Positions 1 through 64,000 of a stretch of DNA of 64,000 bases are shown here, in pieces. Below the pieces are notes generated by a model. That model ran no database searches. It saw nothing but the letters and a program-made list of their open reading frames with translations, and was not told the origin of the DNA. The translations under genes and the position numbers were made by a program. Source of the stretch: Clostridium ljungdahlii. GTDB lineage: Bacteria > Bacillota > Clostridia > Clostridiales > Clostridiaceae. Numbering within the stretch: the stretch's first letter is position 1; each line of letters opens with the position of its first letter. Location of the stretch: assembly GCF_001636845.1 (NCBI RefSeq), contig NZ_LITT01000011.1, positions 62,001 to 126,000 on the forward strand, written 5' to 3'.

Positions 1-549
1 AGAAATGTAAGTACCATTTATATAAAATCTTCTAATGACAATAATGTTGATTATGTAACAAATGAAGTTGATAATTATCTTACGAATTTCTTCAAGTCAA
101 CGGATAAAAATCATACAGTTATGAGTCAAAAACAGTTGCTTGACACAATGAGTTCGATAACAAATACTTTGACTTATCTGCTTGGTGGAATAGCTGCCAT
201 ATCTTTAATTGTAGGGGGCATAGGAGTAATGAATGTTATGCTTGTATCTGTATCGGAGCGTACAAAGGAGATAGGTATAAGAAAGGCACTGGGTGGCTCT
301 AGAAAGGACATACTGATTCAATTTCTTATTGAGGCGCTTGTACTAAGTTCTCTTGGAGGAGTAATAGGAGTATTATTTGGACTTGGAATAGGGTGGCTTG
401 TATCAACTTTTGGAATGTCAGTTACCTTCTCTCTGCCTATAATTGCAGTAGCATTTTCTTTCTCCCTTATAGTTGGAGTTGTATTTGGTATATTCCCGGC
501 ATATAAGGCCTCAAAACTCAAGCCAATTGATGCACTTAGATTTGAATAA
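1..549 (+). CDS. ABC transporter permease, MacB/FtsX type (3' part)
   Basis: The reading frame is open from the first base, so the gene starts before the window and only about 182 C-terminal residues are seen. The visible part matches the end of MacB/FtsX-like permeases. A stretch of the extracellular domain leads into a membrane segment (ISLIVGGIGVMNVML), then the cytoplasmic loop SVSERTKEIGIRKALGGSRKDI typical of the family, and two more membrane segments ending in YKASKLKPIDALRFE. Such permeases pair with a LolD-like ATPase for export of peptides or drugs, or for envelope work. A hairpin terminator follows directly, so this is the last gene of its operon. A MerR/TipAS regulator starts 90 bases later. 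The substrate cannot be told from this fragment. Confidence 0.9.
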   Translation, partial: RNVSTIYIKSSNDNNVDYVTNEVDNYLTNFFKSTDKNHTVMSQKQLLDTMSSITNTLTYLLGGIAAISLIVGGIGVMNVMLVSVSERTKEIGIRKALGGSRKDILIQFLIEALVLSSLGGVIGVLFGLGIGWLVSTFGMSVTFSLPIIAVAFSFSLIVGVVFGIFPAYKASKLKPIDALRFE

Positions 550-557
550 TAAAAAGG

Positions 558-583
558 TCTCTGTATTTTACAGAGATTTTTTT
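558..583 (+). terminator. Rho-independent terminator after the ABC permease
   Basis: Perfect 8-bp stem (TCTCTGTA / TACAGAGA) with a TTT loop, followed by a run of seven T. It begins 8 bases after the permease stop codon. Confidence 0.9.
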
Positions 584-638
584 ATTGACATTGACGCAGC
601 GTATAAGTTTATAGTTAAATTGTCAGGAGGTGATAGCA

Positions 639-1403
639 GTGGAATATACAGTGCAGAAATTAGCTCACATGGCAGGTGTCAGTGCACGGACCCTTAGATA
701 TTATGATGAAATTGGAATTTTAAAGCCGGCAAAAATCAATTCATCAGGATATCGCATTTATGGCCAAAATGAAGTAGATCGACTTCAGTTAATACTATTT
801 TATAGAGAATTTGGCATAAAGCTTGAAAATATCAGAGAGATCATAACCTCTCCTGATTTTGACAGGGTTAAAGCACTGAGAGAACATCGCAAAAAGCTTC
901 TTGAAAAAAGAATTGAACTGGATTTATTGATTTCTAATGTTGAAAATACAATTAAATCCATGGAAGGGAGAATTGTAATGAGTGATAGAGAAAAATTTGA
1001 GGGATTCAAGAAAAAACTTATTGATGACAATGAAAGAAAATATGGAGAAGAAATTAGAAAAAAATACGGAGATGAAATTGTAGATAAAGCAAATAGCAAT
1101 CTTAAAAATATGACATCTGAGGAATATGAAGAGGTAACTGGACTTGAAAATGAAATACTTGAAACACTGAGTAAAGCCTATAAAACGGGTGATCCTGCAG
1201 GTGAACTGGCTCAGAGGACTGCTTCTCTCCATGCAAAGTGGATAAGTATTTATTGGGGAAATTACAATAAAGAAGCTCACGCAGGTCTTGCTAAAATGTA
1301 TGTAGAGGATGAAAGATTTAAAGCGTATTATGATAAAAACCAGCCGGGAACAGCAGAATTTTTAAGAGATGCAGTTTTAGTTTATACTGGGATGAAAAAA
1401 TAA
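639..1403 (+). CDS. MerR-family regulator with TipAS drug-binding domain
   Basis: About 254 residues. Residues 1-70 form a MerR winged helix (YTVQKLAHMAGVSARTLRYYDEIGILKPA). A coiled-coil dimerisation helix follows, then a helical C-terminal TipAS domain (about 120-250) containing YWGNYNKEAHAGLAKMYVEDERFKAYYD. TipAL-like proteins bind hydrophobic antibiotics through this globin-like domain and activate efflux genes from promoters with long spacers. I chose the GTG at 639 because AGGAGG lies at 625-630 with 8 bases of spacing; the in-frame GTG at 630 overlaps that site. The neighbouring ABC permease is a plausible target, but this is inference. The family call is firm; the ligand is unknown. 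Confidence 0.92.
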   Translation: MEYTVQKLAHMAGVSARTLRYYDEIGILKPAKINSSGYRIYGQNEVDRLQLILFYREFGIKLENIREIITSPDFDRVKALREHRKKLLEKRIELDLLISNVENTIKSMEGRIVMSDREKFEGFKKKLIDDNERKYGEEIRKKYGDEIVDKANSNLKNMTSEEYEEVTGLENEILETLSKAYKTGDPAGELAQRTASLHAKWISIYWGNYNKEAHAGLAKMYVEDERFKAYYDKNQPGTAEFLRDAVLVYTGMKK

Positions 1404-1507
1404 TCTAGGCTTGTACTTAATGAATTAAAAAGATATAATGGAGAAAATTTTAAAATAATTGGTGTAAAATATATGAAATTAGATGTTTTAAGTGAGGCGT
1501 ATAGATT

Positions 1508-3445
1508 ATGAAAAGTCATGGATGTCCCTTGGACTGCTTTGGGTGCTGTAAATTAAATGTATATGTGGAAGATAATAAAGTAGTTAAAATAGAGGGAGAT
1601 AAAAACCATCCTTATACAAAGGGTATAGTATGTGAAAAAGCAAAAAATCATTTGAAGAGGTTAAATGCTAGGGATAGATTGTATTTACCTATGAAAAAAC
1701 AAAATGGTAAATGGGTAAATATAACTTTTGAAGAAGCCATAAATATAATTTCCGATAAATTAAGATATTACAAAGAAAAATATTCTTCAAGTTCTGTAAT
1801 CAATTATGATTCATCTGGAACAGGAACTGTATTAAAAGGCATAGAAGATATATTTTTTAATTTTTATGGCGGCATAACTAAAATAGAAAATGAAATATGC
1901 TGGAGCGCAGGTAATAAGGCACAAAAATATGATTTTGGAGATAATAAATCAAACTCTATAGAAGACATATTGAATGCAAAAAATATAATACTGTGGAGCA
2001 AAAATCCGGCAAATTCTCACATTCAGCTGCTGCCATTTTTGAAAAGGGCAAGTCAAAATGGGGCAAAAATAATAGTTATAGATCCTATTTCTACTGACAG
2101 TACAAGTTTTTGTGATATTCATATAAAGATAAATCCAGCATCAGATGCTGCTATGGCTATGGCTATGACAAAGGTAATAATAGAAGAAAATCTACAGGAT
2201 GCACAATTTATAGAGAAAAATGTAGTAGGATTTAAGGAATATAAAGCTTATTTAGATACTCTTAGTATGGAGTATTTATCTAGAGAATGTGGTGTTAACA
2301 TAGATACTATAAAAGAAATTTCTAATATTTATGCTGAAGAAAAGTACAGCACTATATGTATGGGATATGGACTTCAAAGGTATAAAAATGGGGGGAATTC
2401 TGTAAGGAGTATAGATGCCCTTGCTGCTATAACGGGAAGTGTAGGGAAAAAAGGCGGTGGAGTAAATTATTCCAACAAGGTGTATCCTAAAGTATTAAAT
2501 TTGGACCCCTATGGCAGTTATAAATATGCATTAAAGGATAGAAACTGGAATTTTGATAAATTACTTAAATGTTCCAAAGATATTAAGGCTATATTTGTAA
2601 GTAAGGCTAATCCACTAAACCAATGGCCTGATTTGAATAATTTTGTAAAAGCTTTTGAAAATATAGAATTCAAGGTATGCATAGATATGTTTATGACTGA
2701 TACAGCTAAACACTGTGATTTGATTATTCCATGTACTAATACCCTGGAAAGCGAAGACCTGTTATATTCTTCTATGAGTAATCCCTACATAATATATAAT
2801 GAAAAGTGTGTGGAACCAAGGTATGAATTGATGGATGAATACTACTTTTTTATGGAACTTGCAAAAAATATGGGGATGAGAGAGTACCCTTATGTATCTA
2901 AAAGGGAATACTTAACCCAAGTAATAAAACCTTTAGAAAAGAAGGGAATAACTCTTGAAAAGATAAAAAATGGATATGTAACCATACAGGAAAATTCTAT
3001 TGCCTGGAGTGATCTAAAATTTAAAACACCATCAAAAAAAATAGAGATATATTCCGAAGATGCTGAGAAAGATGGATTGAGCCCTATACCAGTGTATGTT
3101 AACGACAAAAAAAGTGATAGATTGAGACTTTTGACTACCCATCCTAAAAAATCACTTATGTCTCAAAGCTTTAAAGATGTAGATACCATGGCCGCAGCTA
3201 ATATAAGTAGAAATACAGCAAAGAAACAGGATATACATAATGGTGATATTGTTAAATTAGGATCTCCAAGGGGAGAAATACGCGTAAAGATAAATATAAC
3301 AGATAAAGTACCAGATAACCTTGTCCATATGAATGTAGGCTGGTGGGAAAAAAGTTCAAATCCAAATTTTCTAACGGAAAATCAAATTGCTGATATGGGT
3401 AAGCAGGCAGCTTATTATGATACTTTTGTAGAAATTAAAAAATAG
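1508..3445 (+). CDS. Molybdopterin-dependent oxidoreductase (DMSO reductase superfamily)
   Basis: 645 residues. The N-terminus has cysteines for one [4Fe-4S] cluster (C6, C10, C13/C14 and a later Cys in GIVCEKAKNH). A molybdopterin oxidoreductase core follows (GSGTVLKG-like start, NPANSHIQLLPFLKRA, IDPISTDS, GSVGKKGGG), and a C-terminal molydopterin-dinucleotide-binding barrel covers about 525-640 (LLTTHPKKSLMSQ, HNGDIVKLGSPRGEIRVKINITDKV). The length is typical of single-subunit clostridial members. The molybdenum/tungsten ligand is probably in the segment EICWSAGNK, where a Cys is present, but I cannot fix it. No Fe-S or membrane partner subunit lies beside it, so the electron partner and substrate are unknown. 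A decayed copy of the last third of a close paralogue is present at 10271-10415. Confidence 0.88.
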   Translation: MKSHGCPLDCFGCCKLNVYVEDNKVVKIEGDKNHPYTKGIVCEKAKNHLKRLNARDRLYLPMKKQNGKWVNITFEEAINIISDKLRYYKEKYSSSSVINYDSSGTGTVLKGIEDIFFNFYGGITKIENEICWSAGNKAQKYDFGDNKSNSIEDILNAKNIILWSKNPANSHIQLLPFLKRASQNGAKIIVIDPISTDSTSFCDIHIKINPASDAAMAMAMTKVIIEENLQDAQFIEKNVVGFKEYKAYLDTLSMEYLSRECGVNIDTIKEISNIYAEEKYSTICMGYGLQRYKNGGNSVRSIDALAAITGSVGKKGGGVNYSNKVYPKVLNLDPYGSYKYALKDRNWNFDKLLKCSKDIKAIFVSKANPLNQWPDLNNFVKAFENIEFKVCIDMFMTDTAKHCDLIIPCTNTLESEDLLYSSMSNPYIIYNEKCVEPRYELMDEYYFFMELAKNMGMREYPYVSKREYLTQVIKPLEKKGITLEKIKNGYVTIQENSIAWSDLKFKTPSKKIEIYSEDAEKDGLSPIPVYVNDKKSDRLRLLTTHPKKSLMSQSFKDVDTMAAANISRNTAKKQDIHNGDIVKLGSPRGEIRVKINITDKVPDNLVHMNVGWWEKSSNPNFLTENQIADMGKQAAYYDTFVEIKK

Positions 3446-3765
3446 AGAGAAGAAAACATTAATATTAAGATTTCTAATAATACAGATATATGAAAATATC
3501 CTGATGAAGTAATGAAATATGAATCCTGTTAAACTTGTTTTAAGTTTCATCTTTACTATAATTGCTGAAGCAATGAGTATGTGAAGTAGTAGACTTAAGC
3601 AAGTTTATTTTACATATTTTGAATTAAAATAGTTATACTAAAATAATATAGGAGGTTAAGTGAGAAATCTAATTCTATTTTGAAAAATATTTATTATAGC
3701 ACTGATAAAAAATAATAGATATAAGCTTGTAGAATTTATTATATTTACTAAGAGGTACTTAAAAG
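3446..3765. other. Intergenic stretch with one long imperfect hairpin
   Basis: No gene is seen in these 320 bases. Positions 3531-3606 can fold into a long imperfect hairpin: AAACTTG..TTAAGT pairs with ACTTAAGCAAGTTT, and the tip is ATTGC-TGAA-GCAAT. It has no clear T-run, so it may be a weak terminator for the oxidoreductase gene or a decayed element. An isolated AGGAGG near 3651-3656 is not followed by an open frame of useful length. Confidence 0.5.
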
Positions 3766-5223
3766 ATGAATTTGAATAATGTTTTATCCAAAGATATAGA
3801 TATCAATATAAATGAGCTAGGTGAAAAGTTCAAGGATTGTCCAGATATATTAAGTAAAAAGTTAATTCTAAAAGGTGGAATAAAAGGATGCTTTTTTTAT
3901 ATCAAGGGATTCATAAATTTTGATTTGATTCAAAGAGATTTTATAAAGCCTCTTTTGTCTATAGATATTGATAATGTATCTGATAAAGAAATTTTGGATT
4001 ATTTGCCTTTGTTTAATACTTCTCTAGGTTATGATATTAATATTCTTGTTACATCAGTGCTAAACGGAAAGACAGTTTTTTTGATGGATAAGTTAAACTA
4101 TGCAATCATATGTGATTTAAAGAAAGTTGAAAAGAGAAGTATAAGTGAACCTGAGAGTGAGAAGAATGTGCGAGGTCCACATGTGGGTTTTATTGAAAAT
4201 CTTGACACAAATATTACCTTAATAAGAAGGGAAATCAAGGACAATGATTTGAAGTTTAAAACTGTTCAGGTAGGAAGTAGAACAAAGCAGAGAGTAACTG
4301 TCGGATATATTCAAGGTATTGCAAATCCGGAACTACTAAACACATTGCTTACTAAGATTAGCAAAATTGATACGGATGGACTATTGGCTATTGGGTATAT
4401 TGAACAATATATTACAGATTCACCAAATTCGCCATTTCCACAATATTTACCTACAGAGAGACCAGATAAGGTAATATCTGCATTATTGGAAGGGAGATTT
4501 GCAATATTGATGGATGGCACTCCCTTTGCTTTAATAGTTCCAGTTTCTTTTTGGAGCTTTTTTCAAGCATTAGATGATTATAGTACTAAGTGGATGATTG
4601 GATCTTTTTTTAGATTGATAAGGCTGCTTTCAATGATTATTGCTGTAATTTTACCCTCCATTTACATATCTATAACGTCCTTTCAATATTATTTAGTACC
4701 TATAAATTTGCTTGAACCTTTGGCAATATCCAGAACTCAAGTAGCTTTTCCACCTATTGTTGAAGCGCTTATAATGGAATTTACAATAGAAATAATTAGA
4801 GAAGCATCTATCAGGCTGCCTACCTATATTTCTACTACCATAGCTGTAACAGGTGGTATTATAATTGGGCAGGCAGCTGTTAATGCCGGAATAGTCAGCA
4901 GCTTATTTATTATAATAGTTGCAGTTACTTCTATAGCATCTTATGTAAGTCCAGTTTATGATTTTGGGTCAGCATTAAGATTGATAAGATTTATGTTTTT
5001 AATTTTAGCATCTTTTTTTGGAATCATAGGAGTATTAATATCTACAGTTTTAGTAATAGCACACCTATTATCATTGGAATCTCTGGGTCAGCCCTATTTA
5101 ATGCCTATAGTTCCTTTCAAAAAAAAGAATATTAAGGACACTATAATTAGAGCACCTCTAGATTTTATGAAGATAATACCGCATATATCAAGGCCACTCA
5201 AAAAGAAAAGGGGTGGTAAATAG
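3766..5223 (+). CDS. gerA: Spore germination protein, GerA family A subunit
   Basis: 485 residues. A cytoplasmic N-terminal half (about 1-260, with GPHVGFIENLDTNITLIRREIKD and RTKQRVTVGYIQGIANPELL) precedes a membrane half of about five helices. That half includes the signature around ITSFQYYLVPINLLEPLAISR, SRTQVAFPPIVEALIMEFTIEIIREASIRLP and a hydrophilic basic tail (SRPLKKKRGGK). In spore formers GerAA-type proteins sit in the spore inner membrane and form the nutrient-gated channel of the germinant receptor with GerAB and GerAC. Translation starts at an ATG behind AGAGGT. The B subunit gene follows with no gap. Germinant specificity cannot be read from sequence. Confidence 0.95.
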   Translation: MNLNNVLSKDIDININELGEKFKDCPDILSKKLILKGGIKGCFFYIKGFINFDLIQRDFIKPLLSIDIDNVSDKEILDYLPLFNTSLGYDINILVTSVLNGKTVFLMDKLNYAIICDLKKVEKRSISEPESEKNVRGPHVGFIENLDTNITLIRREIKDNDLKFKTVQVGSRTKQRVTVGYIQGIANPELLNTLLTKISKIDTDGLLAIGYIEQYITDSPNSPFPQYLPTERPDKVISALLEGRFAILMDGTPFALIVPVSFWSFFQALDDYSTKWMIGSFFRLIRLLSMIIAVILPSIYISITSFQYYLVPINLLEPLAISRTQVAFPPIVEALIMEFTIEIIREASIRLPTYISTTIAVTGGIIIGQAAVNAGIVSSLFIIIVAVTSIASYVSPVYDFGSALRLIRFMFLILASFFGIIGVLISTVLVIAHLLSLESLGQPYLMPIVPFKKKNIKDTIIRAPLDFMKIIPHISRPLKKKRGGK

Positions 5224-6303
5224 TTGGAGGATAAAAGGCATCAGATCACTTCTAAACAATTAAAAACATTTGCTTTATCATCTCAAATTGGTTTAGGCAT
5301 TATGACATTGCCCTCTGTTCTTGCAAAAAAAGTTGGTCATGATGGTTGGATAGCTGTTATTTTAACAGGAGTTTTAGTGTTGTTATCTGTACTCTTTGAA
5401 TTAGCATTTTTAAAAAGATATAAAAATAATTCGATTTTGGAGATAAATATAAAATTATATGGCAAAAAATTGGGGATAGTTCTAAATTTTATATTTATTT
5501 GTTATATATTTGCTTTTGCAGCTCTCAATATAAGGCTATTTACTGGAATAGTAAGTGTTTTAATCTTAAGGAAAACTCCAAAAGTTGTTATATCATTTTT
5601 GATTGCTTTACCTACAATCTATCTTACTGCTAAAGGATTAAAGGTAATATGTAGATTTACTACACTACTGTATTTATCTCATATAGTAATAATTTTTACA
5701 TTTGCAATAATTGTTAAAGATATTAGAATTACTTATATAATGCCTATTGCTAAGTCAGATTTTAACTTAATAATAAAAAGTCTTCCTTATACAATTTATT
5801 CCTTTTTAGGATTTGAGCTGGCTTCAGTTTTTTATCCAAATGTAGTTAACAAAGAACATATAACAATGCATATTATACAAGGTGTCGTATATACTACACT
5901 ATTTTATCTAATTATTGTTGTAGTTTCAGTACTTATATTTGGTGAAATGAAGTTAAAAATGCTTGTATTCCCAATCTATAATATTGAAGAGGCAGTAAAA
6001 GTACCGGTTATAGAAAGATTTGATATGGTTTTTATATTGCTTTGGTTCCCTATGATGGCATCTTCTGTAAGAAATTATTTTTTTACATCTTACTATTGTG
6101 TTTCAAAAATATTTAGAATAAAAAAAGAAAAACTATTAATTGTAGTAATTTTTATAATTATGTTCATAGTTGGAACAAAACTCAGGAATGTACAGATGGT
6201 TTGTAGCTGTATCAATTATATGGCTATATGGGGAATAGTGAATATAGTATTTATAATAATTTCCTTTTTTATTTCATGTTTAAAAGGGAGGGAGCAATGT
6301 TGA
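5224..6303 (+). CDS. gerB: Spore germination permease, GerB family B subunit
   Basis: 359 residues with about ten hydrophobic segments, an APC-superfamily fold. The N-terminus (HQITSKQLKTFALSSQIGLGIMTLPSVLAKKVGHDGW) is the diagnostic start of the endospore germination permease family. These proteins hold the germinant-binding pocket of the receptor. The start is a TTG directly after the gerA stop codon with GGGGTGG just upstream, so the two are translationally linked. The last bases overlap the gerC start, consistent with one operon A-B-C. Confidence 0.94.
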   Translation: MEDKRHQITSKQLKTFALSSQIGLGIMTLPSVLAKKVGHDGWIAVILTGVLVLLSVLFELAFLKRYKNNSILEINIKLYGKKLGIVLNFIFICYIFAFAALNIRLFTGIVSVLILRKTPKVVISFLIALPTIYLTAKGLKVICRFTTLLYLSHIVIIFTFAIIVKDIRITYIMPIAKSDFNLIIKSLPYTIYSFLGFELASVFYPNVVNKEHITMHIIQGVVYTTLFYLIIVVVSVLIFGEMKLKMLVFPIYNIEEAVKVPVIERFDMVFILLWFPMMASSVRNYFFTSYYCVSKIFRIKKEKLLIVVIFIIMFIVGTKLRNVQMVCSCINYMAIWGIVNIVFIIISFFISCLKGREQC

Positions 6304-7415
6304 AAAAAAGACTAATTCCTATAATTTTGATATTTACCATATTTTTAGAAGGCTGTTGGGATCAAACAATTTATGAGAGAACAGGTTTTATATTACAGGT
6401 TGGGATAGAGCCCTCTAATAATAACCTCCTGATTACTTATACAGATCCAGTTGTAGAGCCAAAGTCAAAAGAGCAGGTTGAAGTTATATATGGTAGTCAG
6501 GAGAATTTATTAAGACAATTTAGAGAAGATGCAAGAAAAATTTCGTCTAAGATGTTGGAAGCGGGAAAAGTACAGCAAGTTTTAATATCAGATTCCATAG
6601 CTGCCAAGGGCATAAATAATTTATTGGAAATTTTTGAAAGAGATCCAACTACCTCTATAATAGCATACGTTGTAGTTGTGGAGGGAAGTCCTAAAAATTT
6701 AATGGAAAAAGCCCAAAGTTTTGGAGATAAGCCCCGTCCAGCATTTTATATACATCAATTAATTGAGGATAATATAGAGGAATCTTATGTGCCTGATACT
6801 CAAATACATAGATTCACTACAACATTTTTTTCACCAGGCATAGATCCAATTACTCCCATAGTAAAATTGCAGTATGATAAGGGAAAGGGCATTGAAGTAA
6901 CTGGGTCAGCACTTTTTTCTGAAGATAAAATGGTTGGCAAAATAGATACAAATCAAACTTTACTATTGTTATCAATGATGGGAAAAGCAAAAAAGACTTT
7001 ATATGTGAGTAAATATTTTCAAAATCCAGGATATAATAATGGAAAAAGGGGATGTGCCATTGGTATTAGAAAAGTTAAAAGAAAAGTTAATGTTTATTTG
7101 GATAACAATATACCAATAGCAGATATTACTTTAAACTTTGATGGTTCGCTGAATGAAATGCATTGGAATGCCATTCCAGATGTGGAAGTGCAGAAAAATA
7201 TTGAAAAAACATTAGAAGCGGAGATAAAAAAAAGTTGTGAGCAAGTTTTAACCTATACACAAAAAGTTGATAGTGATCCTTTGGGAATAGGTGACATTAT
7301 TCGTGCCAAATATAATTCTTACTTTGAGAATGTTAACTGGAAAAACATGTATCCCAGTGTTAAGTTTAATGTTAATGTAAAATTAAATATTTCAGATCAT
7401 GGTGTTATAAATTAG
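6297..7415 (+). CDS. gerC: Spore germination lipoprotein, GerC family C subunit
   Basis: 372 residues. The chosen ATG at 6297 overlaps the end of gerB by 7 bases and has GGGAGGG just upstream. It yields a lipoprotein signal peptide MLKKRLIPIILIFTIFLEGC with Cys as the lipidation site, followed by WDQTIYERTGFILQVGIE, the usual start of mature GerC proteins. An in-frame ATG at 6228 would bury the signal peptide and is rejected. The rest fits the three-domain GerAC fold, with a C-terminal Ger(x)C domain (EKTLEAEIKKSCEQVLTYTQ...DPLGIGDIIRAKYNSYFENVNWKNMYPSVKFNVNVKLNI). GerC proteins are anchored on the outer face of the inner spore membrane and are needed for receptor assembly. The operon ends here. 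Confidence 0.94.
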   Translation: MLKKRLIPIILIFTIFLEGCWDQTIYERTGFILQVGIEPSNNNLLITYTDPVVEPKSKEQVEVIYGSQENLLRQFREDARKISSKMLEAGKVQQVLISDSIAAKGINNLLEIFERDPTTSIIAYVVVVEGSPKNLMEKAQSFGDKPRPAFYIHQLIEDNIEESYVPDTQIHRFTTTFFSPGIDPITPIVKLQYDKGKGIEVTGSALFSEDKMVGKIDTNQTLLLLSMMGKAKKTLYVSKYFQNPGYNNGKRGCAIGIRKVKRKVNVYLDNNIPIADITLNFDGSLNEMHWNAIPDVEVQKNIEKTLEAEIKKSCEQVLTYTQKVDSDPLGIGDIIRAKYNSYFENVNWKNMYPSVKFNVNVKLNISDHGVIN

Positions 7416-7679
7416 CCTATATCTAAAATTACTATTTTTGAATAACTTATACCAATCTTTTTTATAAATTATGTTCTAGCTTCTTCAAAGTATATATAAT
7501 AGTTAAGATAATGCACTGTATCTATTTTGTCAGCTTTTACATATCCAATGCCTACATATAATTCATTTATATACAAGCTTGACAGGCCATCTCTATAGCA
7601 GAATTATTACATATGATATTATAATGTAATGTGTGGAAATATGCTTTATAATTAATATAAAGATTCGCATAATCTGTAA

Positions 7680-8831
7680 TTACTGATATGAAAGGGGCTG
7701 TCGCACTAATTTTTTTAGTGCGACAGCCCCATTTATAACGCCACCTACTATAACTAATACTTGGGATGCTATCATTGTACTATAGCCAACTACTAAAAGC
7801 CTTAGAAAGATGCTTTTTTCATATACTGCAGCTCTCATACACCGATAAAATAACAAGAAGTTTATTAGTATTACTGCAAATCCCATTAGCATACCAAGTT
7901 CTTCACAAATTACTGCAAAAATAAAGTCTGTATAATTAATTGGTACATATTCTGGATGTCCAAGGTTAAGTCCTACACCTGTAAATCCTCCTGATGCAAT
8001 AGAAATCATGGATTGAACAATCTGATAGCCTATATTATTAGCATAAGACCAGGGATTTTCCCAAATTAATACTCGAACTCTTACATGTGCAAATAATTTA
8101 TAACTTATTATACATCCAATGGCAAATAATATAAAAGAAATTAACATATACCTTAAATTTGAAGTGGTTATAAACAGCATAGTAACAGATATACAGAATA
8201 TGATTAAACTAAATCCAAGAGATTTTTGAATTAATGTAAATGCAAGGCATATTGCTACAACAACAGCAGGTCTTATCAAGTCTTTAAAATTTTCATAATC
8301 CTTTAATTCAGAAGCTAGGTATAGTACTAAAAACAATTTTCCGAACTCTGAAGGTTGAAAGCTGTACCCTCGTATTATAATCCAACTTTTAGATCCATTT
8401 ATCTCTTTGCCAAAAAAAGTTCCCATTGCCATAAATATTATAGTAATAATACAATAACAATACTTATATTTGCTGAAACTTTCTAAGTCTGGCAAAAGAA
8501 CTACCATTAAAATAAATTCTGTTACACCTAGTGCAAACCAGATTATCTGTTTGATTGAATACAATATATTTATCCTGTAAAGTATGACCATTCCTATAAT
8601 TGACAGTATACTAGAAAAAATAAATATATACTTGTCTCCATCAGAAAAAAACTTTGTAATAATAAAGTAAGTGTACCCTATAAGTAAGCATATAACTGCA
8701 GCCATTATTATGGACATCTTGTCAAAAGGCTGTTTAAGTACTGATAGGTTTATGAAGCATATAAAACAAAAACAATATGTATACTTTAAAAGTTTCTTTT
8801 CATCTCTTCTGTCTTGCAAATTGGGTTTCAA
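7680..8831 (-). CDS. FtsW/RodA/SpoVE-family glycan polymerase, 3'-truncated
   Basis: 383 codons. About 367 residues match SEDS-family polymerases: many membrane helices, NGSKSWIIIRGYSFQPSEFGKLFLVLYLA, the loop VLIWENPWSYANNIGYQIVQSMISIASGGFTGVGLNLG, and the IFAVICEELGMLMGFAVI segment. SEDS proteins polymerise peptidoglycan from lipid II. The frame then runs, right after GGVIN, into the 16-bp palindrome at 7694-7730 and ends in a non-homologous tail (GAVALKKLVRQPLSYQ). The expected conserved end (PLTGV-PLPFVSYGGSS and the last helix) is missing. I therefore read it as a truncated, probably non-functional gene. A single-gene transcript is likely; no partner lies next to it. Confidence 0.8.
   Translation of the reverse strand: MKPNLQDRRDEKKLLKYTYCFCFICFINLSVLKQPFDKMSIIMAAVICLLIGYTYFIITKFFSDGDKYIFIFSSILSIIGMVILYRINILYSIKQIIWFALGVTEFILMVVLLPDLESFSKYKYCYCIITIIFMAMGTFFGKEINGSKSWIIIRGYSFQPSEFGKLFLVLYLASELKDYENFKDLIRPAVVVAICLAFTLIQKSLGFSLIIFCISVTMLFITTSNLRYMLISFILFAIGCIISYKLFAHVRVRVLIWENPWSYANNIGYQIVQSMISIASGGFTGVGLNLGHPEYVPINYTDFIFAVICEELGMLMGFAVILINFLLFYRCMRAAVYEKSIFLRLLVVGYSTMIASQVLVIVGGVINGAVALKKLVRQPLSYQ
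7694..7730. repeat. Perfect 16-bp palindrome at the truncation point of the FtsW-like gene
   Basis: GGGGCTGTCGCACTAA and its exact reverse complement flank a five-T loop. The arms are much more GC-rich than the surroundings. It resembles dispersed terminator-like palindromes of Firmicutes, but there is no long T-run on either side. It overlaps the last codons of the truncated FtsW-like reading frame, so it marks a deletion or insertion junction. Confidence 0.85.
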
Positions 8832-9376
8832 TTATAGTCACCGCCTTGTTTAGTTATCTAAGTTTTTAAGAAATTCCTTTTTTAAAGCCAACGCATCAAT
8901 AACGAGACGCTAACAAATTTAGACCAGCAATAAAAAAGATACAAAAACTTCCACATTTTAATTCTCCTTAACTCCCATAAGATTCATCAATATTAAATTA
9001 AACTCAAAATAGAATTTTGGATGAATTTGTAACATAAACAACATTATTCTATCATTTAATTGTTAAGATAAAGTGTTATAACTATTACATTTTAATTAAT
9101 GAAAATTTTTGAATACTTAATAAAATGTGGGGAACTTTCGCTTCATGAATTTACTAAGCTGGCAGGTATTAGTATATCATGAATAATTCCAGATTTTTTA
9201 GGCTATATATAGTGAATAATTAGGATAAGTTACAAAATGATTACACTTTATCTTAATATATAGCAAATTATGAGTACTTATTATACTATATGATATATGG
9301 AAATTAAATACGGAAATTACAGCATTATTTTTAAATTTTAATTATGACATTGAATATTGTTAGGGAGATGGAGCTA
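8832..9376. other. Long intergenic region without a supported gene
   Basis: These 545 bases are very A+T rich. The only open frames are tiny; one of 26 codons near 9100-9180 has no ribosome site and no recognisable product. The region must hold the divergent promoters for the FtsW-like gene and the deacetylase, but I found no convincing -35/-10 pair. Confidence 0.5.
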
Positions 9377-10225
9377 ATGAATGAATACGAGAACAAAATA
9401 AAAAGGAATAAAATTACTAAAAAAAGAAACATTGTAGTAATAGGAGTGGTTTTACTATGTACTTTGGGTTGGGTATTTTTTATGAAAGCTAAGATTGAAT
9501 CTAAGAAACACACAGTATTAACTACTTCTAATAAAATAGCGGAACAGAAAAATTTTAAAAAAAAGCATCAAGATGGAATGAAAGTAAAATTTACAACAAA
9601 TGAACCAGCGGGGGAGTATATGCCATGGAAAGCTAAGAGGACAGATGGGGGAAAAGTAGCTTATTTAACTTTTGATGATGGCCCATCTGTTAACACTGAA
9701 AAAATATTGAATATACTAAACCAAAATAATATAAAGGCAACTTTCTTTTTAATAGGCAAAAATGCTGAAAGGTATAATAATCTTGTAAAAGAGGAATTCT
9801 CTGATGGAGAAGTAATTGGAAATCATACGTATAGCCATCAGTTAAGTTATAAAGAAAAACCAGAAGACTTTATTAATGACGTAAATAAATGTGATGAAGT
9901 ATTAAAATCTATACTAGGTCAAAGCTATAGTTTAAAACTTGTTAGATTTCCTGGTGGTTCTTTTGGATCTAAATTAGCACCATTTAGAAATGCAGCTACT
10001 AAAGCTGGGTATAGATTTATTAATTGGAATGATGAAATTGGTGACGCAGATGGATATGATTTACCTGTGGCAACTTTGTTGAGTAACTTGAAAAAATATA
10101 CGAATGGAGATACTGTAGTAATTTTAATGCATGATGCTGGCGCGAAGACAACAACAGTACAAGCTCTACCTCAAATAATTCAATATTTAAGATTAAAAGG
10201 ATATAACTTTGATACTTTAAAATAG
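9377..10225 (+). CDS. Polysaccharide deacetylase (NodB/PgdA-like), membrane-anchored
   Basis: About 282 residues. An N-terminal basic stretch and one membrane helix (NIVVIGVVLLCTLGWVFFM) anchor an extracellular NodB domain (about 95-280). All family motifs are visible: TFDDGPS with the catalytic and metal Asp, HTYSH with the H-x3-H metal ligands, RFPGGSFG, a WNDEIGDADG segment and LMHD. Carbohydrate esterase family 4 enzymes remove N-acetyl groups from peptidoglycan or other cell-wall sugars, often giving lysozyme resistance. The start at 9377 is preferred because TAGGGAG lies 9 bases before it; in-frame ATGs at 9344 and 9368 are poorly placed. Substrate is inferred from location and family only. 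Confidence 0.92.
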   Translation: MNEYENKIKRNKITKKRNIVVIGVVLLCTLGWVFFMKAKIESKKHTVLTTSNKIAEQKNFKKKHQDGMKVKFTTNEPAGEYMPWKAKRTDGGKVAYLTFDDGPSVNTEKILNILNQNNIKATFFLIGKNAERYNNLVKEEFSDGEVIGNHTYSHQLSYKEKPEDFINDVNKCDEVLKSILGQSYSLKLVRFPGGSFGSKLAPFRNAATKAGYRFINWNDEIGDADGYDLPVATLLSNLKKYTNGDTVVILMHDAGAKTTTVQALPQIIQYLRLKGYNFDTLK

Positions 10226-10270
10226 AAATTATTTCAAATATCTTATAATGATCACTTCTCATATATATTT

Positions 10271-10415
10271 AAACAGGATATACATAATGAGAATATTGTT
10301 AAATTGAAATCTTCTAGGAGAGAAATATGTGTAAAGATAAATGTAACGGATAGAGTATTAGATAGCTTTGTCCATATGAATGTAGTATGATATTTTTGTA
10401 GGAATAAAAAAATAG
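10271..10415 (+). pseudogene. 3'-end remnant of a second molybdopterin oxidoreductase gene
   Basis: This stretch aligns base for base with the end of the intact oxidoreductase gene at 3224-3445. AAACAGGATATACATAATG, then the block around GTAAAGATAAATNTAAC, CTTTGTCCATATGAATGTAG, and the terminal codons TATGATA.TTTTTGTAG.A.TAAAAAATAG are all shared. About 75 bases between AATGTAG and TATGAT are missing, and the frame is broken. It is a decayed partial copy, not a gene. It lies between the deacetylase and a collapsed larC. Confidence 0.85.
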
Positions 10416-10416
10416 C

Positions 10417-10854
10417 GAGAATAAAAATTGAAAAGTCTATGAAACTTGGAATAACAGGAATTAGGGTAGACGTTATATTAAAAGATAAATTGAAGGATAA
10501 GATACATATCTCACAGCAAGCCTCACATGAACATAACCATGAGCAACATCATCATAGAAACTTGAAAAGTATGTTTTAGATGTTATTTTTGAAGAAACAA
10601 CTTCAATAGGTATCAGAAAATATAAGGCTGAAAAAATAATGCTAAATAGAGAGTTTTCAAAAGTAAAAACAGGGTATGGAGATATTACAATAAAGAAATC
10701 TTATTATAAAGGGAAGCTAGTGGAATATAAACTAGAATATGAAGAATGCAAGACTATAGCAAAAGAAAAAAATATATCTATAGATAAGATATATAAAGCA
10801 GTTTATGGAGTGAAACTTGAATCAGATGGAGAGACAATCCCAGCGGATTCCTAG
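10417..10854 (+). pseudogene. larC: Collapsed larC (nickel-pincer cofactor synthesis) remnant
   Basis: Two pieces of LarC are joined. The first (about 10418-10576, one frame) reads IEKSMKLGITGIRVDVILKD and then the His-rich linker HEHNHEQHHHRNLKSM, as near the LarC N-terminus. The second (10573-10854, another frame) reads LDVIFEETTSIGIRKYKAEK, then the block NREFSKVKTGYGDITIKK and YYKGKLVEYKLEYEECKTIAKE, the LarC C-terminus. The large middle of this roughly 400-residue protein is gone. LarC inserts nickel into the pincer cofactor of lactate racemase-like enzymes; this copy cannot. The final residues (SDGETIPADS) are not LarC-like, so a third junction may lie near 10815. Confidence 0.82.
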
Positions 10855-10953
10855 TTGAGCGAATTCAGGGGCGTAGCTGCTCTTACCACACATTTCGGAA
10901 AAATAGGTACGCTATTTCAGAAATAAGTTATAAGGGAGAGATATAAAAACAAA

Positions 10954-11493
10954 ATGGTTCAAAATAGGAATTTTACTAAAGTACTAAAGCCAAAGATTCA
11001 AGACAATCTACCTGAATTTAATTTATTAGAGGAAGGAATATCTGATTATGATTCGATTTCATCTGTATTGCTAAATGAATGCTTGGTGGAAAATTTTAAG
11101 GCAAGAAGAGTATCCTTTAATGAGGTAATATTCAGAAATGTAAAGTTTATAAATATATCATTTGAACAGGCAGAATTTTTAGATGTAAGATTTGAAAACT
11201 GTGACTTATCTAATGTTAATTTGAGTGAATCCTCAATACATAGAGTAGAGTTTATAAACTGTAAGCTCACAGGAAGTAATTTTACGGAAGCGGTTTTTAG
11301 AAATGTTATGTTTGATCAATGTAGTGGACAATATACATGTTTTAGATTTACAGATTTCAAACAGGCAATCTTCAGTAACTGTCAGCTTCCATATGTTGAT
11401 TTTTACGAGAGTAAATTTTCTAAATTGGAACTTAAAGATACTGACATTACGCAGGGGCAATTTTTCAATACTAAACTAATAGGAATAGATTAG
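10954..11493 (+). CDS. Pentapeptide-repeat protein
   Basis: 179 residues. From about residue 35 on, the protein shows the five-residue periodicity of pentapeptide repeats with F or L at the centre (NVKFINISFEQAEFLDVRFENCDLSNVNLSESS...). This predicts a right-handed quadrilateral beta-helix. The first 30 residues are not repetitive. Such proteins may protect gyrase from quinolones or peptides, but most have no known role and nothing here specifies one. A GGGAGAG lies 13 bases before the ATG. After the TAG stop the same frame continues immediately into a fragment of a different protein family, so the 3' end may be a recombination junction and this protein may be shortened. Confidence 0.8.
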   Translation: MVQNRNFTKVLKPKIQDNLPEFNLLEEGISDYDSISSVLLNECLVENFKARRVSFNEVIFRNVKFINISFEQAEFLDVRFENCDLSNVNLSESSIHRVEFINCKLTGSNFTEAVFRNVMFDQCSGQYTCFRFTDFKQAIFSNCQLPYVDFYESKFSKLELKDTDITQGQFFNTKLIGID

Positions 11494-11667
11494 CTGTTTT
11501 GTGAGAAATTTAAAGAAATTAATGGTTCAATAATATGTAGAGAGCTGATCGGAGTTGATTTTGCTCATAAAGAAAATAGAATGGTCGCAAGAGAAAAAGG
11601 GTTATTTAAAGAAAAGTGTCCTAAGTATATTGAAGATGCAATTAATATATTGGAAACTATGCTGTAA
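11494..11667 (+). pseudogene. C-terminal remnant of a C-GC-x-x-G-C-C family protein
   Basis: The frame reads LFCEKFKEINGSIICRELIGVDF...KEKCPKYIEDAINILETML and then TAA. The NGS..CREL and CPKYI..A.ILE pattern is the end of C_GCAxxG_C_C proteins. There is no start codon or ribosome site, and the first two thirds are missing. It begins directly after the stop codon of the pentapeptide gene in the same frame. An intact but divergent member of the same family lies just downstream on the other strand. Confidence 0.75.
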
Positions 11668-11689
11668 AAAACTATATAATTTATAAGTT

Positions 11690-11714
11690 AAAACCTCCCG
11701 TAATAGGAGGTTTT
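11690..11714. terminator. Bidirectional terminator between convergent genes
   Basis: AAAACCTCC / GGAGGTTTT stem with a seven-base loop. T-rich flanks on both sides suit both the plus-strand remnant and the minus-strand gene ending at 11732. Confidence 0.85.
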
Positions 11715-11731
11715 ATGCTAAATAAGGTTAA

Positions 11732-12190
11732 TTATTTCACCTTTAGGTTTAACTCTCGGGCTATTATTTTTGCTGATTCTTCTGCAACCTCTCCTGTAAA
11801 GTAAATGCATTGTTTCATATGTTCTTCAGAACCAAGGGTCATATCTTTTGTTAAAACTCTGCAGCATAAACACTTGTGTTTATCTTTAAAAATATCGTGC
11901 AATTCTTTAGACAAAGCCATAGCTTTATTAACTCTTTCATCTTTGGGTTCGCATCTGCCGAAGAATAAACCTATTGCCATAATGCCGCCAGTTACTGCAC
12001 CGCATGTACATCCAGATCCACCTATACCTACTGGAAAACCAGAAGCCATTTTTATAATGTCGTCGGATACCGGCAGGTTAAATTCATCTTTAATTGTTTT
12101 TACTATTGATTCAGAGCAATAAAAATCCCCATTGCGGTAATAATTTTCTGCCGTAGTTTTTATTTTATGTAAGTCAATGATTTTATTCAA
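11732..12190 (-). CDS. C-GC-x-x-G-C-C family redox protein
   Basis: 152 residues. The core shows the family pattern of conserved cysteines: YCSES near residue 24, GSGCTCGAVTGGIMAIGLFFGR around 57-78, CLCCRVLTKDM around 107-117 and KQCIYFTGEVAEE near 130. Proteins of this family are thought to bind metal or Fe-S or to act in redox chemistry through these cysteines; no enzyme activity is established. It is transcribed towards the bidirectional terminator at 11690-11714. It sits divergently from the arsenic operon, which makes a thiol or metalloid link possible but unproven. The start is an ATG after AGGAGG-like purines. Confidence 0.82.
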   Translation of the reverse strand: MNKIIDLHKIKTTAENYYRNGDFYCSESIVKTIKDEFNLPVSDDIIKMASGFPVGIGGSGCTCGAVTGGIMAIGLFFGRCEPKDERVNKAMALSKELHDIFKDKHKCLCCRVLTKDMTLGSEEHMKQCIYFTGEVAEESAKIIARELNLKVK

Positions 12191-12424
12191 TGTAATTTCC
12201 TCCTATAATATCTTTATAATGTTAAAACTGCAATATAATTTTAAGCAGTTTGATATAATTTCCTCTAGTCATATATTAAATTCAATAAATTTATCTTGCA
12301 ATAATTATTATTTATATTAATAAAAGGGCACTTTTGTATAAGTAAATGTTATAAGAGTATTTTTATATATTACAATAAATAAAATTGATTCGAACACTTT
12401 AAAATTAAATACATAAAATATGTG

Positions 12425-12444
12425 TATAGATAATCATTTATATA
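12425..12444. promoter_or_regulatory. Possible upstream ArsR operator half-palindrome
   Basis: TATAGAT-AATC-ATTTATATA resembles the stronger palindrome at 12510-12533 (same spacing, mismatched right arm). It could be a second operator, or serve the divergent gene at 12190. Low confidence because the sequence is so A+T rich. Confidence 0.35.
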
Positions 12445-12480
12445 TGGATATTAATTTTAATTGATAATATTACTTATTTA

Positions 12481-12533
12481 TTGACTATATATAGATTGTG
12501 GTTTATATTATATATAGATGATTATCTATATAT
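12481..12533 (+). promoter_or_regulatory. ars promoter and ArsR operator
   Basis: A sigma-A promoter is clear: TTGACT (12481-12486), 17-base spacer, TATATT (12504-12509). Directly downstream lies a perfect palindrome with 10-bp arms (ATATATAGAT-GATT-ATCTATATAT, 12510-12533) covering the predicted start of transcription. This is the usual place for an ArsR/SmtB repressor to block initiation. The ribosome site GAGGTGA of arsR follows at once. Confidence 0.85.
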
Positions 12534-12544
12534 GAGGTGATACA

Positions 12545-12871
12545 ATGGATAAAAAATATGAAGATAATGCAAAGATATTTAAAGCTTTATCAGATTCCAG
12601 CAGATTGAAAATTCTTGATATATTATCCTGCGGTGAAGAATGTGCTTGTGACATACTAGAATATTTTGAGTTTACACAGCCTACTTTATCTCACCATATG
12701 AAAGTTTTGATGGAATGCGGACTTGTAGAATCTAGAAAAGAAGGTTTATGGAGTCATTACCGTTTGAATAACAATAATGCAAACAGATTAATGTTATTTC
12801 TAATGAATATCATCACTGATACAGATGATTGTATTTGTAAAGGAAAAAGTAAACATAATTGCTGCAAATAA
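12545..12871 (+). CDS. arsR: ArsR-family arsenic-responsive repressor
   Basis: 108 residues, a single winged-helix domain of ArsR/SmtB type (IFKALSDSSRLKILDILSCGEECACDILEYFEFTQPTLSHHMKVLMECGLVESRKEGLWSHYRL). The CxC pair in EECACDIL sits in the helix where ArsR holds As(III); a Cys two residues earlier (SCG) and a C-terminal cluster (CICKGKSKHNCCK) add more thiols. When arsenite binds, the repressor leaves the operator at 12510-12533. First gene of arsR-arsC-arsD-arsA-acr3; RBS GAGGTGA is 4 bases before the ATG. Confidence 0.95.
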   Translation: MDKKYEDNAKIFKALSDSSRLKILDILSCGEECACDILEYFEFTQPTLSHHMKVLMECGLVESRKEGLWSHYRLNNNNANRLMLFLMNIITDTDDCICKGKSKHNCCK

Positions 12872-12908
12872 TAATAAGATATTAATTTAATTAAAAGGGA
12901 GATAAACT

Positions 12909-13319
12909 ATGAAACCAAAAGTGGCATTTATATGTGTACACAATTCCTGCAGATCACAAATGGCAGAAGCTTTGGGAAAACTATTTGCAAGTGACACCTT
13001 TGAATCCTATTCTGCTGGTACAGAACTTAGAGATAATATAAATCAGGATGCAGTTAGAGTTATAAAAGATTTGTATGGCGTTAATATGAATAAAACTCAA
13101 AAATCAAAGCTATTGAAGGATTTACCTGAGATGGATGTTGTAGTAAAAATGGGCTGTAATGTAGTTTGTCCTTTTCTTCCTGCAAAGCATACAGAAGATT
13201 GGGGACTTGAAGACCCTACAGGTAAAAGTAATGAAGAGTTTATAAAGACAGCAAAAACCATTGAAGAAAAAATTAAGAATTTAGCTAGAAGAATTAAAAA
13301 TAATGAAATTAAATTATAG
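12909..13319 (+). CDS. arsC: Arsenate reductase, thioredoxin-coupled type
   Basis: 136 residues of the low-molecular-weight phosphatase fold. The P-loop CVHNSCRSQMAEA holds the nucleophile Cys (residue 9-10) and a second Cys. The segment GCNVVCPFLPAKHTEDWGLEDPTG carries the two further cysteines of the relay and the catalytic Asp-Pro. Enzymes of this class reduce arsenate to arsenite, moving a disulfide to the surface for thioredoxin to reduce. The product is exported by Acr3 encoded downstream. RBS AAAGGGAG is well placed. Confidence 0.95.
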   Translation: MKPKVAFICVHNSCRSQMAEALGKLFASDTFESYSAGTELRDNINQDAVRVIKDLYGVNMNKTQKSKLLKDLPEMDVVVKMGCNVVCPFLPAKHTEDWGLEDPTGKSNEEFIKTAKTIEEKIKNLARRIKNNEIKL

Positions 13320-13332
13320 GGAGTGATATAAA

Positions 13333-13710
13333 TTGAGTAAAATAGAGATTTTTGATCCAGCTATGTGCTGCTCAACAGGTGTTTGTGGACCAAGTATAAA
13401 TAAAGAACTTTTAAGAGTTGCAGCAGTCATAAATAATATGGTTAAAAAAGGTGCTAATGTAGTAAGGCATAATCTTTCCAGTGAGCCGCAGGTATTTATA
13501 GACAACAAGAAAATCAATGAATATTTAAACTCAAATGGTGCTGATATACTTCCAATAACCCTTGTTGATGGCGAAGTTAAAAAAATTAAAGAATATCCAA
13601 CAAATGAGGAATTTTCGGAATGGTCAGGATTGTCTAAGAAAGAAATATCTAATGTAGCAATAAAAAAACCTACTAAAAGTTGCGGCTGCAACCATAAAGG
13701 CTGCTGCTAG
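13333..13710 (+). CDS. arsD: Arsenic metallochaperone ArsD
   Basis: 125 residues. The N-terminus (KIEIFDPAMCCSTGVCGPSINKEL) has the As(III)-binding cysteines C12, C13 and C18 of ArsD, in a thioredoxin-like fold. The tail (KSCGCNHKGCC) adds four cysteines, as in many ArsDs. ArsD hands arsenite to the ArsA ATPase, encoded next. The start is a TTG with GGGAGTG upstream; the gene begins 13 bases after arsC. Confidence 0.95.
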   Translation: MSKIEIFDPAMCCSTGVCGPSINKELLRVAAVINNMVKKGANVVRHNLSSEPQVFIDNKKINEYLNSNGADILPITLVDGEVKKIKEYPTNEEFSEWSGLSKKEISNVAIKKPTKSCGCNHKGCC

Positions 13711-13731
13711 AAAGAAGGAAGGTATTAACCC

Positions 13732-15477
13732 ATGATAAGGACTTTTAACTTGAATGATATACATTTAACCAAATATATATTTTTTACAGGAAAAGGCGGC
13801 GTGGGAAAGACGTCAGCAGCATGTGCAGTTGCAGTTAACTTAGCAGACCAAGGTAAAAAAATCATGCTTGTAAGCACAGATCCAGCTTCAAATCTACAGG
13901 ACGTATTTAACACAGAGTTAAATAATAAGGGAACTGTTATTAAGGAAGTACCAAATTTAGTAGTATCAAATTTTAATCCAGAAGATGCTGCTAAAGAATA
14001 TAGAGAAAGTGTTATTTTACCCTATAGAGGAAAGCTTCCAGATACAGTAATAAAAAATATGGAAGAGCAGCTATCAGGTTCTTGTACTGTAGAAATTGCA
14101 GCCTTTAATGAATTTTCTAATTTTATAACTGATGAAAAAATACAAAAACAATTTGATCACATTATATTTGATACTGCTCCCACAGGGCATACACTGCGAA
14201 TGCTGCAGTTGCCGTCGGCCTGGAGCAGTTTTATAAGTGAAAACACCCATGGAGCATCTTGTCTTGGACAATTAGCAGGGCTTGAAAGCAAAAAGGAAAT
14301 GTATAAAAATGCTGTAAAAACTTTAGCAGATGGGAAAAAAACTACCCTTATACTTGTATCGAGGCCTCAAAATACACCTTTAAAGGAAGCAGAAAGAGCA
14401 TCTAAGGAATTACAAGATATAGGAATAAATAATCAGATATTGATTATAAATGGAGTCCTAAAAAATTATGATGATGGTCTTTCAAATGCAATTTATGAAA
14501 AGCAGCAAAATGCTTTGAAATATATACCAGAATATTTAAAAAAACTAGAGACTTATGAGATTCCACTAAGGCCCTATAATGTAACAGGAATTGAAAATGT
14601 AAGAGCTTTTTTAAAGGAAGATAACATTGAATATAGTAATGAAACTTTAAATGATGAAAAGATATCTAAATTAAAGGATGTTATTGACGATTTATACAAT
14701 AGAGGTAAAAAGGTGATTTTCACAATGGGAAAAGGTGGCGTTGGGAAGACCACTGCAGCAGCAGCTATTGCTTTAGGAATTGCAAAGAAAGGCAAAAAGG
14801 TACATTTAACTACTACAGATCCAGCAGCGCATTTAAAGTTTGTTTTAGATGACAGCTTTGGTATCACTTTAAGTCATATTGATGAAAAGAAGGAACTAGA
14901 AAAGTATAAAAAAGAAGTTTTGAGTAAAGCTAGAGAAACTATGGGTGAAGAAGATATAGCTTATGTAGAAGAGGATTTAAGGTCTCCATGCACTCAGGAA
15001 ATAGCTGTATTTAGAGCTTTTGCAGAAATAGTTGAAAAATCTGAAGAAGAAATAGTAGTTATTGATACTGCACCAACAGGTCATACATTACTATTACTGG
15101 ATTCTACCCAAAACTATAATAGAGAAATAAAAAGATCACAAGGTGACATACCAGAATCAGTTAAAAAACTTTTACCAAAGCTTAGAAATGCTGATGAAAC
15201 AGAAGTCATCATTGTAACTTTAGCTGAAGCTACACCTGTATATGAAGCTGTGAGATTAGAGAAAGATTTAAAGAGAGCAGGAATTAGTAGTAAATGGTGG
15301 ATTATAAATTCAAGCCTGTTTGCAGCTAATACCACTAATGATATCCTCAAAGTAAAAGCAAACAGTGAGATATCCTGGATAAATAAAGTAAGTGAAATTT
15401 CTAAAGGAAACTTTGCGGTTATCGAATGGAAACCAGAAGAAGTGAAAGGTGTTATTTTATTAGATTTAATAAAATAA
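13732..15477 (+). CDS. arsA: Arsenite-stimulated ATPase ArsA (two-domain)
   Basis: 581 residues made of two homologous P-loop halves. Each has a deviant Walker A (GKGGVGKTS near 20 and GKGGVGKTT near 332) and a DTAPTGHTL signature. The arsenite-binding cysteines are present at about C118 (SGSC), C177 (GASC) and C420 (SPC). ArsA couples ATP hydrolysis to the arsenite efflux permease. Its pairing here with ArsD and an Acr3-type pump, rather than ArsB, is common in Firmicutes. The gene follows arsD by 21 bases with GAAGGAAGG as ribosome site. Confidence 0.96.
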   Translation: MIRTFNLNDIHLTKYIFFTGKGGVGKTSAACAVAVNLADQGKKIMLVSTDPASNLQDVFNTELNNKGTVIKEVPNLVVSNFNPEDAAKEYRESVILPYRGKLPDTVIKNMEEQLSGSCTVEIAAFNEFSNFITDEKIQKQFDHIIFDTAPTGHTLRMLQLPSAWSSFISENTHGASCLGQLAGLESKKEMYKNAVKTLADGKKTTLILVSRPQNTPLKEAERASKELQDIGINNQILIINGVLKNYDDGLSNAIYEKQQNALKYIPEYLKKLETYEIPLRPYNVTGIENVRAFLKEDNIEYSNETLNDEKISKLKDVIDDLYNRGKKVIFTMGKGGVGKTTAAAAIALGIAKKGKKVHLTTTDPAAHLKFVLDDSFGITLSHIDEKKELEKYKKEVLSKARETMGEEDIAYVEEDLRSPCTQEIAVFRAFAEIVEKSEEEIVVIDTAPTGHTLLLLDSTQNYNREIKRSQGDIPESVKKLLPKLRNADETEVIIVTLAEATPVYEAVRLEKDLKRAGISSKWWIINSSLFAANTTNDILKVKANSEISWINKVSEISKGNFAVIEWKPEEVKGVILLDLIK

Positions 15478-15556
15478 AGCAGGTATGTCTTGTGAAAAAC
15501 TTAAAGATGGAATATTAAATTTTATTAAGAATTAAAAAAGTTTAGGAGGTTTTGGT

Positions 15557-16612
15557 ATGAGTAGTCAATCGTCAAGATTATCATGGCTTGATCGTTATTT
15601 AACATTATGGATTTTTATTGCAATGGCATTAGGAATATTTTTAGGGTGGGCTTTACCCGGTGTATCTAATACATTGTCAAATTTGTCGGTTGGAACAACA
15701 TCTATTCCTATAGCTATAGGTCTTATAGTTATGATGTATCCGCCACTTGCTAAAGTTAACTATAAGGAACTAGGAAAGGTTTTTCGTAATCCCAGAGTAT
15801 TAACTCTTTCATTAGTTCAAAATTGGGTTATAGGACCTTTATTAATGTTCGCTTTAGCAGTTATATTTCTTAGAAATTATCCACATTTCATGGTAGGATT
15901 AATTCTCATAGGCCTTGCAAGATGTATTGCTATGGTAATTGTATGGAATAGCCTTGCAGATGGCGACAGCGAATATGCAGCAGCGCTAGTTGCATTTAAC
16001 TCTATATTTCAGGTAGTATTTTATTCAATATTTGCGTATGTATTTATTACTGTGCTGCCAAAAGCTATAGGATTACAAGGTATGCAGGTTCATGTTTCTA
16101 TGGGAGAGGTAGCTTCTTCCGTGGCAATTTATTTAGGTATTCCCTTTATTGGAGGTATGCTTACAAGATTACTTTTGGAACCTAAGAAAGGGACAGAATG
16201 GTATACTAAAACTTTTGTACCTAAGATAAGTCCTTTAGCACTAATAGCATTATTATTTACTATAGTTATAATGTTCATGTTTAAAGGAAAATACATTATT
16301 GAACTCCCAATGGATGTTGTAAGAATTGCTGTCCCTTTGATTATATACTTCATAATTATGTTCTCTGTATCTTTTTATATAAGTTATAAATCAAAAATAG
16401 GCTATCATAAAACAGTTAGTTTGTCATTTACAGCTGCAAGTAATAATTTTGAACTGGCAATTGCAGTGGCAGTAGCAGTTTTTGGTATTCAGTCCCAGGA
16501 AGCTTTTACTGCTGTTATAGGACCATTAATTGAAGTACCTGTTATGATCGGACTTGTCAATGTAGCTTTATTGTGGGGAAGAAAGTATTTTGGTTTAAAA
16601 CAAGAAAAATAA
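15557..16612 (+). CDS. acr3: Arsenite efflux permease Acr3
   Basis: 351 residues, about ten membrane helices of the bile-acid/arsenite fold. Acr3 hallmarks include [19 protein letters not shown] at the start, [23 protein letters not shown] with the essential Cys in TM4, [20 protein letters not shown] and [16 protein letters not shown]. It exports arsenite made by ArsC, probably energised by ArsA. AGGAGG is 7 bases before the ATG. A 16-codon open frame in the gap after arsA (15485-15535) is too short to call. A decayed second copy of this gene lies at 22011-22140. Confidence 0.96.
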
Positions 16613-16899
16613 ATATTGGAGACTATGTAGCTTCTTTTACAGTATTTGTAGCAGTAGCAATAGGAATACCTTTCTATTCAAATGCTGCAGGAGTAATTCC
16701 ACTCGTTAGCAAACTTACAAGGGCAGGGGTTGCTATGGGTACAGCACTTTCATTTATGATGGCGGTTACTGCATTAAGTGTACCAGAAATGATTCTTTTA
16801 AGAAGAGTATTAAAACCTAAACTTCTTGCTGTATTTATAACAATTGTTGGATTTGGAACAGTATTTACAGGACATATGTTTAATTTTATAATAGCATGA
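16613..16899 (+). pseudogene. C-terminal remnant of a YraQ-type (UPF0718) permease
   Basis: Right after the acr3 stop codon an open frame reads GDYVASFTVFVAVAIGIPFY and SNAAGVIPLVSKLTRAGVAM, then GTALSFMMAVTALSVPEMIL and IVGFGTVFTGHMFNFIIA. These are the last helices of UPF0718/YraQ permeases. The first two thirds of the protein are absent. The only in-frame start lies inside acr3 in a different frame with no ribosome site, so I treat it as a remnant created by a deletion that joined the 3' ends of two neighbouring efflux genes. These permeases often accompany arsenic operons. Confidence 0.8.
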
Positions 16900-17000
16900 T
16901 ATATAAATTTAATAGTTATCATAGAAAGCCATAGTAAAGGCTGGTTAGTGTAAAGTAAACAATATTTTTAGAGAAGATAATTCAGAATATCTTTTAATTT

Positions 17001-17051
17001 ATTAAAAAAGCTGCTAAAAATTAACCGATATATGGTTTGCTTTTAGCAGCT
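17001..17051. terminator. Terminator of the Roadblock-like gene, also facing acr3
   Basis: Stem AGCTGCTAAAA (17009-17019) pairs with TTTTAGCAGCT (17041-17051). On the minus strand it is followed by TTTTTTAATAAATT, a good U-tract for the gene ending at 17088. It may also stop transcripts from the arsenic operon. Confidence 0.8.
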
Positions 17052-17087
17052 TAGTTGTTTTAATATATTTCATCATGGAGTATCATA

Positions 17088-17465
17088 TTAATATTGTAAT
17101 TTTATTGCTTTCCTCAAAGTTTCTAAAGCAAGTGATGCCTTTTGGTAGTCAATGTTTGGTTCAAGGCCAATCCCACAGAAATATGTATCATTTACTATAG
17201 CAATCAACATAGTCATATTTGATGATTCAACTATAAGCTTGTTTGGAGTACCTCCATTCAAGTTTTTTAAAGATGAAAATAGAGTATTTATTATAGATGT
17301 ACATTGCTGCGGAAAAAAATTGCTTTGATCAGTAGGATTTGAATCTTCATTTAAAGCAGAAACTCCCTTTTTATAATTTACTAACCCATGACACTTATAA
17401 CCATCTAATTCAGTAATTAATTTGATTACAGATTTCATTTCTTCACTTACTATCATATTTTTCAC
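17088..17465 (-). CDS. Roadblock/LC7-like domain protein
   Basis: 125 residues. The pattern VIKLITELDGYKCHGLVNYKKGVSALNE..., a central helix (TSIINTLFSSLKNLNGG), then NKLIVESSNMTMLIAIVNDTYFCGIGLEPNIDYQKASLALETLRKAI, follows the alpha/beta order of Roadblock/LC7 (MglB-like) domains. Members regulate small GTPases or act as dimer scaffolds; no GTPase gene is nearby. It lies 170 bases after the DGC operon and has its own ribosome site (AGGAGTG), so it may be transcribed separately. Confidence in the fold is moderate and the role is unknown. Confidence 0.65.
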   Translation of the reverse strand: MKNMIVSEEMKSVIKLITELDGYKCHGLVNYKKGVSALNEDSNPTDQSNFFPQQCTSIINTLFSSLKNLNGGTPNKLIVESSNMTMLIAIVNDTYFCGIGLEPNIDYQKASLALETLRKAIKLQY

Positions 17466-17597
17466 ACTCCTATATAATATATAATTTTAATTATAATATA
17501 ATTATAGCACGATAGTTATTTTTGTTATTATTATGAAAAAATATTACTGAATTTGCTATGGATTCAGATGCCATATCAAATTTAGTAATAAATTGAT

Positions 17598-17627
17598 AAA
17601 GAGGTTGATTATAAGGACAACTTCTTT
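17598..17627 (-). terminator. Probable terminator of the DGC/selenoprotein operon
   Basis: On the minus strand AAAGAAGTTG pairs with CAACCTCTTT (one mismatch) around a ten-base loop. The U-tract is weak, so some read-through into the Roadblock-like gene is possible. Confidence 0.6.
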
Positions 17628-17636
17628 ATTTAAAAA

Positions 17637-17825
17637 TTAAAGAACGTTATTACCTTTGTTGAAATCGCTTTCATTTTTTGAAGGAATCATGGATAGTTGT
17701 TCAGATTGGTGCCAGAGGTCTTTTAAATTATTTTTTTCAATAAAAAGATCCATTTCTTGTTTGGTTTGAAAATCTTTAAATTGAAATTCTCCTTCTTTGT
17801 CCATAAATGTTAATCTGTAAATCAT
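17637..17825 (-). CDS. Small protein of unknown function, end of DGC operon
   Basis: 62 residues, not recognised. It begins MIYRLTFMDKEGEFQFKDFQTKQEMDLFIEKNNLKDLWHQSEQLSMI, soluble, with a likely beta-beta-alpha start. Its ATG overlaps the stop of the preceding DGC gene by 4 bases, which supports it being a real, translationally coupled gene. No cysteines are present, unlike every other product of the operon, so it is more likely structural or regulatory than redox. Confidence 0.65.
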   Translation of the reverse strand: MIYRLTFMDKEGEFQFKDFQTKQEMDLFIEKNNLKDLWHQSEQLSMIPSKNESDFNKGNNVL

Positions 17826-18235
17826 TTTTCAATCTCCAGCGTTATTTTATCAAACTTCTGACATATATCATCTGCAACTTTGTCAACCATTTGGTAGTGT
17901 TCTTTTTTTAAGTCTTTAGAAGAAACAATTTTACTTAAAGCAGCATCTTCGCCTAATACATTAGAAACAATTACAGTATCACTTACTTTTCCACTATACT
18001 TTTCTGTTGCTCTTTTAGCACAGCATTTGCTGCATCCATCTATTGTAATTACAGGATAATCCTTTGCAAAAGACCTTTCTTCTTCTCCACCAGCAAGATA
18101 TAAAGGCAGGCACAGAGTAACAGTATTATCCTTACGGAGTTTTTCCAGCATTTTTCTAGTAGCTAATCTTGAAATCGTACCTCCCAAACATTCTTCACCA
18201 CTACAGGATAATACCCCAATTTTTGTATCAGACAT
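17822..18235 (-). CDS. DGC-domain (putative zinc-binding) protein 1
   Basis: 137 residues. The DGC domain (PF08859 type) is recognised by CSGEECLGGTISRLATRKML at the N-terminus, a conserved CLPLYLAGG segment, and ITIDGCSKCCAKRATEK in the middle, followed by a C-terminal helix. The many conserved cysteines suggest metal or persulfide binding; no activity is established for the family. Three DGC modules are encoded in a row here. It starts 1 base after the neighbouring DGC gene ends and overlaps the next small gene. Confidence 0.85.
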   Translation of the reverse strand: MSDTKIGVLSCSGEECLGGTISRLATRKMLEKLRKDNTVTLCLPLYLAGGEEERSFAKDYPVITIDGCSKCCAKRATEKYSGKVSDTVIVSNVLGEDAALSKIVSSKDLKKEHYQMVDKVADDICQKFDKITLEIEK

Positions 18236-18236
18236 G

Positions 18237-18638
18237 TTATTCAGCCTCCTTTAATATTTCATCAACTTTTGCACAAACTTTTGTACATAACTTATCAGTT
18301 ATTTTCCATCCTTCTTCTGTAAGGGCTGTTGCAGTTCCAGCATCTACACCTTTATGATTTCTCATTTCATCAACAGTTCTATACTTAGCCTTTACTATTC
18401 CTCCAGCTAGAGATACATTTTTAGCGGAGCAAAGTCTTGGACACCCATCTATAGTTATACAGGGATGGCCCTCTATTTTTTCTTTAGCATCAGCATCACC
18501 TGTTACTATGTGACCAAGACAAAGGATTTCAGTTTCATCAGTTTTCAACTCATTTGTAACCTTTAGAGCAGTTTCTCTTGCCATAAGGCCAAATACCTTA
18601 CCTATACCACTACATGGAATAACTTTTACTTTAGACAT
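18237..18638 (-). CDS. DGC-domain (putative zinc-binding) protein 2
   Basis: 133 residues from the ATG at 18638, chosen because AAAGGTGG lies 9 bases before it; an ATG at 18647 touches that site. The domain reads VIPCSGIGKVFGLMARETAL, CLGHIVTGD, ITIDGCPRLCSAKNVSL, then a helical tail with two more cysteines (DKLCTKVCAKVDEIL). The DGC motif and flanking cysteines match the other two modules of the operon, but the protein lacks the second Cys of the first loop (CSGIGK versus CSGEEC). Its start lies inside the end of the DGC-lipoyl gene. Confidence 0.85.
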   Translation of the reverse strand: MSKVKVIPCSGIGKVFGLMARETALKVTNELKTDETEILCLGHIVTGDADAKEKIEGHPCITIDGCPRLCSAKNVSLAGGIVKAKYRTVDEMRNHKGVDAGTATALTEEGWKITDKLCTKVCAKVDEILKEAE

Positions 18639-19482
18639 GGAATTCATCCACCTTTCTTTTTAATACTTCAAAATATTTATCAAAGTCATAAAGAAGTTCT
18701 TTATCACTTTCAAAATCACTTAATTCTATTTCAGCAATCCAGCCTTCTTCATAAGGACTTTCATTTATTAGTTCAGGTGATTCAATTAAATTTTCATTTA
18801 TTGCTGTAATTGTACCACTTACAGGACATACTACTTCAAAAGCAGCCTTTCCTGATTCTATACACCCTGCTTCGTCAAATTGTTCTACTGCGCTTCCTAC
18901 TGATGGTTGTTCAAAGAATATTATATCTGATAGACTATGCTGAACATAATCAGCAACACCTATTCTTGCTCTATTACCTACAACATAAACCCAGCAATCA
19001 TTTTCATTAAAATAAAACCCTTCCTTTGGTACTCTGAATGTAAACTTATCTTTTTTATAAATCTCATATTGGATGTCTTTAGGAAAAGCAAAAGAATTTT
19101 CGGTTTCCATTTTTGTTTCTTCTTTTATAAGCTTATTGGTAATAATATTCACAAGGTTTAGTTCATTTTCTTCAAGTTTTAAGTTGTTGCTAATAGTAAT
19201 GTTATTTGCTTTTGCTTCATTACTTATATTAATTTTTTGAGCAATCTTTAATCCTTTTTCAGAAGCAAGTTTACTGGCACATCTTGTGCTGCAGCCATCA
19301 ATTACAAGCAGAGGTTTTTCTTTTGCAATTTTATTATATCTTGCATCAGCTGCTCTGTATAAAACTGGACAAATAATTTCACTATCGGTAACTTCTATAA
19401 GTTTTATAGCAACTTCCTTAGAAATACATCCGGCACATTTATCAAGACCATTACAGGGTAAGATAGCATAAGATTTACTCAT
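18631..19482 (-). CDS. DGC domain fused to GcvH-like lipoyl domain
   Basis: 283 residues in two modules. Residues 1-105: a DGC domain (ILPCNGLDKCAGCISKEVAIKL, CPVLYRAADARY, LLVIDGCSTRCASKLA). Residues about 135-283: a glycine-cleavage-H-like lipoyl domain with RVPKEGFYFNENDCWVYV, RIGVADYVQHSLSDIIFFEQPSVGSAVEQ, the lipoylation motif CIESGKAAFEVVCP and the family end INESPYEEGWIAEIELSD. The Lys of ESxKA is present, so lipoylation is expected. Unusually, cysteines stand just before and just after this motif. No P, T or L proteins of glycine cleavage are nearby, so the domain probably carries another cargo on its dithiol arm. Confidence 0.9.
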   Translation of the reverse strand: MSKSYAILPCNGLDKCAGCISKEVAIKLIEVTDSEIICPVLYRAADARYNKIAKEKPLLVIDGCSTRCASKLASEKGLKIAQKINISNEAKANNITISNNLKLEENELNLVNIITNKLIKEETKMETENSFAFPKDIQYEIYKKDKFTFRVPKEGFYFNENDCWVYVVGNRARIGVADYVQHSLSDIIFFEQPSVGSAVEQFDEAGCIESGKAAFEVVCPVSGTITAINENLIESPELINESPYEEGWIAEIELSDFESDKELLYDFDKYFEVLKRKVDEFHV

Positions 19483-19768
19483 TACCTTCTAACTCCTTTC
19501 GTATGAATTTTATTTTTTTTGTAGTTTCACCTTTATTAGGAAATGTTAGTGCATCAACGCCGCAAGTTTTTCCACAAGCACGACAAAACACAACGCAGTT
19601 ATCAGGATTTTTTACAATAAGTTTTTTATCATTATTTTCTCTAACCTCATAAACGTTGTGAGGACAAAATTTTACACATTCCATGCAGTAATTACATTTA
19701 TCGTAATCTATTCTAGGGCTCCAATCTATTTTTTCTCTTGGAACTCCCATAAAAGTTGATTCACTCAT
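19475..19768 (-). CDS. 2[4Fe-4S] ferredoxin-like protein
   Basis: 97 residues. The first cluster motif is classical (CNYCMECVKFCP). The second is unusual, CVVFCRACGKTCGVDAL, with C-x3-C-x2-C-x3-C spacing in place of C-x2-C-x2-C-x3-C. A polar N-terminus (MGVPREKIDWSPRIDYDK) precedes the clusters. It should carry electrons between the HdrA-N-like protein encoded just before it and the DGC-lipoyl protein encoded just after; it overlaps the latter by 8 bases. The partner assignment is inference from operon order. Confidence 0.88.
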   Translation of the reverse strand: MSESTFMGVPREKIDWSPRIDYDKCNYCMECVKFCPHNVYEVRENNDKKLIVKNPDNCVVFCRACGKTCGVDALTFPNKGETTKKIKFIRKELEGNE

Positions 19769-19771
19769 AAC

Positions 19772-20149
19772 TTATTCCTCCTCAATACCTAATTTTTTTA
19801 AAGCCTTTTCAACTATTCCAAAAGCTTTTTCATTAGTCATGTCTCTTATGTCCAGCATAACTGCATCTTTTTCAATATCAAGACCTGCATCCTTAAAAGC
19901 TTGTTTAAACATCTTTCTTTGCATATTTGGAGCACAGGCACCAATTATTAATTTTCTATGAGATTTTAAAAAGTCAGCAAGAAATCTATCACCATCTTCT
20001 TCACAAAGTTGTGGATGTATAAATCCATATTCTACAGGTAATTCTATTCTAACCTGATTAATAAAATCCCAGATATCCATTGCCTTAAAGCCTGGGCACT
20101 TTCCAGTGCATACACACATAATAAAACCTGGTAATTGTTTTTCTTCCAT
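19772..20149 (-). CDS. HdrA N-terminal-domain-like protein
   Basis: 125 residues. The order FIMCVCTGKCPGF, a helical stretch, FIHPQLCEEDGDRFLADFLKSHRKLIIGACAPNMQRKMFKQAF, AGLDIEKDAVMLDIRDMTNEKAFGIVEKAL parallels the N-terminal domain of heterodisulfide reductase HdrA (CxC near the start, LC..DG, ..GACxP..). HdrA itself continues with FAD and Fe-S domains that are missing here. The domain may bind an Fe-S cluster or a thiol intermediate. It is followed after 3 bases by the ferredoxin gene. Assignment rests on motif order, so remote homology should be checked. Confidence 0.75.
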   Translation of the reverse strand: MEEKQLPGFIMCVCTGKCPGFKAMDIWDFINQVRIELPVEYGFIHPQLCEEDGDRFLADFLKSHRKLIIGACAPNMQRKMFKQAFKDAGLDIEKDAVMLDIRDMTNEKAFGIVEKALKKLGIEEE

Positions 20150-20162
20150 AATAAAATCCTCC

Positions 20163-20471
20163 CTAATATTGTTTTATTTCTATTCCTCTAGCATCGAAAA
20201 TTGGTTTCATAAATGGAATTTTAGGATGCATAAAAATATAAGCATCTTTTTTCAAAATTAAACTATTTAATATATAAATGCTAACTCCATCATATTGGTA
20301 TTTATCATAAAACCCTTCTTTTCTAAAATCCTTTACAATCTCAACATTGAGATTCACGACTGTAGTCGTATTACCTGATCAACAGGTTACACTATTGTTA
20401 TGCTTCTTGACTAAAAAACTGCCATGGACTTTTTTCGCATATTTGGCTGCCTTTTCTTGAATAGTTACCAT
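20163..20471 (-). CDS. Probable selenoprotein of the CC/Se-motif (HesB-like) type; in-frame UGA read as Sec
   Basis: 102 residues if the TGA at 20379-20381 (codon 31) is read as selenocysteine. The ATG at 20471 has AAGGAG 9 bases upstream, and the frame stays open before and after the TGA. The product has a helical start (IQEKAAKYAKKVHGSFLVKK), then NNSVTC-U-SGNTTTVV, then YDGVSIYILNSLILKKDAYIFMHPK and FDARGIEIKQY, the layout of HesB-like CC/Se-motif proteins in which two adjacent positions are Cys-Cys, Cys-Sec or Sec-Cys. A stem-loop (ACGAC-TACA-GTCGT) starts 10 bases after the TGA, in the range for a bacterial SECIS. A second perfect stem (AATCTCAA/TTGAGATT) follows. A naive reading would start at codon 39. 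First gene of the DGC operon. Confidence 0.8.
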
Positions 20472-20504
20472 TTATAAATTCTCCTTATGTTTTAATTTTT
20501 TTAT

Positions 20505-20569
20505 CATATAATAATGATTTAATTAAATAGTTATATAATTATAGTACTACTACAAATTTTTATAGTCAA
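20505..20569 (-). promoter_or_regulatory. Promoter and possible operator of the selenoprotein/DGC operon
   Basis: On the minus strand TTGACT (20569-20564) is followed after exactly 17 bases by TACTAT (20546-20541). Downstream of it, around 20507-20540, lies an imperfect palindrome centred on ATTTAATTAAAT with arms similar to ATATAATAATG/ATTATATAACT. Its position over the transcription start resembles the ars operator. The regulator is unknown; the ArsR at 21637 is a candidate. Confidence 0.65.
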
Positions 20570-20704
20570 CATTGAAATTTTAATTAAGATGATTTAATGA
20601 TAAAAATATTTAATTTGAGCATAACGCTTATAGTTTTGAGAAAATAGAAGGTATAAAAAAGTAGAGTATATCAAATTTCAAGAAAATAAACATTATTAAA
20701 TATA

Positions 20705-20734
20705 TTGACATAAAAATATGTTAAATTATATTAT
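20705..20734 (+). promoter_or_regulatory. Plus-strand promoter of the decayed desulfurase operon
   Basis: TTGACA (20705-20710) with TATTAT 18 bases further (20729-20734), or TATATT at 16 bases. It faces away from the selenoprotein promoter, so 20541-20734 is a divergent control region. Confidence 0.6.
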
Positions 20735-20842
20735 AAAATAGTTATAAGCTATATTAATGAAGATTAGTTATCTTTAAACGCTATTGCAAATTGTTGGACT
20801 TGTTCAAATGGAGGTACTTATAAGTACTATATAAGAGAGGTA

Positions 20843-21154
20843 GTGTTTATATTGGGTATATATCTAGAAAATGCAGCTACATCTTTCCCAAAACCATATG
20901 CAGTAATGAAAGAGATGATGGAATACATGCAAAATATTGGAGCAACATCGGGGAGAGGTGCTTATAAAACTGCTATTGAGGCAGATAGACTTATTTATAA
21001 CTGTAGAAAAATGATATGTAAGCTATTTAATGGTAGTGATCCAGCAAAAGTAATATTTACTTCAAATATTACAGAAGCACTTAATGTGGTGATTAATGGC
21101 TTTTTAAAAGAAGGGGAGCATGTAATAACAAGCAGCTTAACTTATTGGATATGA
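20843..21154 (+). pseudogene. N-terminal remnant of a class V aminotransferase-like cysteine desulfurase
   Basis: About 100 residues match the start of the NifS-related cysteine desulfurase/selenocysteine lyase family: YLENAATSFPKP, ATSGRGAYKTAIEADRLIYNCR, KVIFTSNITEALNVVINGFLKEGEHVITSS. The frame then ends in TYWI and TGA where the catalytic centre should follow. The PLP lysine and active-site cysteine regions (about 280 residues) are missing. The promoter at 20705 and a purine-rich ribosome site before the GTG/TTG start are still intact, so a short non-catalytic peptide could be made. Confidence 0.85.
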
Positions 21155-21184
21155 TTAAAATAGAATGGAAAAGGTAGTGATGAT

Positions 21185-21535
21185 GTGTATCTAAATTCAG
21201 TTGTGAAAAGTGGAAGTTACAATAGTAATATGCCTAGCTTTACATTTAAGAAAGATAGTAGACTAATAAATATTTACACCAATGATATGACTGTTGCAAA
21301 AGCAATTAATGAAACCGATGCATATTCTATAATGGATTTTGTAAAGGATTTAATAAATGAAACATATGATAATAAGAATAGTATAGAACCAAATTATGAA
21401 ATGAGAAAAAAACCATCGGCTTTTAAGATTTATTCATATTTACCTAAAAAAAATTGTAAAAAATGTGGAGAAACTACTTGTATTGCTTTTACAGTTAACA
21501 TTGAAATTTTAATAAAAATAACCTATACTATATAA
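21185..21535 (+). pseudogene. Remnant of a (Fe-S)-domain protein
   Basis: The frame reads NETDAYSIMDFVKDLINETYDNK, then EPNYEMRKKPSAFKIYSYLPKKNCKKCGETTCIAFTVN. This matches the C-terminal part of proteins ending in a PF04060-type four-cysteine [4Fe-4S] motif (YLPKxNCKxCGExTCxAFA). Only three of the four expected cysteines are left before the frame runs into IEILIKITYTI. The N-terminal part does not begin with a recognisable domain. The sequence at the break (AACATTGAAATTTTAAT) also occurs at 20568-20584, suggesting recombination between short repeats. Confidence 0.7.
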
Positions 21536-21636
21536 AGTATATTAGTATTTAATTAAAAGGAATTATTCTTTATAAGTTTAGTGTGAAAAAAGATAAATAT
21601 AAATAGAAGATATTAGGTGGATAAGGAGGAAAAATT

Positions 21637-21945
21637 TTGAATCAAGATGATTTAGCAGTAAAAGTGTTTAAGGCATTGGGTCATCCGGTAAGATTTAAAA
21701 TAATGAAGTTTTTATGTGATGGACCTAAATGTGTGTGCAAACTAAATGAGAAGTTTGAATATAGTCAGGCAAATTTGTCTCAGCATTTAAGAATTTTAAA
21801 AGATGCAGGATTAGTTAAGAGTGAAAAGGTAGGGCTTGAAATGCACTATGGATTATATAGTGATAATGTTAAGAATATTATTGAGGATGTTGGGAAATAT
21901 GTTTTGGATTATGTAAATAATATTAAGGAAACAGAATCGTTGTAA
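21637..21945 (+). CDS. ArsR-family metalloregulator (second copy)
   Basis: 102 residues, an ArsR/SmtB winged helix (KVFKALGHPVRFKIMKFLCDGPKCVCKLNEKFEYSQANLSQHLRILKDAGLVKSEKVGLEMHYGLYSDNV). A CxC pair (KCVCKL) and a Cys four residues earlier correspond to the As(III) site of ArsR. It starts at TTG 21637 with AAGGAGG 7 bases upstream. The gene looks intact, but the genes around it (desulfurase, Fe-S protein, acr3) are remnants. It may now regulate the divergent selenoprotein/DGC operon or the main ars operon; this is inference. Confidence 0.88.
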   Translation: MNQDDLAVKVFKALGHPVRFKIMKFLCDGPKCVCKLNEKFEYSQANLSQHLRILKDAGLVKSEKVGLEMHYGLYSDNVKNIIEDVGKYVLDYVNNIKETESL

Positions 21946-22010
21946 AGTTTAGAAAATTAAATTAGAATGAAGACCTGCCTTACAGTTGGGTGGGCCTTAT
22001 AGTTATTTCT

Positions 22011-22140
22011 GTGGCAATTTATTTAGGTATTCCATTTTGGAAAGTATGCTTACAAGGTTACTTTTAGAACCTAAGAGAGGGACAGAAATGTAGCTTTGTT
22101 ATGGGGAAGAAAGTACTTTGGATTAAAACAGGAAAAGTAA
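22011..22140 (+). pseudogene. acr3: Remnant of a second acr3 gene with internal deletion
   Basis: The sequence matches acr3 at two places joined together. GTGGCAATTTATTTAGGTAT through CTTTTAGAACCTAAGAGAGG and GGACAGAA corresponds to 16121-16201; ATGTAGCTTTGTTATGGGG through GGAAAAGTAA corresponds to 16560-16612. About 360 bases between them are gone. The short word AATG occurs at both break points in acr3, which suggests slippage or end-joining at microhomology. It lies shortly after an intact arsR copy, so an arsR-acr3 unit once existed here. Confidence 0.85.
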
Positions 22141-22307
22141 ACTTTTAGAATATGGAAAAGGGTTAGTTTAATATAAATTCTAAACTAACCTTTTAATAGT
22201 TGTGGTAGTAAATAATGTTTTATATGATAGAATATATATAGGGATAATTAAAAACTATTTATATAGGATTTATAACTTGAACTGTTTTTTATTTGGGGGG
22301 AATTTAT

Positions 22308-23879
22308 GTGTTTAAATCAAAAGTGTTTATGTCTGTTTTAATTTCAATTATACTTGTATCCGCAGGCTCTGGATATTATATGCAAAAGGTAAAAGCTAGT
22401 GATGCAGCGGGAAATATAAAACAATGGACAGAACAAAAGGATGTTAGTACAGAAAAAGTGTGGAAATTAACTTTTAAGCAGGGTTTGTTAGTTGATTGGC
22501 CATCTTCGGACAAAGCTATTACTGTAACAGATTCAAAGGGTAACATAATTGATACGGGAATTAATGAGGCAAACTATGGTAACAGTATTTTAATATATCC
22601 TCCAAAGGATGGATATAAGGCAGGAGAAACCTATTATTTGAATGTTTCTAAAGACTTAAAACTTTATAGTAAAACAGGTTCATCTACAAGTAACCTTAAG
22701 CAGCCAATTACTATGAAATTTACTGTTAATGGTATTAAAACAATAGATATAAATAAGGATAGTTTAGTAAGTGTATCAAATAATAAGTTTGCATTTGATT
22801 TAATGAAGCAATTGACAAGTAAGGATAAGAATAAAAATATAATAATATCACCGTTAAGTATAGGAACCATATTAGCCGAGACACAAAATGGAGCGGCAGG
22901 AGATACAAAAAATGAAATATTAAAGTCTATAGGGTTAAGTAATGCAGATGATAAAACTATAAATGAACAATATTACAGTTTATTGGATTATTTCAATAAC
23001 TTGAAATCAACAAAGCTAAAAACAGCGGATTCCATATGGGTTGATAAAAGCACGAATTTAGATCAGCAATTTATTGATACTTCACAAAAATATTATAATT
23101 CAGAAGTAAGCACGTTAGACTTCAAAAATGATAATTCAGTAGATATCATCAATAAGTGGGTAGATAAAAGTACAGATGGACAAGTAAAAAAGATAATAGA
23201 TAATATTAATGCAGACGATGTAGCTATTTTGATCAATTCTGTAAACTTTAAAGGAACCTGGTTAGATGAATTTCCTAAAGCTAATACAAAACCAGAAGAA
23301 TTTAATTTATCAAACGGTCAAAAAATAGAAACAGATAATATGGAAGATATGCGTGTAAGTAGTTATTTAAAAGAAAATAATTTTGCAGCTGTAAAGATTC
23401 CTTACTATGATGGGTTAGAAATGGATTTGTTTTTACCGGATAAGGGAGTAGATATAAACAATTTTGTATCAAGCTTTAGTAAAAGTAATATGGACAAATG
23501 GATGAATGACTTCTATGATGCAAGAGTTACTATGAAAATACCTAAGTTTAAACTAGAATATGAAGAAGACAACATGGTTGATATACTTAAGAAGTTAGGC
23601 ATAGTTACAGCTTTTGATGTAAATAAAGCTGATTTTAGTGGAATTTCACAGCAAAAGCCGCTATTTATAAGTAAAATTACACACAAAACATCTATCAATG
23701 TAGATGAAAAGGGAACGGCAGCAGCAGCAGTAACTGCTTTGGAAATGTGTGGATCATCAATGCCGCCAGAATACAAGAATGTTGATTTTACTATTGACAG
23801 ACCTTTTGTTTTTGCAATAAGAGATTGTAACACAGGAGTAATAGTATTTATGGGAAAAGTTGAAAATCCACAAAAATAG
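22308..23879 (+). CDS. Secreted serpin with N-terminal Ig-like domain
   Basis: About 523 residues. A signal peptide (VFMSVLISIILVSAGSGYYMQKVKAS) is followed by an Ig-like beta domain (about 40-145, KVWKLTFKQGLLVDWPSSDKAITVTDSKGN...) and a complete serpin fold (about 160-520). Serpin marks are NIIISPLSIGTILAETQNGAAGDT, NSVNFKGTWLDEF, KIPKFKLEYEEDNMVDILKKLG, the hinge DEKGTAAAAVTAL and the end FDFTIDRP-like VDFTIDRPFVFAIRD. The small, alanine-rich hinge indicates an inhibitory serpin; counting from the hinge puts P1-P1' near GSSM, so the target protease is uncertain. GTG 22308 is chosen because GGGGGGAA lies 6 bases before it. The gene stands alone. Confidence 0.93.
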   Translation: MFKSKVFMSVLISIILVSAGSGYYMQKVKASDAAGNIKQWTEQKDVSTEKVWKLTFKQGLLVDWPSSDKAITVTDSKGNIIDTGINEANYGNSILIYPPKDGYKAGETYYLNVSKDLKLYSKTGSSTSNLKQPITMKFTVNGIKTIDINKDSLVSVSNNKFAFDLMKQLTSKDKNKNIIISPLSIGTILAETQNGAAGDTKNEILKSIGLSNADDKTINEQYYSLLDYFNNLKSTKLKTADSIWVDKSTNLDQQFIDTSQKYYNSEVSTLDFKNDNSVDIINKWVDKSTDGQVKKIIDNINADDVAILINSVNFKGTWLDEFPKANTKPEEFNLSNGQKIETDNMEDMRVSSYLKENNFAAVKIPYYDGLEMDLFLPDKGVDINNFVSSFSKSNMDKWMNDFYDARVTMKIPKFKLEYEEDNMVDILKKLGIVTAFDVNKADFSGISQQKPLFISKITHKTSINVDEKGTAAAAVTALEMCGSSMPPEYKNVDFTIDRPFVFAIRDCNTGVIVFMGKVENPQK

Positions 23880-23902
23880 TTAAAATATATCATATTTAAA
23901 AG

Positions 23903-23931
23903 AAGTAAGTTCGAAAGAGCTTGCTTTTTTT
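23903..23931 (+). terminator. Terminator of the serpin gene
   Basis: Ten-base-pair stem (AAGTAAGTTC / GAGCTTGCTT, with G-U pairs) around a GAAA loop, ending in a seven-T run. Confidence 0.88.
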
Positions 23932-24071
23932 ATGTAGACAAATTATATATTACAGGTTGTCTTAGAAGTTTTTTTAAATATGTGTAATGAAATTAGGGTT
24001 TATACGTATTAACATATGATGAATTACTTAGCTAGGTAAAAAAATCATAGAAAGGGGTGGTTTTAAAATAT

Positions 24072-24616
24072 ATGGAACAAACTACATTAATTAATGCTTT
24101 AGATGAAAAAAATCTAGAGATAAAGATTTTACTTATATTTTTGAAACCTACTATAAGAGAATTTACAACTATATATATTACCGGATTAATTGTAATGAAG
24201 AAACAGAAGACTTGGCGAGTGAAATATTTGAAAAAGCAATGATTAAAATCAACACGTATAGTGAAGATAAATCTCCTTTTGAAGTATGGCTTTTTGCTAT
24301 AGCAAGAAACGTAATAAATGATTATTTTAGGAGATTGAAAAAGCATAAAGTGTTTTCTATGGATAAATTGCAAAAGGTAATATCCACGGAAAAGAATCCG
24401 GAGGATGTATTTGTAAAATCAGAGACTAATGATGAACTTTTAAAAGCGCTAAATATTTTAAATACGAAAGAACGAAATATTATAGCATTTAAATTTGGAG
24501 CAAATTTAAAAAATAAAGAAATTGCAGAAATTATTGGCATTACAGAAAGTAATGTGGGGGTAATACTCTATAGAACAATGAAAAAGTTAAAAAAAGAATT
24601 GGAAAGAGAGGTATAG
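24072..24616 (+). pseudogene. ECF-type RNA polymerase sigma factor, frameshifted in a poly-A run
   Basis: The last 134 residues, from ASEIFEKAMIKINTYSEDKSPFEVWLFAIARNVINDYFRR to the sigma-4 helix-turn-helix (LNTKERNIIAFKFGANLKNKEIAEIIGITESNVGVILYRTMKKLKKEL), are a normal ECF sigma factor. The matching N-terminus lies just upstream in another frame: DKDFTYIFETYYKRIYNYIYYRINCNEETEDL. The start MEQTTLINALDE, behind AAAGGGGTGG, is in a third position. One extra A in the seven-A run 24106-24112 would restore one frame through the whole gene. This is either a real frameshift, a sequencing error or a switch. The anti-sigma gene follows at once. Confidence 0.8.
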
Positions 24617-24618
24617 AT

Positions 24619-25578
24619 ATGAACAAAAAAAGTATTGAGGATAAATTTTCTGTGAATATGGATGCTTATCTTAATGGAATACAAAATGTTGATGAATCAA
24701 ACAGTGAAGAATTCAATGAGCTTTTAGAAATCGGTAAAACTTTAGCAAATAGAGATTTCAGTGAAAATAGTAATAAAGAAGCTGTTTTTAATAAAACGTT
24801 AAAAAATGTAAATAAGTATAAAGGAGATAATGTTATGAAAAAATCAAATAAAATAAAAAAGACAGCTGCTGCAGCAGCAGTATTTTTAGTAGTAGGTGGT
24901 GTGTTTACCCAGACTTCTTTTGCTAAAGGTTTAGCAGAAAAAGTAATAAATAGAATATCCCTTGGTCATATAACAGCGGAACAAATACAAGAACCTTCGC
25001 AAATGGTAATTCGAACTAATTTAAAAGGCAAAATTTTTGATAAAAATAAAAATCCTGTAACAGTAGTTACGAAAAATACAGGGAAATTATATACAAAATC
25101 AGGTGAAGAAATTGCTACTATTTTAAATGGAAAGATAGTAACAGTAACTGAGGCAAAAGCTGAAGATGAAAAAATTCAGAACAATATGTTAATAGTTAAA
25201 AATTCTAGCAGCTTAAATAGATATACTTGTTTTAATGTTAAGTTGCCTTCCTATTTACCAGAAGGTTATAAATTTGATAGAGCAGAATTTTATAAAGGTA
25301 ACGATGGAAGCGTAAGTAAAGAATATATTGATTTATATTTTACTAATGCAAAAACAGAAAAGTATATTTCCATGCAGCAAAGATTTGCTAGCAAAGAAAA
25401 TAAATATGAAGATGGAACAGATGGAAAAATTGAAAAAGTAAAAGTTAATGGAAAAGACGCAATATTGTGTGATAACAGAAACATGAACTGGGAGAATAAT
25501 GGGGTACTTTATAGCTTATCAGGTAGAGGAGCATTTGGAAAAGCTGAATTAATAAAAATTGCAGATTCTATTAAATAA
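24619..25578 (+). CDS. Probable anti-sigma factor with DUF4367 domain
   Basis: 319 residues. A cytoplasmic N-terminus (about 1-80, with VNMDAYLNGIQNVDESNSEEFNELLEIGKTLANRDF) precedes one membrane helix (about 85-105, TAAAAAVFLVVGGVFTQTSFA). The extracellular part ends in a DUF4367 domain (about 205-319: LPSYLPEGYKFDRAEFYK..., KVNGKDAILCDNRNMNWENNGVLYSLSGRGAFGKAELIKIADSI). This layout is typical of membrane anti-sigma factors encoded directly after an ECF sigma gene in clostridia. It begins 3 bases after the sigma stop codon. It would hold the sigma factor inactive until an envelope signal; the signal is not known. Confidence 0.8.
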   Translation: MNKKSIEDKFSVNMDAYLNGIQNVDESNSEEFNELLEIGKTLANRDFSENSNKEAVFNKTLKNVNKYKGDNVMKKSNKIKKTAAAAAVFLVVGGVFTQTSFAKGLAEKVINRISLGHITAEQIQEPSQMVIRTNLKGKIFDKNKNPVTVVTKNTGKLYTKSGEEIATILNGKIVTVTEAKAEDEKIQNNMLIVKNSSSLNRYTCFNVKLPSYLPEGYKFDRAEFYKGNDGSVSKEYIDLYFTNAKTEKYISMQQRFASKENKYEDGTDGKIEKVKVNGKDAILCDNRNMNWENNGVLYSLSGRGAFGKAELIKIADSIK

Positions 25579-25644
25579 ACAAAATGCTTGGCATCAAATG
25601 AAGTTATGGCTTACAGCCAGTGGATAAACAGGTTTTATGAGAAT

Positions 25645-25714
25645 AAGCATAATACTGAGAAAAAGTGAATGTTTTCACTGAAGTAGTTCAGTATTATGCT
25701 TATAATATTTTTTA
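25645..25714 (+). terminator. Terminator after the anti-sigma gene
   Basis: A 14-bp stem (AAGCATAATACTGA / TCAGTATTATGCTT) encloses a smaller hairpin (AGTGAA/TTCACT) and is followed by an A/T-rich tract with six T. A similar palindrome ends the next gene. Confidence 0.75.
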
Positions 25715-25821
25715 ATAGGATAATAAGAATCAAGCTTTAAGCTAATTATAACATTTTTAATTGAACTTTTTTTGTATAAGATGTGTCTTACATAGTAGAG
25801 TTAACAAAATAATTAAAAGTT

Positions 25822-26517
25822 GTGGGGGCATATAAATTCAAAAAGTTAGTTATAATACCGTTATTGTTGATAGCTGCAGTAATAGCTTACTCAGTATGTA
25901 ATTTAAGTCAAGCTAAAAATGATCGTATATATTCAAATAATCAAAATTCAAATGAATTTTTAATTTTGGTAAATAAAAATCATCCTCTATCATCAAGCTA
26001 TATACCTGAAAATTTAACAATACCTAATGTGGAATTTTCACCAAGTGCATCTCATGAAGAAAAGATGATGCAAGGTGAAGCAGCTGAGCAGTTGGAAAAT
26101 TTATTCAAGTATGCTCATAAAAAGGATATGAATTTATATGGTGTATCAGCTTATAGATCTTATAAGTCACAAAAACAAGTATATGATGAAAGAGTTCGAC
26201 GGGTAGGCAAAAAGCAAGCTGATGAATATGTAGCATATTCTGGTACAAGTGAACATCAAACAGGTCTTGCCATAGATGTTACCAATGAAGATGGTGCTCA
26301 AGGTAGGTTAATGGTAGATTTCGGACAAACTAAGGAAGGTAAATGGTTAAGGCGTAATGCACATAATTTTGGATTTATTTTGAGATACCCAAAAGAAAAA
26401 GAGTCTATAACAGGTTATAGCTATGAATCCTGGCATATTCGTTATGTTGGAGTAAAAGCAGCAAAAGAAATATATTATAAGAATATAGTGCTGGAGGAGT
26501 ACTTAGGTGAAAAATAA
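25822..26517 (+). CDS. D-alanyl-D-alanine carboxypeptidase, VanY type
   Basis: About 231 residues. An N-terminal membrane anchor (LVIIPLLLIAAVIAYSVCNL) leads to a VanY/M15B domain (about 90-225). Visible motifs are VSAYRSYKSQKQVYDERV, SEHQTGLAIDV with the zinc His and Asp, and ESWHIRYVG with the catalytic region Glu and zinc His. It trims the terminal D-Ala from peptidoglycan stem peptides. The start is uncertain: GTG 25822 is the only ordinary start codon before the anchor, but it has no good ribosome site, while GGGGG lies just after it. The gene stands alone between two hairpins. Confidence 0.9.
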   Translation: MGAYKFKKLVIIPLLLIAAVIAYSVCNLSQAKNDRIYSNNQNSNEFLILVNKNHPLSSSYIPENLTIPNVEFSPSASHEEKMMQGEAAEQLENLFKYAHKKDMNLYGVSAYRSYKSQKQVYDERVRRVGKKQADEYVAYSGTSEHQTGLAIDVTNEDGAQGRLMVDFGQTKEGKWLRRNAHNFGFILRYPKEKESITGYSYESWHIRYVGVKAAKEIYYKNIVLEEYLGEK

Positions 26518-26611
26518 ATCTGATATAATTGATGAATTTAGCAAATAATTATTTTAATCAGTAGGTTATCAATAAAAATTGTATTATTTGTTAAATAAAT
26601 GGATTTGTAAA

Positions 26612-26651
26612 CCTAAGCATAATGCTGTAAAATTACAGTGTTATGCTTAGG
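26612..26651 (+). terminator. Hairpin terminator after the VanY-like gene
   Basis: CCTAAGCATAATGCTGTA pairs with TACAGTGTTATGCTTAGG around AAAT. It is very stable, but the following T-tract is weak. The AAGCATAAT arm is shared with the hairpin at 25645. Confidence 0.7.
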
Positions 26652-26943
26652 ATATTGCTTTCAAATAAAAGGTAGACACAAAAATTGGAATAATGTAAAA
26701 TAAAGAAGAGAAGTTTTCCTGAGATGTGTTGTAAAAATGATGTGTACTAATGATTTTGAACTGAATGAATAGTTAATATCCGTTCTTTTAGTTTATTTAT
26801 TTTTTTAGTTTTATCACGTAATAATTGTTTTAACTATGAGTTTTATTACACAAAATATAATGTAGTCTTTATCTATATAAGTTAATTAATATTAAAGACT
26901 ATAAAGCCTTAATTTTTAAATTTTTATTGTAATTATAGAAGGG
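26652..26943. other. Intergenic, nothing recognised
   Basis: About 290 A+T-rich bases between the VanY hairpin and the L,D-transpeptidase gene. I see no reading frame with a ribosome site and no clear promoter or repeat. Confidence 0.4.
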
Positions 26944-26952
26944 ATGGGTATT

Positions 26953-28365
26953 ATGGAAAATGATGCAGAAAAGGAAAATGAGAAGGAGGGAAAAAATAAG
27001 CGCAATAAAATTATCAAAGGTACTATCATTTCTATTTGCATTTTACTTATTATATATTTTGGGATGGCAGCATACTTCACAAAACACTTTTATTTTGGAT
27101 CTGAAATTAATGGTGTGAATGTTTCAGGTAAAACTGCAGAGCAATTAAATACGGAATTGACATCTCAAATAAAATTATATAAGTTAAATTTAAAAGAGCG
27201 AGGTAGTAAAAGCGAACAAATTAGTGGATCTGACATTAAGTTAAAGTATAATTCAGATGATGAGTTTAGGAATCTTAAGAATAAGCAAGGTGCCTATAAA
27301 TGGATTATAGCATTTTTAGATACAAATGATACTAAAATGACAGCTGCAGTTTCATATGATAAGCAGCTATTGGAAGAGAAAATAAATAACCTCTCTTGTC
27401 TTGATAGTAAAAATGTAATTGAACCTAAAAATCCTAGCTTTAAATACTCAGATAAAGGTTATACTATTGTAAATGAGGTATATGGAAGTAAAGTAGATAA
27501 AACTGCACTATATAATAATGTAATAAAGGCAATATCTAAAGGTGAAACTACGCTGGATTTAGAAGCAATGAATTGTTATTTAAATCCAAAGTATACTGTA
27601 AAGTCGGTAAAAACTACCCAAATTAGAGATCTCCTTAATAAGTATGTATCTTCTAAAATTATCTATACATTTGGAGATAAAAAAGAAACTATAGATGGTT
27701 CTAAGATAAATAATTGGCTTACAGTTAATGATAATTTCGAAGTTGAATTTGACAAAGATAAAATAAAAAAGTATATGCTTGAGCTTTCAAAAACTTACGA
27801 TACAATTGGAAAGACAAGAAGTTTTGTTACAACTTCAGGAAGAACAATAAGTGTTGGCGGCGGTGATTATGGCTGGGACATTGATTCTTCTAAGGAAACA
27901 GAAAATTTGATTACCTACATTAAACAAGGTGGAACTGTAAAAAAAGAACCAGCATATAGTCAAACTGCAGCATCTCGTGGAGCTAATGACATAGGAAATA
28001 CCTATGTAGAAATAGATTTGAGCGATCAACATTTATGGTTTTATAAAAATGGTTCACTAGTAGTACAAGGGGATGTTGTTACAGGTAATGTAAGTCAGGG
28101 ACATCCAACACCAGAAGGTGTTTATTGGGTAAAATATAAAGAAAGACATGCCACATTAAAGGGTGAAGGATACAGTTCACCAGTGGATTTTTGGATGCCA
28201 TTTAATGGAGGAATTGGAATTCACGATGCAAGCTGGAGAAGTTCATTTGGTGGAAATATATATATGTCAGATGGTTCACATGGTTGTGTAAACTCACCAT
28301 ATTATTTGGCAAGTACAATATACCAAAATATTGATAAAGGTACTCCAGTTGTTTGTTATTATTAG
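26953..28365 (+). CDS. L,D-transpeptidase (YkuD) with PG-binding domains
   Basis: About 470 residues. A cytoplasmic charged N-terminus and one membrane helix (IISICILLIIYFGMAAYF) precede two peptidoglycan-binding-type-4 modules (about 60-330: FYFGSEINGVNVSGKTAEQL..., TTSGRTISVGGGDYGWDID). A YkuD catalytic domain follows (about 345-473: YVEIDLSDQHLWFYKNGSLVVQGDVVTGN, GIGIHDASWRSSFGG, DGSHGCVNS). The HGCVN motif holds the catalytic Cys. Such enzymes make 3-3 crosslinks in peptidoglycan or attach proteins. ATG 26953 is preferred over 26944 because AAGGGA lies 8 bases before it. Confidence 0.95.
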   Translation: MENDAEKENEKEGKNKRNKIIKGTIISICILLIIYFGMAAYFTKHFYFGSEINGVNVSGKTAEQLNTELTSQIKLYKLNLKERGSKSEQISGSDIKLKYNSDDEFRNLKNKQGAYKWIIAFLDTNDTKMTAAVSYDKQLLEEKINNLSCLDSKNVIEPKNPSFKYSDKGYTIVNEVYGSKVDKTALYNNVIKAISKGETTLDLEAMNCYLNPKYTVKSVKTTQIRDLLNKYVSSKIIYTFGDKKETIDGSKINNWLTVNDNFEVEFDKDKIKKYMLELSKTYDTIGKTRSFVTTSGRTISVGGGDYGWDIDSSKETENLITYIKQGGTVKKEPAYSQTAASRGANDIGNTYVEIDLSDQHLWFYKNGSLVVQGDVVTGNVSQGHPTPEGVYWVKYKERHATLKGEGYSSPVDFWMPFNGGIGIHDASWRSSFGGNIYMSDGSHGCVNSPYYLASTIYQNIDKGTPVVCYY

Positions 28366-28440
28366 TATAATACTATACGATTTTCGGAATATGTGTGATT
28401 AAATAGTAATCTATATGATTAACATAGGATGAATTAATTG

Positions 28441-28480
28441 AAAAGGTGATAGCTCAAAAAATTATCACCTTTTTTAATTT
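28441..28480 (+). terminator. Terminator of the L,D-transpeptidase gene
   Basis: AAAAGGTGATA pairs with TATCACCTTTT across an 11-base loop and is followed by a long T-rich run. Confidence 0.92.
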
Positions 28481-28547
28481 TTTGATATAATGTAGTTAAA
28501 GAAATTTTGCTGTATTTTATTAAAATAAGCAGTATATAATGATATAT

Positions 28548-28698
28548 CACATTTATCCGATTGCTACCATTGCTAACACCCCCATATTCTATCAAGGTGG
28601 GGGATAAGCACTGCTACGCACCTGGATAAGTTCTTCTAAGGTTCAGCTGGAGGAAAGCCATCCTTATAAGCAAACTCCATCTGAACCTAAGAATCACT
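28548..28698 (+). repeat. Dispersed structured repeat, copy A
   Basis: CACATTTATCCGATTGCTACC through GTGGGGGATAAGCACTGC and TACGCACCTGGATAA is shared with copy B at 34327-34463, which lies in the opposite direction. Copy A lacks about 54 bases in the middle that copy B has. It alone continues into a hairpin (AGGTTCAG-CTGGAG pairing CTCCA-CTGAACCT, 28639-28690). The sequence is GC-rich, carries no reading frame and resembles the right ends of IS200/IS605-type elements, which is a memory-based impression only. Confidence 0.75.
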
Positions 28699-28783
28699 TG
28701 ATATTAAAATATAAAGCCAATAATATTTTAATGTCAATAAATTGAGCGGAATTGTAGAATTATATTACATATGGGGGTATAGT

Positions 28784-30970
28784 ATGCTTGTATCAATAAG
28801 AAAAAAAATCTACTCAATTTTTAATAAAGACAATAAGCTGTGGAAATACGAAAGTATAAGAATATGTTTAATATTTTTAGGTATTAGTTTACCTTGGGTT
28901 TACTTTTCTGATAGAATTGCGATTAAATTTGCTAGTGACGATAATATGTTCTTAGCTATAAGCACATACAAGGGATGTGTATATGTTGTTGTAACTTCAT
29001 TTATTTTATATTTATTAATAAGCAATCTTTTAAAAAAGATTGCTTTAGTAGAAAAGAAACTTAATGAAAGCTATAAAGAATTATCATTAGTTAATGAAGA
29101 ACTTAAAATGTATGTGAAACAATTGGCTAATTCGAAGAAAGAATTAAGAATGCAATATGATAAAATTAGTAAAAGTGAAAATAAGCTGAGTAAAAGTGAA
29201 GAAAAAAACAGAGCTATTATAAAGGCGTTACCTGATACGCTATTTGTAGTTGACAATAAGGGGTATTTAATAGACTGTATGTCAAGTGATGAAAAATATG
29301 TGCTCATGCCAAAAAAAGATTTTATAGGAAAAAATATCTTGGAAGTTTTACCTAAAAAGATATCAGAAAAAGTCTATGAAAAAATGCAGGTAGTGCTTAA
29401 TAAGGGGATATTGGATAGCTTTGAATATAAAGTGTGGATTCGTAATAAAGAATATTACTTTGAAATTAGAATGGTAAAAAATAATGAAAAAGAAGTACTT
29501 GCCATATCGAGAAATGTTACTGATGAAAGACAAAATGAAATGGAATTGAAATTAAGTGAAGCTACTTTTAGAAATCTCTTTGAAAATTCATCGGACGCTA
29601 TACTCATAATTTCAGATGGCAATATAGTTGATTGCAATCTAGCTATGATTAAAGCATTAGGATACGATTCAAAAACATTTATACTAGGTAAGAATCCACT
29701 TGAGTTTTATCCTGAAAAACAGCCAGATGGAGAAATAACCAGAGAAAAAGTTATTAGAATGCGTAAAAATACTATAGAAAATGGAAAATGTAAATTTGAA
29801 TGGTGGTATAAAAAGGCCGATGGAAATGTGTTACCAGTAGAGGTTATGTTAACAACTATTTTTCTTAATGGAAAGAAAGTCTTTCATTCCTTATGGAGGG
29901 ATATTAGAGATAGAAAGGAAATGGAACTTAAATTGGAATATTTGAGTTACCGTGATCAATTAACAGGTTTGTATAATAGAAGGTTTTTTGAAGCAAAATT
30001 AAATAGACTGGATGTGGAGAGAATTTTACCACTTACAATTGTTATGGGAGATGTGAATGGCTTAAAACTTGTGAATGATTCTCTTGGCCATGTTATGGGG
30101 GATAAACTCCTTAAAAAAGTGGCAGAAGTCATAAAAAAGGGATGTCGAAAGGATGACATTACTGCTAGATGGGGAGGGGATGAATTTGTAATTTTATTAC
30201 CTAAAACAGATGCTTTTCAAACAGAACAAATTCTTAAACGTATTAAATCCATAGCAGCAAAAGAAAAGATAGGCGCCATTGACATATCTATTTCCTTTGG
30301 ATACGAAACTAAGAAGAGTAGAAAAGTAAAAATCCAAGAAACTTTCAAAAAAGCTGAAAATTACATGTACAAGAAGAAGCTTTTTGAAGGGCCTAATATG
30401 ATAGGGAAAACCATAAGTGCTATAATTACTGCACTTCATGAAAAAAATAAAAGAGAAGAAGAACATTCTCATAGAGTTTCAATATTATGCAAAGATATGG
30501 GTGAGGCTCTCGGTTTACTTGGACATGAAATTAAGGAATTGAAAACTGTTGGACTGCTTCATGACATAGGAAAAGTAGCTATAGAGGAAAATATACTTAA
30601 TAAGCCTGGAAAACTTACAGATGAAGAATGGCAGGAAATAAAAAGGCATCCGGAAATAGGATATAGAATACTTAATACAGTAGATGATATGTCAGAAATA
30701 GCAGACTATGTATTGGCTCATCATGAGAGGTGGGATGGAAAGGGATATCCAAAGGGTCTAAAGGAAAAAGAAATACCACTTCAATCTAGGATTATAGCTA
30801 TAGCAGATTCTTATGACGCTATGACCAGCGAAAGAAGTTATCGAAGTCCTTTGTCAGAAGAAATTGCTATAGGAGAACTAAAGCTTAATGCAGGTACTCA
30901 GTTTGATCCAGAACTTACAAGTGTATTTATTGAAAAGGTATTAGATAAACTGCATTGTAAAAAGGCATAA
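28784..30970 (+). CDS. Membrane PAS-GGDEF-HD-GYP cyclic-di-GMP protein
   Basis: About 728 residues: two membrane helices (about 20-85), a coiled coil (85-150), two PAS domains (about 155-260 and 270-395), a GGDEF domain (about 400-560) and an HD-GYP domain (about 575-725). The diguanylate cyclase site is intact (RWGGDEF), with RKDD five residues before it as a product-inhibition site. The phosphodiesterase site is also intact (LLHDIGK, HHERWDGKGYP, ADSYDAMTSERSYR). The protein could thus make and destroy cyclic-di-GMP, depending on PAS signals. ATG 28784 is chosen because GGGGG lies 6 bases before it. No target is evident nearby. Confidence 0.93.
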   Translation: MLVSIRKKIYSIFNKDNKLWKYESIRICLIFLGISLPWVYFSDRIAIKFASDDNMFLAISTYKGCVYVVVTSFILYLLISNLLKKIALVEKKLNESYKELSLVNEELKMYVKQLANSKKELRMQYDKISKSENKLSKSEEKNRAIIKALPDTLFVVDNKGYLIDCMSSDEKYVLMPKKDFIGKNILEVLPKKISEKVYEKMQVVLNKGILDSFEYKVWIRNKEYYFEIRMVKNNEKEVLAISRNVTDERQNEMELKLSEATFRNLFENSSDAILIISDGNIVDCNLAMIKALGYDSKTFILGKNPLEFYPEKQPDGEITREKVIRMRKNTIENGKCKFEWWYKKADGNVLPVEVMLTTIFLNGKKVFHSLWRDIRDRKEMELKLEYLSYRDQLTGLYNRRFFEAKLNRLDVERILPLTIVMGDVNGLKLVNDSLGHVMGDKLLKKVAEVIKKGCRKDDITARWGGDEFVILLPKTDAFQTEQILKRIKSIAAKEKIGAIDISISFGYETKKSRKVKIQETFKKAENYMYKKKLFEGPNMIGKTISAIITALHEKNKREEEHSHRVSILCKDMGEALGLLGHEIKELKTVGLLHDIGKVAIEENILNKPGKLTDEEWQEIKRHPEIGYRILNTVDDMSEIADYVLAHHERWDGKGYPKGLKEKEIPLQSRIIAIADSYDAMTSERSYRSPLSEEIAIGELKLNAGTQFDPELTSVFIEKVLDKLHCKKA

Positions 30971-31014
30971 TACTAGGAACAAATTAAAAATGATTTGCAA
31001 AAGAAGGTGTGACA

Positions 31015-31860
31015 ATGAAAAAGGTTGTAATTTGGGGTGTAGGACAAGGTGGACAAATGATGAAAAATCTCTTAAGCCCAGATATGAAAATTGTGGCGTA
31101 TTGTGACAATAATAAAAAAATGCAAGGAACTAAGATTGACAGTGTACCTGTTGTTAATGAGCAGCAGCTTTTGGATATAGAACCAGACTATGTTTATGTA
31201 GCAATTTTAAACAAAGATGCCTGCAGGGAAGTAAAGTTACAAATTGAAGCATTAGGACTCAAATGCAGTATTATTAGTATTACTGAATATCGACAGCAGT
31301 TAGATATTCGTCTTGCAGTTTTAAAATTGATTGCTAGAGAGGTGGAGCAGAGAAATATTCAAGGAGATGTAGCAGAATTAGGAGTATATCAAGGCAAATT
31401 TGCAGCTGAGATAAACGCTTTATTTCCAAAGAGAAATATATATTTATTTGATACTTTTGAAGGATTTGATGGGCGTGACATAGAAATTGAAAAGAGAAAT
31501 GAATTTTCCCACAGTGAAATTGGGAAATTTAATGATACCAGTATAGACGTGGTATCCAGTAGGCTGCCTTATAAAGAACAGGCTATATTTAAGAAGGGAT
31601 ACTTCCCTGATACTGCCCATGGAATAGACGTAAATTTTGCAGTGGTTAGCTTAGATGCAGATTTGTATCAGCCAATATATGAAGGATTAAAATTTTTTTA
31701 TCCCCGTATGAGTATAGGAGGATATATGATTATGCATGACTATAATAACACTCAATTTTCTGGAGTAAGGGAGGCGGTACAACAGTTTTGCAGAGAAGAA
31801 AATGTATTTGTAGTTCCAATATGCGATTTACATGGAACTGCTGTAATAGTTAAACAGTAG
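31015..31860 (+). CDS. TylF/MycF-like methyltransferase with N-terminal nucleotide-binding domain
   Basis: 281 residues. Residues 1-100 form a Rossmann-like domain resembling the N-terminus of PglD-type and CoA-binding proteins (VVIWGVGQGGQMMKNLL, IVAYCDNNKKMQGTKIDSVPVV). Residues 110-280 are a TylF-type SAM-dependent O-methyltransferase (GDVAELGVYQGKFAAEINALFP, YLFDTFEGFDGRD, VVSLDADLYQPIYEGLKFFYPRM, GGYMIMHDYNN with metal ligands). This combination is found in polysaccharide and glycan loci; the substrate is unknown. It follows the cyclic-di-GMP gene by 45 bases and may share its transcript. ATG 31015 lies behind GAAGGTG. Confidence 0.85.
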   Translation: MKKVVIWGVGQGGQMMKNLLSPDMKIVAYCDNNKKMQGTKIDSVPVVNEQQLLDIEPDYVYVAILNKDACREVKLQIEALGLKCSIISITEYRQQLDIRLAVLKLIAREVEQRNIQGDVAELGVYQGKFAAEINALFPKRNIYLFDTFEGFDGRDIEIEKRNEFSHSEIGKFNDTSIDVVSSRLPYKEQAIFKKGYFPDTAHGIDVNFAVVSLDADLYQPIYEGLKFFYPRMSIGGYMIMHDYNNTQFSGVREAVQQFCREENVFVVPICDLHGTAVIVKQ

Positions 31861-31950
31861 ATATGCACAAACATTATATAGAGTTCCTAAGTAAAAATAA
31901 CCGTATACTCCGGATATTTTTTACAAACACAAGCCCGGTTAAATATTTTG

Positions 31951-32056
31951 ATAAGCCTAAGTGAAAAATCTTAAAAAATCTAAGAACTTTTGAAAACTCG
32001 TACCTCAAACAATCCAAAAGTCCTAAGATTTTTACGAATTTTTCACTAAGCCTTAT
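31951..32056. repeat. 106-base imperfect palindrome
   Basis: ATAAGCCTAAGTGAAAAATC... pairs with ...GAATTTTTCACTAAGCCTTAT. The match extends inwards through TAAGAACTTTTG / CAAAAGTCCTA to a loop near 31995-32013. The arms are about 43 bases with a few mismatches. It carries no gene. It lies between convergent genes, so it could terminate both; its length suggests a small mobile (MITE-like) hairpin instead. The rest of the 31861-32230 gap shows nothing recognisable. Confidence 0.75.
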
Positions 32057-32230
32057 ATGCAAAACATTTAAATGTGCTTGTTTATTGTAAAAATATTTCT
32101 ACGTATACGATTATTTTTAAGCTAGAAAATCTATATACGGCTTTTTCTAATTAAAACTTGAACTCATACGCAAAAATATCATGACAAAGTTTTGGCAGAT
32201 AAAGTTAAAATCACTTTAAAAAGTAGCTGT

Positions 32231-33460
32231 CTAATATGCAAAATTGCCATTTATAAATACGGGGATTTCTCTTCCGTCTTCTGTAACTCCTGTTATATCT
32301 AGATCCTCTGTTCCAACCATAAAGTCAACATGCTCTAGAGAAGAATTTATACCTGCGTTTTTTAAATCTTCTTTACTCATATTTTGACTATCTTCTAAAC
32401 AGGTAGGGTAACCTTCACCTATAGCTAAATGGCAGGATGCATTCTCATCAAAAAGTGTGTTGTAAAATAATATATTTGAATTGGAAATAGGTGAATTAAA
32501 AGGTACTAATGCAACTTCACCCAGGTAATGAGAACCTTCATCTGTTTCAATAAGATTTTTTAGTGTTTCATAACCTTTTTCACAGGTAAAGCTTATAATT
32601 TTACCACCCTTAAAAGTTAGAGAGAACTTTTCTATAAGATTGCCATTGTAATTTAAAGGTTTTGAACTTACAACTTTTCCATTTACACCCCATTTTAATG
32701 GAAAAGTGTACACTTCTTCTGTAGGCATATTTGCCATGAATTCTATACCTTCAGGTGTAGATGATGAACCACCAAGCCATATGTGATCTTTTGAAAGTTC
32801 AATCTTTAAATCAGTACCTAGTGAATTTTTGTATATGAGATATTTAAATTTATTTTTATTGAGAAAATCCATACTTTTTTTAAGATTTGTTTTATGGGTA
32901 TCCCATGCCTTTATAGGATTTGGTCCATCTGCCCTTACAGTCTTAAATATAGTATCCCACAGTTTTTCAACTGCTTTTTCTTCGGAAAGGTCTCCAAAAA
33001 CTTTTTTTGCCCAGGATTTAGTTGGAACTGATACAACACACCAGGAATTTTTATCTGTCATAATCCTTTCTCTATATTCAGAAAGTGCAATATTTTGGGC
33101 TTTGCTTGCTCGCATTAATCTTTTTGGATTTACATCTTTCATAAGTTCTGGATCTTGGGCATAAATACTTAAGAATGCAGCTCCAGATTTAGCATAGGAT
33201 GTATATAATTCTTTTTTCCAATTTGGAAACTCATCAAAAATTTCGTCTTTTCCATTTAAATATTTAATTTTTGTTGAAAGTTCATCACTCCAATTTATTA
33301 TTACATCCCGTGCACCTTGTTTGTAGGCAGCTTCAGAAATTAATCTGGTAAATTCAGCACATTCTATTGGTGAATTTATAACTAATATTTGATTGTCTTG
33401 TATATTAAGACCTGATTTTACAACTATTTTTGAATAATTTTCTAAATAATTTTTATTCAT
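32231..33460 (-). CDS. M29-family aminopeptidase
   Basis: About 409 residues from ATG 33460, which has AAAGGAG 8 bases upstream; an in-frame ATG at 33499 overlaps the deoR-type gene and has no ribosome site. Family features are NYSKIVVKSGLNIQDNQILVINSPIECAEFTRLI at the start, DEGSHYLGEVALVPFNSPIS, LFDENASCHLAIGEGYP and HVDFMVGTEDLDITGVTEDGREIPVF near the end, with the Glu, His, Tyr and Asp residues of the metal site. M29 enzymes are cytoplasmic, metal-dependent and take N-terminal residues from peptides. A DeoR-type regulator is encoded just upstream. Confidence 0.94.
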   Translation of the reverse strand: MNKNYLENYSKIVVKSGLNIQDNQILVINSPIECAEFTRLISEAAYKQGARDVIINWSDELSTKIKYLNGKDEIFDEFPNWKKELYTSYAKSGAAFLSIYAQDPELMKDVNPKRLMRASKAQNIALSEYRERIMTDKNSWCVVSVPTKSWAKKVFGDLSEEKAVEKLWDTIFKTVRADGPNPIKAWDTHKTNLKKSMDFLNKNKFKYLIYKNSLGTDLKIELSKDHIWLGGSSSTPEGIEFMANMPTEEVYTFPLKWGVNGKVVSSKPLNYNGNLIEKFSLTFKGGKIISFTCEKGYETLKNLIETDEGSHYLGEVALVPFNSPISNSNILFYNTLFDENASCHLAIGEGYPTCLEDSQNMSKEDLKNAGINSSLEHVDFMVGTEDLDITGVTEDGREIPVFINGNFAY

Positions 33461-33479
33461 ATCTATATCTCCTTTATCT

Positions 33480-34241
33480 TCATAATTGTTCTGAAACAAT
33501 TAATTCTATAGAACTTTTTTCAATTAATTGGTTATACGCTTCAGGTGGAAATTTATCTGTTATTAAGTAATCTATATCATCTAGATTACAGTAAGTTACT
33601 AGAGAACAAATATCAAATTTTGAATAATCTGCAAGTATAAATACTTCACTGCTTTTTTTTACTGCAATTTTTTTAATTTCACTTTCAAGTGGGGAAGAAT
33701 TTGTAACCCCATTAGTTAAGGATATTCCTGTGGTATTCATAAAAGCTTTATTTATATTATAATTTTTAAGCAGGTTTAAAGAATCTATTCCTGAAAAAGA
33801 ATTTGTTTCTCGATTTAATGTTCCTCCAGTTGAAATTATGTTCAAGTTAGTATATTTTAAGCAGTTTATGATAAAGTTTGGATTATTTGTTACTATAGTA
33901 AGGTTATTTTTATCCTTTAAAAAATCTCCCATATTTAAAGTTGTTGTACCTGAATCTATAAATATTATATCTCCATCTTTAACGAAACGTGAAGCAGCTT
34001 TTGCTATTAAATCCTTAGTGTAGGTATTTTTTATTTGATTTTCATTAAATGGCGATAACAGTTTAGAATTTGATGCAACACTCCCGTATACTTTTTTTAT
34101 GTTTCCTCTTTTAATTAGTTCCTGTATGTCTCCACGTATAGTGTTTTTTGATACATTAAAAACATCAGTTAAGGTATCTAAGGTTACAGTATTTTTATTT
34201 AACACATATTCCTCTATCTGGTTTATTCTCTTTGATTTCAT
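33480..34241 (-). CDS. DeoR/GlpR-family transcriptional regulator
   Basis: 253 residues. An N-terminal DeoR helix-turn-helix (RINQIEEYVLNKNTVTLDTLTDVFNVSKNTIRGDIQELIKRG) precedes a sugar-phosphate sensor domain (DGDIIFIDSGTTTLNMG, LTIVTNNPNF, ISTGGTLNRETNSFSG, FILADYSKFD). The typical ligand is a phosphorylated sugar. It ends 20 bases before the aminopeptidase start and probably shares its transcript, an unusual pairing because no sugar genes are present. The target is unknown. Confidence 0.92.
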   Translation of the reverse strand: MKSKRINQIEEYVLNKNTVTLDTLTDVFNVSKNTIRGDIQELIKRGNIKKVYGSVASNSKLLSPFNENQIKNTYTKDLIAKAASRFVKDGDIIFIDSGTTTLNMGDFLKDKNNLTIVTNNPNFIINCLKYTNLNIISTGGTLNRETNSFSGIDSLNLLKNYNINKAFMNTTGISLTNGVTNSSPLESEIKKIAVKKSSEVFILADYSKFDICSLVTYCNLDDIDYLITDKFPPEAYNQLIEKSSIELIVSEQL

Positions 34242-34326
34242 AATACCATACCTTTCAAAAATCTAAATTTAATATGTTAATAGTAAAACATCATGCAGCA
34301 TTAGTGAGTTTTACAGGGAATATTAT

Positions 34327-34463
34327 CCAGGTGCGTAGCAGTGCTTATCCCCCACTTTGATAGAAAAGCAGATATCCCAAATCTTTGATTTGGTGATAGT
34401 CGCTTTCACTGTGTGCGATGGGGGTGTTAGCAATGGTAGCAATCGGATAAAAATGTGCCAATA
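34327..34463 (-). repeat. Dispersed structured repeat, copy B
   Basis: Read on the minus strand, this copy matches copy A (28548-28634) at both ends and has an extra core of about 54 bases. The core contains the hairpin CAAATC-AAA-GATTTG. CACCCCCA and TGGGGG can pair across the core. No reading frame is present. It fills most of the gap before the phospholipase-like gene. Confidence 0.75.
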
Positions 34464-34488
34464 TTTTATGAAGTAAATTTACGATTTT

Positions 34489-34521
34489 TTTAATTTAATT
34501 TTAACTTTAATCTGATAATAT
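34489..34521 (+). promoter_or_regulatory. Direct-repeat regulator site and promoter, phospholipase-like/TCS genes
   Basis: TTTAATT-TAAT-TTTAACT (34489-34506) followed after 9 bases by TAATAT (34516-34521). It is the weakest of the seven related sites, but a further TTTAATC overlaps it. If used, it would make the two-component system autoregulated. Confidence 0.5.
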
Positions 34522-34558
34522 GAAAATTAAATCATACACATAGAGAGGTGGATTTTTA

Positions 34559-35137
34559 ATGATAACAAATACACATCTGCTAATTTCTAAAATTATATAT
34601 AATTATTGTGGAAAAAAGTTAAATATTAAATTGAACAAATGGAGTTTTGCATATGGTAACATAAAACCAGATTTCGTAAAAGATGATTCCAATTATTGTC
34701 ATTGTATAAGCGGAAGTATAAATATGGTAAGAGAATATTCCAAGCAGTTGATTCACAATAAAATGTCAATTAAAAAATATTCTATTACTTTAGGTATGGT
34801 ATGCCATTTCATCTGTGACTATTTTTGTTTATATCATACAGAAAAATATAAAAATAAAAATATTTTTCAACATCTGATATATGAAATAGTACTTCATTTT
34901 ATTTTTATAAAACTTCTAATATGCGGAAAACTAAAAACTATTATAAATAGAGATATCGTTAAAAAGGATGTAGTATTAATAATAAATGATGTCTACCAAA
35001 AGTATGATAAGGAAGATAAGTCTTTTACAAAAGATATAAATTATGCAATTTCAGCAGCAATAATGATTACAGAAATAATAGTAAGCTCAGACAGATTGGG
35101 GTATAATTATGTCAGAAATAATAGTAAGGTATGTTGA
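34559..35137 (+). CDS. Zinc-dependent phospholipase C-like protein
   Basis: 192 residues, all helical in character, matching the zinc-dependent phospholipase C/ S1-P1-like fold. ITNTHLLISKIIYNY, FAYGNIKPDF, SITLGMVCHFICDYFCLYHTEKY and FQHLIYEIVLHF supply the His and Asp ligands (H6, D40, H82, D86, H92, H107 approximately). There is no signal peptide, so it may be cytoplasmic or membrane-associated. Small clostridial members lack a known substrate; a lipid or lipid-linked phosphate is plausible given the envelope genes around it. It precedes the two-component system by 81 bases on the same strand. Confidence 0.75.
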   Translation: MITNTHLLISKIIYNYCGKKLNIKLNKWSFAYGNIKPDFVKDDSNYCHCISGSINMVREYSKQLIHNKMSIKKYSITLGMVCHFICDYFCLYHTEKYKNKNIFQHLIYEIVLHFIFIKLLICGKLKTIINRDIVKKDVVLIINDVYQKYDKEDKSFTKDINYAISAAIMITEIIVSSDRLGYNYVRNNSKVC

Positions 35138-35218
35138 ATAGCTTGTTTTAATAAGAAGGTGTATAGTTAGAATATATAATAAGATGGTAGACAACTATTT
35201 TGATATGGAGGTGGCAGT

Positions 35219-35899
35219 TTGGAGGATTTTAGGATTCTTTTAGTAGAAGATGAAAAGCAAATGTCAATGTTTATTCAAATGGAGCTTACCCACGAAAAAT
35301 ATAAAATTGATGCAGCATATGATGGAAGAGAAGCTTTAGAAAAGGTGGAGGATAAAGAGTATGATTTAATTCTTCTTGATATTATGATACCAAATCTAAA
35401 TGGAATTGAAGTTTGCAGAAGAATAAGGCAATTCTCTCATGTACCTATTATAATGCTGACTGCTAAAAGTGATATACCAGACAAGGTTTTAGGACTTGAT
35501 GCAGGGGCTAATGATTATTTAGCTAAACCCTTTGCAATAGAGGAATTATTGGCAAGAATACGTGTATATGAAAGAGATAAAGCATTGAAAAATCAAACTG
35601 ATCAAATTAAAGTAAAAAATATTGTCATGGATAATAAAACACATCAGGTTTTAAGAGATGGCAAAGAAATTGAACTTACCAAAACAGAATATAATCTTCT
35701 TAAAATGCTGTTAATTAATAAAAATATTGTACTTACAAGAGATAAGTTAATTGAGGAAGTATGGGGATATGATTATTCAGGGGATACTAATGTGGTAGAT
35801 GTATTTATAAGGTATTTAAGGAGTAAAATTGATAATGAATGTCAAGATAAGCTTATAACTACCATAAGAGGTGTAGGCTATGTTATCAAAGATAATTAA
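35219..35899 (+). CDS. Response regulator, OmpR/PhoB family
   Basis: 226 residues. Receiver domain (1-118) with acidic pocket (VEDE), phospho-acceptor D54 (LLLDIMIPN) and Lys of AKPF. C-terminal winged helix (130-225) with LTKTEYNLLKMLLINKNIVLTRDKLIEEVWGYDYSGDTNVVDVFIRYLRSKI. Such proteins bind direct repeats about 11 bases apart, which is exactly the form of the seven TTTAATC-type sites found before envelope genes in this region. The start is TTG with GGAGGTGG close by. It overlaps the sensor kinase gene by 20 bases. Confidence 0.95.
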   Translation: MEDFRILLVEDEKQMSMFIQMELTHEKYKIDAAYDGREALEKVEDKEYDLILLDIMIPNLNGIEVCRRIRQFSHVPIIMLTAKSDIPDKVLGLDAGANDYLAKPFAIEELLARIRVYERDKALKNQTDQIKVKNIVMDNKTHQVLRDGKEIELTKTEYNLLKMLLINKNIVLTRDKLIEEVWGYDYSGDTNVVDVFIRYLRSKIDNECQDKLITTIRGVGYVIKDN

Positions 35900-37295
35900 T
35901 CGTACTTTAAAGATTATTAAGGGTGCAAAGATCTCTATAAAGATAACAATAGTATATGCTTTTATGTTTTCGGTAGTACTGCTTTTATTAAATGCATCTA
36001 TTTTATATGGTGTAAAGTATTATTTATATAACCAATCAAATAAACAAATAGATGATATGCAAAACATAATATTAAATAATATTATGGCAAAAAATCAGCA
36101 GTTGGATTTGTCAGATAAAGGGATCTTTTTAAATATTCCTTCTAAAGAAAATATATTTATAAGAATAATACAAGAAAGTGGTAAAGTAATAAATTCATCC
36201 GAAAAATTTGATTATAAAATTAAACTTCCTCATAATAATGATAAAAAAGTTCAGAATAGGGAAAGACACATGGAAGATAAAGATAGACATTTGACATATA
36301 AAAACGTTAAATTTCAAAGCAAAAAATATGGCACTGTATATATTCAAATAGTAAAAGATATGAATAGTGAATATAATTTTATGAAAATATTATTTGGAGT
36401 TATGGCTGCAGCTGATTTTATAGGAATTATCGCTTCTATTATATTAGGGTATATTGTAAGCAAGAGAATGTTAAGGCCCATTGATTATATAACTAAGACT
36501 GCTGAAAATATAAGTATTAACAATTTAAAAGAAAGAATAGAAGTAAAAGAACCTGAAGATGAACTGGAGAGACTTGCCAGCACTTTTAATAAGATGATAG
36601 ATAGGCTTCAAGAAGCCTTTAATAAGCAGGCACAATTTGTATCAGATGCTTCACACGAACTTAGAACTCCTGTTGCTGTTATTCAGGGCTATGCCAATCT
36701 ATTGGATAGATGGGGGAAAGATGACAAAGATGCCTTGGAAAAGTCAATTTATGGAATCAAATTAGAAGCTTCTAATATGGCTAATTTAATTGAGAAGTTA
36801 TTGTTCCTTGCAAAAGGTGACAGTGGTACTCAGTTGATAGAAAAAAAGGAATTTTGGCTTAATGAATTAATTGATGAGGTAGTTAAAGAAAGCAAAATAA
36901 TAGAACAAAATCATATAATATCTAGTAATAAAAATGATACTGTAAGAGTTTTTGCAGATTATAAGATGATAAAACAAATGCTAAGGGTATTTATTGATAA
37001 CAGCATGAAATTTACTCCAGAACATGGAAAAATAGATATAAGTTCAGAAGTACAGGGTAAAGTTGTAAAAATAACTGTTAGTGATACAGGCATCGGAATA
37101 CCAAAAGAAGAAATTCAAAATATATTTAATAGATTTTATATCGTAGATAAATCAAGATCTAAAGAAAAAGGAGGAACAGGGCTTGGACTATCTATTGCTA
37201 GATGGATTATAGATATGCATCAGGGGACTATAGATGTAGAAAGTGAAGAAGGAAAAGGTACAAAAATAACTGTTACGTTAAACTTAGATAAGTAA
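35880..37295 (+). CDS. Sensor histidine kinase
   Basis: 471 residues. Membrane helices at about 20-42 and 165-190 flank an extracellular sensor of about 120 residues; a HAMP domain follows (RMLRPIDYITKTAENISINNLKERIEV). The HisKA domain has H259 in SDASHELRTPVAVIQGYANLL. The ATPase domain has IDNSMKFTPE, VSDTGIGIPKE and KGGTGLGLSIARWI. It phosphorylates the response regulator encoded by the overlapping gene. Its signal is unknown; the genes with matching sites suggest envelope or lipid-carrier stress. A strong terminator follows. Confidence 0.95.
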   Translation: MLSKIINRTLKIIKGAKISIKITIVYAFMFSVVLLLLNASILYGVKYYLYNQSNKQIDDMQNIILNNIMAKNQQLDLSDKGIFLNIPSKENIFIRIIQESGKVINSSEKFDYKIKLPHNNDKKVQNRERHMEDKDRHLTYKNVKFQSKKYGTVYIQIVKDMNSEYNFMKILFGVMAAADFIGIIASIILGYIVSKRMLRPIDYITKTAENISINNLKERIEVKEPEDELERLASTFNKMIDRLQEAFNKQAQFVSDASHELRTPVAVIQGYANLLDRWGKDDKDALEKSIYGIKLEASNMANLIEKLLFLAKGDSGTQLIEKKEFWLNELIDEVVKESKIIEQNHIISSNKNDTVRVFADYKMIKQMLRVFIDNSMKFTPEHGKIDISSEVQGKVVKITVSDTGIGIPKEEIQNIFNRFYIVDKSRSKEKGGTGLGLSIARWIIDMHQGTIDVESEEGKGTKITVTLNLDK

Positions 37296-37318
37296 TGTAG
37301 TAATATTTAAAATAGTTA

Positions 37319-37358
37319 TAAGGCGAAAAATTTAATTTTTCGCCTTACTAATTTTTTG
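37319..37358 (+). terminator. Terminator of the two-component system
   Basis: AAGGCGAAAAA / TTTTTCGCCTT stem with a TTTAA loop, then ACTAATTTTTTG. Confidence 0.92.
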
Positions 37359-37415
37359 TCATATTTTTTTAAGGTACAGAGTAAAGATCATTTTTTAACA
37401 TAAATCTAAGAACTT

Positions 37416-37448
37416 TTTAACCCAATTTTAATCTACTAAGTTGATAAT
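37416..37448 (+). promoter_or_regulatory. Direct-repeat regulator site and promoter, PAP2 gene
   Basis: TTTAACC-CAAT-TTTAATC (37416-37433), then 9 bases, then the -10 GATAAT (37443-37448). The region 37395-37497 is also similar to the upstream region of the DedA gene at 48428. Confidence 0.75.
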
Positions 37449-37497
37449 ATATAAGAGGATAAAAGCTATTAAATTTTAATTATGAGGGGAGAAAAAT

Positions 37498-38073
37498 ATG
37501 CATTTAAATATTTTAAGAAAAATAGATATGTTTGATAATTATATTTTATTTTCTATTAAGAAATATGTACAAAATAAATATTTAGATATGTTGATGCCTA
37601 TAGTGACAAATATGGGGAACCTGGGTATTGTTTGGATTATTATAGCTATTATTCTAATATTAGATAAACCATATAGGATTATTGGAAGTGTAGTGATATT
37701 AACACTAATTGTGAGTACAATTGCTGGGGAAGGAATAGTGAAACATATAGTGAGACGAACTAGGCCATGTAACCAGCAAAATAGTTTGAATATGTTGATT
37801 TCAAAGCCAATATCTTATTCTTTCCCTTCAGGACATACTTTGTCTTCCTTTGCTGCTGCAGAAGTGCTGTCCATGTATTTTACTGAGTATAAGTTGATAT
37901 TTATAGGAATAGCATTTTTAATAGCTTTATCCAGAATGTATTTATATGTTCATTATCCAACAGATGTTATAGCAGGAGTTATACTTGGCATATTATGCTC
38001 AAAATTAATTTTTATAATTTTACAAGAAGGGCTTATGGAAAAGGCTGCTATATTTTATCAAAATATATTATGA
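37498..38073 (+). CDS. PAP2-family membrane phosphatase (paralogue 1)
   Basis: 191 residues, about six membrane helices. The three phosphatase motifs are intact: KHIVRRTRP, SFPSGHTLS, and SRMYLYVHYPTDVIAG. Bacterial PAP2 proteins of this size remove phosphate from lipid phosphates such as undecaprenyl pyrophosphate, phosphatidylglycerol phosphate or phosphatidate. The protein is very similar along its whole length to the one at 49190, and the two genes differ mostly by conservative changes. AGGGGAGA is the ribosome site. It stands alone behind its own regulated promoter. Confidence 0.9.
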   Translation: MHLNILRKIDMFDNYILFSIKKYVQNKYLDMLMPIVTNMGNLGIVWIIIAIILILDKPYRIIGSVVILTLIVSTIAGEGIVKHIVRRTRPCNQQNSLNMLISKPISYSFPSGHTLSSFAAAEVLSMYFTEYKLIFIGIAFLIALSRMYLYVHYPTDVIAGVILGILCSKLIFIILQEGLMEKAAIFYQNIL

Positions 38074-38093
38074 AAAATTGTTTTTAATACTTT

Positions 38094-38129
38094 AATAACA
38101 TGAGCATAAAAATTCTAGCTCATGTTATT
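38094..38129. terminator. Bidirectional terminator between convergent genes
   Basis: AATAACATGAGC / GCTCATGTTATT, 12-bp stem with a 12-base loop. A- and T-rich flanks on both sides serve the PAP2 gene and the glycosyltransferase gene. Confidence 0.85.
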
Positions 38130-38139
38130 GAAAAATTAG

Positions 38140-39345
38140 TTATTTCAGTTTTTGTAAATACCTATATACAATAGGTTTATCTGAATTTTTACTGACCAAT
38201 GGAACTACATCTCGAATCATAACTTTATTAGAATTATTATCTATGCTTAAAATAAAATTTACAATGTTTTCTGAAGTATACGGATTACTGAAGACTTTTT
38301 GAGCATGTTTAATTTTGTATAATTTAGTTCCATTATTTGAGATTAAATTATTTATAATAGTTTGTAGATTATCAATATCTTTACATACTACTCCAAGATT
38401 GTATTTTTCAATAAATTTTGGATTTTCTTCTTCTTGACCTGGCAAAGCACCAGTTATTATTAGTGGTACACTGCATGCAATGGCTTCCATCATAACATTG
38501 GGACTTCCTCTTGTAAATGCTATATCAGAAGACATCATTAAATCTTGTATATTTTCAACAAAACCATATATCTCAACTTTGCTTCCGTATTTTTCAACCA
38601 ATGATTGATGTAATTTATTTTTTAGTGATGTATTTCTACCTGCAACAATCTTTATTTCACAATTAAAGTTAAGGAGAAGAATCTCGGCTATTTTTTCCAT
38701 ATTTCCAACACCTTCACCACCGCTCATTATTAAACATTTTAAAGGTTTGCTAGTATTATAGTTACTATGTTCTATGAGACTATTTGAATAGTTGTAAAAT
38801 CTTGAACGCACTGGAAATCCTAACACTTTTATTTTATCTTCCATAACACCAAATTCCATACATTTATCTTTTGCCTCTTGTGTAGGACTTATAATGTAAT
38901 CAGCTCTTGGATCTGCCCATAGTGGGGATATACTTATTAGATCTGCAATAAGAGTAAGCACAGGTATTTTGATATTATATTTCTCTAGTATGTTTATAAC
39001 AGAGCCATTAAAATTAGGATGTATTGTTAAAATTAAATCAGGATGTACCTCTTTTAGCAATTTCAAAAATCTATCTTTTATTTTGAATTCAATGATTTCA
39101 TTGATGAGGGAAGGATTTGTAGAGGATATATCCCATATCAATTCCCATAGGCTCTCGGATTTTCTAGTAATTGGACCATATGCTTTACCTATGTTTAGTA
39201 AGGTCGTTCCGCCAAGAGAAAATCCATCAACAACATGAATTTTAACGTTATCATATTTTTGAAATTTTTCACATAAAGCCTCTGCTATACTCTTATGCCC
39301 ATGTCCTGTAAAATTAGAGGAAATGATGAGTATATTATTAACCAT
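38140..39345 (-). CDS. MGDG-synthase-like glycosyltransferase (GT28, UgtP-like)
   Basis: 401 residues. The N-terminal half is the MGDG-synthase acceptor domain (ILIISSNFTGHGHKSIAEAL, VVDGFSLGGTTLLNIGKAYGPITRKSESLWELIWDIS, PDLILTIHPNFNGSVINILEKYNIKIP). The C-terminal half is a GT-B donor domain with IMSGGEGVGNMEKIAEIL and SPNVMMEAIACSVPLIITGALPGQEEEN. Relatives add glucose or galactose to diacylglycerol (glycolipids, teichoic acid anchors) or form lipid II (MurG). A membrane-lipid role fits the regulon site upstream. Start ATG with AAGGAGG. Confidence 0.88.
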   Translation of the reverse strand: MVNNILIISSNFTGHGHKSIAEALCEKFQKYDNVKIHVVDGFSLGGTTLLNIGKAYGPITRKSESLWELIWDISSTNPSLINEIIEFKIKDRFLKLLKEVHPDLILTIHPNFNGSVINILEKYNIKIPVLTLIADLISISPLWADPRADYIISPTQEAKDKCMEFGVMEDKIKVLGFPVRSRFYNYSNSLIEHSNYNTSKPLKCLIMSGGEGVGNMEKIAEILLLNFNCEIKIVAGRNTSLKNKLHQSLVEKYGSKVEIYGFVENIQDLMMSSDIAFTRGSPNVMMEAIACSVPLIITGALPGQEEENPKFIEKYNLGVVCKDIDNLQTIINNLISNNGTKLYKIKHAQKVFSNPYTSENIVNFILSIDNNSNKVMIRDVVPLVSKNSDKPIVYRYLQKLK

Positions 39346-39493
39346 AATATACCTCCTTTCGTTAGATAAATTAGGTACTTACTAGTATTATAATGAGTAA
39401 ATAGCTGCGTAAGTTTATAAAAATTATAAGTAGGACACCATTATCATTCGTATTATATACTAGCTAATTAAATTTAAAGTAAGTTTAAGATTT

Positions 39494-39511
39494 CATTAAA
39501 ATTAGATTAAA
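39494..39511 (-). promoter_or_regulatory. Direct-repeat regulator site before the glycosyltransferase gene
   Basis: On the minus strand TTTAATC-TAAT-TTTAATG. A -10 at the usual 9-base spacing is not evident; TAAACT lies 7 bases downstream. The remaining 39346-39715 gap shows only a weak plus-strand TTGACA (39655-39660) for the MFS gene. Confidence 0.6.
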
Positions 39512-39715
39512 TTTAGTATCTTGATCAGTTAATAAATACATATATAATTTATTTTAAGTAGTTTTTCATTTTTTATAAATTAATTTTGCAGTATAAATTA
39601 TTAGATTGAGGTTATTTAGGATATATTAAGGAAGTAGGTTACAATAGTGGACATTTGACAAAATACATTAAAATTATATTTCAATAAATTACAATTTTAA
39701 AGGAGCTATCACTAT

Positions 39716-41116
39716 ATGAATACTAGTAATATAAAAATAACTTATACCATATTTGTTTTTGTAGCCCTGGCAGCTTTTGATAACCTAATTATAGGATTAT
39801 TTCCACCACTTTTTTCGTCTATTGCAAAGGATTTAAATATACAAGTGTATTCATTGGGAATTGTCTCAGCTGCTAACATTTTGGTTACATCTCTTTCATC
39901 AATTTATTGGGGATATCTTGCTGGAAAATTTAATAGAAAAAGACTTATTATGATAGGTACTATTTTTTGGTCAGTATCGGTATACTTAACTTCACGTTGT
40001 AGTAGCTATACTCAACTTTTTATTTTTCAATTTTTTACTGGATTAGGACTTGGGTGTATAGCTTCAATTGGATTTAGCGTTTTGACTGATTATATTCCCT
40101 ATAAGTTTAGGGGAATGTTATTAAGTCTTTGGGGCATGTCGCAGGGATTTGGTGGAATAGCAGGAGCTTTAATGGCATCACTTATTGCTCCTGCTACAAG
40201 CTGGAGAAAACCTTTTGAAGTTGTCAGTATTATTGGATTCTTATTAATTATTTTGTATTTTTTTATAAGAGAGCCTGACTTAGGTGAATCAGAACCAGAA
40301 TTACAAGATATTATTAAAGCAGGATATAAATATACTCCCAGCATTGAGTTTAAGTATTTGTATGATATTATTTCCAGAAAGAGTAACGTCTTATTGTTTT
40401 TACAGTCCTTTTTTATGAATATAACAACTGGAAGTTTGATATGGCTTCCAGCACTATATATTTCAAAAATTCAAAATCAAGGATATAGTATGAAGACTGC
40501 AATTATTGCTTCAGGATATCTTTTTGCCATATTTCAATTAGGTGGTTTGACATCACCTTTTTTTGGATATCTTGGAGATATACTTCAAGGAAAAACGTAT
40601 AGAGGAAGATCATTACTTACATCTTTTTTTATTTTTATAACCATGATATTTTACATAGCAATGTTTGTAATTCCAATGAATAAACTATTATTACATGATA
40701 GCAACAACTCTTTGTTAATACTTTTAGACTTATTAAGGCAAATTATTATGAATCCCTGGATAAGTATGATATTTATATTGTCTTTTTTTGCAAGTGCAGC
40801 TCAATCTGCAAATACACCAAATTGGCTTGCTTTAATAACTGATGTGAATCTTCCAGAGTATAGAGGAATAGCTTTTAGTATAGCTAATCTTGCTAATGGG
40901 CTAGGAAGAGCTATAGGAAATGCTGGAGTGGGTGTTTTATTATCCGTTGTTTCCTTATATGTAGGAGAACCGCAGAATTATATAATTACGTTAGCATTAT
41001 TTGAACTATTTTTAATTCCTTCATCTTTATTCTACATAAAGATGGCAAAGAATAATGAAGAAGATATAAATGAGGTGAAATCCATTCTTCGTAAACGAGC
41101 TAAATTAATTAATTAA
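39716..41116 (+). CDS. MFS transporter
   Basis: 466 residues with about 12 membrane helices. The family motif between TM2 and TM3 is YWGYLAGKFNRKRLIMIGT, and TM4-5 reads GFSVLTDYIPYKFRGMLLSLWGMSQGFGGIAGALMASL, characteristic of the spinster/sugar-phosphate-like MFS group. A long loop splits the two halves. The substrate is unknown; multidrug, lysolipid or organic-anion transport are the usual possibilities. AAAGGAGC is the ribosome site. It faces away from the glycosyltransferase gene and is probably a single-gene transcript. Confidence 0.9.
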   Translation: MNTSNIKITYTIFVFVALAAFDNLIIGLFPPLFSSIAKDLNIQVYSLGIVSAANILVTSLSSIYWGYLAGKFNRKRLIMIGTIFWSVSVYLTSRCSSYTQLFIFQFFTGLGLGCIASIGFSVLTDYIPYKFRGMLLSLWGMSQGFGGIAGALMASLIAPATSWRKPFEVVSIIGFLLIILYFFIREPDLGESEPELQDIIKAGYKYTPSIEFKYLYDIISRKSNVLLFLQSFFMNITTGSLIWLPALYISKIQNQGYSMKTAIIASGYLFAIFQLGGLTSPFFGYLGDILQGKTYRGRSLLTSFFIFITMIFYIAMFVIPMNKLLLHDSNNSLLILLDLLRQIIMNPWISMIFILSFFASAAQSANTPNWLALITDVNLPEYRGIAFSIANLANGLGRAIGNAGVGVLLSVVSLYVGEPQNYIITLALFELFLIPSSLFYIKMAKNNEEDINEVKSILRKRAKLIN

Positions 41117-41215
41117 ACAGCTAGTTGGTTTAGGCTCTATTTTATATAACTATATGAGAATCTGTCCCTGCAAATTAAATTGCAAAGTCGATCATTTAAA
41201 TGTCCTTAGTTAATA

Positions 41216-41821
41216 TTACCTTCTCCTTTTTTTGGCTTTAATAAAAAAGTATATAACAACAATTAGAATAGTAGCATAGGTTAAAATTTGACCAACTTGT
41301 GTTACAATAGGAACTATAGATTCCCAAGAATCACCAAACCAGTATCCTAATCCTAAGTACATACATGACCATAATAACTCACCTAAAGCAACAAATAAAT
41401 TGAAGGTACCCAGTTTGTATTTTGTGATACCTGCTGCTGCGTTAACAAAAGGACCCATAGCTGATATTAAAAACCTAGTAAAAAAAATTGCTCCTTTGCC
41501 ATGCTTTTTTAAATAATTTTGTGATTTTATTATTTTAGGTTCAAAATAAGTTTTTAATCTCAAAGATTTATTTAGAAACTTATTATCTATAATTTTCCAC
41601 ATAATATAGGCAATATTATCACCAACACATGAAAAAAGCCAAATTTCTAATAGAAGAATTACTATATTGAATTGACCGGCATAAGCAAAAGCTCCAGATG
41701 CTATTACTACCAAACTTGCTCCTGTAGGGACTCCTATGCATCCAAACATGATTAAGATACTTAAAAACAAAATGTTATAATTTCTAAAATATATTATTAA
41801 TAAATTAGTAAGATTGTTCAT
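41216..41821 (-). CDS. DedA-family membrane protein (paralogue 1)
   Basis: 201 residues, with the DedA pattern: FGCIGVPTGASLVVIASGAFAYAG, IWLFSCVGDNIAYIMWKII, LKKHGKGAIFFTRFLISAMGPFVNAAAGITKYKLGTFNLFVALGELLWSCMYLGLGYWFG. The conserved acidic and basic residues of the two re-entrant loops are partly present (GD in SCVGDN, R in TRFL). Several DedA proteins are now known to return undecaprenyl phosphate across the membrane. Its ATG lies 17 bases inside the preceding small gene, so translation is coupled. Confidence 0.88.
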   Translation of the reverse strand: MNNLTNLLIIYFRNYNILFLSILIMFGCIGVPTGASLVVIASGAFAYAGQFNIVILLLEIWLFSCVGDNIAYIMWKIIDNKFLNKSLRLKTYFEPKIIKSQNYLKKHGKGAIFFTRFLISAMGPFVNAAAGITKYKLGTFNLFVALGELLWSCMYLGLGYWFGDSWESIVPIVTQVGQILTYATILIVVIYFFIKAKKRRR

Positions 41822-42176
41822 GCTTTTTACCCTCTAGATTTCTATAGCGTTGAAGAAGTTTCTTTAAGTTCCTTTTCATTTGTTCTTGATTTTTATTATA
41901 TTTTTTTGTTAATTGGATAAGAGGTATATTTTCATCTCCACTGTGAGGAATAATTTCCAAAGCTTTAAAAATCTCTTGCTCATTTATATTATATTTGTGA
42001 GATATTTTTTTAACAGTTAACCATTTATAAGTACTCATATTTCCAAGTTGTCTACTTTGCTTAGTAGGAATTTGAATATTTTTAAATTCTTTGTGTAGTG
42101 TTATAGACTCCTTAGTTATTATAAGTGCAATTATAATAATTAAAATTGATAATATGCTTATTTTTAGATTTTTCAT
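41805..42176 (-). CDS. Small single-pass membrane protein of unknown function
   Basis: 123 residues. One N-terminal membrane helix (ISILSILIIIIALIITKES) is followed by a soluble helical part with TYKWLTVKKISHKYNINEQEIFKALEIIPHSGDENIPLIQLTKKYNKNQEQMKRNLKKLLQRY. The pattern of short helices (WLTVKKISHKYNI.EQEIF) looks like a small DNA- or peptidoglycan-binding helical motif facing outside, but I do not recognise a family. It overlaps the DedA gene, which suggests a joint function. Confidence 0.75.
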   Translation of the reverse strand: MKNLKISILSILIIIIALIITKESITLHKEFKNIQIPTKQSRQLGNMSTYKWLTVKKISHKYNINEQEIFKALEIIPHSGDENIPLIQLTKKYNKNQEQMKRNLKKLLQRYRNLEGKKHEQSY

Positions 42177-42270
42177 TACAAATATTTACCTCACTTATAT
42201 TACTTTAGTTATATATAATATATCGTTTCACAGCCTTATATTAATATGTACTAAAGTTTATAAATATAAA

Positions 42271-42305
42271 AATCGGTATCCCTTTTTAATTTTGAGGTAC
42301 CGATT
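42271..42305 (-). terminator. Terminator of the His-rich protein gene
   Basis: On the minus strand AATCGGTACCTC pairs with GGGATACCGATT (with mismatches) and is followed by TTTTATATTT. Confidence 0.8.
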
Positions 42306-42337
42306 GTAAGCTTTGATTAGTTATTATTCCATATTGC

Positions 42338-42850
42338 TTATAATGAACTGCTTGATGGTTCTGTCAAGTTATTTGATGTTTGTGTAGTTTGACTAGACTC
42401 TGATACTCCCTGCGTCTGTTGTCCATGATGATGGTGATGTATTGCTGTTTGGCTTATAGCGTTTGCTTGATCCTGAGTAATAGTTCCATTAGCTACAAGA
42501 CTGCTTATAGGGTTTGTTTGGTTACTATTATATGTTCCTGATGGATTAGCTTGTCTTGCTGCTTGAAAGGCATTTTTTATAGCATTTTCCTGATCTTGTG
42601 TAATTGTTCCACTAGCTACCAAGCTGTCCAATGGACTTTTATGTACAGTACTGCTTGTCACATCTTGGCTAGAACTACTTACAGCTTGAAGTCCATTTTG
42701 GCTAAACTTTAGTGAGTCCTGTGATTCTGTACTTTTATGATGGTGATGATGCATTTTTGGTTGAGCTTGTGTGTTTGAAATCTGTGTATTGTTCTGGGCA
42801 TACAAATTATATTGATTTGAATTACTATTTATTGTGTTCATATTTTTCAC
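42338..42850 (-). CDS. His-rich protein with GTITQxQ repeats
   Basis: 170 residues of low complexity rich in Ser, Gln, Asn and Thr, with no signal peptide. Two His clusters (HHHHH near 34-38 and IHHHHHG near 136-142) each stand close to one of two repeats: PLDSLVASGTITQDQENAIK and PISSLVANGTITQDQANAIS. The same repeat occurs twice in the neighbouring lipoprotein. It also occurs in heat- or calcium-related surface proteins of clostridia. The His runs suggest metal (Ni, Zn, Cu) binding. Function is unknown. AGAGGTG precedes the start. Confidence 0.8.
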   Translation of the reverse strand: MKNMNTINSNSNQYNLYAQNNTQISNTQAQPKMHHHHHKSTESQDSLKFSQNGLQAVSSSSQDVTSSTVHKSPLDSLVASGTITQDQENAIKNAFQAARQANPSGTYNSNQTNPISSLVANGTITQDQANAISQTAIHHHHHGQQTQGVSESSQTTQTSNNLTEPSSSSL

Positions 42851-42875
42851 CTCTTAATTATTTATATTAGGCTAT

Positions 42876-43316
42876 CTAATTAGAAGACGACCCATTATTT
42901 CTATGTTGAAAATTTCCCTTTAGTTTTTGAGTAACAGCATCAGCTTGAGCTTGAGTAATAGTACCATCACTTACCAATTTACTTAAAGGATTAAATCTTT
43001 GTTTGTTTTGAGTGCTTCCTTGTTGATTATTCTGTGTCTTATTTTTGTTCCCATTAGGACGTGTTGTATAGGCTGCTGTAATTTTATCTGCCTGTGCTTG
43101 TGTAATAGTTCCTGCAGTTACTAAAGATTTAACACTATCTTGTATTCTTTGTCCCATCTGACCAGAAGAAGGTCTAGCACCACTTTGTGATATGTTTTTT
43201 GTATTACTGCTAGCTGCCTTAGATGTATTATTTTGGCAGCCAGTAAATAAGATTGTAGACATGCAAATTACAAGTGAGCATACTGTTGCTTTTCTTAAAA
43301 AGGTATTTTTGGTCAT
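42876..43316 (-). CDS. Lipoprotein with GTITQxQA repeats
   Basis: 146 residues from ATG 43316, with AAAGGGAG 9 bases upstream (an ATG at 43340 has none). A lipoprotein signal (TVCSLVICMSTILFTGC) is followed by a disordered stretch and two repeats: VKSLVTAGTITQAQADKIT and LSKLVSDGTITQAQADAVT, connected by an Asn/Gln/Lys-rich linker. The repeat unit is the same as in the His-rich protein encoded next, so the two likely share a partner or a fold. It is a surface protein of unknown role. Confidence 0.82.
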   Translation of the reverse strand: MTKNTFLRKATVCSLVICMSTILFTGCQNNTSKAASSNTKNISQSGARPSSGQMGQRIQDSVKSLVTAGTITQAQADKITAAYTTRPNGNKNKTQNNQQGSTQNKQRFNPLSKLVSDGTITQAQADAVTQKLKGNFQHRNNGSSSN

Positions 43317-43507
43317 CAAAGGTATCTCCCTTTTATACATGATAAATTTTTTATTTTTTAAATATCTTGATTATAAATAGGAATTGTGACAGCCCTGTGA
43401 CAACTATGTGAATAAATAATCATCAATGAATTTATTTGCTAGAATTTTCAAATTTATTTATTAGATTATGATTTGGAATATTATCGTTATTTTATAATAA
43501 CTTTTAT

Positions 43508-45487
43508 CTAAGGTGTAGTAAGATCTTTGTCTTGCAATCCTGAATGCACCTGCTGCATATAATTATGCCAAATTTGTCCCGGGTATGTTCCACCATATAA
43601 GTTATCAACATACCTTGGTATATCATATCCAACCCATACTACTGTAGTATAGTAGGCAGAATATCCGCATAACCAGCCATCCTTCTGGTTACTTGTTGTA
43701 CCAGTCTTAGCAGCGCTAGTAATTCCATTAAGCCTTACATTATATGCAGTACCCCAGGTATTTTCTAAAGTGCCTTTTAAAATATCCGACATTAAATAAC
43801 TTGCATTATAGTTATATACTCTTCTCTTTCCTAAGTTATTTTCATAAATAGTTTGTCCTTGGCTATTTACAATACTACGTATGCATGTAGGAGCAATAAA
43901 TTCTCCTCCCCTTGCAAGTGTTGAATAAGCAGATGCCATTTCTATGGGAGTTACTCCATAAGTTAAACCGCCTAATGCAGCAGATAGAGTGTAATCTTCT
44001 TTTACAATTTTATTGAAATCCATATCTCTTACGAAGGATAATCCATAAGCAGGGGTTATGTCATCAAATACTTGGTATGCAACGCTATTTAATGACATTT
44101 GCACAGCTGTTCGTATAGATATATCTCCCATATAAACATCACCATCATTATGAGGGCCTCCATCTATGTAATGATCATTTATAATAGTTGTGTCATCATA
44201 TCCTTTTTCAAAGGCAGGAGTATAAACTGCCAAAGGTTTAAAAGACGACCCAGGCTGTCTAAAGCATTGAAATGCCCTATTCAAATAATCTTTATGAGGA
44301 CTTGTTCTACCACCCACTATTGCTATAACATATCCAGTTTTATTATCTATTGAAACAGATGAACCCTGAAGAGAATATATTCCTTTATTTTGCTCTGTAA
44401 AATCTAGGAGCCCATTATCTAAGGAATCTTGTAGAAGTTTTTGTTTATACATATCTATAGAAGTATAAATTTTATATCCATTAGTGCGGATGTCATTTAT
44501 ACATTCGTTATATACATTAGAATAATCTTTATCATAACTAGCCATATCCTGCTGCGTATCGAATGTATTTTTAAATTGGAATCCATTTAGCTTCATAAGC
44601 ACTCTTGCAGCACAATCAAGAGCATAGGATTCAACCCATACATTTCCATCATATTTTTCTGGATTTAATACAATCTTATAGTTAATTGCAGTAGTGTATT
44701 GATAATCTGTAATATAATTATTTTTCCTCATTGATAATAGGATAAGATCTCTACGTTTTAATGTATTGTTTATATTCTTTATAGGGTTATAGTAAGTAGG
44801 ATCATTAGGTATTGCAGCTAAAAAACATATTTCTGATAAATTAAGTTCATTACAACTTTTGTTAAAATATCTTCTTGAAGCCGCCTCAATGCCATAAGTA
44901 TTATTAGCAAAATTAATATTATTAACATAAAATTCTAGGATTTGTTGTTTAGTATATTTTTGATCTAATTTTATAGCAATTATTATTTCTTCTAATTTTC
45001 TTTTGTAAGTTTTGTTAAAATTTAAAAACACAGTCCTTGCTAGCTGCTGTGTAATTGTACTTCCACCCTGTGTAATTTTTCCCTTGCTTTTTATAATAGA
45101 ATATAAAACTCTAAGGTTTGCCTTTATACTAAAAGCACCATGATTAAAATAATCTTTGTCCTCTATAGATATAAAAGCATTTTTTACAGCTTGAGGTATG
45201 TAAAAAGATGTTAAATATAGAGAATTCTTTGAACCATATAGTTTATTTATTACAGTATTTTTTGAATCATACAAATAAGTTGTTTGATGCCCATGAAAAG
45301 TACTATATGATATAGAATTTACTTTAGCTGACGCATCATTATAGAGTGATACTGCTATAGATAAATACTTAATACAAAAGAGTAATATAACTATTAGAAA
45401 TACAGAAAAAACTTTGAGCAGTGTATGTTTTTTTACTTTATGAGTTTTTTTGCTTTTTTGCTTTTTTGGCAATTGAGTCACTTCCAT
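43508..45487 (-). CDS. Class A penicillin-binding protein (PBP1a type)
   Basis: 659 residues: cytoplasmic basic tail, one membrane helix (about 22-48), GT51 glycosyltransferase domain (about 90-260: FISIEDKDYFNHGAF with catalytic Glu, QGGSTITQQLARTVFLN, KRKLEEIIIAIKLDQ) and a transpeptidase domain (about 330-640). The transpeptidase has the catalytic Ser in GSSFKPL, SLN and KTGTT, all intact. It polymerises lipid II and crosslinks peptidoglycan. The GT half is closely similar to the separate gene at 46644. No good ribosome site was seen at the ATG, so the start is less certain than the rest. Confidence 0.94.
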   Translation of the reverse strand: MEVTQLPKKQKSKKTHKVKKHTLLKVFSVFLIVILLFCIKYLSIAVSLYNDASAKVNSISYSTFHGHQTTYLYDSKNTVINKLYGSKNSLYLTSFYIPQAVKNAFISIEDKDYFNHGAFSIKANLRVLYSIIKSKGKITQGGSTITQQLARTVFLNFNKTYKRKLEEIIIAIKLDQKYTKQQILEFYVNNINFANNTYGIEAASRRYFNKSCNELNLSEICFLAAIPNDPTYYNPIKNINNTLKRRDLILLSMRKNNYITDYQYTTAINYKIVLNPEKYDGNVWVESYALDCAARVLMKLNGFQFKNTFDTQQDMASYDKDYSNVYNECINDIRTNGYKIYTSIDMYKQKLLQDSLDNGLLDFTEQNKGIYSLQGSSVSIDNKTGYVIAIVGGRTSPHKDYLNRAFQCFRQPGSSFKPLAVYTPAFEKGYDDTTIINDHYIDGGPHNDGDVYMGDISIRTAVQMSLNSVAYQVFDDITPAYGLSFVRDMDFNKIVKEDYTLSAALGGLTYGVTPIEMASAYSTLARGGEFIAPTCIRSIVNSQGQTIYENNLGKRRVYNYNASYLMSDILKGTLENTWGTAYNVRLNGITSAAKTGTTSNQKDGWLCGYSAYYTTVVWVGYDIPRYVDNLYGGTYPGQIWHNYMQQVHSGLQDKDLTTP

Positions 45488-45608
45488 TTTTAATTGTGTG
45501 CTTATAATAATATCCCCAGTAAACTTTGCATATATACTTTATATTGGAACTGCAATGTATTTAAAACATCTCCTTGTTTTAATCAATTTATAGAAAATTT
45601 AAGAATTA

Positions 45609-45641
45609 TTTAATCTGATTTTAATGATGTAATAATATTAT
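45609..45641 (+). promoter_or_regulatory. Direct-repeat regulator site and promoter of uppP
   Basis: TTTAATC-TGAT-TTTAATG (45609-45626), then 9 bases, then -10 TATTAT (45636-45641). It lies in the divergent region between the class A PBP gene and uppP, so it may influence both. Confidence 0.75.
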
Positions 45642-45743
45642 TAATTTATGGTGTTATCATATGGAGTAATTTTCTTTACAGCTGGCTATTATATATTTGA
45701 TAAGAAAGAGGTATAAATAAATTCATTTTAGGGAGGAATATAA

Positions 45744-46535
45744 ATGTCAATAATACAAGCAATCATATATGGTATTGTTCAAGGTATAGGAGAATTTTTG
45801 CCAATATCTAGTTCGGCTCACCTTATAGCTATTCCACAAATATTTGGATGGCAGGATCCTGGCCTTGCCTTTGATGTAGCACTACATCTTGGAACTCTTG
45901 CTGCGGTAATTGCATTTTTTTGGAAGGATTGGACTAAGTTAATTTATTCTGGTATTACGAAACCAAAATCTAAGGATGGTAAATTATTTTGGTTTATAGT
46001 AATTGCTTCCATACCTGGAGCTGTAATAGGAAAACTATTTGAAAAACAAGCTGAATCTGCCTTTAGAAACCTTGCCCTTATAGGTACTATGCTTATTATA
46101 GTAGGTATAATATTATATATTGCAGATAAGAGATATGATGGTGAGGTAGCAGTTGAGAATATAGGGTTTAAAAGAAGTTTTTCTATTGGATTATCACAAG
46201 CCTTAGCTATTATACCTGGTGTATCTCGCTCTGGAATCACTATGACAACTGGATTATTTTCTGGCCTTTCAAAAGAAGGTGCAGCCAGATTCTCATTTCT
46301 TCTTTCCACTCCAATTATTTTAGGAGCTGGATTACTTAAATTAAAAGATTTAATACATACTCCAATTAGCAGTATGCCATCATTTGCTATAGGTGTTTTA
46401 GTGTCTGCTGTGGTTGGATTTTTAAGTATTAAATTCTTATTAAATTATCTAAAGAATAAGGGATTTGGTATATTTGTAGTTTATAGAATTGTAGTAGGTT
46501 TTACTTTTATAGCTATTTACCTTTTAAGAAAATAG
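45744..46535 (+). CDS. uppP: Undecaprenyl-diphosphatase UppP (BacA)
   Basis: 263 residues, eight or so membrane helices. Hallmarks: QGIGEFLPISSSAHLI with the catalytic EFLP(I/V)SSSxH motif, FDVALHLGTLAAV, and IPGVSRSGITMTTGLF with the second PGxSRSG motif. The enzyme converts undecaprenyl pyrophosphate to the phosphate carrier used for cell-wall synthesis and gives bacitracin resistance. The length is standard. It has GGGAGGA as ribosome site and its own direct-repeat-regulated promoter. Confidence 0.96.
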   Translation: MSIIQAIIYGIVQGIGEFLPISSSAHLIAIPQIFGWQDPGLAFDVALHLGTLAAVIAFFWKDWTKLIYSGITKPKSKDGKLFWFIVIASIPGAVIGKLFEKQAESAFRNLALIGTMLIIVGIILYIADKRYDGEVAVENIGFKRSFSIGLSQALAIIPGVSRSGITMTTGLFSGLSKEGAARFSFLLSTPIILGAGLLKLKDLIHTPISSMPSFAIGVLVSAVVGFLSIKFLLNYLKNKGFGIFVVYRIVVGFTFIAIYLLRK

Positions 46536-46643
46536 TTATAAAATACTTTATTTTTGAGAGCTCTTTTTTATTATAGAAATTTTTTGTATAAAGCTGTGGT
46601 ACAATGATGTAAAAATAGAATTTCTAAGAAAAGGAGATTTTAA

Positions 46644-47423
46644 ATGCCAAGGGAAAAAAACAGAGGAAGTAGTTTATTAAAACATTTATTTTTAAGCATT
46701 TTGGTATTAGTTATTATTTTTAGTGGATTCATTTATCTTAAATATGGGCATACAGTTAAATCTTTATATGACGATGCAGTTATAAAAGTAAATAATTGTT
46801 CAGAGTATACTTTTAAAAATAGAGAAAAGTATTTAAATAACGGAAAATCTCTATATTTAGAATCTACACAAATTCCTAATAATGTGAAAAATGCTTTTGT
46901 TGTTATTGAAGATAAGAATTTTTATAAACATGGAGGAATTAGTACAGAGGCTGTTTTTAGATCGATATATTCTTTATTTGTTAACAATGGGAAAATAACA
47001 CAAGGGGGAAGTACTATTGCTCAACAATTAGCAAGAAATGTGTTTTTAAATTTTGATAAAAATTATCAAAGAAAATTGGAGGAGATGTTTATTGCTACAA
47101 AGTTAGAGCAAAAATTTACAAAAGATCAAATATTAGAGTTTTATATTAACAATATTAATTTTAGCAATAATACTTATGGTATTAATTCTGCTGCTAAAAA
47201 ATTTTTTAATAAAGATTGTAGGCAGTTAAATCTTTCAGAAATATGCTTATTAGTTGGTATACCTAATGATCCACAATATTATGATCCAATAAGGCATTTA
47301 AATAATGCCTTACAGCGAAGAAATTTAATATTAAAAAATATGAAAGAAAATAACTATATAACTGATACGGAATATGATAATGCCGTTAATTATAAAATAG
47401 TATTAGATCTGGGTGAAAAATAG
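46644..47423 (+). CDS. Monofunctional GT51 peptidoglycan glycosyltransferase
   Basis: 259 residues: one membrane helix (about 14-35) and a complete GT51 domain (VVIEDKNFYKHGGIS with catalytic Glu, QGGSTIAQQLARNVFLNFDKNYQRKLEEMFIATKLEQKFTKDQILEFYINNINF). The sequence follows the first 270 residues of the class A PBP at 43508 nearly position by position, then stops at VNYKIVLDLGEK where that protein goes on. It therefore looks like a PBP copy that lost its transpeptidase, now a stand-alone polymerase. The stop is clean and the ribosome site AAAGGAG is good. A terminator follows. Confidence 0.9.
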   Translation: MPREKNRGSSLLKHLFLSILVLVIIFSGFIYLKYGHTVKSLYDDAVIKVNNCSEYTFKNREKYLNNGKSLYLESTQIPNNVKNAFVVIEDKNFYKHGGISTEAVFRSIYSLFVNNGKITQGGSTIAQQLARNVFLNFDKNYQRKLEEMFIATKLEQKFTKDQILEFYINNINFSNNTYGINSAAKKFFNKDCRQLNLSEICLLVGIPNDPQYYDPIRHLNNALQRRNLILKNMKENNYITDTEYDNAVNYKIVLDLGEK

Positions 47424-47453
47424 TAATGCGTTAATACATTTCAATATTTTTTT

Positions 47454-47507
47454 AGAGCTTGTTCAGGTAACTCATAATAATGAGTATCTTGAATAAGCTC
47501 TTTTTTG
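47454..47507 (+). terminator. Terminator after the GT51 gene
   Basis: AGAGCTTGTTCA pairs with TGAATAAGCTCT around an inner ACTCAT/ATGAGT hairpin; TTTTTT follows. Confidence 0.88.
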
Positions 47508-47574
47508 AACTCCTAAGCACACTAGAAAATTAGAACCATATACTAAAAGAAAAGAATAAAAAAGGGGACTATAC

Positions 47575-48189
47575 ATGACATTAATTTTGTCTGCATTATT
47601 GTTCAGTTTATCCTCTAACCTAGATAATGTAGTTGTAGGTATTGCTTATGGAATAAAGAAAATAAGGATAGGAATAATCCCTAACCTTGCAATAGCAGTT
47701 ATAACTTGTACAGGAACATTTCTATCTATGTCACTTGGGGTGTATATATCAAAATTTTTACCTCACTTTATAGCAAATGCATTAGGTTCTATAGTCATTG
47801 CTATATTGGGAGTATATTTTATAACACAAAGTATAATAAAACTTATAAATAATAAAAAATCAAATGAACTTGCTTTAAAAGACATTACTGATATGATTGA
47901 ATATGCCGAAAAGTCAGATCTGGACAACTCTGGTGATATAAACATAAAAGAAGCTCTTCTTGTAGCATTTGGGTTAACCTTTAATAACTTAGGTACCGGC
48001 ATAGCAGCTAGTATAACAGGAGTTAATATTAAACTTACAGTCATATTTACATTTATGCTAAGTATTCTTACAATTATAATTGGTGAAGCTGTAGGTAATC
48101 ATGTATTGGGTAAATTATTTGGTAAATATGCACCATTAATCTCAGGCATATTGTTAATAGCACTTGGTATAATTGAATTCTTTAATTGA
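47575..48189 (+). CDS. ytaF: YtaF-like sporulation membrane protein (MntP-related)
   Basis: 204 residues, six membrane helices in two repeats. LSALLFSLSSNLDNVVVGIAYGIKKIRIG and VAFGLTFNNLGTGIAASITGVN are the two repeat signatures. A loop of EF-hand type (KSDLDNSGDINIKEALL) lies between them, as usual for YtaF. YtaF belongs to the manganese exporter-like superfamily and is expressed in sporulation in Bacillus; its substrate is not established. Start ATG with AAGGGG. It is flanked by terminators on both sides, so it is a single-gene unit. Confidence 0.88.
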   Translation: MTLILSALLFSLSSNLDNVVVGIAYGIKKIRIGIIPNLAIAVITCTGTFLSMSLGVYISKFLPHFIANALGSIVIAILGVYFITQSIIKLINNKKSNELALKDITDMIEYAEKSDLDNSGDINIKEALLVAFGLTFNNLGTGIAASITGVNIKLTVIFTFMLSILTIIIGEAVGNHVLGKLFGKYAPLISGILLIALGIIEFFN

Positions 48190-48240
48190 TGTTTTTAGTT
48201 ATTTTACTAATTGTTATATAAAATCAAATTAGAAGAATTA

Positions 48241-48279
48241 GATGCTGCCTCAAAATGCATTTTGAGGCAGCATCTTTTT
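48241..48279 (+). terminator. Strong terminator after the YtaF gene
   Basis: Perfect 17-bp inverted repeat GATGCTGCCTCAAAATG / CATTTTGAGGCAGCATC with no extra loop bases, followed by TTTTTG. Confidence 0.93.
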
Positions 48280-48344
48280 GTCTATTAAAAACTGGTAGAT
48301 ATTTATTTGATAAAAAATCATTTTTAAGATAAATCTAAGAGTTT

Positions 48345-48377
48345 TTTAATCCAATTTTAATCTCATATGTTGATAAT
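48345..48377 (+). promoter_or_regulatory. Direct-repeat regulator site and promoter, DedA-PAP2-PAP2 operon
   Basis: The best site of the set: TTTAATC-CAAT-TTTAATC (48345-48362), then 9 bases, then -10 GATAAT (48372-48377). Confidence 0.8.
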
Positions 48378-48427
48378 GTATACCAGAGTAAAGGTGAATT
48401 ATATTTTAATTACGAAGGGAGAAAAAT

Positions 48428-49102
48428 ATGAGTGTTATAGAAACTTTGATTGGTGTACTATTACATCTTGATAGATATTTAAATGTAATAATACAAAATT
48501 ATGGAATATGGACATATGCTCTTATATTTCTAATTATATTTTGTGAGACCGGATTAGTTGTTACTCCATTTTTACCGGGAGATTCTATTTTATTTGCAGC
48601 GGGAGCACTAGCATCTACTGGATCATTTGAAATATTAATACTATTTATTATATTTTACTTAGCTGCAGTTATTGGAGATACAGTTAACTATCACATAGGA
48701 AAAAAGATTGGAGCTAAAATTTTAGAAAAAGAAGATATTAAGTATATAAATAAAGAATATCTTAATAAGGCACACAGCTTTTATAAAAAGCATGGCTCTA
48801 TGACTATAGTAGTAGGGAGGTTCATACCTATAATAAGGACTTTTGTACCTTTTGTGGCTGGAATAGGGAAGATGGGTTATTCAAAATTTATTACTTATAA
48901 TATGCTAGGTGGATTTTTGTGGGTTACATTATTTTTAGGGGGAGGGTATTTCTTTGGAAACTTACCTTTTATAAAACAACATTTTTCATATGTACTAATT
49001 GCCATTATAATAATTTCTCTTATCCCAGGAGTAGTTACAGTAATTAAACAAAAGAGAAATGGAGGCAATAATGAAGATGATGTTATTAATACAGCATCTT
49101 GA
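48428..49102 (+). CDS. DedA-family membrane protein (paralogue 2)
   Basis: 224 residues. DedA signatures: IFCETGLVVTPFLPGDSILFAAGALA, YLAAVIGDTVNYHIGKKIG, FYKKHGSMTIVVGRFIPIIRTFVPFVAGIGKMGYSKFITYNMLGGFLWV. The acidic E and D of the first loop and R of GRFIPIIRTFVP are all present, unlike the weaker pattern in paralogue 1. Proteins of this type flip undecaprenyl phosphate or other lipid phosphates back to the inner leaflet. It leads an operon with two PAP2 phosphatases. Confidence 0.93.
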   Translation: MSVIETLIGVLLHLDRYLNVIIQNYGIWTYALIFLIIFCETGLVVTPFLPGDSILFAAGALASTGSFEILILFIIFYLAAVIGDTVNYHIGKKIGAKILEKEDIKYINKEYLNKAHSFYKKHGSMTIVVGRFIPIIRTFVPFVAGIGKMGYSKFITYNMLGGFLWVTLFLGGGYFFGNLPFIKQHFSYVLIAIIIISLIPGVVTVIKQKRNGGNNEDDVINTAS

Positions 49103-49189
49103 TAATTATATTCTCTTATGTATAAAGAATAATATGAAATGGATATATAATGGATAGAGCAACAGTTACTATGAAAAAGGGGTGAATAG

Positions 49190-49765
49190 ATGTATTTAAG
49201 TACTTTGAAAAGAATAAATATATTTGATAATTACATTTTATGTGTTATTGAGAAGTATATGCAAAATAGATATTTAGATAGATTAATGCCTATAGTAACA
49301 AGTATGGGCAATGGAGGATTTATATGGATTTTGATAGCTGTAGTTTTAATATTAGATAAACCACATAGGGCAATTGGAAATATAGTAATACTTACATTAA
49401 TCATAAGTACTATTGTTGGAGAAGGAATAATAAAACATATAGTAAGGCGGGTTAGGCCCTGCAATTATAAAAATAATATTAATCTTCTAATTGTAAAGCC
49501 TATGTCATATTCTTTTCCTTCTGGGCACACTGTATCTTCATTTGCTGTTGCAGAAATACTTTCTATGTATTTTAGCCAGTATAAGTTGATATTTATGGGA
49601 ATAGCTTTTTCAATAGCCTTTTCAAGGCTTTATTTATATGTCCATTATCCAACAGATATTATATCAGGAATCATAGTTGGAATAGTATGCGCTAAATTAA
49701 TTTTTATAGTTTTACAGGAAGGCTATTTATCGATGTTTTCTGTTTTTTATCAAAATTTATTGTAG
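49190..49765 (+). CDS. PAP2-family membrane phosphatase (paralogue 2)
   Basis: 191 residues, same length and layout as the gene at 37498. Motifs: KHIVRRVRP, SFPSGHTVS, SRLYLYVHYPTDIISG. It is 88 bases after the DedA gene with AAAGGGGTG as ribosome site and 15 bases before the next PAP2 gene. Placement between a DedA flippase and a BcrC-like enzyme supports a role on undecaprenyl pyrophosphate or a related lipid phosphate. Confidence 0.92.
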   Translation: MYLSTLKRINIFDNYILCVIEKYMQNRYLDRLMPIVTSMGNGGFIWILIAVVLILDKPHRAIGNIVILTLIISTIVGEGIIKHIVRRVRPCNYKNNINLLIVKPMSYSFPSGHTVSSFAVAEILSMYFSQYKLIFMGIAFSIAFSRLYLYVHYPTDIISGIIVGIVCAKLIFIVLQEGYLSMFSVFYQNLL

Positions 49766-49780
49766 AAAGGATAGTTAAAA

Positions 49781-50404
49781 ATGAATATGGAACTTTTTAG
49801 ATTAATAAATAATTTAGCAAATAAAAATAGTATTTTAGATAGTATAATGATTTTCTTTTCAAAGGATGTACCTTATATATTTATGGCAGCTCTTGCAGCA
49901 GTATTTATTTTAGGAATTGTAAAAACAAATTCTGATTATAGAAAGATTGCGTTTAGCACTTTTGTTATTACAGTAATCAACCTGATTTTAAGTTTTATTA
50001 TTGGAGGCATTTACTATGAGGACAGGCCATTTGTTCATAATAAGGTAAATCTATTATTTACTCATGTGAAAGACGCATCTTTTCCAAGCGATCATGCAAT
50101 GGGGACAATGAGTATAGCGTTGGGACTTGGAAAGTATAATAAGGTACTTAGTTTAATGTTAACTATATTGTCGGTAATTGTAGGATTTTCAAGAGTATAT
50201 GTTGGACAGCACTATCCTATGGATGTTATAGGTGCGTATATGATTGTTTGTGGAACAAGTTATATTTATAATCTGAAATTGAGGAGCAAAATTGAAAATT
50301 TGTATGAAATACTTGAAAAGAAATTGATAACATTGGGCAAATTTAGTAGGTTATACAATAAACAGAACTTACGCAGCACAAAAACAACATTCAAAAATCA
50401 ATAA
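49781..50404 (+). CDS. BcrC-like undecaprenyl-diphosphatase (PAP2 family)
   Basis: 207 residues. MNMELFRLINNLANKNSILDSIMIFFSKDVPYIF at the start and YEDRPFVHNKVN, ASFPSDHAMGTMS, FSRVYVGQHYPMDVIGA are typical for BcrC/YbjG-type undecaprenyl pyrophosphate phosphatases; the Asp in PSDH is the BcrC variant of PSGH. A basic C-terminal tail of about 35 residues is extra. BcrC enzymes give bacitracin resistance. Last gene of the DedA operon; a strong terminator follows. Confidence 0.92.
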   Translation: MNMELFRLINNLANKNSILDSIMIFFSKDVPYIFMAALAAVFILGIVKTNSDYRKIAFSTFVITVINLILSFIIGGIYYEDRPFVHNKVNLLFTHVKDASFPSDHAMGTMSIALGLGKYNKVLSLMLTILSVIVGFSRVYVGQHYPMDVIGAYMIVCGTSYIYNLKLRSKIENLYEILEKKLITLGKFSRLYNKQNLRSTKTTFKNQ

Positions 50405-50409
50405 CTTTA

Positions 50410-50465
50410 AGCACCTAATTTATTCCGAATAGTTATTGCTATGGAATAAATTAGGTGCTGTTTTT
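50410..50465. terminator. Bidirectional terminator between convergent genes
   Basis: Perfect 17-bp stem AGCACCTAATTTATTCC / GGAATAAATTAGGTGCT with a 16-base loop. TTTTT follows on the plus strand. It ends in the stop region of the LmbE gene. Confidence 0.9.
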
Positions 50466-51885
50466 AAATTGCATTTACCATTTTCCGTGCAGTTTTATCA
50501 AGTGTATGATTTTCTATAGAGGTTGAGGCATTTATAAACATATGGTCGAAATTTCCTGTATCTTTATAAGGAATAGTAATGTGGATAAATCCACTGTACA
50601 CAGAATATTTTATTCCTCCATATGTAGTTGTTATTGGAATGCTGGAATTGTGTCTTAACATTAATTTTTTGTCCTTAAATTTAATACTGAATTTAGAAAT
50701 TTTACCTTTGTTGAACAATATCATATTGATGTTATAACTAGTGAATTTGTCAATATTCAAATCTGTTTGTAAAAAAATGTGCAAATTATTTTCCTTGGAT
50801 ATTTCTGCATATATGTGGGAAATATCTGCATCTCTGCTTATTTCTAAGCTTAAAGTATCTTGCAGTGGGTCAGTAATTATTTCATTTTGCTTTTCAGCAG
50901 TTATTTTAATATCACTTTTTTCAAATTTTTCAATTGTTGGATTTGGACATTCTCCAAAAAGCTCATTTTTTCTTTCAAAAGCAGTTATAAGTGGTTTTAA
51001 TGTACGGAATTGAGTTCTATAACTTTGAAGCACTTTAGATTTTTCATTTATTTCATTATTGTTTAGATCTAATGCATACCAATTAGTACCTATTCCAGTT
51101 AATTTTTTTGGTGGTACTAGATAAAAGGAAGTATTTCTTTTAAGTGGTGTGGGCCAATCTCCTCTATGTACAAGATATAACCATATTTTTTTAGGGGTAT
51201 AATTTATATAAGTTAAAGTATATTGAACAAAAGCGTTAACTGCCCAGTGATCAGGGTGTCTGTCATTTGGATGGGGCATAACTATATAATCAGGTTTATA
51301 TTCATCAATTATTTTTGTTATATCAGAAACTAAGCTTTCGCCTGAATAAATAGCGTTTTTTGTATAACTGTTACTATAGGGAGATCTATTAGATTGAGTA
51401 AAATTGCTTTTATATGGATTGCTGTTATCCCAATTAGAACTCCATAAATGTGCAATTCCACCATCTGGACACCCTAAAAAAATTATATTATTTTTAGATA
51501 ATCTAAGTTGGCTTAATGCATTAATGCTTTCTTGTTGTCTTGTATAGCCAAATTTAATAAAGTCATTTTCCTTTGGAAATAAATTAAAATAATCTAGCTG
51601 TAATGCACTTTTAAAACCATCTCCGTTAGTGACTAATACAACTTTTACTTTAGCACCATTTTTTAAAGACTTTTTTATAAATTCTCCTGCTCCAAGTGTT
51701 TCATCATCGTTGTGTGGTGAGAATATTAATACTTTGGAGTCTTTTCCAGGCAGTTGTATATTGTCCATATTAAACCTGACAGAATAATTTGAAATAAATT
51801 CTCTAGAAAAGAAAACAATAATACAAACTATGATAATAGCTGATATAGTTGTAATTAATTTTATAGTTAGTTTGAATATTCTCAT
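50464..51885 (-). CDS. Membrane-anchored LmbE/PIG-L-type deacetylase
   Basis: 473 residues. One N-terminal membrane helix (TTISAIIIVCIIVFF) leads to an LmbE domain (about 50-270). Metal motifs are KVLIFSPHNDDETLGAGEF (PHxDDE) and PHPNDRHPDHWAV (HPDH). The C-terminal 150 residues form a separate beta-rich domain (DISHIYAEISKENNLHIFLQTDLN...). LmbE enzymes remove acetyl groups from GlcNAc-type substrates such as GlcNAc-PI or bacillithiol precursors. The outside location points to a cell-wall glycan or glycolipid. A direct-repeat site with a -10 lies upstream. Confidence 0.9.
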   Translation of the reverse strand: MRIFKLTIKLITTISAIIIVCIIVFFSREFISNYSVRFNMDNIQLPGKDSKVLIFSPHNDDETLGAGEFIKKSLKNGAKVKVVLVTNGDGFKSALQLDYFNLFPKENDFIKFGYTRQQESINALSQLRLSKNNIIFLGCPDGGIAHLWSSNWDNSNPYKSNFTQSNRSPYSNSYTKNAIYSGESLVSDITKIIDEYKPDYIVMPHPNDRHPDHWAVNAFVQYTLTYINYTPKKIWLYLVHRGDWPTPLKRNTSFYLVPPKKLTGIGTNWYALDLNNNEINEKSKVLQSYRTQFRTLKPLITAFERKNELFGECPNPTIEKFEKSDIKITAEKQNEIITDPLQDTLSLEISRDADISHIYAEISKENNLHIFLQTDLNIDKFTSYNINMILFNKGKISKFSIKFKDKKLMLRHNSSIPITTTYGGIKYSVYSGFIHITIPYKDTGNFDHMFINASTSIENHTLDKTARKMVNAI

Positions 51886-52019
51886 GTAGTTCGCCTTTCT
51901 GCAGTGTATAAATTAAAATTATTTTTTATTATGATATGGAAATTGTAAATAGATTATTCTAATTTAAATACCCAGTTTCTTTGAATTTTAGAGCTGCCCC
52001 AAAATAGCATTGAATCTGC

Positions 52020-52052
52020 ATTATTTTCAATAAAAATTAAAATCAGGTTAAA
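52020..52052 (-). promoter_or_regulatory. Direct-repeat regulator site and promoter of the LmbE-type gene
   Basis: On the minus strand TTTAACC-TGAT-TTTAATT (52052-52035), then 9 bases, then -10 AATAAT (52025-52020). It lies back to back with the next site. Confidence 0.65.
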
Positions 52053-52072
52053 AAATGTCTAATTAACTATTT

Positions 52073-52105
52073 TTTAATCTAATTTTAATGATTTAGATGT
52101 ATAAT
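52073..52105 (+). promoter_or_regulatory. Direct-repeat regulator site and promoter of the sunset-domain gene
   Basis: TTTAATC-TAAT-TTTAATG (52073-52090), then 9 bases, then a perfect -10 TATAAT (52100-52105). Confidence 0.78.
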
Positions 52106-52137
52106 GCATAAAAATATTTAAATTTGGAAGTGTTATT

Positions 52138-52758
52138 ATGATTGAGTGGATATTTTACTGTATAGGAATCATATTTATGATGCTTTTTTTGAAATCCATA
52201 TTAATTAAACCTATATTTTTCAGAGAGAAGTGGCAAGCTGGACTTGGATATGGATTGCCGGCAATTTTATATTTTTTACTGTTTGTCTTAATGCTTAATT
52301 CAGAATATGCCCTTAGTCAGATAGATATTAAAAATCAATATCCAATGTCAGGGAAAACACAGGTAGCTGTTAGCGGTACTGTTACTCCAAGTAACCCCAG
52401 CAGTAACCAACAAACTAGTTTATATTCTTTTGGAACTGTAGGCAGTTCTGTAAATTTTCAAAATGGACTTATTAACTTGCAAAATGATCTCATTTCAGTA
52501 CAGAATGATTTTAATACTTTACAGAGCAATTTTGGACAAAGCAGTACTAATCCAATTTATACTTATAGCACTGACAGTAAAGATAAATTGTATGTAGATG
52601 CAAATGGTAAAGGAACTATTATAGGAGATACCAGTAACAACACATATCATATTCCAGGAAGTTCTTCTTACAATAATGAAATGAAGAATACTAAAAATAG
52701 CGTTTATTTTACAACAACATGGGCTGCAGAGTGTGCAGGGTATAAAGCTTCTAAGTAA
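52138..52758 (+). CDS. Membrane protein with C-terminal sunset-like domain
   Basis: 206 residues. Two membrane helices at the start (IFYCIGIIFMMLFLKSI and GLPAILYFLLFVLMLNSEYAL) precede a Ser/Asn/Gln-rich linker with a coiled-coil-like INLQNDLISVQNDFNTLQSNF. The C-terminus GTIIGDTSNNTYHIPGSSSYNN...VYFTTTWAAECAGYKASK has the YH.PG...Y......F.t...A...GY.aak pattern of small 'sunset' modules found after surface domains. The function is unknown; the regulator site upstream places it in the envelope regulon. It is a single-gene unit. Confidence 0.78.
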   Translation: MIEWIFYCIGIIFMMLFLKSILIKPIFFREKWQAGLGYGLPAILYFLLFVLMLNSEYALSQIDIKNQYPMSGKTQVAVSGTVTPSNPSSNQQTSLYSFGTVGSSVNFQNGLINLQNDLISVQNDFNTLQSNFGQSSTNPIYTYSTDSKDKLYVDANGKGTIIGDTSNNTYHIPGSSSYNNEMKNTKNSVYFTTTWAAECAGYKASK

Positions 52759-52858
52759 CATAATTTTAACATTATGATTGCTTAAAAAATATTTACAACT
52801 GAGGAATATATGTATATAATAAGTAATAGATTATTATTAATTGAAAATATAATAACAT

Positions 52859-53040
52859 TGTTAGGTGAGATTACTGTACAAGATATACGCTACTGCCCAG
52901 AAATGTCGAGAGACGCCAATGGGTGAGCAGGTACTACCGGATTAAGGTTTTACTTAATGTAGCTGACAACATTCATAGAAATATGAATGTCTATGATCTA
53001 AGCTTTACAGAGTCAAAACTCAACGAGTGAAGATGTGCTA
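52859..53040 (+). promoter_or_regulatory. M-box (ykoK) magnesium riboswitch
   Basis: The conserved core is easily recognised: TTAGGTGAGATTACTGTACA, GCTACTGCCCAGAAATGTC, GAGAGACGCCAATGGGTGAG, CTACCGGATTAAGG, CTTAATGTAGCTGACAAC and the 3' strand CAGAGTCAAAACTCAACGAG. M-boxes fold when Mg2+ is high and then allow a terminator to form; that terminator is at 53069-53103. The genes downstream encode an MgtE-like regulatory protein and an NRAMP-related transporter. Confidence 0.95.
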
Positions 53041-53068
53041 TTTTTGTTTTGGAATTTATCAAGAATCC

Positions 53069-53103
53069 AATCTCTTCATTTTGTTGTGAAGAGATTTTTT
53101 TAT
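53069..53103 (+). terminator. M-box expression-platform terminator
   Basis: AATCTCTTCA / TGAAGAGATT stem with an eight-base loop and seven to eight T. It should form when magnesium is plentiful. Confidence 0.9.
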
Positions 53104-53177
53104 TGTATAAATTATTTTTACATATTTGTAATGAAAATGTATAAGAACTATTTCAAATTATAAATCTAAGGAGAGTG

Positions 53178-53246
53178 ATGAATTTAATGGACGGTGACCC
53201 GCATTATAAATATGACAATAAAAGTTTATTATTAGAAAATATATGA
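53178..53246 (+). CDS. Possible 22-residue leader ORF
   Basis: An open frame MNLMDGDPHYKYDNKSLLLENI with AAGGAGAG a few bases before its ATG. It lies between the M-box terminator and the MgtE-like gene and is followed by a GTGTAC...GTACAC hairpin (53249-53279). It is acidic with one Pro, as are some Mg2+-sensing leader peptides, but homology is not claimed. It could be a regulatory upstream ORF or chance. Confidence 0.4.
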   Translation: MNLMDGDPHYKYDNKSLLLENI

Positions 53247-53303
53247 GAGTGTACCTGCATTAAATTCTGCATTGTACACCTCGTAAGAAAAGGAGTGGGT
53301 GCA

Positions 53304-54530
53304 ATGCAATTTACAAGTGTTTATTTAAGTAGAATATTGGGTAATAAAATTTATACGACTAGTAAGGAAGTAATAGGAATTTTAAAGGATGTAGCTGTTG
53401 ATGTGAATTTCCAAAATCCTAAAGTTACCATAGCTGTTGTTAAAACAAAAGAAGGAATAAGATTTATTGGTTTTGATAATATAAATGTTTCTAAAGAAAA
53501 AGGACAATATGTTTTAATGTGTAGTGAGGTTCAAGATAAAGATTTAGGTGACTGTATGTTACTGAAAAAGTATGTTTTGGATAAACAGATTGTTGATGTT
53601 AACGGAAGAAAGGTAGTTAGAGCTAATGATGTTAGATTAGTTATATTACCATCAGGTATGTTCATTGCAGCAGTAGATATTGGTATGGATGGTCTATTAA
53701 GAAGGATTGGAATTGCTAAGCCACTAAAGAGATTAGGATTTAAAATATCAAGTAAACTAATGTTATGGGATGACATTCAAACGGCTTTTACTTCAAAAGA
53801 CATTTTACTTTCAAAAAGTTATAATAAACTATCCACACTTCATCCTTCAGATCTTGCAGATATAATTGAGGATTTTGATGTAAATACTGGGGCAATTATT
53901 TTCTCTAGCTTAGATAACGCAAAAGCTGCAGATGTATTAGAAGAGCTAGAAGAAGATGTACAGGTAAACTTGATCAAAACATTATCTACAGATAAGGCAG
54001 CTGATATTTTGGAAGAAATGCCAGCAGATGAAGCTGCAGATGTTTTAGATGGATTAAATGAAAATAAAGCAGAAGAATTGCTTAATAATATGGAGAAAGA
54101 AATTTCAGATGAAGTAAGAGAACTTATGGAATATGAAGAATATCTAGTGGGAAGTATTATGAATACTGATTTTATATCATGTCCCATTTATTACACAGTA
54201 GCTGATGTAGTAAATGATATTTGTCAATCAAAAGAGGAAATCGATGAACTTTATTATGTTTATGTTGTAAGTGATGAAAATAAGCTTGTAGGAATAGTAT
54301 CTTTAAGAGATTTAATTATTTCCAAACAGGATAAAAAGTTAGAAGATATTATGATTAAAGAAGTTATATATATGAGAGATACAGATGAAATAAGGGATTT
54401 AGTTAAAGCTGTATCAAAGTATAACCTATTTTCTATACCTGTAATTGATGAACAAATGCATATCATAGGGATTGTTAATATAAATGATATTTTCTATGAA
54501 ATTACTAAGTCCAATAAAAGGTATAGATAG
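53304..54530 (+). CDS. Soluble PRC-barrel/MgtE-N/CBS protein
   Basis: About 408 residues from ATG 53304 (AAAGGAG 8 bases upstream). Two PRC-barrel-like parts at the start (about 1-150), an MgtE intracellular N domain (about 175-285: LHPSDLADIIEDFDVNTGAIIFSSLDNAKAADVLEELEED...), and two CBS domains (about 290-405: VGSIMNTDFISCPIYYTVADVV, VYVVSDENKLVGIVSLRDLI, VIDEQMHIIGIVNINDI). The membrane channel domain of MgtE is absent. In MgtE these cytoplasmic parts sense Mg2+. Overlap with the transporter gene suggests it gates or regulates that transporter. Confidence 0.9.
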   Translation: MQFTSVYLSRILGNKIYTTSKEVIGILKDVAVDVNFQNPKVTIAVVKTKEGIRFIGFDNINVSKEKGQYVLMCSEVQDKDLGDCMLLKKYVLDKQIVDVNGRKVVRANDVRLVILPSGMFIAAVDIGMDGLLRRIGIAKPLKRLGFKISSKLMLWDDIQTAFTSKDILLSKSYNKLSTLHPSDLADIIEDFDVNTGAIIFSSLDNAKAADVLEELEEDVQVNLIKTLSTDKAADILEEMPADEAADVLDGLNENKAEELLNNMEKEISDEVRELMEYEEYLVGSIMNTDFISCPIYYTVADVVNDICQSKEEIDELYYVYVVSDENKLVGIVSLRDLIISKQDKKLEDIMIKEVIYMRDTDEIRDLVKAVSKYNLFSIPVIDEQMHIIGIVNINDIFYEITKSNKRYR

Positions 54531-54544
54531 TGGGGGTGCTAATG

Positions 54545-55798
54545 ATGAATGCAAAGAGAAAAACATGGATGGCAAATCTATTGATATTTTTAAGTGTTTT
54601 AGGTCCTGGAATTATAACAGGTAGTGTAGATAATGATGCAGGTGGTATTACAACATATTCTGTAGCAGGTGCTACCTATGGTTACAAATTACTTTGGTCA
54701 TTAATCCCATGCTTTATTGTGCTTCTTGTAGTGCAGGAAATGAATGCTAGGATGGGTATAGTTACAGGTAAAGGATTGGCAGATTTAATTAGAGAAAATT
54801 TTGGTGTTAAGGTAACTTTCTTTATATTTATTGGATTAATCATTGCAGATATAGGAAATACAGCTACTGAGTTTGCAGGCGTTGCAGGTAGTATGCAGAT
54901 TTTTGGAGTAAGCAAATATATATCTGTGCCACTAGCTGCTATTGCAGTATGGATTCTAGTAGTAAAGGGTACTTATAAGACTACTGAAAAACTATTTTTG
55001 GTTTTTAGCATATTTTTGTTATCCTATGTTGGTTCTGCACTTTTTGCTAGACCAGATTGGCATGAAATAGGACATGCGTTAATTCATCCTGCGATTGAAA
55101 CTAATTATGACTATATAAGTACAGTTATTGGTATGGTGGGAACTACTATTGCTCCCTGGATGCAGTTTTATATGCAGTCAGCAGTTATAGAAAAAGGACT
55201 TAAGATGGAAGAATTTAAATACGAATTTTGGGATGTTGTTGTTGGAAGCGTTATTACAGTAGTAGTTGCTTTCTTTATAATTGTAGCTTGTGGTGCAACC
55301 CTTCATAAAAGTGGAATTCAAATAAATGAGGCTAAAGATGCTGCATTAGCGTTAAAGCCGCTTGCTGGAGCTTTTGCTTCTCAAATTTTTGCTTTTGGAT
55401 TATTTATAGCTTCTATTTTTTCGGCTACAATACTACCTTTGGCTACAGCATTTTATATTTGTGAAGCGTTTGGTTTTGAAGCTGGTATAAATAAAACATT
55501 AAAAGAAGCACCACAGTTTTTTACACTATTTACTATAATAATTATTATTGGAATTGGTATTATATTGATTCCAGGCGCACCTTTAATTCAGATAACATTA
55601 TGGTCACAGGTTATAAATGGTGTGTTACTTCCCGTAGTTTTAATTTGTATGATGCTTATGGTAAATAATACAGATATTATGGGCGAATATGTAAATGGTA
55701 GAACTAAAAACCTAGTTGGATGGGTAACTATTATAGTTTTAATTATACTAACAGCTATTTTAACTTTTGCTCCTATCGTAACTGCTTTTAAAAAATAG
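54545..55798 (+). CDS. NRAMP-related magnesium transporter (NRMT type)
   Basis: About 417 residues, 11 or so membrane helices of the NRAMP fold. The TM1 metal motif, normally DPGN, reads SVDNDAGGI. The TM6 motif, normally A-x-x-MPHN, reads TTIAPWMQ, with Ala where the metal-selecting Met would be. Loss of that Met is the mark of clostridial NRAMP-related proteins shown to carry Mg2+ instead of Mn2+/Fe2+. The M-box upstream agrees. ATG 54545 gives the better spacing to GGGGGTG; ATG 54542 is possible. It directly follows the MgtE-N/CBS gene. Confidence 0.92.
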   Translation: MNAKRKTWMANLLIFLSVLGPGIITGSVDNDAGGITTYSVAGATYGYKLLWSLIPCFIVLLVVQEMNARMGIVTGKGLADLIRENFGVKVTFFIFIGLIIADIGNTATEFAGVAGSMQIFGVSKYISVPLAAIAVWILVVKGTYKTTEKLFLVFSIFLLSYVGSALFARPDWHEIGHALIHPAIETNYDYISTVIGMVGTTIAPWMQFYMQSAVIEKGLKMEEFKYEFWDVVVGSVITVVVAFFIIVACGATLHKSGIQINEAKDAALALKPLAGAFASQIFAFGLFIASIFSATILPLATAFYICEAFGFEAGINKTLKEAPQFFTLFTIIIIIGIGIILIPGAPLIQITLWSQVINGVLLPVVLICMMLMVNNTDIMGEYVNGRTKNLVGWVTIIVLIILTAILTFAPIVTAFKK

Positions 55799-55857
55799 AG
55801 TAAAAAAAATAAAAGTCAGCATTGGGGAATGGCTTTTATTTTTTTACTCTATTTTTT
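55790..55857. terminator. Bidirectional terminator between transporter and MFS gene
   Basis: Long stem: AAAAATAGAGTAAAAAAA and TAAAAGTCA pair with TGGCTTTTA and TTTTTTTACTCTATTTTT around GCATTGGGGAA. It includes the stop codon of the transporter gene and reaches to the end of the MFS gene. Confidence 0.85.
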
Positions 55858-55860
55858 AAT

Positions 55861-57074
55861 TTATGCCACCTGTTTCGTTTTGTGCTGGTTAATAAGTGCG
55901 ATAATGCACCCTATTGCTGCAATCAAAAATATTATTGCCAATACCCCTATGCCAACAGAATAGCTGTATATATCGCTGATCCCGCCAATAACCGGAGGAC
56001 CAAAAGTTTGCCCGACATCCATAAGAGTACTCATTATCCCAAGAGAGGCCCCCAGTTGCCCCTCGTGAGCAACATCTGCAGCTAGTGCACTGGTACTTGC
56101 AGTGATTAAGGCAAAACCAAGTCCGTATATGAATATCAAAGGAATAATGGCAAATGTGGATTTCAAAAGGGCCAGAAGAAAGAAGGATATGCTGCATGTT
56201 AGCAGACCTGTAACCATCATAGGCAGACGTCCAAACTGATCTGATGCTCTGCCAAACAGTGGTTTGAACAGAATTATTCCAACTAATTGTATACCCAGCA
56301 GAATGCCAATTTCACCTGTAGGCATATAAAGTTGTTTTGCATATAAAGGGAATACCATTTCAAATGCACCATAGGCAAAGTACGAACAAGCTTCAAGTAT
56401 TCCCACCAGAAGAAGTGGACGATAGTTAAGCAGTCTCCATAATTTTTTAAAGAAAGAAATATTTTCTGCCTTATATTTTTTCACTTTAGCAGCTTCTTTA
56501 TTTTCGGTATCTTTTGATTTGTGAAAAAACCGAATTGCAAAGGTTAAAGCCAAAATACCTGCAATACCTGCAATAAGATAGACACGTACATATCCACCAG
56601 CTTGATAGGCGGTACCACCAACAGTTGGAGCCAAGGCACGGCCAATTATTGTTGCAGAGGAATAAAGAGATAAATTTTCTCCAGTATTCTTGCTGCTAAA
56701 GGCTGCAATAGTAGCCATGGCCACAGGACCGAATGCAGCTGTTGCAAAACCATGATAGAAACGAACAACACCAAGCTGCAAAGGATCATGAATCAATAGA
56801 TAAAAAAAGGTGCACTTGCAAATATTAACAGGGAGCCTATAAGAATTTTCTTGTATCCAAAACGATCAGCCAAATCTCCTGCGAGATAGCTTATCAAAAT
56901 TCCGGGTATAGTGGATGCTGATGCAATCCAGCCAATTTGTATACCAGTTGCTCCTAAACTTTTTGCGAATATGGGCAAAATAGGAGATTTTGATATGGTA
57001 GAACTAAATATTGCCAAAGCTCCGCAGCATCCAATCATAAGAACCATGCGAAGTCCATTTGAAATGTTCTTCAA
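55861..57074 (-). pseudogene. MFS drug-efflux-type transporter, frameshifted in a poly-T run
   Basis: Two adjacent frames together make one 12-helix MFS protein of about 404 residues. The first 93 codons (TTG 57074 behind AGGAGG; MVLMIGCCGALAIFSSTISKSPILPIF, LAGDLADRFGYKKILIG) end at ASAPFFIY. The rest resumes as IHDPLQLGVVRFYHGFATAAFGP..., with the second-half motif LFGRASDQFGRLPMM. One extra T in the seven-T run (minus strand, 56802-56808) would join them as SAPFFYLLIHDPLQL. The gene is visibly more GC-rich than its surroundings, suggesting transfer. The disruption may be real or a sequence error. Confidence 0.85.
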
Positions 57075-57093
57075 AATTCATTCCTCCTAAAAT

Positions 57094-57555
57094 TTAATAT
57101 GAAGGTATTTCCTTCTGAGTTGGTTCTAACTTATAATCTTCACGTAAATTCCAAAAAATTTTAAACTGCAGTTTTTCAATATCTCTTTGCTGTTTATAAC
57201 TGATGCGAAGTACAGCATTTTCAGGAATTACAATATCCTTGTCTATGTCATCCAAAATACATTTTATGTTTCGGTCTCCTTCTTTTAGAGTAGACAAAGC
57301 TTGAGAAATATCGCTAAATAAAGCAGTGGAACTGCCTGGTATATCTTTAGTAATGCTGTACATTTCATTTTTGTTGATGTAATTAATAGAATCCCCACAG
57401 GCAACCCAGTTTATTAGAGCTTCTTTACTAAATCGCCACTCTCTTCCTATTTTTCTTGCAGGTATATGTTCTTCCCTCAATAATTTGATAAGCGTTTTTT
57501 CACTGACTCCCAAAAATTTAATAGCTTGTTCAAGGTTTAAAATCTCATTATTCAT
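57094..57555 (-). CDS. Excisionase-type helix-turn-helix regulator
   Basis: 153 residues. The N-terminus is an excisionase/MerR-like DNA-binding domain (LNLEQAIKFLGVSEKTLIKLLREEHIPARKIGREWRFSKEALINWV). The remainder (about 60-150) is an unrecognised alpha/beta domain with SSTALFSDISQALSTLKEGDRNIKCILDDIDKDIVIPE. It starts 19 bases before the MFS gene on the same strand, so it is probably its regulator. The ligand is unknown. Confidence 0.8.
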   Translation of the reverse strand: MNNEILNLEQAIKFLGVSEKTLIKLLREEHIPARKIGREWRFSKEALINWVACGDSINYINKNEMYSITKDIPGSSTALFSDISQALSTLKEGDRNIKCILDDIDKDIVIPENAVLRISYKQQRDIEKLQFKIFWNLREDYKLEPTQKEIPSY

Positions 57556-57930
57556 AATATGGCATACATCTCCTCTCTTCTTTTTAATAATAATACATTT
57601 TAAGTATACTATTTTTTGTAACTAAATTAAATATAAAACAGCAATTAAAGGTATTTAATATACATTTAACAGTATTTAATAGGCATATAATTGCAGCAAT
57701 TTTTATAATGGTTTTTACATTAATTATTTAGTTATTAATTTATGGTACTTTTCATAGCAACAACCTTTTATATAATAGTTTAATGTTTAAGTCATTGGTT
57801 TTACTATGATTAAATTATTATTCGTAAGTATTTAAAAATTGGAATGAATAAATCAAATTTAAGTATTTTGTTCCTGGCATTTCCCATCACATTCCCAAAA
57901 ATATATTTCAAAAAGATTTAAAATTTAGTG
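57556..57930. other. Intergenic region before the trp promoter, nothing recognised
   Basis: About 375 very A+T-rich bases between the regulator gene and the trp promoter. I see no reading frame with a ribosome site and no repeat. The promoter of the minus-strand regulator should be near 57560-57620. Confidence 0.4.
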
Positions 57931-57959
57931 TTGACAACGGGAAAAAAAAGCTTTAATAT
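57931..57959 (+). promoter_or_regulatory. trp operon promoter
   Basis: Perfect TTGACA (57931-57936), exactly 17 bases, TAATAT (57954-57959). Transcription should begin near 57966, at the head of the T-box leader. Confidence 0.88.
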
Positions 57960-57965
57960 ATAAAA

Positions 57966-58317
57966 CAAGTTAGTAATATAAAACCTGTGAAAAGAAATAG
58001 TAAATATGGAAATTTAGTTTAAGCGAATTTGGGGTAGTGTAAGCCAAGTACTGTAGTCTGTATTGAATGGGTCTTGGAGGTGTAATGCAAAATTATAGTA
58101 GCAAAAACCGGTAGTCTACCGTTAAAAGGACAGGGTATCGAGTAAATCTGTACCTGGAAAAGATAGTTTGTATTTAGGTGGCATAACGAAATTTAACATT
58201 TCGTCCTTTAAGGATGGGATGTTTTTTATTTTTTCAAAAAATTCACCATAAATAGAGATTAATTTGGGTGGCAGCGCGGTCATTTCGTCCCAGTTTAAGG
58301 ATGAGATGGCCTTTTTT
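57966..58317 (+). promoter_or_regulatory. Trp-specific T-box leader with tandem T-box/terminator modules
   Basis: Stem I carries the specifier TGG (58068-58070, context GAATGGGTC). Two T-box decision modules follow. The first has AGGTGGCATAACG (58176-58188) and a terminator (58196-58206 paired with 58212-58222, then six T). The second has GGGTGGCAGCGCG (58266-58278) and a terminator (58278-58290 paired with 58299-58311, then six T). Only about 40 bases separate them, so there is no second stem I. Uncharged tRNA-Trp binding lets transcription go on; here two sequential terminators must be overcome. Confidence 0.92.
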
Positions 58318-58348
58318 GTATAATTTTAAATTAAAGAGGTGGTATTTT

Positions 58349-59779
58349 GTGATCAATCTTAAAAAAGAAGAATTTTATTATTATAAAGGTTTGAAAAAGA
58401 CGTTTCCTTTATTTATAAAGATAAATGGAGATGAGATTACCCCTATAGGTATTTACTACAGTTTGGAAGGAAAAAATAAATTCTTATTTGAAAGTATATA
58501 TTCTGAAAATGAAATAGGCAGGTATTCTTTTGCAGGAATGAATCCCTATAGGAAGATAAAAAGCTGCGGAAATGAAATATGTGTAGAAGATGAAAGTGGA
58601 GTAAGAAGTGTTCAGGGAAAAGTATTGGATTATATAAAAAAATATTTAAATGTACCTTATGATAACCTTGGGCTTTCCATACCATTTACAGGAGGAGCTA
58701 TAGGTTATGCAGGATATGATGTGATAAGGCAGTATGAGAAGCTGCCGGGTGAAAATGAAGATTCTTTAAAAACACCAGAAGCATATCTCATGTTTTATAG
58801 ATCTTTTGTGTGTTATGACCATTTTAAACATGAAGTTTATTTTATTTACAATGTGGCAGAAGATGATGATTGTTCTTATGAAAGTATTGTAGATTCTCTG
58901 GAAAGTTTGAAAGACATGATATGTATAAGTAATGTGATTCATAAACTTTCAGAAGTTGATAAATGTAAAAAATTTACATCAAACGTTTCAAAAGAAAAAT
59001 ACTGCAGCATGGTAGAAGAAGCAAAAGAATACATAAAAGCTGGGGATATATTTCAGGTAGTTTTGTCACAAAGGCTAAAATTTGAAAGTACTTCAGATCC
59101 CTTTGAAGTGTATAGAAGATTAAGAGCTAAAAATCCTTCACCTTATCTTTTTTATATAGATTTTGAAGAATTTAAAGTAGCAGGTTCCTCTCCAGAAAGC
59201 TTAGTAAGTGTAAAGAATGGACGGGTTATGACTAATCCTATAGCGGGTGCAAGACCTAGGGGAAAAAATTTGGAAGAGGATTTAAAATTAAAAAAGGAAT
59301 TGTTAGAAGATGAAAAGGAAAGAGCGGAACACGTGATGTTAGTTGATCTTGGGAGAAATGACATAGGAAAAATAAGTGAGTTTGGAAGTGTAAAACTAGA
59401 TAGATTTATGGATGTAGATTTTTACTCTCATGTTATGCATATAGTTTCCAAGGTTTCAGGAGATTTGAGAAAAGATTTGGGATATTTAGATGGGTTAATA
59501 TCTTGTTTGCCCGTAGGAACTGTGTCTGGAGCACCTAAAATAAGGGCTATGGAGATAATTGATGAGCTTGAAGATAGTAAAAGAGGTATATATGCTGGTG
59601 CAGTTGGATACTTTTCCCTTAATGGAAATATGGATACCTGCATTGCCATAAGAACCATACTATTTAAAGATGGTCATGCATATGTTCAGGCTGGTGCAGG
59701 AATTGTGTATGACTCTGTTCCAGAAAGAGAATATCAGGAAACGTTAAATAAAGCTATGGCTATGATAGAGGTGATATAA
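58349..59779 (+). CDS. trpE: Anthranilate synthase component I
   Basis: 476 residues from GTG 58349, with GAGGTGG 7 bases upstream. An open frame reaching back to 58268 crosses the second terminator and is not a real extension. The N-terminal domain holds the tryptophan feedback segment (LFESIYSENEIGRYSFAGMNP). The chorismate-binding domain shows FKVAGSSPESLVSV, TNPIAGARPRG, AEHVMLVDLGRNDIGK, LPVGTVSGAPKIRAMEIIDELE and YVQAGAGIVYDSVPEREYQET. It makes anthranilate from chorismate with ammonia supplied by TrpG. First gene of the trp operon. Confidence 0.97.
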   Translation: MINLKKEEFYYYKGLKKTFPLFIKINGDEITPIGIYYSLEGKNKFLFESIYSENEIGRYSFAGMNPYRKIKSCGNEICVEDESGVRSVQGKVLDYIKKYLNVPYDNLGLSIPFTGGAIGYAGYDVIRQYEKLPGENEDSLKTPEAYLMFYRSFVCYDHFKHEVYFIYNVAEDDDCSYESIVDSLESLKDMICISNVIHKLSEVDKCKKFTSNVSKEKYCSMVEEAKEYIKAGDIFQVVLSQRLKFESTSDPFEVYRRLRAKNPSPYLFYIDFEEFKVAGSSPESLVSVKNGRVMTNPIAGARPRGKNLEEDLKLKKELLEDEKERAEHVMLVDLGRNDIGKISEFGSVKLDRFMDVDFYSHVMHIVSKVSGDLRKDLGYLDGLISCLPVGTVSGAPKIRAMEIIDELEDSKRGIYAGAVGYFSLNGNMDTCIAIRTILFKDGHAYVQAGAGIVYDSVPEREYQETLNKAMAMIEVI

Positions 59780-59780
59780 A

Positions 59781-60386
59781 ATGATACTTTTAATAGATAA
59801 TTATGATTCATTTACTTATAATCTTTACCAGTATATTGGTGAAATATATGAGGATATAAAAGTTTTTAGAAATGACAAAATATCACTGGATGAGATAAAG
59901 AGGTTAAATCCTGAAGGAATAATACTTTCCCCGGGACCAGGTATCCCTGAAAATGCAGGTATATGCATAGAGGTTATAAAAAGATTTGGAGGTAAGATAC
60001 CTATTTTGGGAATATGTCTAGGTCATCAGGCTATTGGATGTGCTTACGGTGGAAAAGTAGTGAGAGCAAACAATATAATGCATGGAAAGACATCAGAAGT
60101 AAGCATAGTCCAAAATAAATTATTTAAAAATTTGGAAAATTCTATAAATGTCATGAGATACCACTCTCTCATAATAGAAAAAAGCACTTTACCAGAAGAA
60201 CTTGAGGTAACGGCGGAAAGTTTGGATGACAGAGAAATAATGGCTGTGAAGCACAGAGAATATGAAGTTTATGGACTCCAATTTCATCCGGAATCAATTC
60301 TTACAGAGAAGGGAAAGCAAATAATAAAAAATTTTTTGGGGGGGATTTGTAATGTTACAGCAGACAATAGAGAAAATCATATGTAA
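59781..60386 (+). CDS. trpG: Anthranilate synthase component II (glutamine amidotransferase)
   Basis: 201 residues of class I amidotransferase type. [18 protein letters not shown] at the start, [15 protein letters not shown] (oxyanion region), the nucleophile Cys in [11 protein letters not shown], and the His-Glu of [10 protein letters not shown]. It frees ammonia from glutamine for TrpE. It starts 1 base after trpE and overlaps trpD by 35 bases, so the three are translationally coupled. The last ten or so residues (TADNRENHM) arise from the overlap. Confidence 0.97.
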
Positions 60387-61365
60387 AAGTAATTTAGAAG
60401 AAAGTGAAGCCTATGAAGCTATGAACGAAATAATGCAGGGAAATGCAGAAGATTCCCAAATAGGGGCTTTCCTAGTGGCTTTAAGAATGAAAGGTGAAAC
60501 TGCAGAAGAAATAACAGGGTTTGCAAGGGCTATGAGAGATAATGCGCAGAATTTAAAACTCAAGTCTGAATATGTTATTGATACTTGTGGAACAGGAGGG
60601 GATGGAGGTAGAACATTTAATATATCAACGGCAGTATCCTTTGTAGCTGCAGCTGCAGGAGTGAAAGTGGCAAAACACGGAAACAGAGCAGTATCAAGTA
60701 AAAGTGGAAGTGCAGATGTGCTTGAAAAGCTGGGTTTTAATATAAACTTAGAACCAAAATATGCTTCCAATTGTATTGATAAAAACGGTATGGCATTCTT
60801 GTTTGCTCAAAAGTACCACCGTGCAATGAAAAATGTAGCCGGTCCAAGAAAACAATTGGGTATAAGAACAGTATTTAATTTACTAGGCCCTCTTACGAAT
60901 CCAGCTTTTGTAAAAGGCCAGGTACTTGGAGTATATGATAAGAATTTGACTCACACAGCGGCAAAAGTACTTTCAAATTTAGGCTGTGAAAGAGCTATGG
61001 TAGTTTGCGGAGAAGATGGACTTGATGAAATAACTACTACTGCGAATACCTATGTGAGTGAATTAAAAGATGGAAAAGTATCAGATTATAAAATAAATCC
61101 AGAAGATTTTGAAATTAATTTATGCAGTATGGATGCCATAAGAGGAGATACTGCTGAAGAAAATGCAGAACTTATACGCAAAATTTTTCAAGGAGAAAAA
61201 AGTGCTAGAAGAGATATTGTAGTTTTAAACAGTGCAGCAGCTTTATATGTTGGAAAAGCATGTGAAAGCATGGAAGAAGGGGTGAAGATGGCAGAAGATA
61301 TTATAGATTCTAAAAAAGCTTATGAAAAGATGAATGAACTTATAAAGTGCAGTAATAATTTTTAG
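60352..61365 (+). CDS. trpD: Anthranilate phosphoribosyltransferase
   Basis: 337 residues. A helical N-terminal domain ([33 protein letters not shown]) is followed by the PRPP-binding core: [72 protein letters not shown]. It transfers the phosphoribosyl group to anthranilate. Length is normal. GGGGGGGAT just before the ATG serves as ribosome site inside trpG. Confidence 0.97.
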
Positions 61366-61378
61366 GAGGCATGAAAAA

Positions 61379-62155
61379 ATGATACTTGATGAAATAGTGA
61401 AAGCTAAAAGACCTCAATTGGAATTTGAAAAACAAAATATGCCTCTTACTAAAATAATAGAAGGATGCAGTGGAAAGGCTACAAGAGATTTTAGAAAAGC
61501 ATTTGGCAAAGAGAAAATATCTATCATTGCAGAGATAAAGAAAGCATCACCTTCAAAAGGTATTATTGTAGAAGATTTTGATCCAGTAAGTACAGCTAAA
61601 ATATATGAAAGCATAGATATAGATGCAGTGTCTGTACTTACAGAAAAAAATTTCTTTAAGGGAAGTGATAAATATATAAATAAAGTAAAAGGGGTAAATT
61701 CAAAGCCCATTTTGAGAAAGGATTTTATAATTGATACCTATCAAATATATCAATCCAAATTTATAGGTGCAGATGCTATTTTACTTATAACAGCCATCTT
61801 AAAAGATAAATTAAAAGATTATTACAATTTAGCAGAAAGTATTGGACTTCAATGTTTGGTAGAAGTCCATGATGAAGAAGAACTTGAAATCGCACTTGAA
61901 GCTGAATGTTCCATTGTAGGAATTAACAATAGAAACTTAAAAGATTTTACAGAAGACTTGAAAAATACAGAAAGAATTATAAAGAAAATACCAGAGAAAG
62001 TTTTAGTAGTTTCTGAAAGTGCCATAAAGACTCCAGAAGATATAAGGTATTTAAATGGCTTAGGTGTAAGTGCAGTGCTTATAGGAGAAACTTTTATGAG
62101 AAATATTGAAAATGAGTATAAGTTAAGAGATTTTATAAAACAGTCCAAGTTTTGA
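61379..62155 (+). CDS. trpC: Indole-3-glycerol-phosphate synthase
   Basis: 258 residues, one TIM barrel. Catalytic blocks are seen: SIIAEIKKASPSKGII (Glu/Lys), SVLTEKNFFKGS, PILRKDFIIDTYQI, ADAILLITAIL, LVEVHDEEELEIAL, GINNRNLKDF and VVSESAIKTPEDI. It closes the indole ring by decarboxylation of CdRP. TTTAGGAGGC is the ribosome site, 13 bases after trpD. It is separate from trpF, as in most Gram-positives. Confidence 0.97.
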   Translation: MILDEIVKAKRPQLEFEKQNMPLTKIIEGCSGKATRDFRKAFGKEKISIIAEIKKASPSKGIIVEDFDPVSTAKIYESIDIDAVSVLTEKNFFKGSDKYINKVKGVNSKPILRKDFIIDTYQIYQSKFIGADAILLITAILKDKLKDYYNLAESIGLQCLVEVHDEEELEIALEAECSIVGINNRNLKDFTEDLKNTERIIKKIPEKVLVVSESAIKTPEDIRYLNGLGVSAVLIGETFMRNIENEYKLRDFIKQSKF

Positions 62156-62168
62156 AAAGGGTGAATTT

Positions 62169-62798
62169 ATGACTTTAGTAAAGGTATGTGGTATAAGGCG
62201 GGGTGAAGATGTAGAATTTTTAAACAAGCTCCTTCCAGACTACGCTGGATTTGTGTTTTGTAAAAGCAAAAGGCAGGTTACTTTAAAATTAGCAGAAGAA
62301 CTTGTTAAAAAGTTGGATAAAAGAATAAAGAGGGTTGGGATTTTTCAAAACAATAGTTTGGAAGAAGTGAAAAATACAGCAGAAATGTTGAAATTAGATG
62401 TAATCCAGCTTCATGGAAGGGAAGATGAAAATTATATAAAAAACTTGCATCCATTTAAAATATGGAAAAGTGTAAGCATTGATGTAAAAAGTTCGTTAGA
62501 AGATCTAAAAGACAAGATAGATAAAATATCAAATTGTAATGTGGAAGCAGTACTTGTAGATAGCAGTGTAGGTGGAAAAACTGGAGGTACAGGTACAAGT
62601 TTTAATTGGAACGTATTAGAAAACTTAAATATAAATAAGAAATTAGTACTCGCAGGAGGTCTTAATCCAGATAACATAAATACTGCTTTAGAATGTGTAA
62701 AACCCTATGTAGTAGACGTATCCAGCGGGGTTGAAGAAAATGGTGTAAAGAGTTTTAAAAAAATAGATCAATTTATAAAGAAAGTGAGGAATTTTTAA
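62169..62798 (+). CDS. trpF: Phosphoribosylanthranilate isomerase
   Basis: 209 residues, small TIM barrel. [16 protein letters not shown] has the catalytic Cys, [14 protein letters not shown] the second motif, then [23 protein letters not shown] with the general acid Asp, and [15 protein letters not shown] and [14 protein letters not shown] for phosphate binding. It converts PRA to CdRP for TrpC. The stop overlaps the trpB start by one base. Confidence 0.97.
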
Positions 62799-63973
62799 TG
62801 GATGGAAGGTTTGGAAAATTTGGAGGACAGTATGTACCAGAAACAATAATGAATGCAGTTATGCAGCTTGAAAAGGAGTTTAATAAAGCAATAAAAGATG
62901 AAAAATTTATAGAGGAATATAAGTACTACCTTAAAGATTATGTGGGAAGAGAAAATCCATTGTATTTTGCAAAGAATTTTACTGAAAAATTAGGTGGAGC
63001 AAAAATATATCTTAAAAGAGAAGATTTAAACCATACGGGAGCACATAAAATAAACAATGCACTAGGACAGGTGCTTCTTGCAAAGAGAATGGGTAAAAAA
63101 AGGGTTATAGCTGAAACAGGAGCTGGACAGCATGGGGTAGCTACGGCTACGGCAGCTGCTATCTTTGGCATGGAATGTGAAGTATTTATGGGTGAAGAAG
63201 ACATAAGAAGACAAGCTCTTAATGTATTTAAGATGAAAATATTAGGATCAAAAGTAACTTCTGTAACTTCGGGAACGGGAACCTTAAAGGATGCTGTAAA
63301 TGAAGCTATGAGAAATTGGGTGTCAAATATAGAAGATACCTTTTATGTAATAGGCTCTGTAATGGGACCGCATCCTTATCCAACTATGGTTAGAGATTTT
63401 CAAAGGGTAATTGGGGATGAAGCTAGAAAGCAGATTTTAGAAAAAGAGGGAAGACTTCCTGATTATGTCATAGCTTGTGTAGGTGGTGGAAGCAATTCCA
63501 TGGGAATTTTTTATCCCTTTGTAGAAGATACTTCTGTAAAATTGGTAGGAGTAGAGGCTGCAGGAAAAGGACTTGATACGGATGAACATGCAGCTACTAT
63601 ATCAAAGGGTTCTGTAGGGGTAATTCACGGTATGATGACTTATGTACTTCAAGATGAGGATGGTCAAATACTTCCTGCTTATTCTATATCAGCAGGACTT
63701 GATTATCCAGGAATAGGACCGGAACACGCATATTATCATGATATAAAAAGGGCAACTTATGAATCAGCTACAGATAAAGAAGCAGTGAATGCATTTACCT
63801 ACTTGTCACAGGTTGAGGGAATAATTCCAGCACTTGAAAGCTCTCATGCCCTGGCTTATGCAATGAAGCTTGCTCCAAAACTTAGTAAGGATAAAATAAT
63901 CATTGTAAATTTATCTGGAAGAGGAGACAAAGATATAAATACTATAGCTAATATAATGGGGGTAGAATTATAA
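62798..63973 (+). CDS. trpB: Tryptophan synthase beta subunit
   Basis: 391 residues. [19 protein letters not shown] at the start, the PLP lysine in [31 protein letters not shown], the phosphate loop [10 protein letters not shown], and the C-terminal LSGRGDKDI. This is the standard TrpB1 form that works with TrpA. It joins indole to serine. Start and stop overlap trpF and trpA by one base each (TAATG), so the last three genes are tightly coupled. Confidence 0.98.
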
Positions 63974-64000
63974 TGAATAGAATAGATTTCAAATTTTCAA
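63973..64000 (+). CDS. trpA: Tryptophan synthase alpha subunit (first codons only)
   Basis: The ATG overlaps the trpB stop codon by one base. The nine codons visible (MNRIDFKFS) match the usual TrpA start, and trpA is expected at this place in the operon. The rest lies beyond the window. Confidence 0.85.

Follow-up and report, generated by a model that had tools for sequence, protein, structure and literature searches.

Putative heptamer-array operators link an ArlR/CovR-like two-component system to predicted undecaprenyl-phosphate recycling genes

Undecaprenyl phosphate is the carrier for wall polymers; to our knowledge, the ways in which bacteria adjust its supply are poorly understood. Activators of the PhoB/PhoP class bind tandem boxes over the -35 region, and PhoB recruits RNA polymerase at its box. 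A motif TTTTCTCAT-N4-TTTTAATAA is ascribed to ArlR and carries no weight as evidence here. In the excerpts available, ArlRS of Staphylococcus aureus is described as acting via MgrA on surface genes. The streptococcal CovR operator, AATRANAAAARVABTAAA, consists in the sections considered of two tandem AT-rich 6-bp half-sites with a 5-bp spacer, hence of an 11-bp phasing (PMC8893699). HexRK of Clostridioides difficile adjoins an MGDG-synthase-like gene and is linked to daptomycin and bacitracin resistance; the reporter was induced by neither drug, the operon is hexSDF, YrkQ of B. subtilis is the protein with which the kinase is compared, and no operator is given in the parts of the article examined (PMC10128005). 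DedA proteins have been tied to undecaprenyl phosphate recycling only recently, as far as the excerpted source goes (PMC10127716).

We analysed a window of 64,000 nucleotides in which a preliminary description had proposed seven direct repeats of TTTAATC-like heptamers, six of them followed by a -10-like hexamer, as a local envelope regulon of the response regulator encoded at 35219 (RR-A). All seven repeats are present at their positions, and the six hexamers read as proposed, each starting 9 bases past the second heptamer (Table 1). The two-heptamer unit itself proved too small: the pair is real, while the full unit holds as many as four heptamers repeating every 11 bp, with 9 bp between the end of the last one and the -10. 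Site 39494(-), the seventh, also obeys this rule if heptamers three and four are included. Two geometries fit the 9-bp rule, with the strong pair either beside the -10 (six sites) or two helical repeats upstream of it (39494(-)). In 39494(-) and its twin the phase of the strong pair is kept and its distance to the -10 is changed. Terminator-like hairpins precede the PAP2 and DedA operators (37319-37347 and 48240-48275, respectively).

Table 1. Putative operator arrays, regulator genes and proposed target genes in the window
Feature	Coordinates	Strand	Details
Operator-promoter of ZnPLC-RR-HK operon	34489..34521	+	TTTAATT-N4-TTTAACT, N9, TAATAT (34516-34521)
Zinc-dependent phospholipase C-like (ZnPLC-like) protein	34559..35137	+	PF00882; first gene of putative regulator operon
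OmpR-family response regulator (RR-A)	35219..35899	+	Proposed activator
Sensor histidine kinase	35880..37295	+	HAMP; extracellular stretch modelled PDC/Cache-like
Four-heptamer operator before PAP2 gene	37394..37448	+	TTTAACA-TCTAAGA-TTTAACC-TTTAATC, N9, GATAAT
PAP2 phosphatase	37498..38073	+	Predicted undecaprenyl-diphosphate phosphatase
MGDG-synthase/diglucosyl-diacylglycerol-synthase-like glycosyltransferase	38140..39345	-	
Four-heptamer operator of glycosyltransferase gene	39457..39511	-	Second geometry, strong pair first; TTTAATC-TAAT-TTTAATG-AAAT-CTTAAAC-TTAC-TTTAAAT-N9-TAGTAT (39457-39462)
Operator before UppP gene	45587..45641	+	TTTATAG-TTTAAGA-TTTAATC-TTTAATG, N9, TATTAT
UppP/BacA undecaprenyl-diphosphate phosphatase	45744..46535	+	
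Operator before DedA gene	48323..48377	+	TTTAAGA-TCTAAGA-TTTAATC-TTTAATC, N9, GATAAT; top matrix score in window
DedA-family membrane protein	48428..49102	+	PRK10847 255.1 bits, cut-off 236
Two PAP2 phosphatases downstream of DedA	49190..50404 (49190-49765, 49781-50404)	+	
LmbE/PIG-L-type deacetylase	50464..51885	-	Weakest proposed target
Site before LmbE/PIG-L gene	52020..52052	-	TTTAACC-N4-TTTAATT, N9, AATAAT
Site before sunset-domain gene	52073..52105	+	TTTAATC-N4-TTTAATG, N9, TATAAT
Protein with C-terminal sunset domain	52138..52758	+	NF051437 28.2 bits, cut-off 27

RR-A, whose gene follows the ZnPLC-like gene after 81 bp, carries a receiver and a winged-helix Trans_reg_C domain, both above cut-off (PF00072, 5.4e-33; PF00486, 1.4e-27), and tandem direct half-sites about 11 bp apart lie at its proposed targets, as is typical of the OmpR/PhoB family. 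Its DNA-binding domain has ArlR (6kyx, 3.9e-27, the best match) and CovR as closest PDB entries, and the segment TNVVDV(Y/F)IRYLR is common to all three. A S. aureus plasmid record annotated arlR shows 54.5% identity in 4 pieces that cover 88% of the query, these comparisons with ArlR being based on pairwise similarity rather than phylogeny; the kinase matches ArlS_N weakly, below the Pfam cut-off. The targets described for ArlRS in the excerpts available are not the PAP2/DedA/UppP set. The recognition region of CovR resembles that of RR-A and its operator, as excerpted, shares the 11-bp phasing of our arrays, the reverse complement of our core fitting it at 14 of its 18 positions (including one N) in a count made without a control. 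However, CovR is described in the sections considered as chiefly a repressor of virulence genes (PMC8893699), while the window arrays sit at the position expected for an activator. As in the PhoB/PhoP class, the arrays are direct repeats with an 11-bp period that keep a constant spacing from the -10, but operator sequence and genes differ and RR-A scores below the cut-off of the PhoB model (TIGR02154, 213.3 bits, cut-off 296.2). Likewise below cut-off were the scores for WalRK/YycFG (NCBIfam YycF 222.5 bits against 340, WalK 245.5 against 725), VanR (NF033117, 183.4 against 350) and MtrA (NF040689, 238.7 against 300). HexRK is similar by its partial description, as a two-component system beside an MGDG-synthase-like gene, and differs in its operon and in the kinase relative named for it. 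Foldseek with the sensor model of the kinase gave zero matches below 0.001, and no relative of the kinase was found in viral contigs. From these sequence comparisons, an ArlR/CovR-like two-component system is the best reading of RR-A and its kinase.

Several of the proposed target genes point to recycling of the lipid carrier. The UppP/BacA assignment is supported by TIGR00753 (230 bits, cut-off 217.5), and the PAP2 protein at 37498..38073 reaches 89.9 bits against the SepP model (cut-off 250). By eye, the first re-entrant helix of the DedA protein carries a pair of acidic residues and the second a pair of arginines, and E40, D52, R131 and R137 match the places of key residues in undecaprenyl-phosphate flippases of COG0586; the counterparts in YghB, taken from an excerpt, are E39, D51, R130 and R136 (PMC10127716). 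The DedA gene and the two downstream PAP2 genes probably form one operon (gaps of 87 and 15 bp).

A scan of the window for TTTAATC-N4-TTTAATC with up to 3 mismatches gave 58 matches against 54.6 expected, and since this is chance level, the heptamer pair proves nothing by itself. The specific signal is the near-perfect core together with its spacing: TTTAAYCNNATTTTAATS has 6 exact matches in the 4.36-Mb genome, 5 of them inside the window (reversed control, 0). The pattern TTTAAYYYRATTTTAAY-N11-AWWAT was fitted to six of the seven window sites; its perfect matches in the genome are exactly those six, with one 1-mismatch place on contig C10. At up to 2 mismatches its genome count equals the reversed control (21 each), and the relaxed core is likewise at background over the whole genome (21 matches, control 19). 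With the relaxed patterns at background, we claim no wider regulon here; the only further site claimed in this genome lies on contig C10, before the gene for a Big_4 Ig-like protein.

To score complete arrays we trained a 55-column matrix on 32 sites taken from other genomes, excluding this genome and its near twin G006; 9 of the 41 eligible sites, with fewer than 3/6 -10 matches at +9, were left out, and the core columns are near-fixed because the training sites came from the exact core pattern. The top seven matches in the window are the seven arrays (47.9, 39.9, 35.8, 33.5 for 52073, 18.5 for 52035(-), 17.6 for 34489 and 6.7 for 39494(-)). Fifty first-order Markov windows yielded a mean of 0.02 matches at 12 or above, with maxima averaging 5.4 and reaching 16.7, so that 34489 barely exceeds the null maximum. 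The match at 6.7, within the null range of maxima, is 39494(-) aligned on heptamers three and four; the register originally proposed places it tenth (3.3), since the -10 of this site lies behind heptamer four. As this type-a matrix scores the second geometry poorly, glycosyltransferase targets elsewhere may be undercounted. The 34489 site putatively serves autoregulation of the regulator operon; its weak form with TAATAT also precedes the regulator in genomes G109 and G107, and such regulator-preceding weak sites score 16.5 (L098, at 1387) and 15.6 (L099, at 1400).

The association of regulator, motif and envelope genes, first drawn from one window, recurs in other genomes. The exact core has 93 matches in 66 of 206 family genomes (reversed pattern, 8) and is present in 19 of 46 genera. 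Within the genus, 8 genomes encode a regulator relative with 63% identity or more, and 7 of them contain the core; it is absent from all 5 genomes without such a relative (Fisher test applied). In regulator-bearing genomes, 29 of 53 core matches lie within 10 kb of the regulator, compared with 0.27 expected; such matches are found in 24 of 29 genomes, spanning 10 genera. The remaining 27 of 56 regulator-bearing genomes are without the exact core, and 29 regulator loci lacking it formed a held-out set, which represents new sequence rather than new lineages, several loci sharing genera with training sites. There, the matrix detected 34 sites in 24 of the 29 loci and zero in the other 5, and 29 of the 34 (23 loci) directly precede relatives of the response regulator, PAP2, DedA or UppP. 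The reversed matrix gave 1 site and permuted matrices a mean of 0.2 (maximum 1). At least 80 loci of more distant regulators (39-55% identity), collected by profile search with the regulator alignment and of mixed base compositions, served as a specificity control and contained 3 matrix matches scoring 14 or more over 1.38 Mb.

Of the 93 core sites, 85 are followed within 450 bp by an ORF on the same strand: 36 DUF4342-type, 10 PAP2, 8 regulator, 7 DedA, 4 ABC, 2 UppP, 2 glycosyltransferase, 2 sunset, 2 PepSY and 12 single others. By this rule 8 records lack an ORF, and some matches precede genes without a clear envelope role (HMGL-like, DUF347, ferric-reductase-like). Five core records lie inside stop-free frames of at least 120 codons, on the same strand (L027, L089, L142, L227) or the opposite one (L242). 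The -10 offset was determined on 48 non-redundant sites selected on the core alone, sites of this genome included, and drawn from the 52 records without the TTATATTT of DUF4342-type promoters, a few variants of which remain. The best -10 match lies at +9 (mean 4.12/6; at least 4/6 in 75% of sites, 42% at the second-best offset). Further copies of T[TC]TAA occur at -11 (31%), -22 (17%) and +33 (12%), with at most 6% at other offsets, core-internal overlap aside.

Since the motif recurs before the same kinds of gene and beside the same kind of regulator, it is likely the binding site of that regulator. We consider it likely that RR-A binds the heptamer arrays and activates its own operon together with the neighbouring genes predicted for undecaprenyl-phosphate recycling. 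The kinase would sense an envelope signal and phosphorylate RR-A, dimers of which would fill the heptamers, a weaker pair and the strong pair TTTAATC-YRAT-TTTAATS, thereby covering and extending upstream of the place of the -35 hexamer and recruiting RNA polymerase. Levels of UppP, the PAP2 phosphatases and DedA, and of the glycolipid synthase, would rise, and the former three may turn undecaprenyl diphosphate into the monophosphate and bring it back to the inner face. If true, a conserved operator that places phosphatases and flippase under one two-component system would be a regulatory handle on recycling and might help to determine how well cells tolerate bacitracin and other envelope drugs; it would also offer a means to report lipid-carrier stress in clostridia-like bacteria and help to assign functions to the linked DUF4342, sunset, LmbE and ZnPLC-like genes. 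Among the papers listed, titles and abstract beginnings yielded no description of such a regulon, and the operator words TTTAATC, TTTTAATC and GATTAAA returned only papers unrelated by title and abstract.

A sister two-component system lies 99 kb away beside a DUF4342 gene, its regulator being 57% identical to RR-A. The sites may be read mainly by this system or by both, in which case the regulon would be a cross-talk node and therefore not private to RR-A; we regard this as rather unlikely for the window. The 36 DUF4342-type genes of other genera behind the same core speak for it, as does the response regulator relative of 52-58% identity in 20 of 22 such loci examined, 12 of the 20 containing ETNVIDVYIR(F/Y)LRTKI (the search pattern missed the other 8). 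Recognition regions are also close (TNVVDVFIRYLRSKI in this genome, DTNVVDVYIRYLRSKI in two genus sisters), so that RR-A may not be the only regulator to use the sites, and in other genera a sister regulator with a similar recognition region is probably a reader of this motif. Here, however, the sister operon promoter has TCTAAT repeats instead of TTTAATC, core matches are about 100 times commoner near RR-A than expected, and the 4 genus genomes with only a sister-type regulator lack the core. The -10 of DUF4342-type promoters is ambiguous (+5, 5.00/6; +31, 4.79; +36, 4.76); if assigned accordingly, these promoters follow the second geometry. No mention of DUF4342 was found in the literature searched.

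Recognition of the heptamers as a promoter part, by an alternative sigma factor or UP element and without a response regulator, would account for the fixed 9-bp spacing and the AT-richness but not for the multi-copy 11-bp phasing, the tight linkage to one regulator gene or the altered distance in 39494(-) and its twin, and is highly improbable. Chance AT-rich repeats beside an envelope gene cluster are a virtually negligible explanation: the background-level counts of the loose and relaxed patterns agree with it, while the matrix, the held-out loci, the reversed and permuted controls and the family-wide excess contradict it. Beyond activation by RR-A, which we prefer, we see about an even chance of a dedicated lipid-carrier regulon over many genera of one low-GC family, with recycling as a whole (phosphatases of the PAP2 and UppP types, DedA flippase) switched on via the four-heptamer operator. 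In this same reading, the sister system beside DUF4342 membrane proteins would share this operator code and thus belong to one joint envelope-homeostasis network.

The individual targets originally listed fared differently. The regulator operon, PAP2 and DedA recur elsewhere, whereas the near twin, in which LmbE is truncated, lacks the LmbE site 52035(-), and this target is weak. The sunset gene has its site here and in the twin and is a core-site target in no other genome. The exact core before UppP is similarly confined to these two genomes; in two held-out loci, matrix sites lie in front of UppP relatives. For the glycosyltransferase, a relative in genome G115 (L253) also has the exact core, 307 bp upstream.

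All seven TTTAATC-N4-TTTAATC-like heptamer pairs of the preliminary description are present as reported, and in six of them the -10-like hexamer lies 9 bases downstream and reads as given there. At the 27-34% GC of the DNA scanned, the heptamer pair by itself is uninformative, with 58 matches at up to 3 mismatches versus 54.6 expected and hence no excess, and the specific element is the near-perfect core (the strong heptamer pair) with its spacing. Across the 4.36-Mb genome the pattern TTTAAYCNNATTTTAATS had 6 matches, of which 5 fall inside the window; its reversed control had none. The pattern TTTAAYYYRATTTTAAY-N11-AWWAT, fitted to six of the window sites, matched perfectly at those six only, with one extra place at 1 mismatch on contig C10; at up to 2 mismatches, 21 genome matches versus 21 control matches represent background. 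The C10 site, the only further near-perfect one in the genome, is 52 bp upstream of the gene for a short Ig-like (Big_4) protein.

Sites, predicted target genes and related loci (window coordinates unless a locus or contig is named)
Feature	Position	Gene or context
Site	34489	zinc-dependent phospholipase C-like gene, with regulator (35219) and kinase (35880)
Site	37416	PAP2 phosphatase gene
Site	39494 (-)	MGDG-synthase-like glycosyltransferase gene
Site	45609	UppP gene (NCBIfam cut-off passed)
Site	48345	DedA gene, then two PAP2 genes
Site	52035 (-)	LmbE/PIG-L gene
Site	52073	sunset-domain protein gene
Genes within cluster	41216-43340 (-)	second VTT/DedA-like gene, DUF2680 protein, two small unknown ORFs
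C10 near-perfect site	L065:11107-11526 (G000, this genome)	Big_4 protein
Sister system	L066:7780-10322 (G000:C1)	about 99 kb from window regulator
Sister regulator	C1: 196485-197153	
LmbE remnant	L053:4704-5203 (near twin G006)	last 145 residues
Extra matrix site, score 28	L052:11949 (G006)	between glycosyltransferase and MFS genes

Because TTTAAYYYRATTTTAAY-N11-AWWAT was fitted to window sites, a matrix built on other genomes is a stronger test. With this genome and its near twin G006 set aside, 41 core sites lacking the DUF4342-type signature were candidates; nine whose -10 at +9 (the offset after the core) matched at fewer than 3 of 6 positions were excluded and the remaining 32 yielded a 55-column matrix. 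Its core columns are nearly fixed since the training sites came from an exact-core search, unlike the flanking columns, which are free. The seven best window scores fell on the seven arrays, while 50 first-order Markov windows gave a mean of 0.02 matches scoring at least 12 and maxima averaging 5.4, the highest being 16.7. Against this null maximum the score of 17.6 makes 34489 a marginal, putative autoregulatory site; this same weak form with TAATAT also precedes the regulator in two other genomes (G109 and G107). The 39494(-) array scored 6.7 when aligned on its third and fourth heptamers, and 3.3 (rank ten) in the register originally proposed.

Alignment of extended sites revealed up to four heptamers with an 11-bp period, an array larger than the pair, as in 48345 (TTTAAGA-TAAA-TCTAAGA-GTTT-TTTAATC-CAAT-TTTAATC, 9 bases, GATAAT). 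Offsets were analyzed in 48 non-redundant core sites, chosen regardless of -10 from 52 records that lack the TTATATTT found in DUF4342-type promoters and including this genome's own sites plus a few DUF4342-type variants. The best TATAAT match occurred at +9 (mean 4.12 of 6), with at least 4 of 6 positions in 75% of sites compared with 42% at the next offset. T[TC]TAA recurred at -11 (31%), -22 (17%) and +33 (12%), and in at most 6% at other offsets except +5, which reflects overlap within the core itself. In case of 38 sites before DUF4342-type genes, whose promoters are nearly identical, the -10 peaks lay at +5 (5.00), +31 (4.79 of 6) and +36 (4.76). The +31 peak, at 9+22, is a tentative -10 position that would place two weaker heptamers downstream of the strong pair, but +5 and +36 score equally well. 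The seventh window site, 39494(-), fits this second geometry (TTTAATC, TTTAATG, CTTAAAC, TTTAAAT, N9, TAGTAT). The rule common to all seven sites would be 9 bp between the end of the last heptamer and the -10.

Across 13 genomes of the genus, the exact core was found in 7, and 8 encode a regulator relative with 63% identity or more; all 7 core genomes are among these 8, and none of the 5 regulator-free genomes has a core (Fisher p 0.005). The 206 family genomes contained 93 exact core matches in 66 genomes and 19 of 46 genera, versus 8 for the reversed pattern. The regulator is present in 56 of them (60 genes at or above 63% identity among the matches listed), and 29 of these carry 53 core matches. 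For 29 of the latter the regulator is no more than 10 kb away, against 0.27 expected assuming independent matches, this genome and G006 being near copies. These proximal matches come from 24 of the 29 genomes and 10 genera, and the excess is independent of the G006 pair. In maps of 30 other loci, mostly picked for a core match or the regulator, the arrangement of regulator-kinase pair, operator and PAP2, DedA or UppP genes recurs in many and is missing from some (e.g. L057 and L260). A stop lies inside the regulator match in G132 (loci L119 and L140), and kinase matches are in pieces among L119, L140 and L061 (G010); these genes are possibly interrupted.

The strongest evidence for the regulator-operator link is a held-out set of 29 regulator loci that contributed nothing to training and have no exact core at 10 kb or less from the regulator; four further regulator loci were left unscored, their genomes having supplied training sites near the regulator. 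Within 518,871 bp, 34 matrix sites scoring at least 14 were found in 24 of the 29 loci, compared with 1 for the reversed matrix and a mean of 0.2 (maximum 1) for 20 column-permuted matrices; five loci had none. Of the 34, 29, in 23 loci, lie within 450 bp upstream of, and on the same strand as, a relative of a window gene (E <=1e-8), and all 29 precede response regulator, PAP2, DedA or UppP relatives. Several loci share a genus with training genomes and thus represent new sequence, not in every case new lineages. The regulator-kinase pair, operator and PAP2, DedA or UppP genes are kept together while the exact core has drifted.

Comparative genomics supports the proposed regulator-operator-gene link, in which the regulator at 35219 would bind the sites and activate the envelope genes of the window. 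LmbE is a weak target: relatives of the regulator, PAP2, DedA and UppP genes follow held-out sites, but among the 93 family records neither LmbE nor sunset stands behind a core site in any other genus. G006 retains the sunset gene with its site; beside that promoter, LmbE, longer in the window, is reduced to a remnant, and no site resembling 52035(-) was seen. G006 also has about 2 kb at its glycosyltransferase/MFS interval that is absent from the window. Terminator-like hairpins upstream of 37416 and 48345 indicate that these sites probably start new units; the minus-strand genes at 41216-43340 inside the cluster showed no upstream site in the window matrix scan. DedA residues E40, D52, R131 and R137 correspond by eye to key positions of COG0586 undecaprenyl-phosphate flippases (PMC10127716). 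The PAP2 substrate is a prediction, since similarity to named undecaprenyl-diphosphatases is weak. OmpR-family regulons are an already known kind of system; neither this regulon nor its operator was described in the papers listed by the literature searches, mostly judged by title and abstract opening.

A same-strand ORF follows within 450 bp in 85 of the 93 records (L116 and L117 being second copies cut by the locus end) and in none of the other 8. These ORFs comprise DUF4342-type (36), PAP2 (10), regulator (8), DedA (7), ABC (4), UppP, glycosyltransferase, sunset and PepSY (2 each) and 12 singletons, the DUF4342 label being based on one scanned member just under the Pfam cut-off and this genome's member above it. 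Both UppP and both sunset records stem from this genome and G006 only; HMGL-like, DUF347 and ferric-reductase-like singletons have no obvious envelope role. A recurrent target in three genus relatives (L023, L027, L030) is a 218-aa ABC ATPase 48-59 bp behind the core.

In other genera the core precedes DUF4342-type genes, and 20 of the 22 loci of this kind that were inspected also contain a regulator relative of 52-58% identity, so the operator code seems to be shared in evolution. This genome's sister system comprises a DUF4342 membrane protein, regulator and kinase; its promoter carries four TCTAAT-like repeats at an 11-bp period, with no TTTAATC, possibly a diverged operator code, and cross-talk between both regulators is possible. 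DUF4342 was not found in the literature searched. In one genus, across many species, the DUF4342-type promoter is near-invariant (TTTAATC pair, TTATATT, ATTAATT, TATTAT; at about 1501 in L068, L070 and others).
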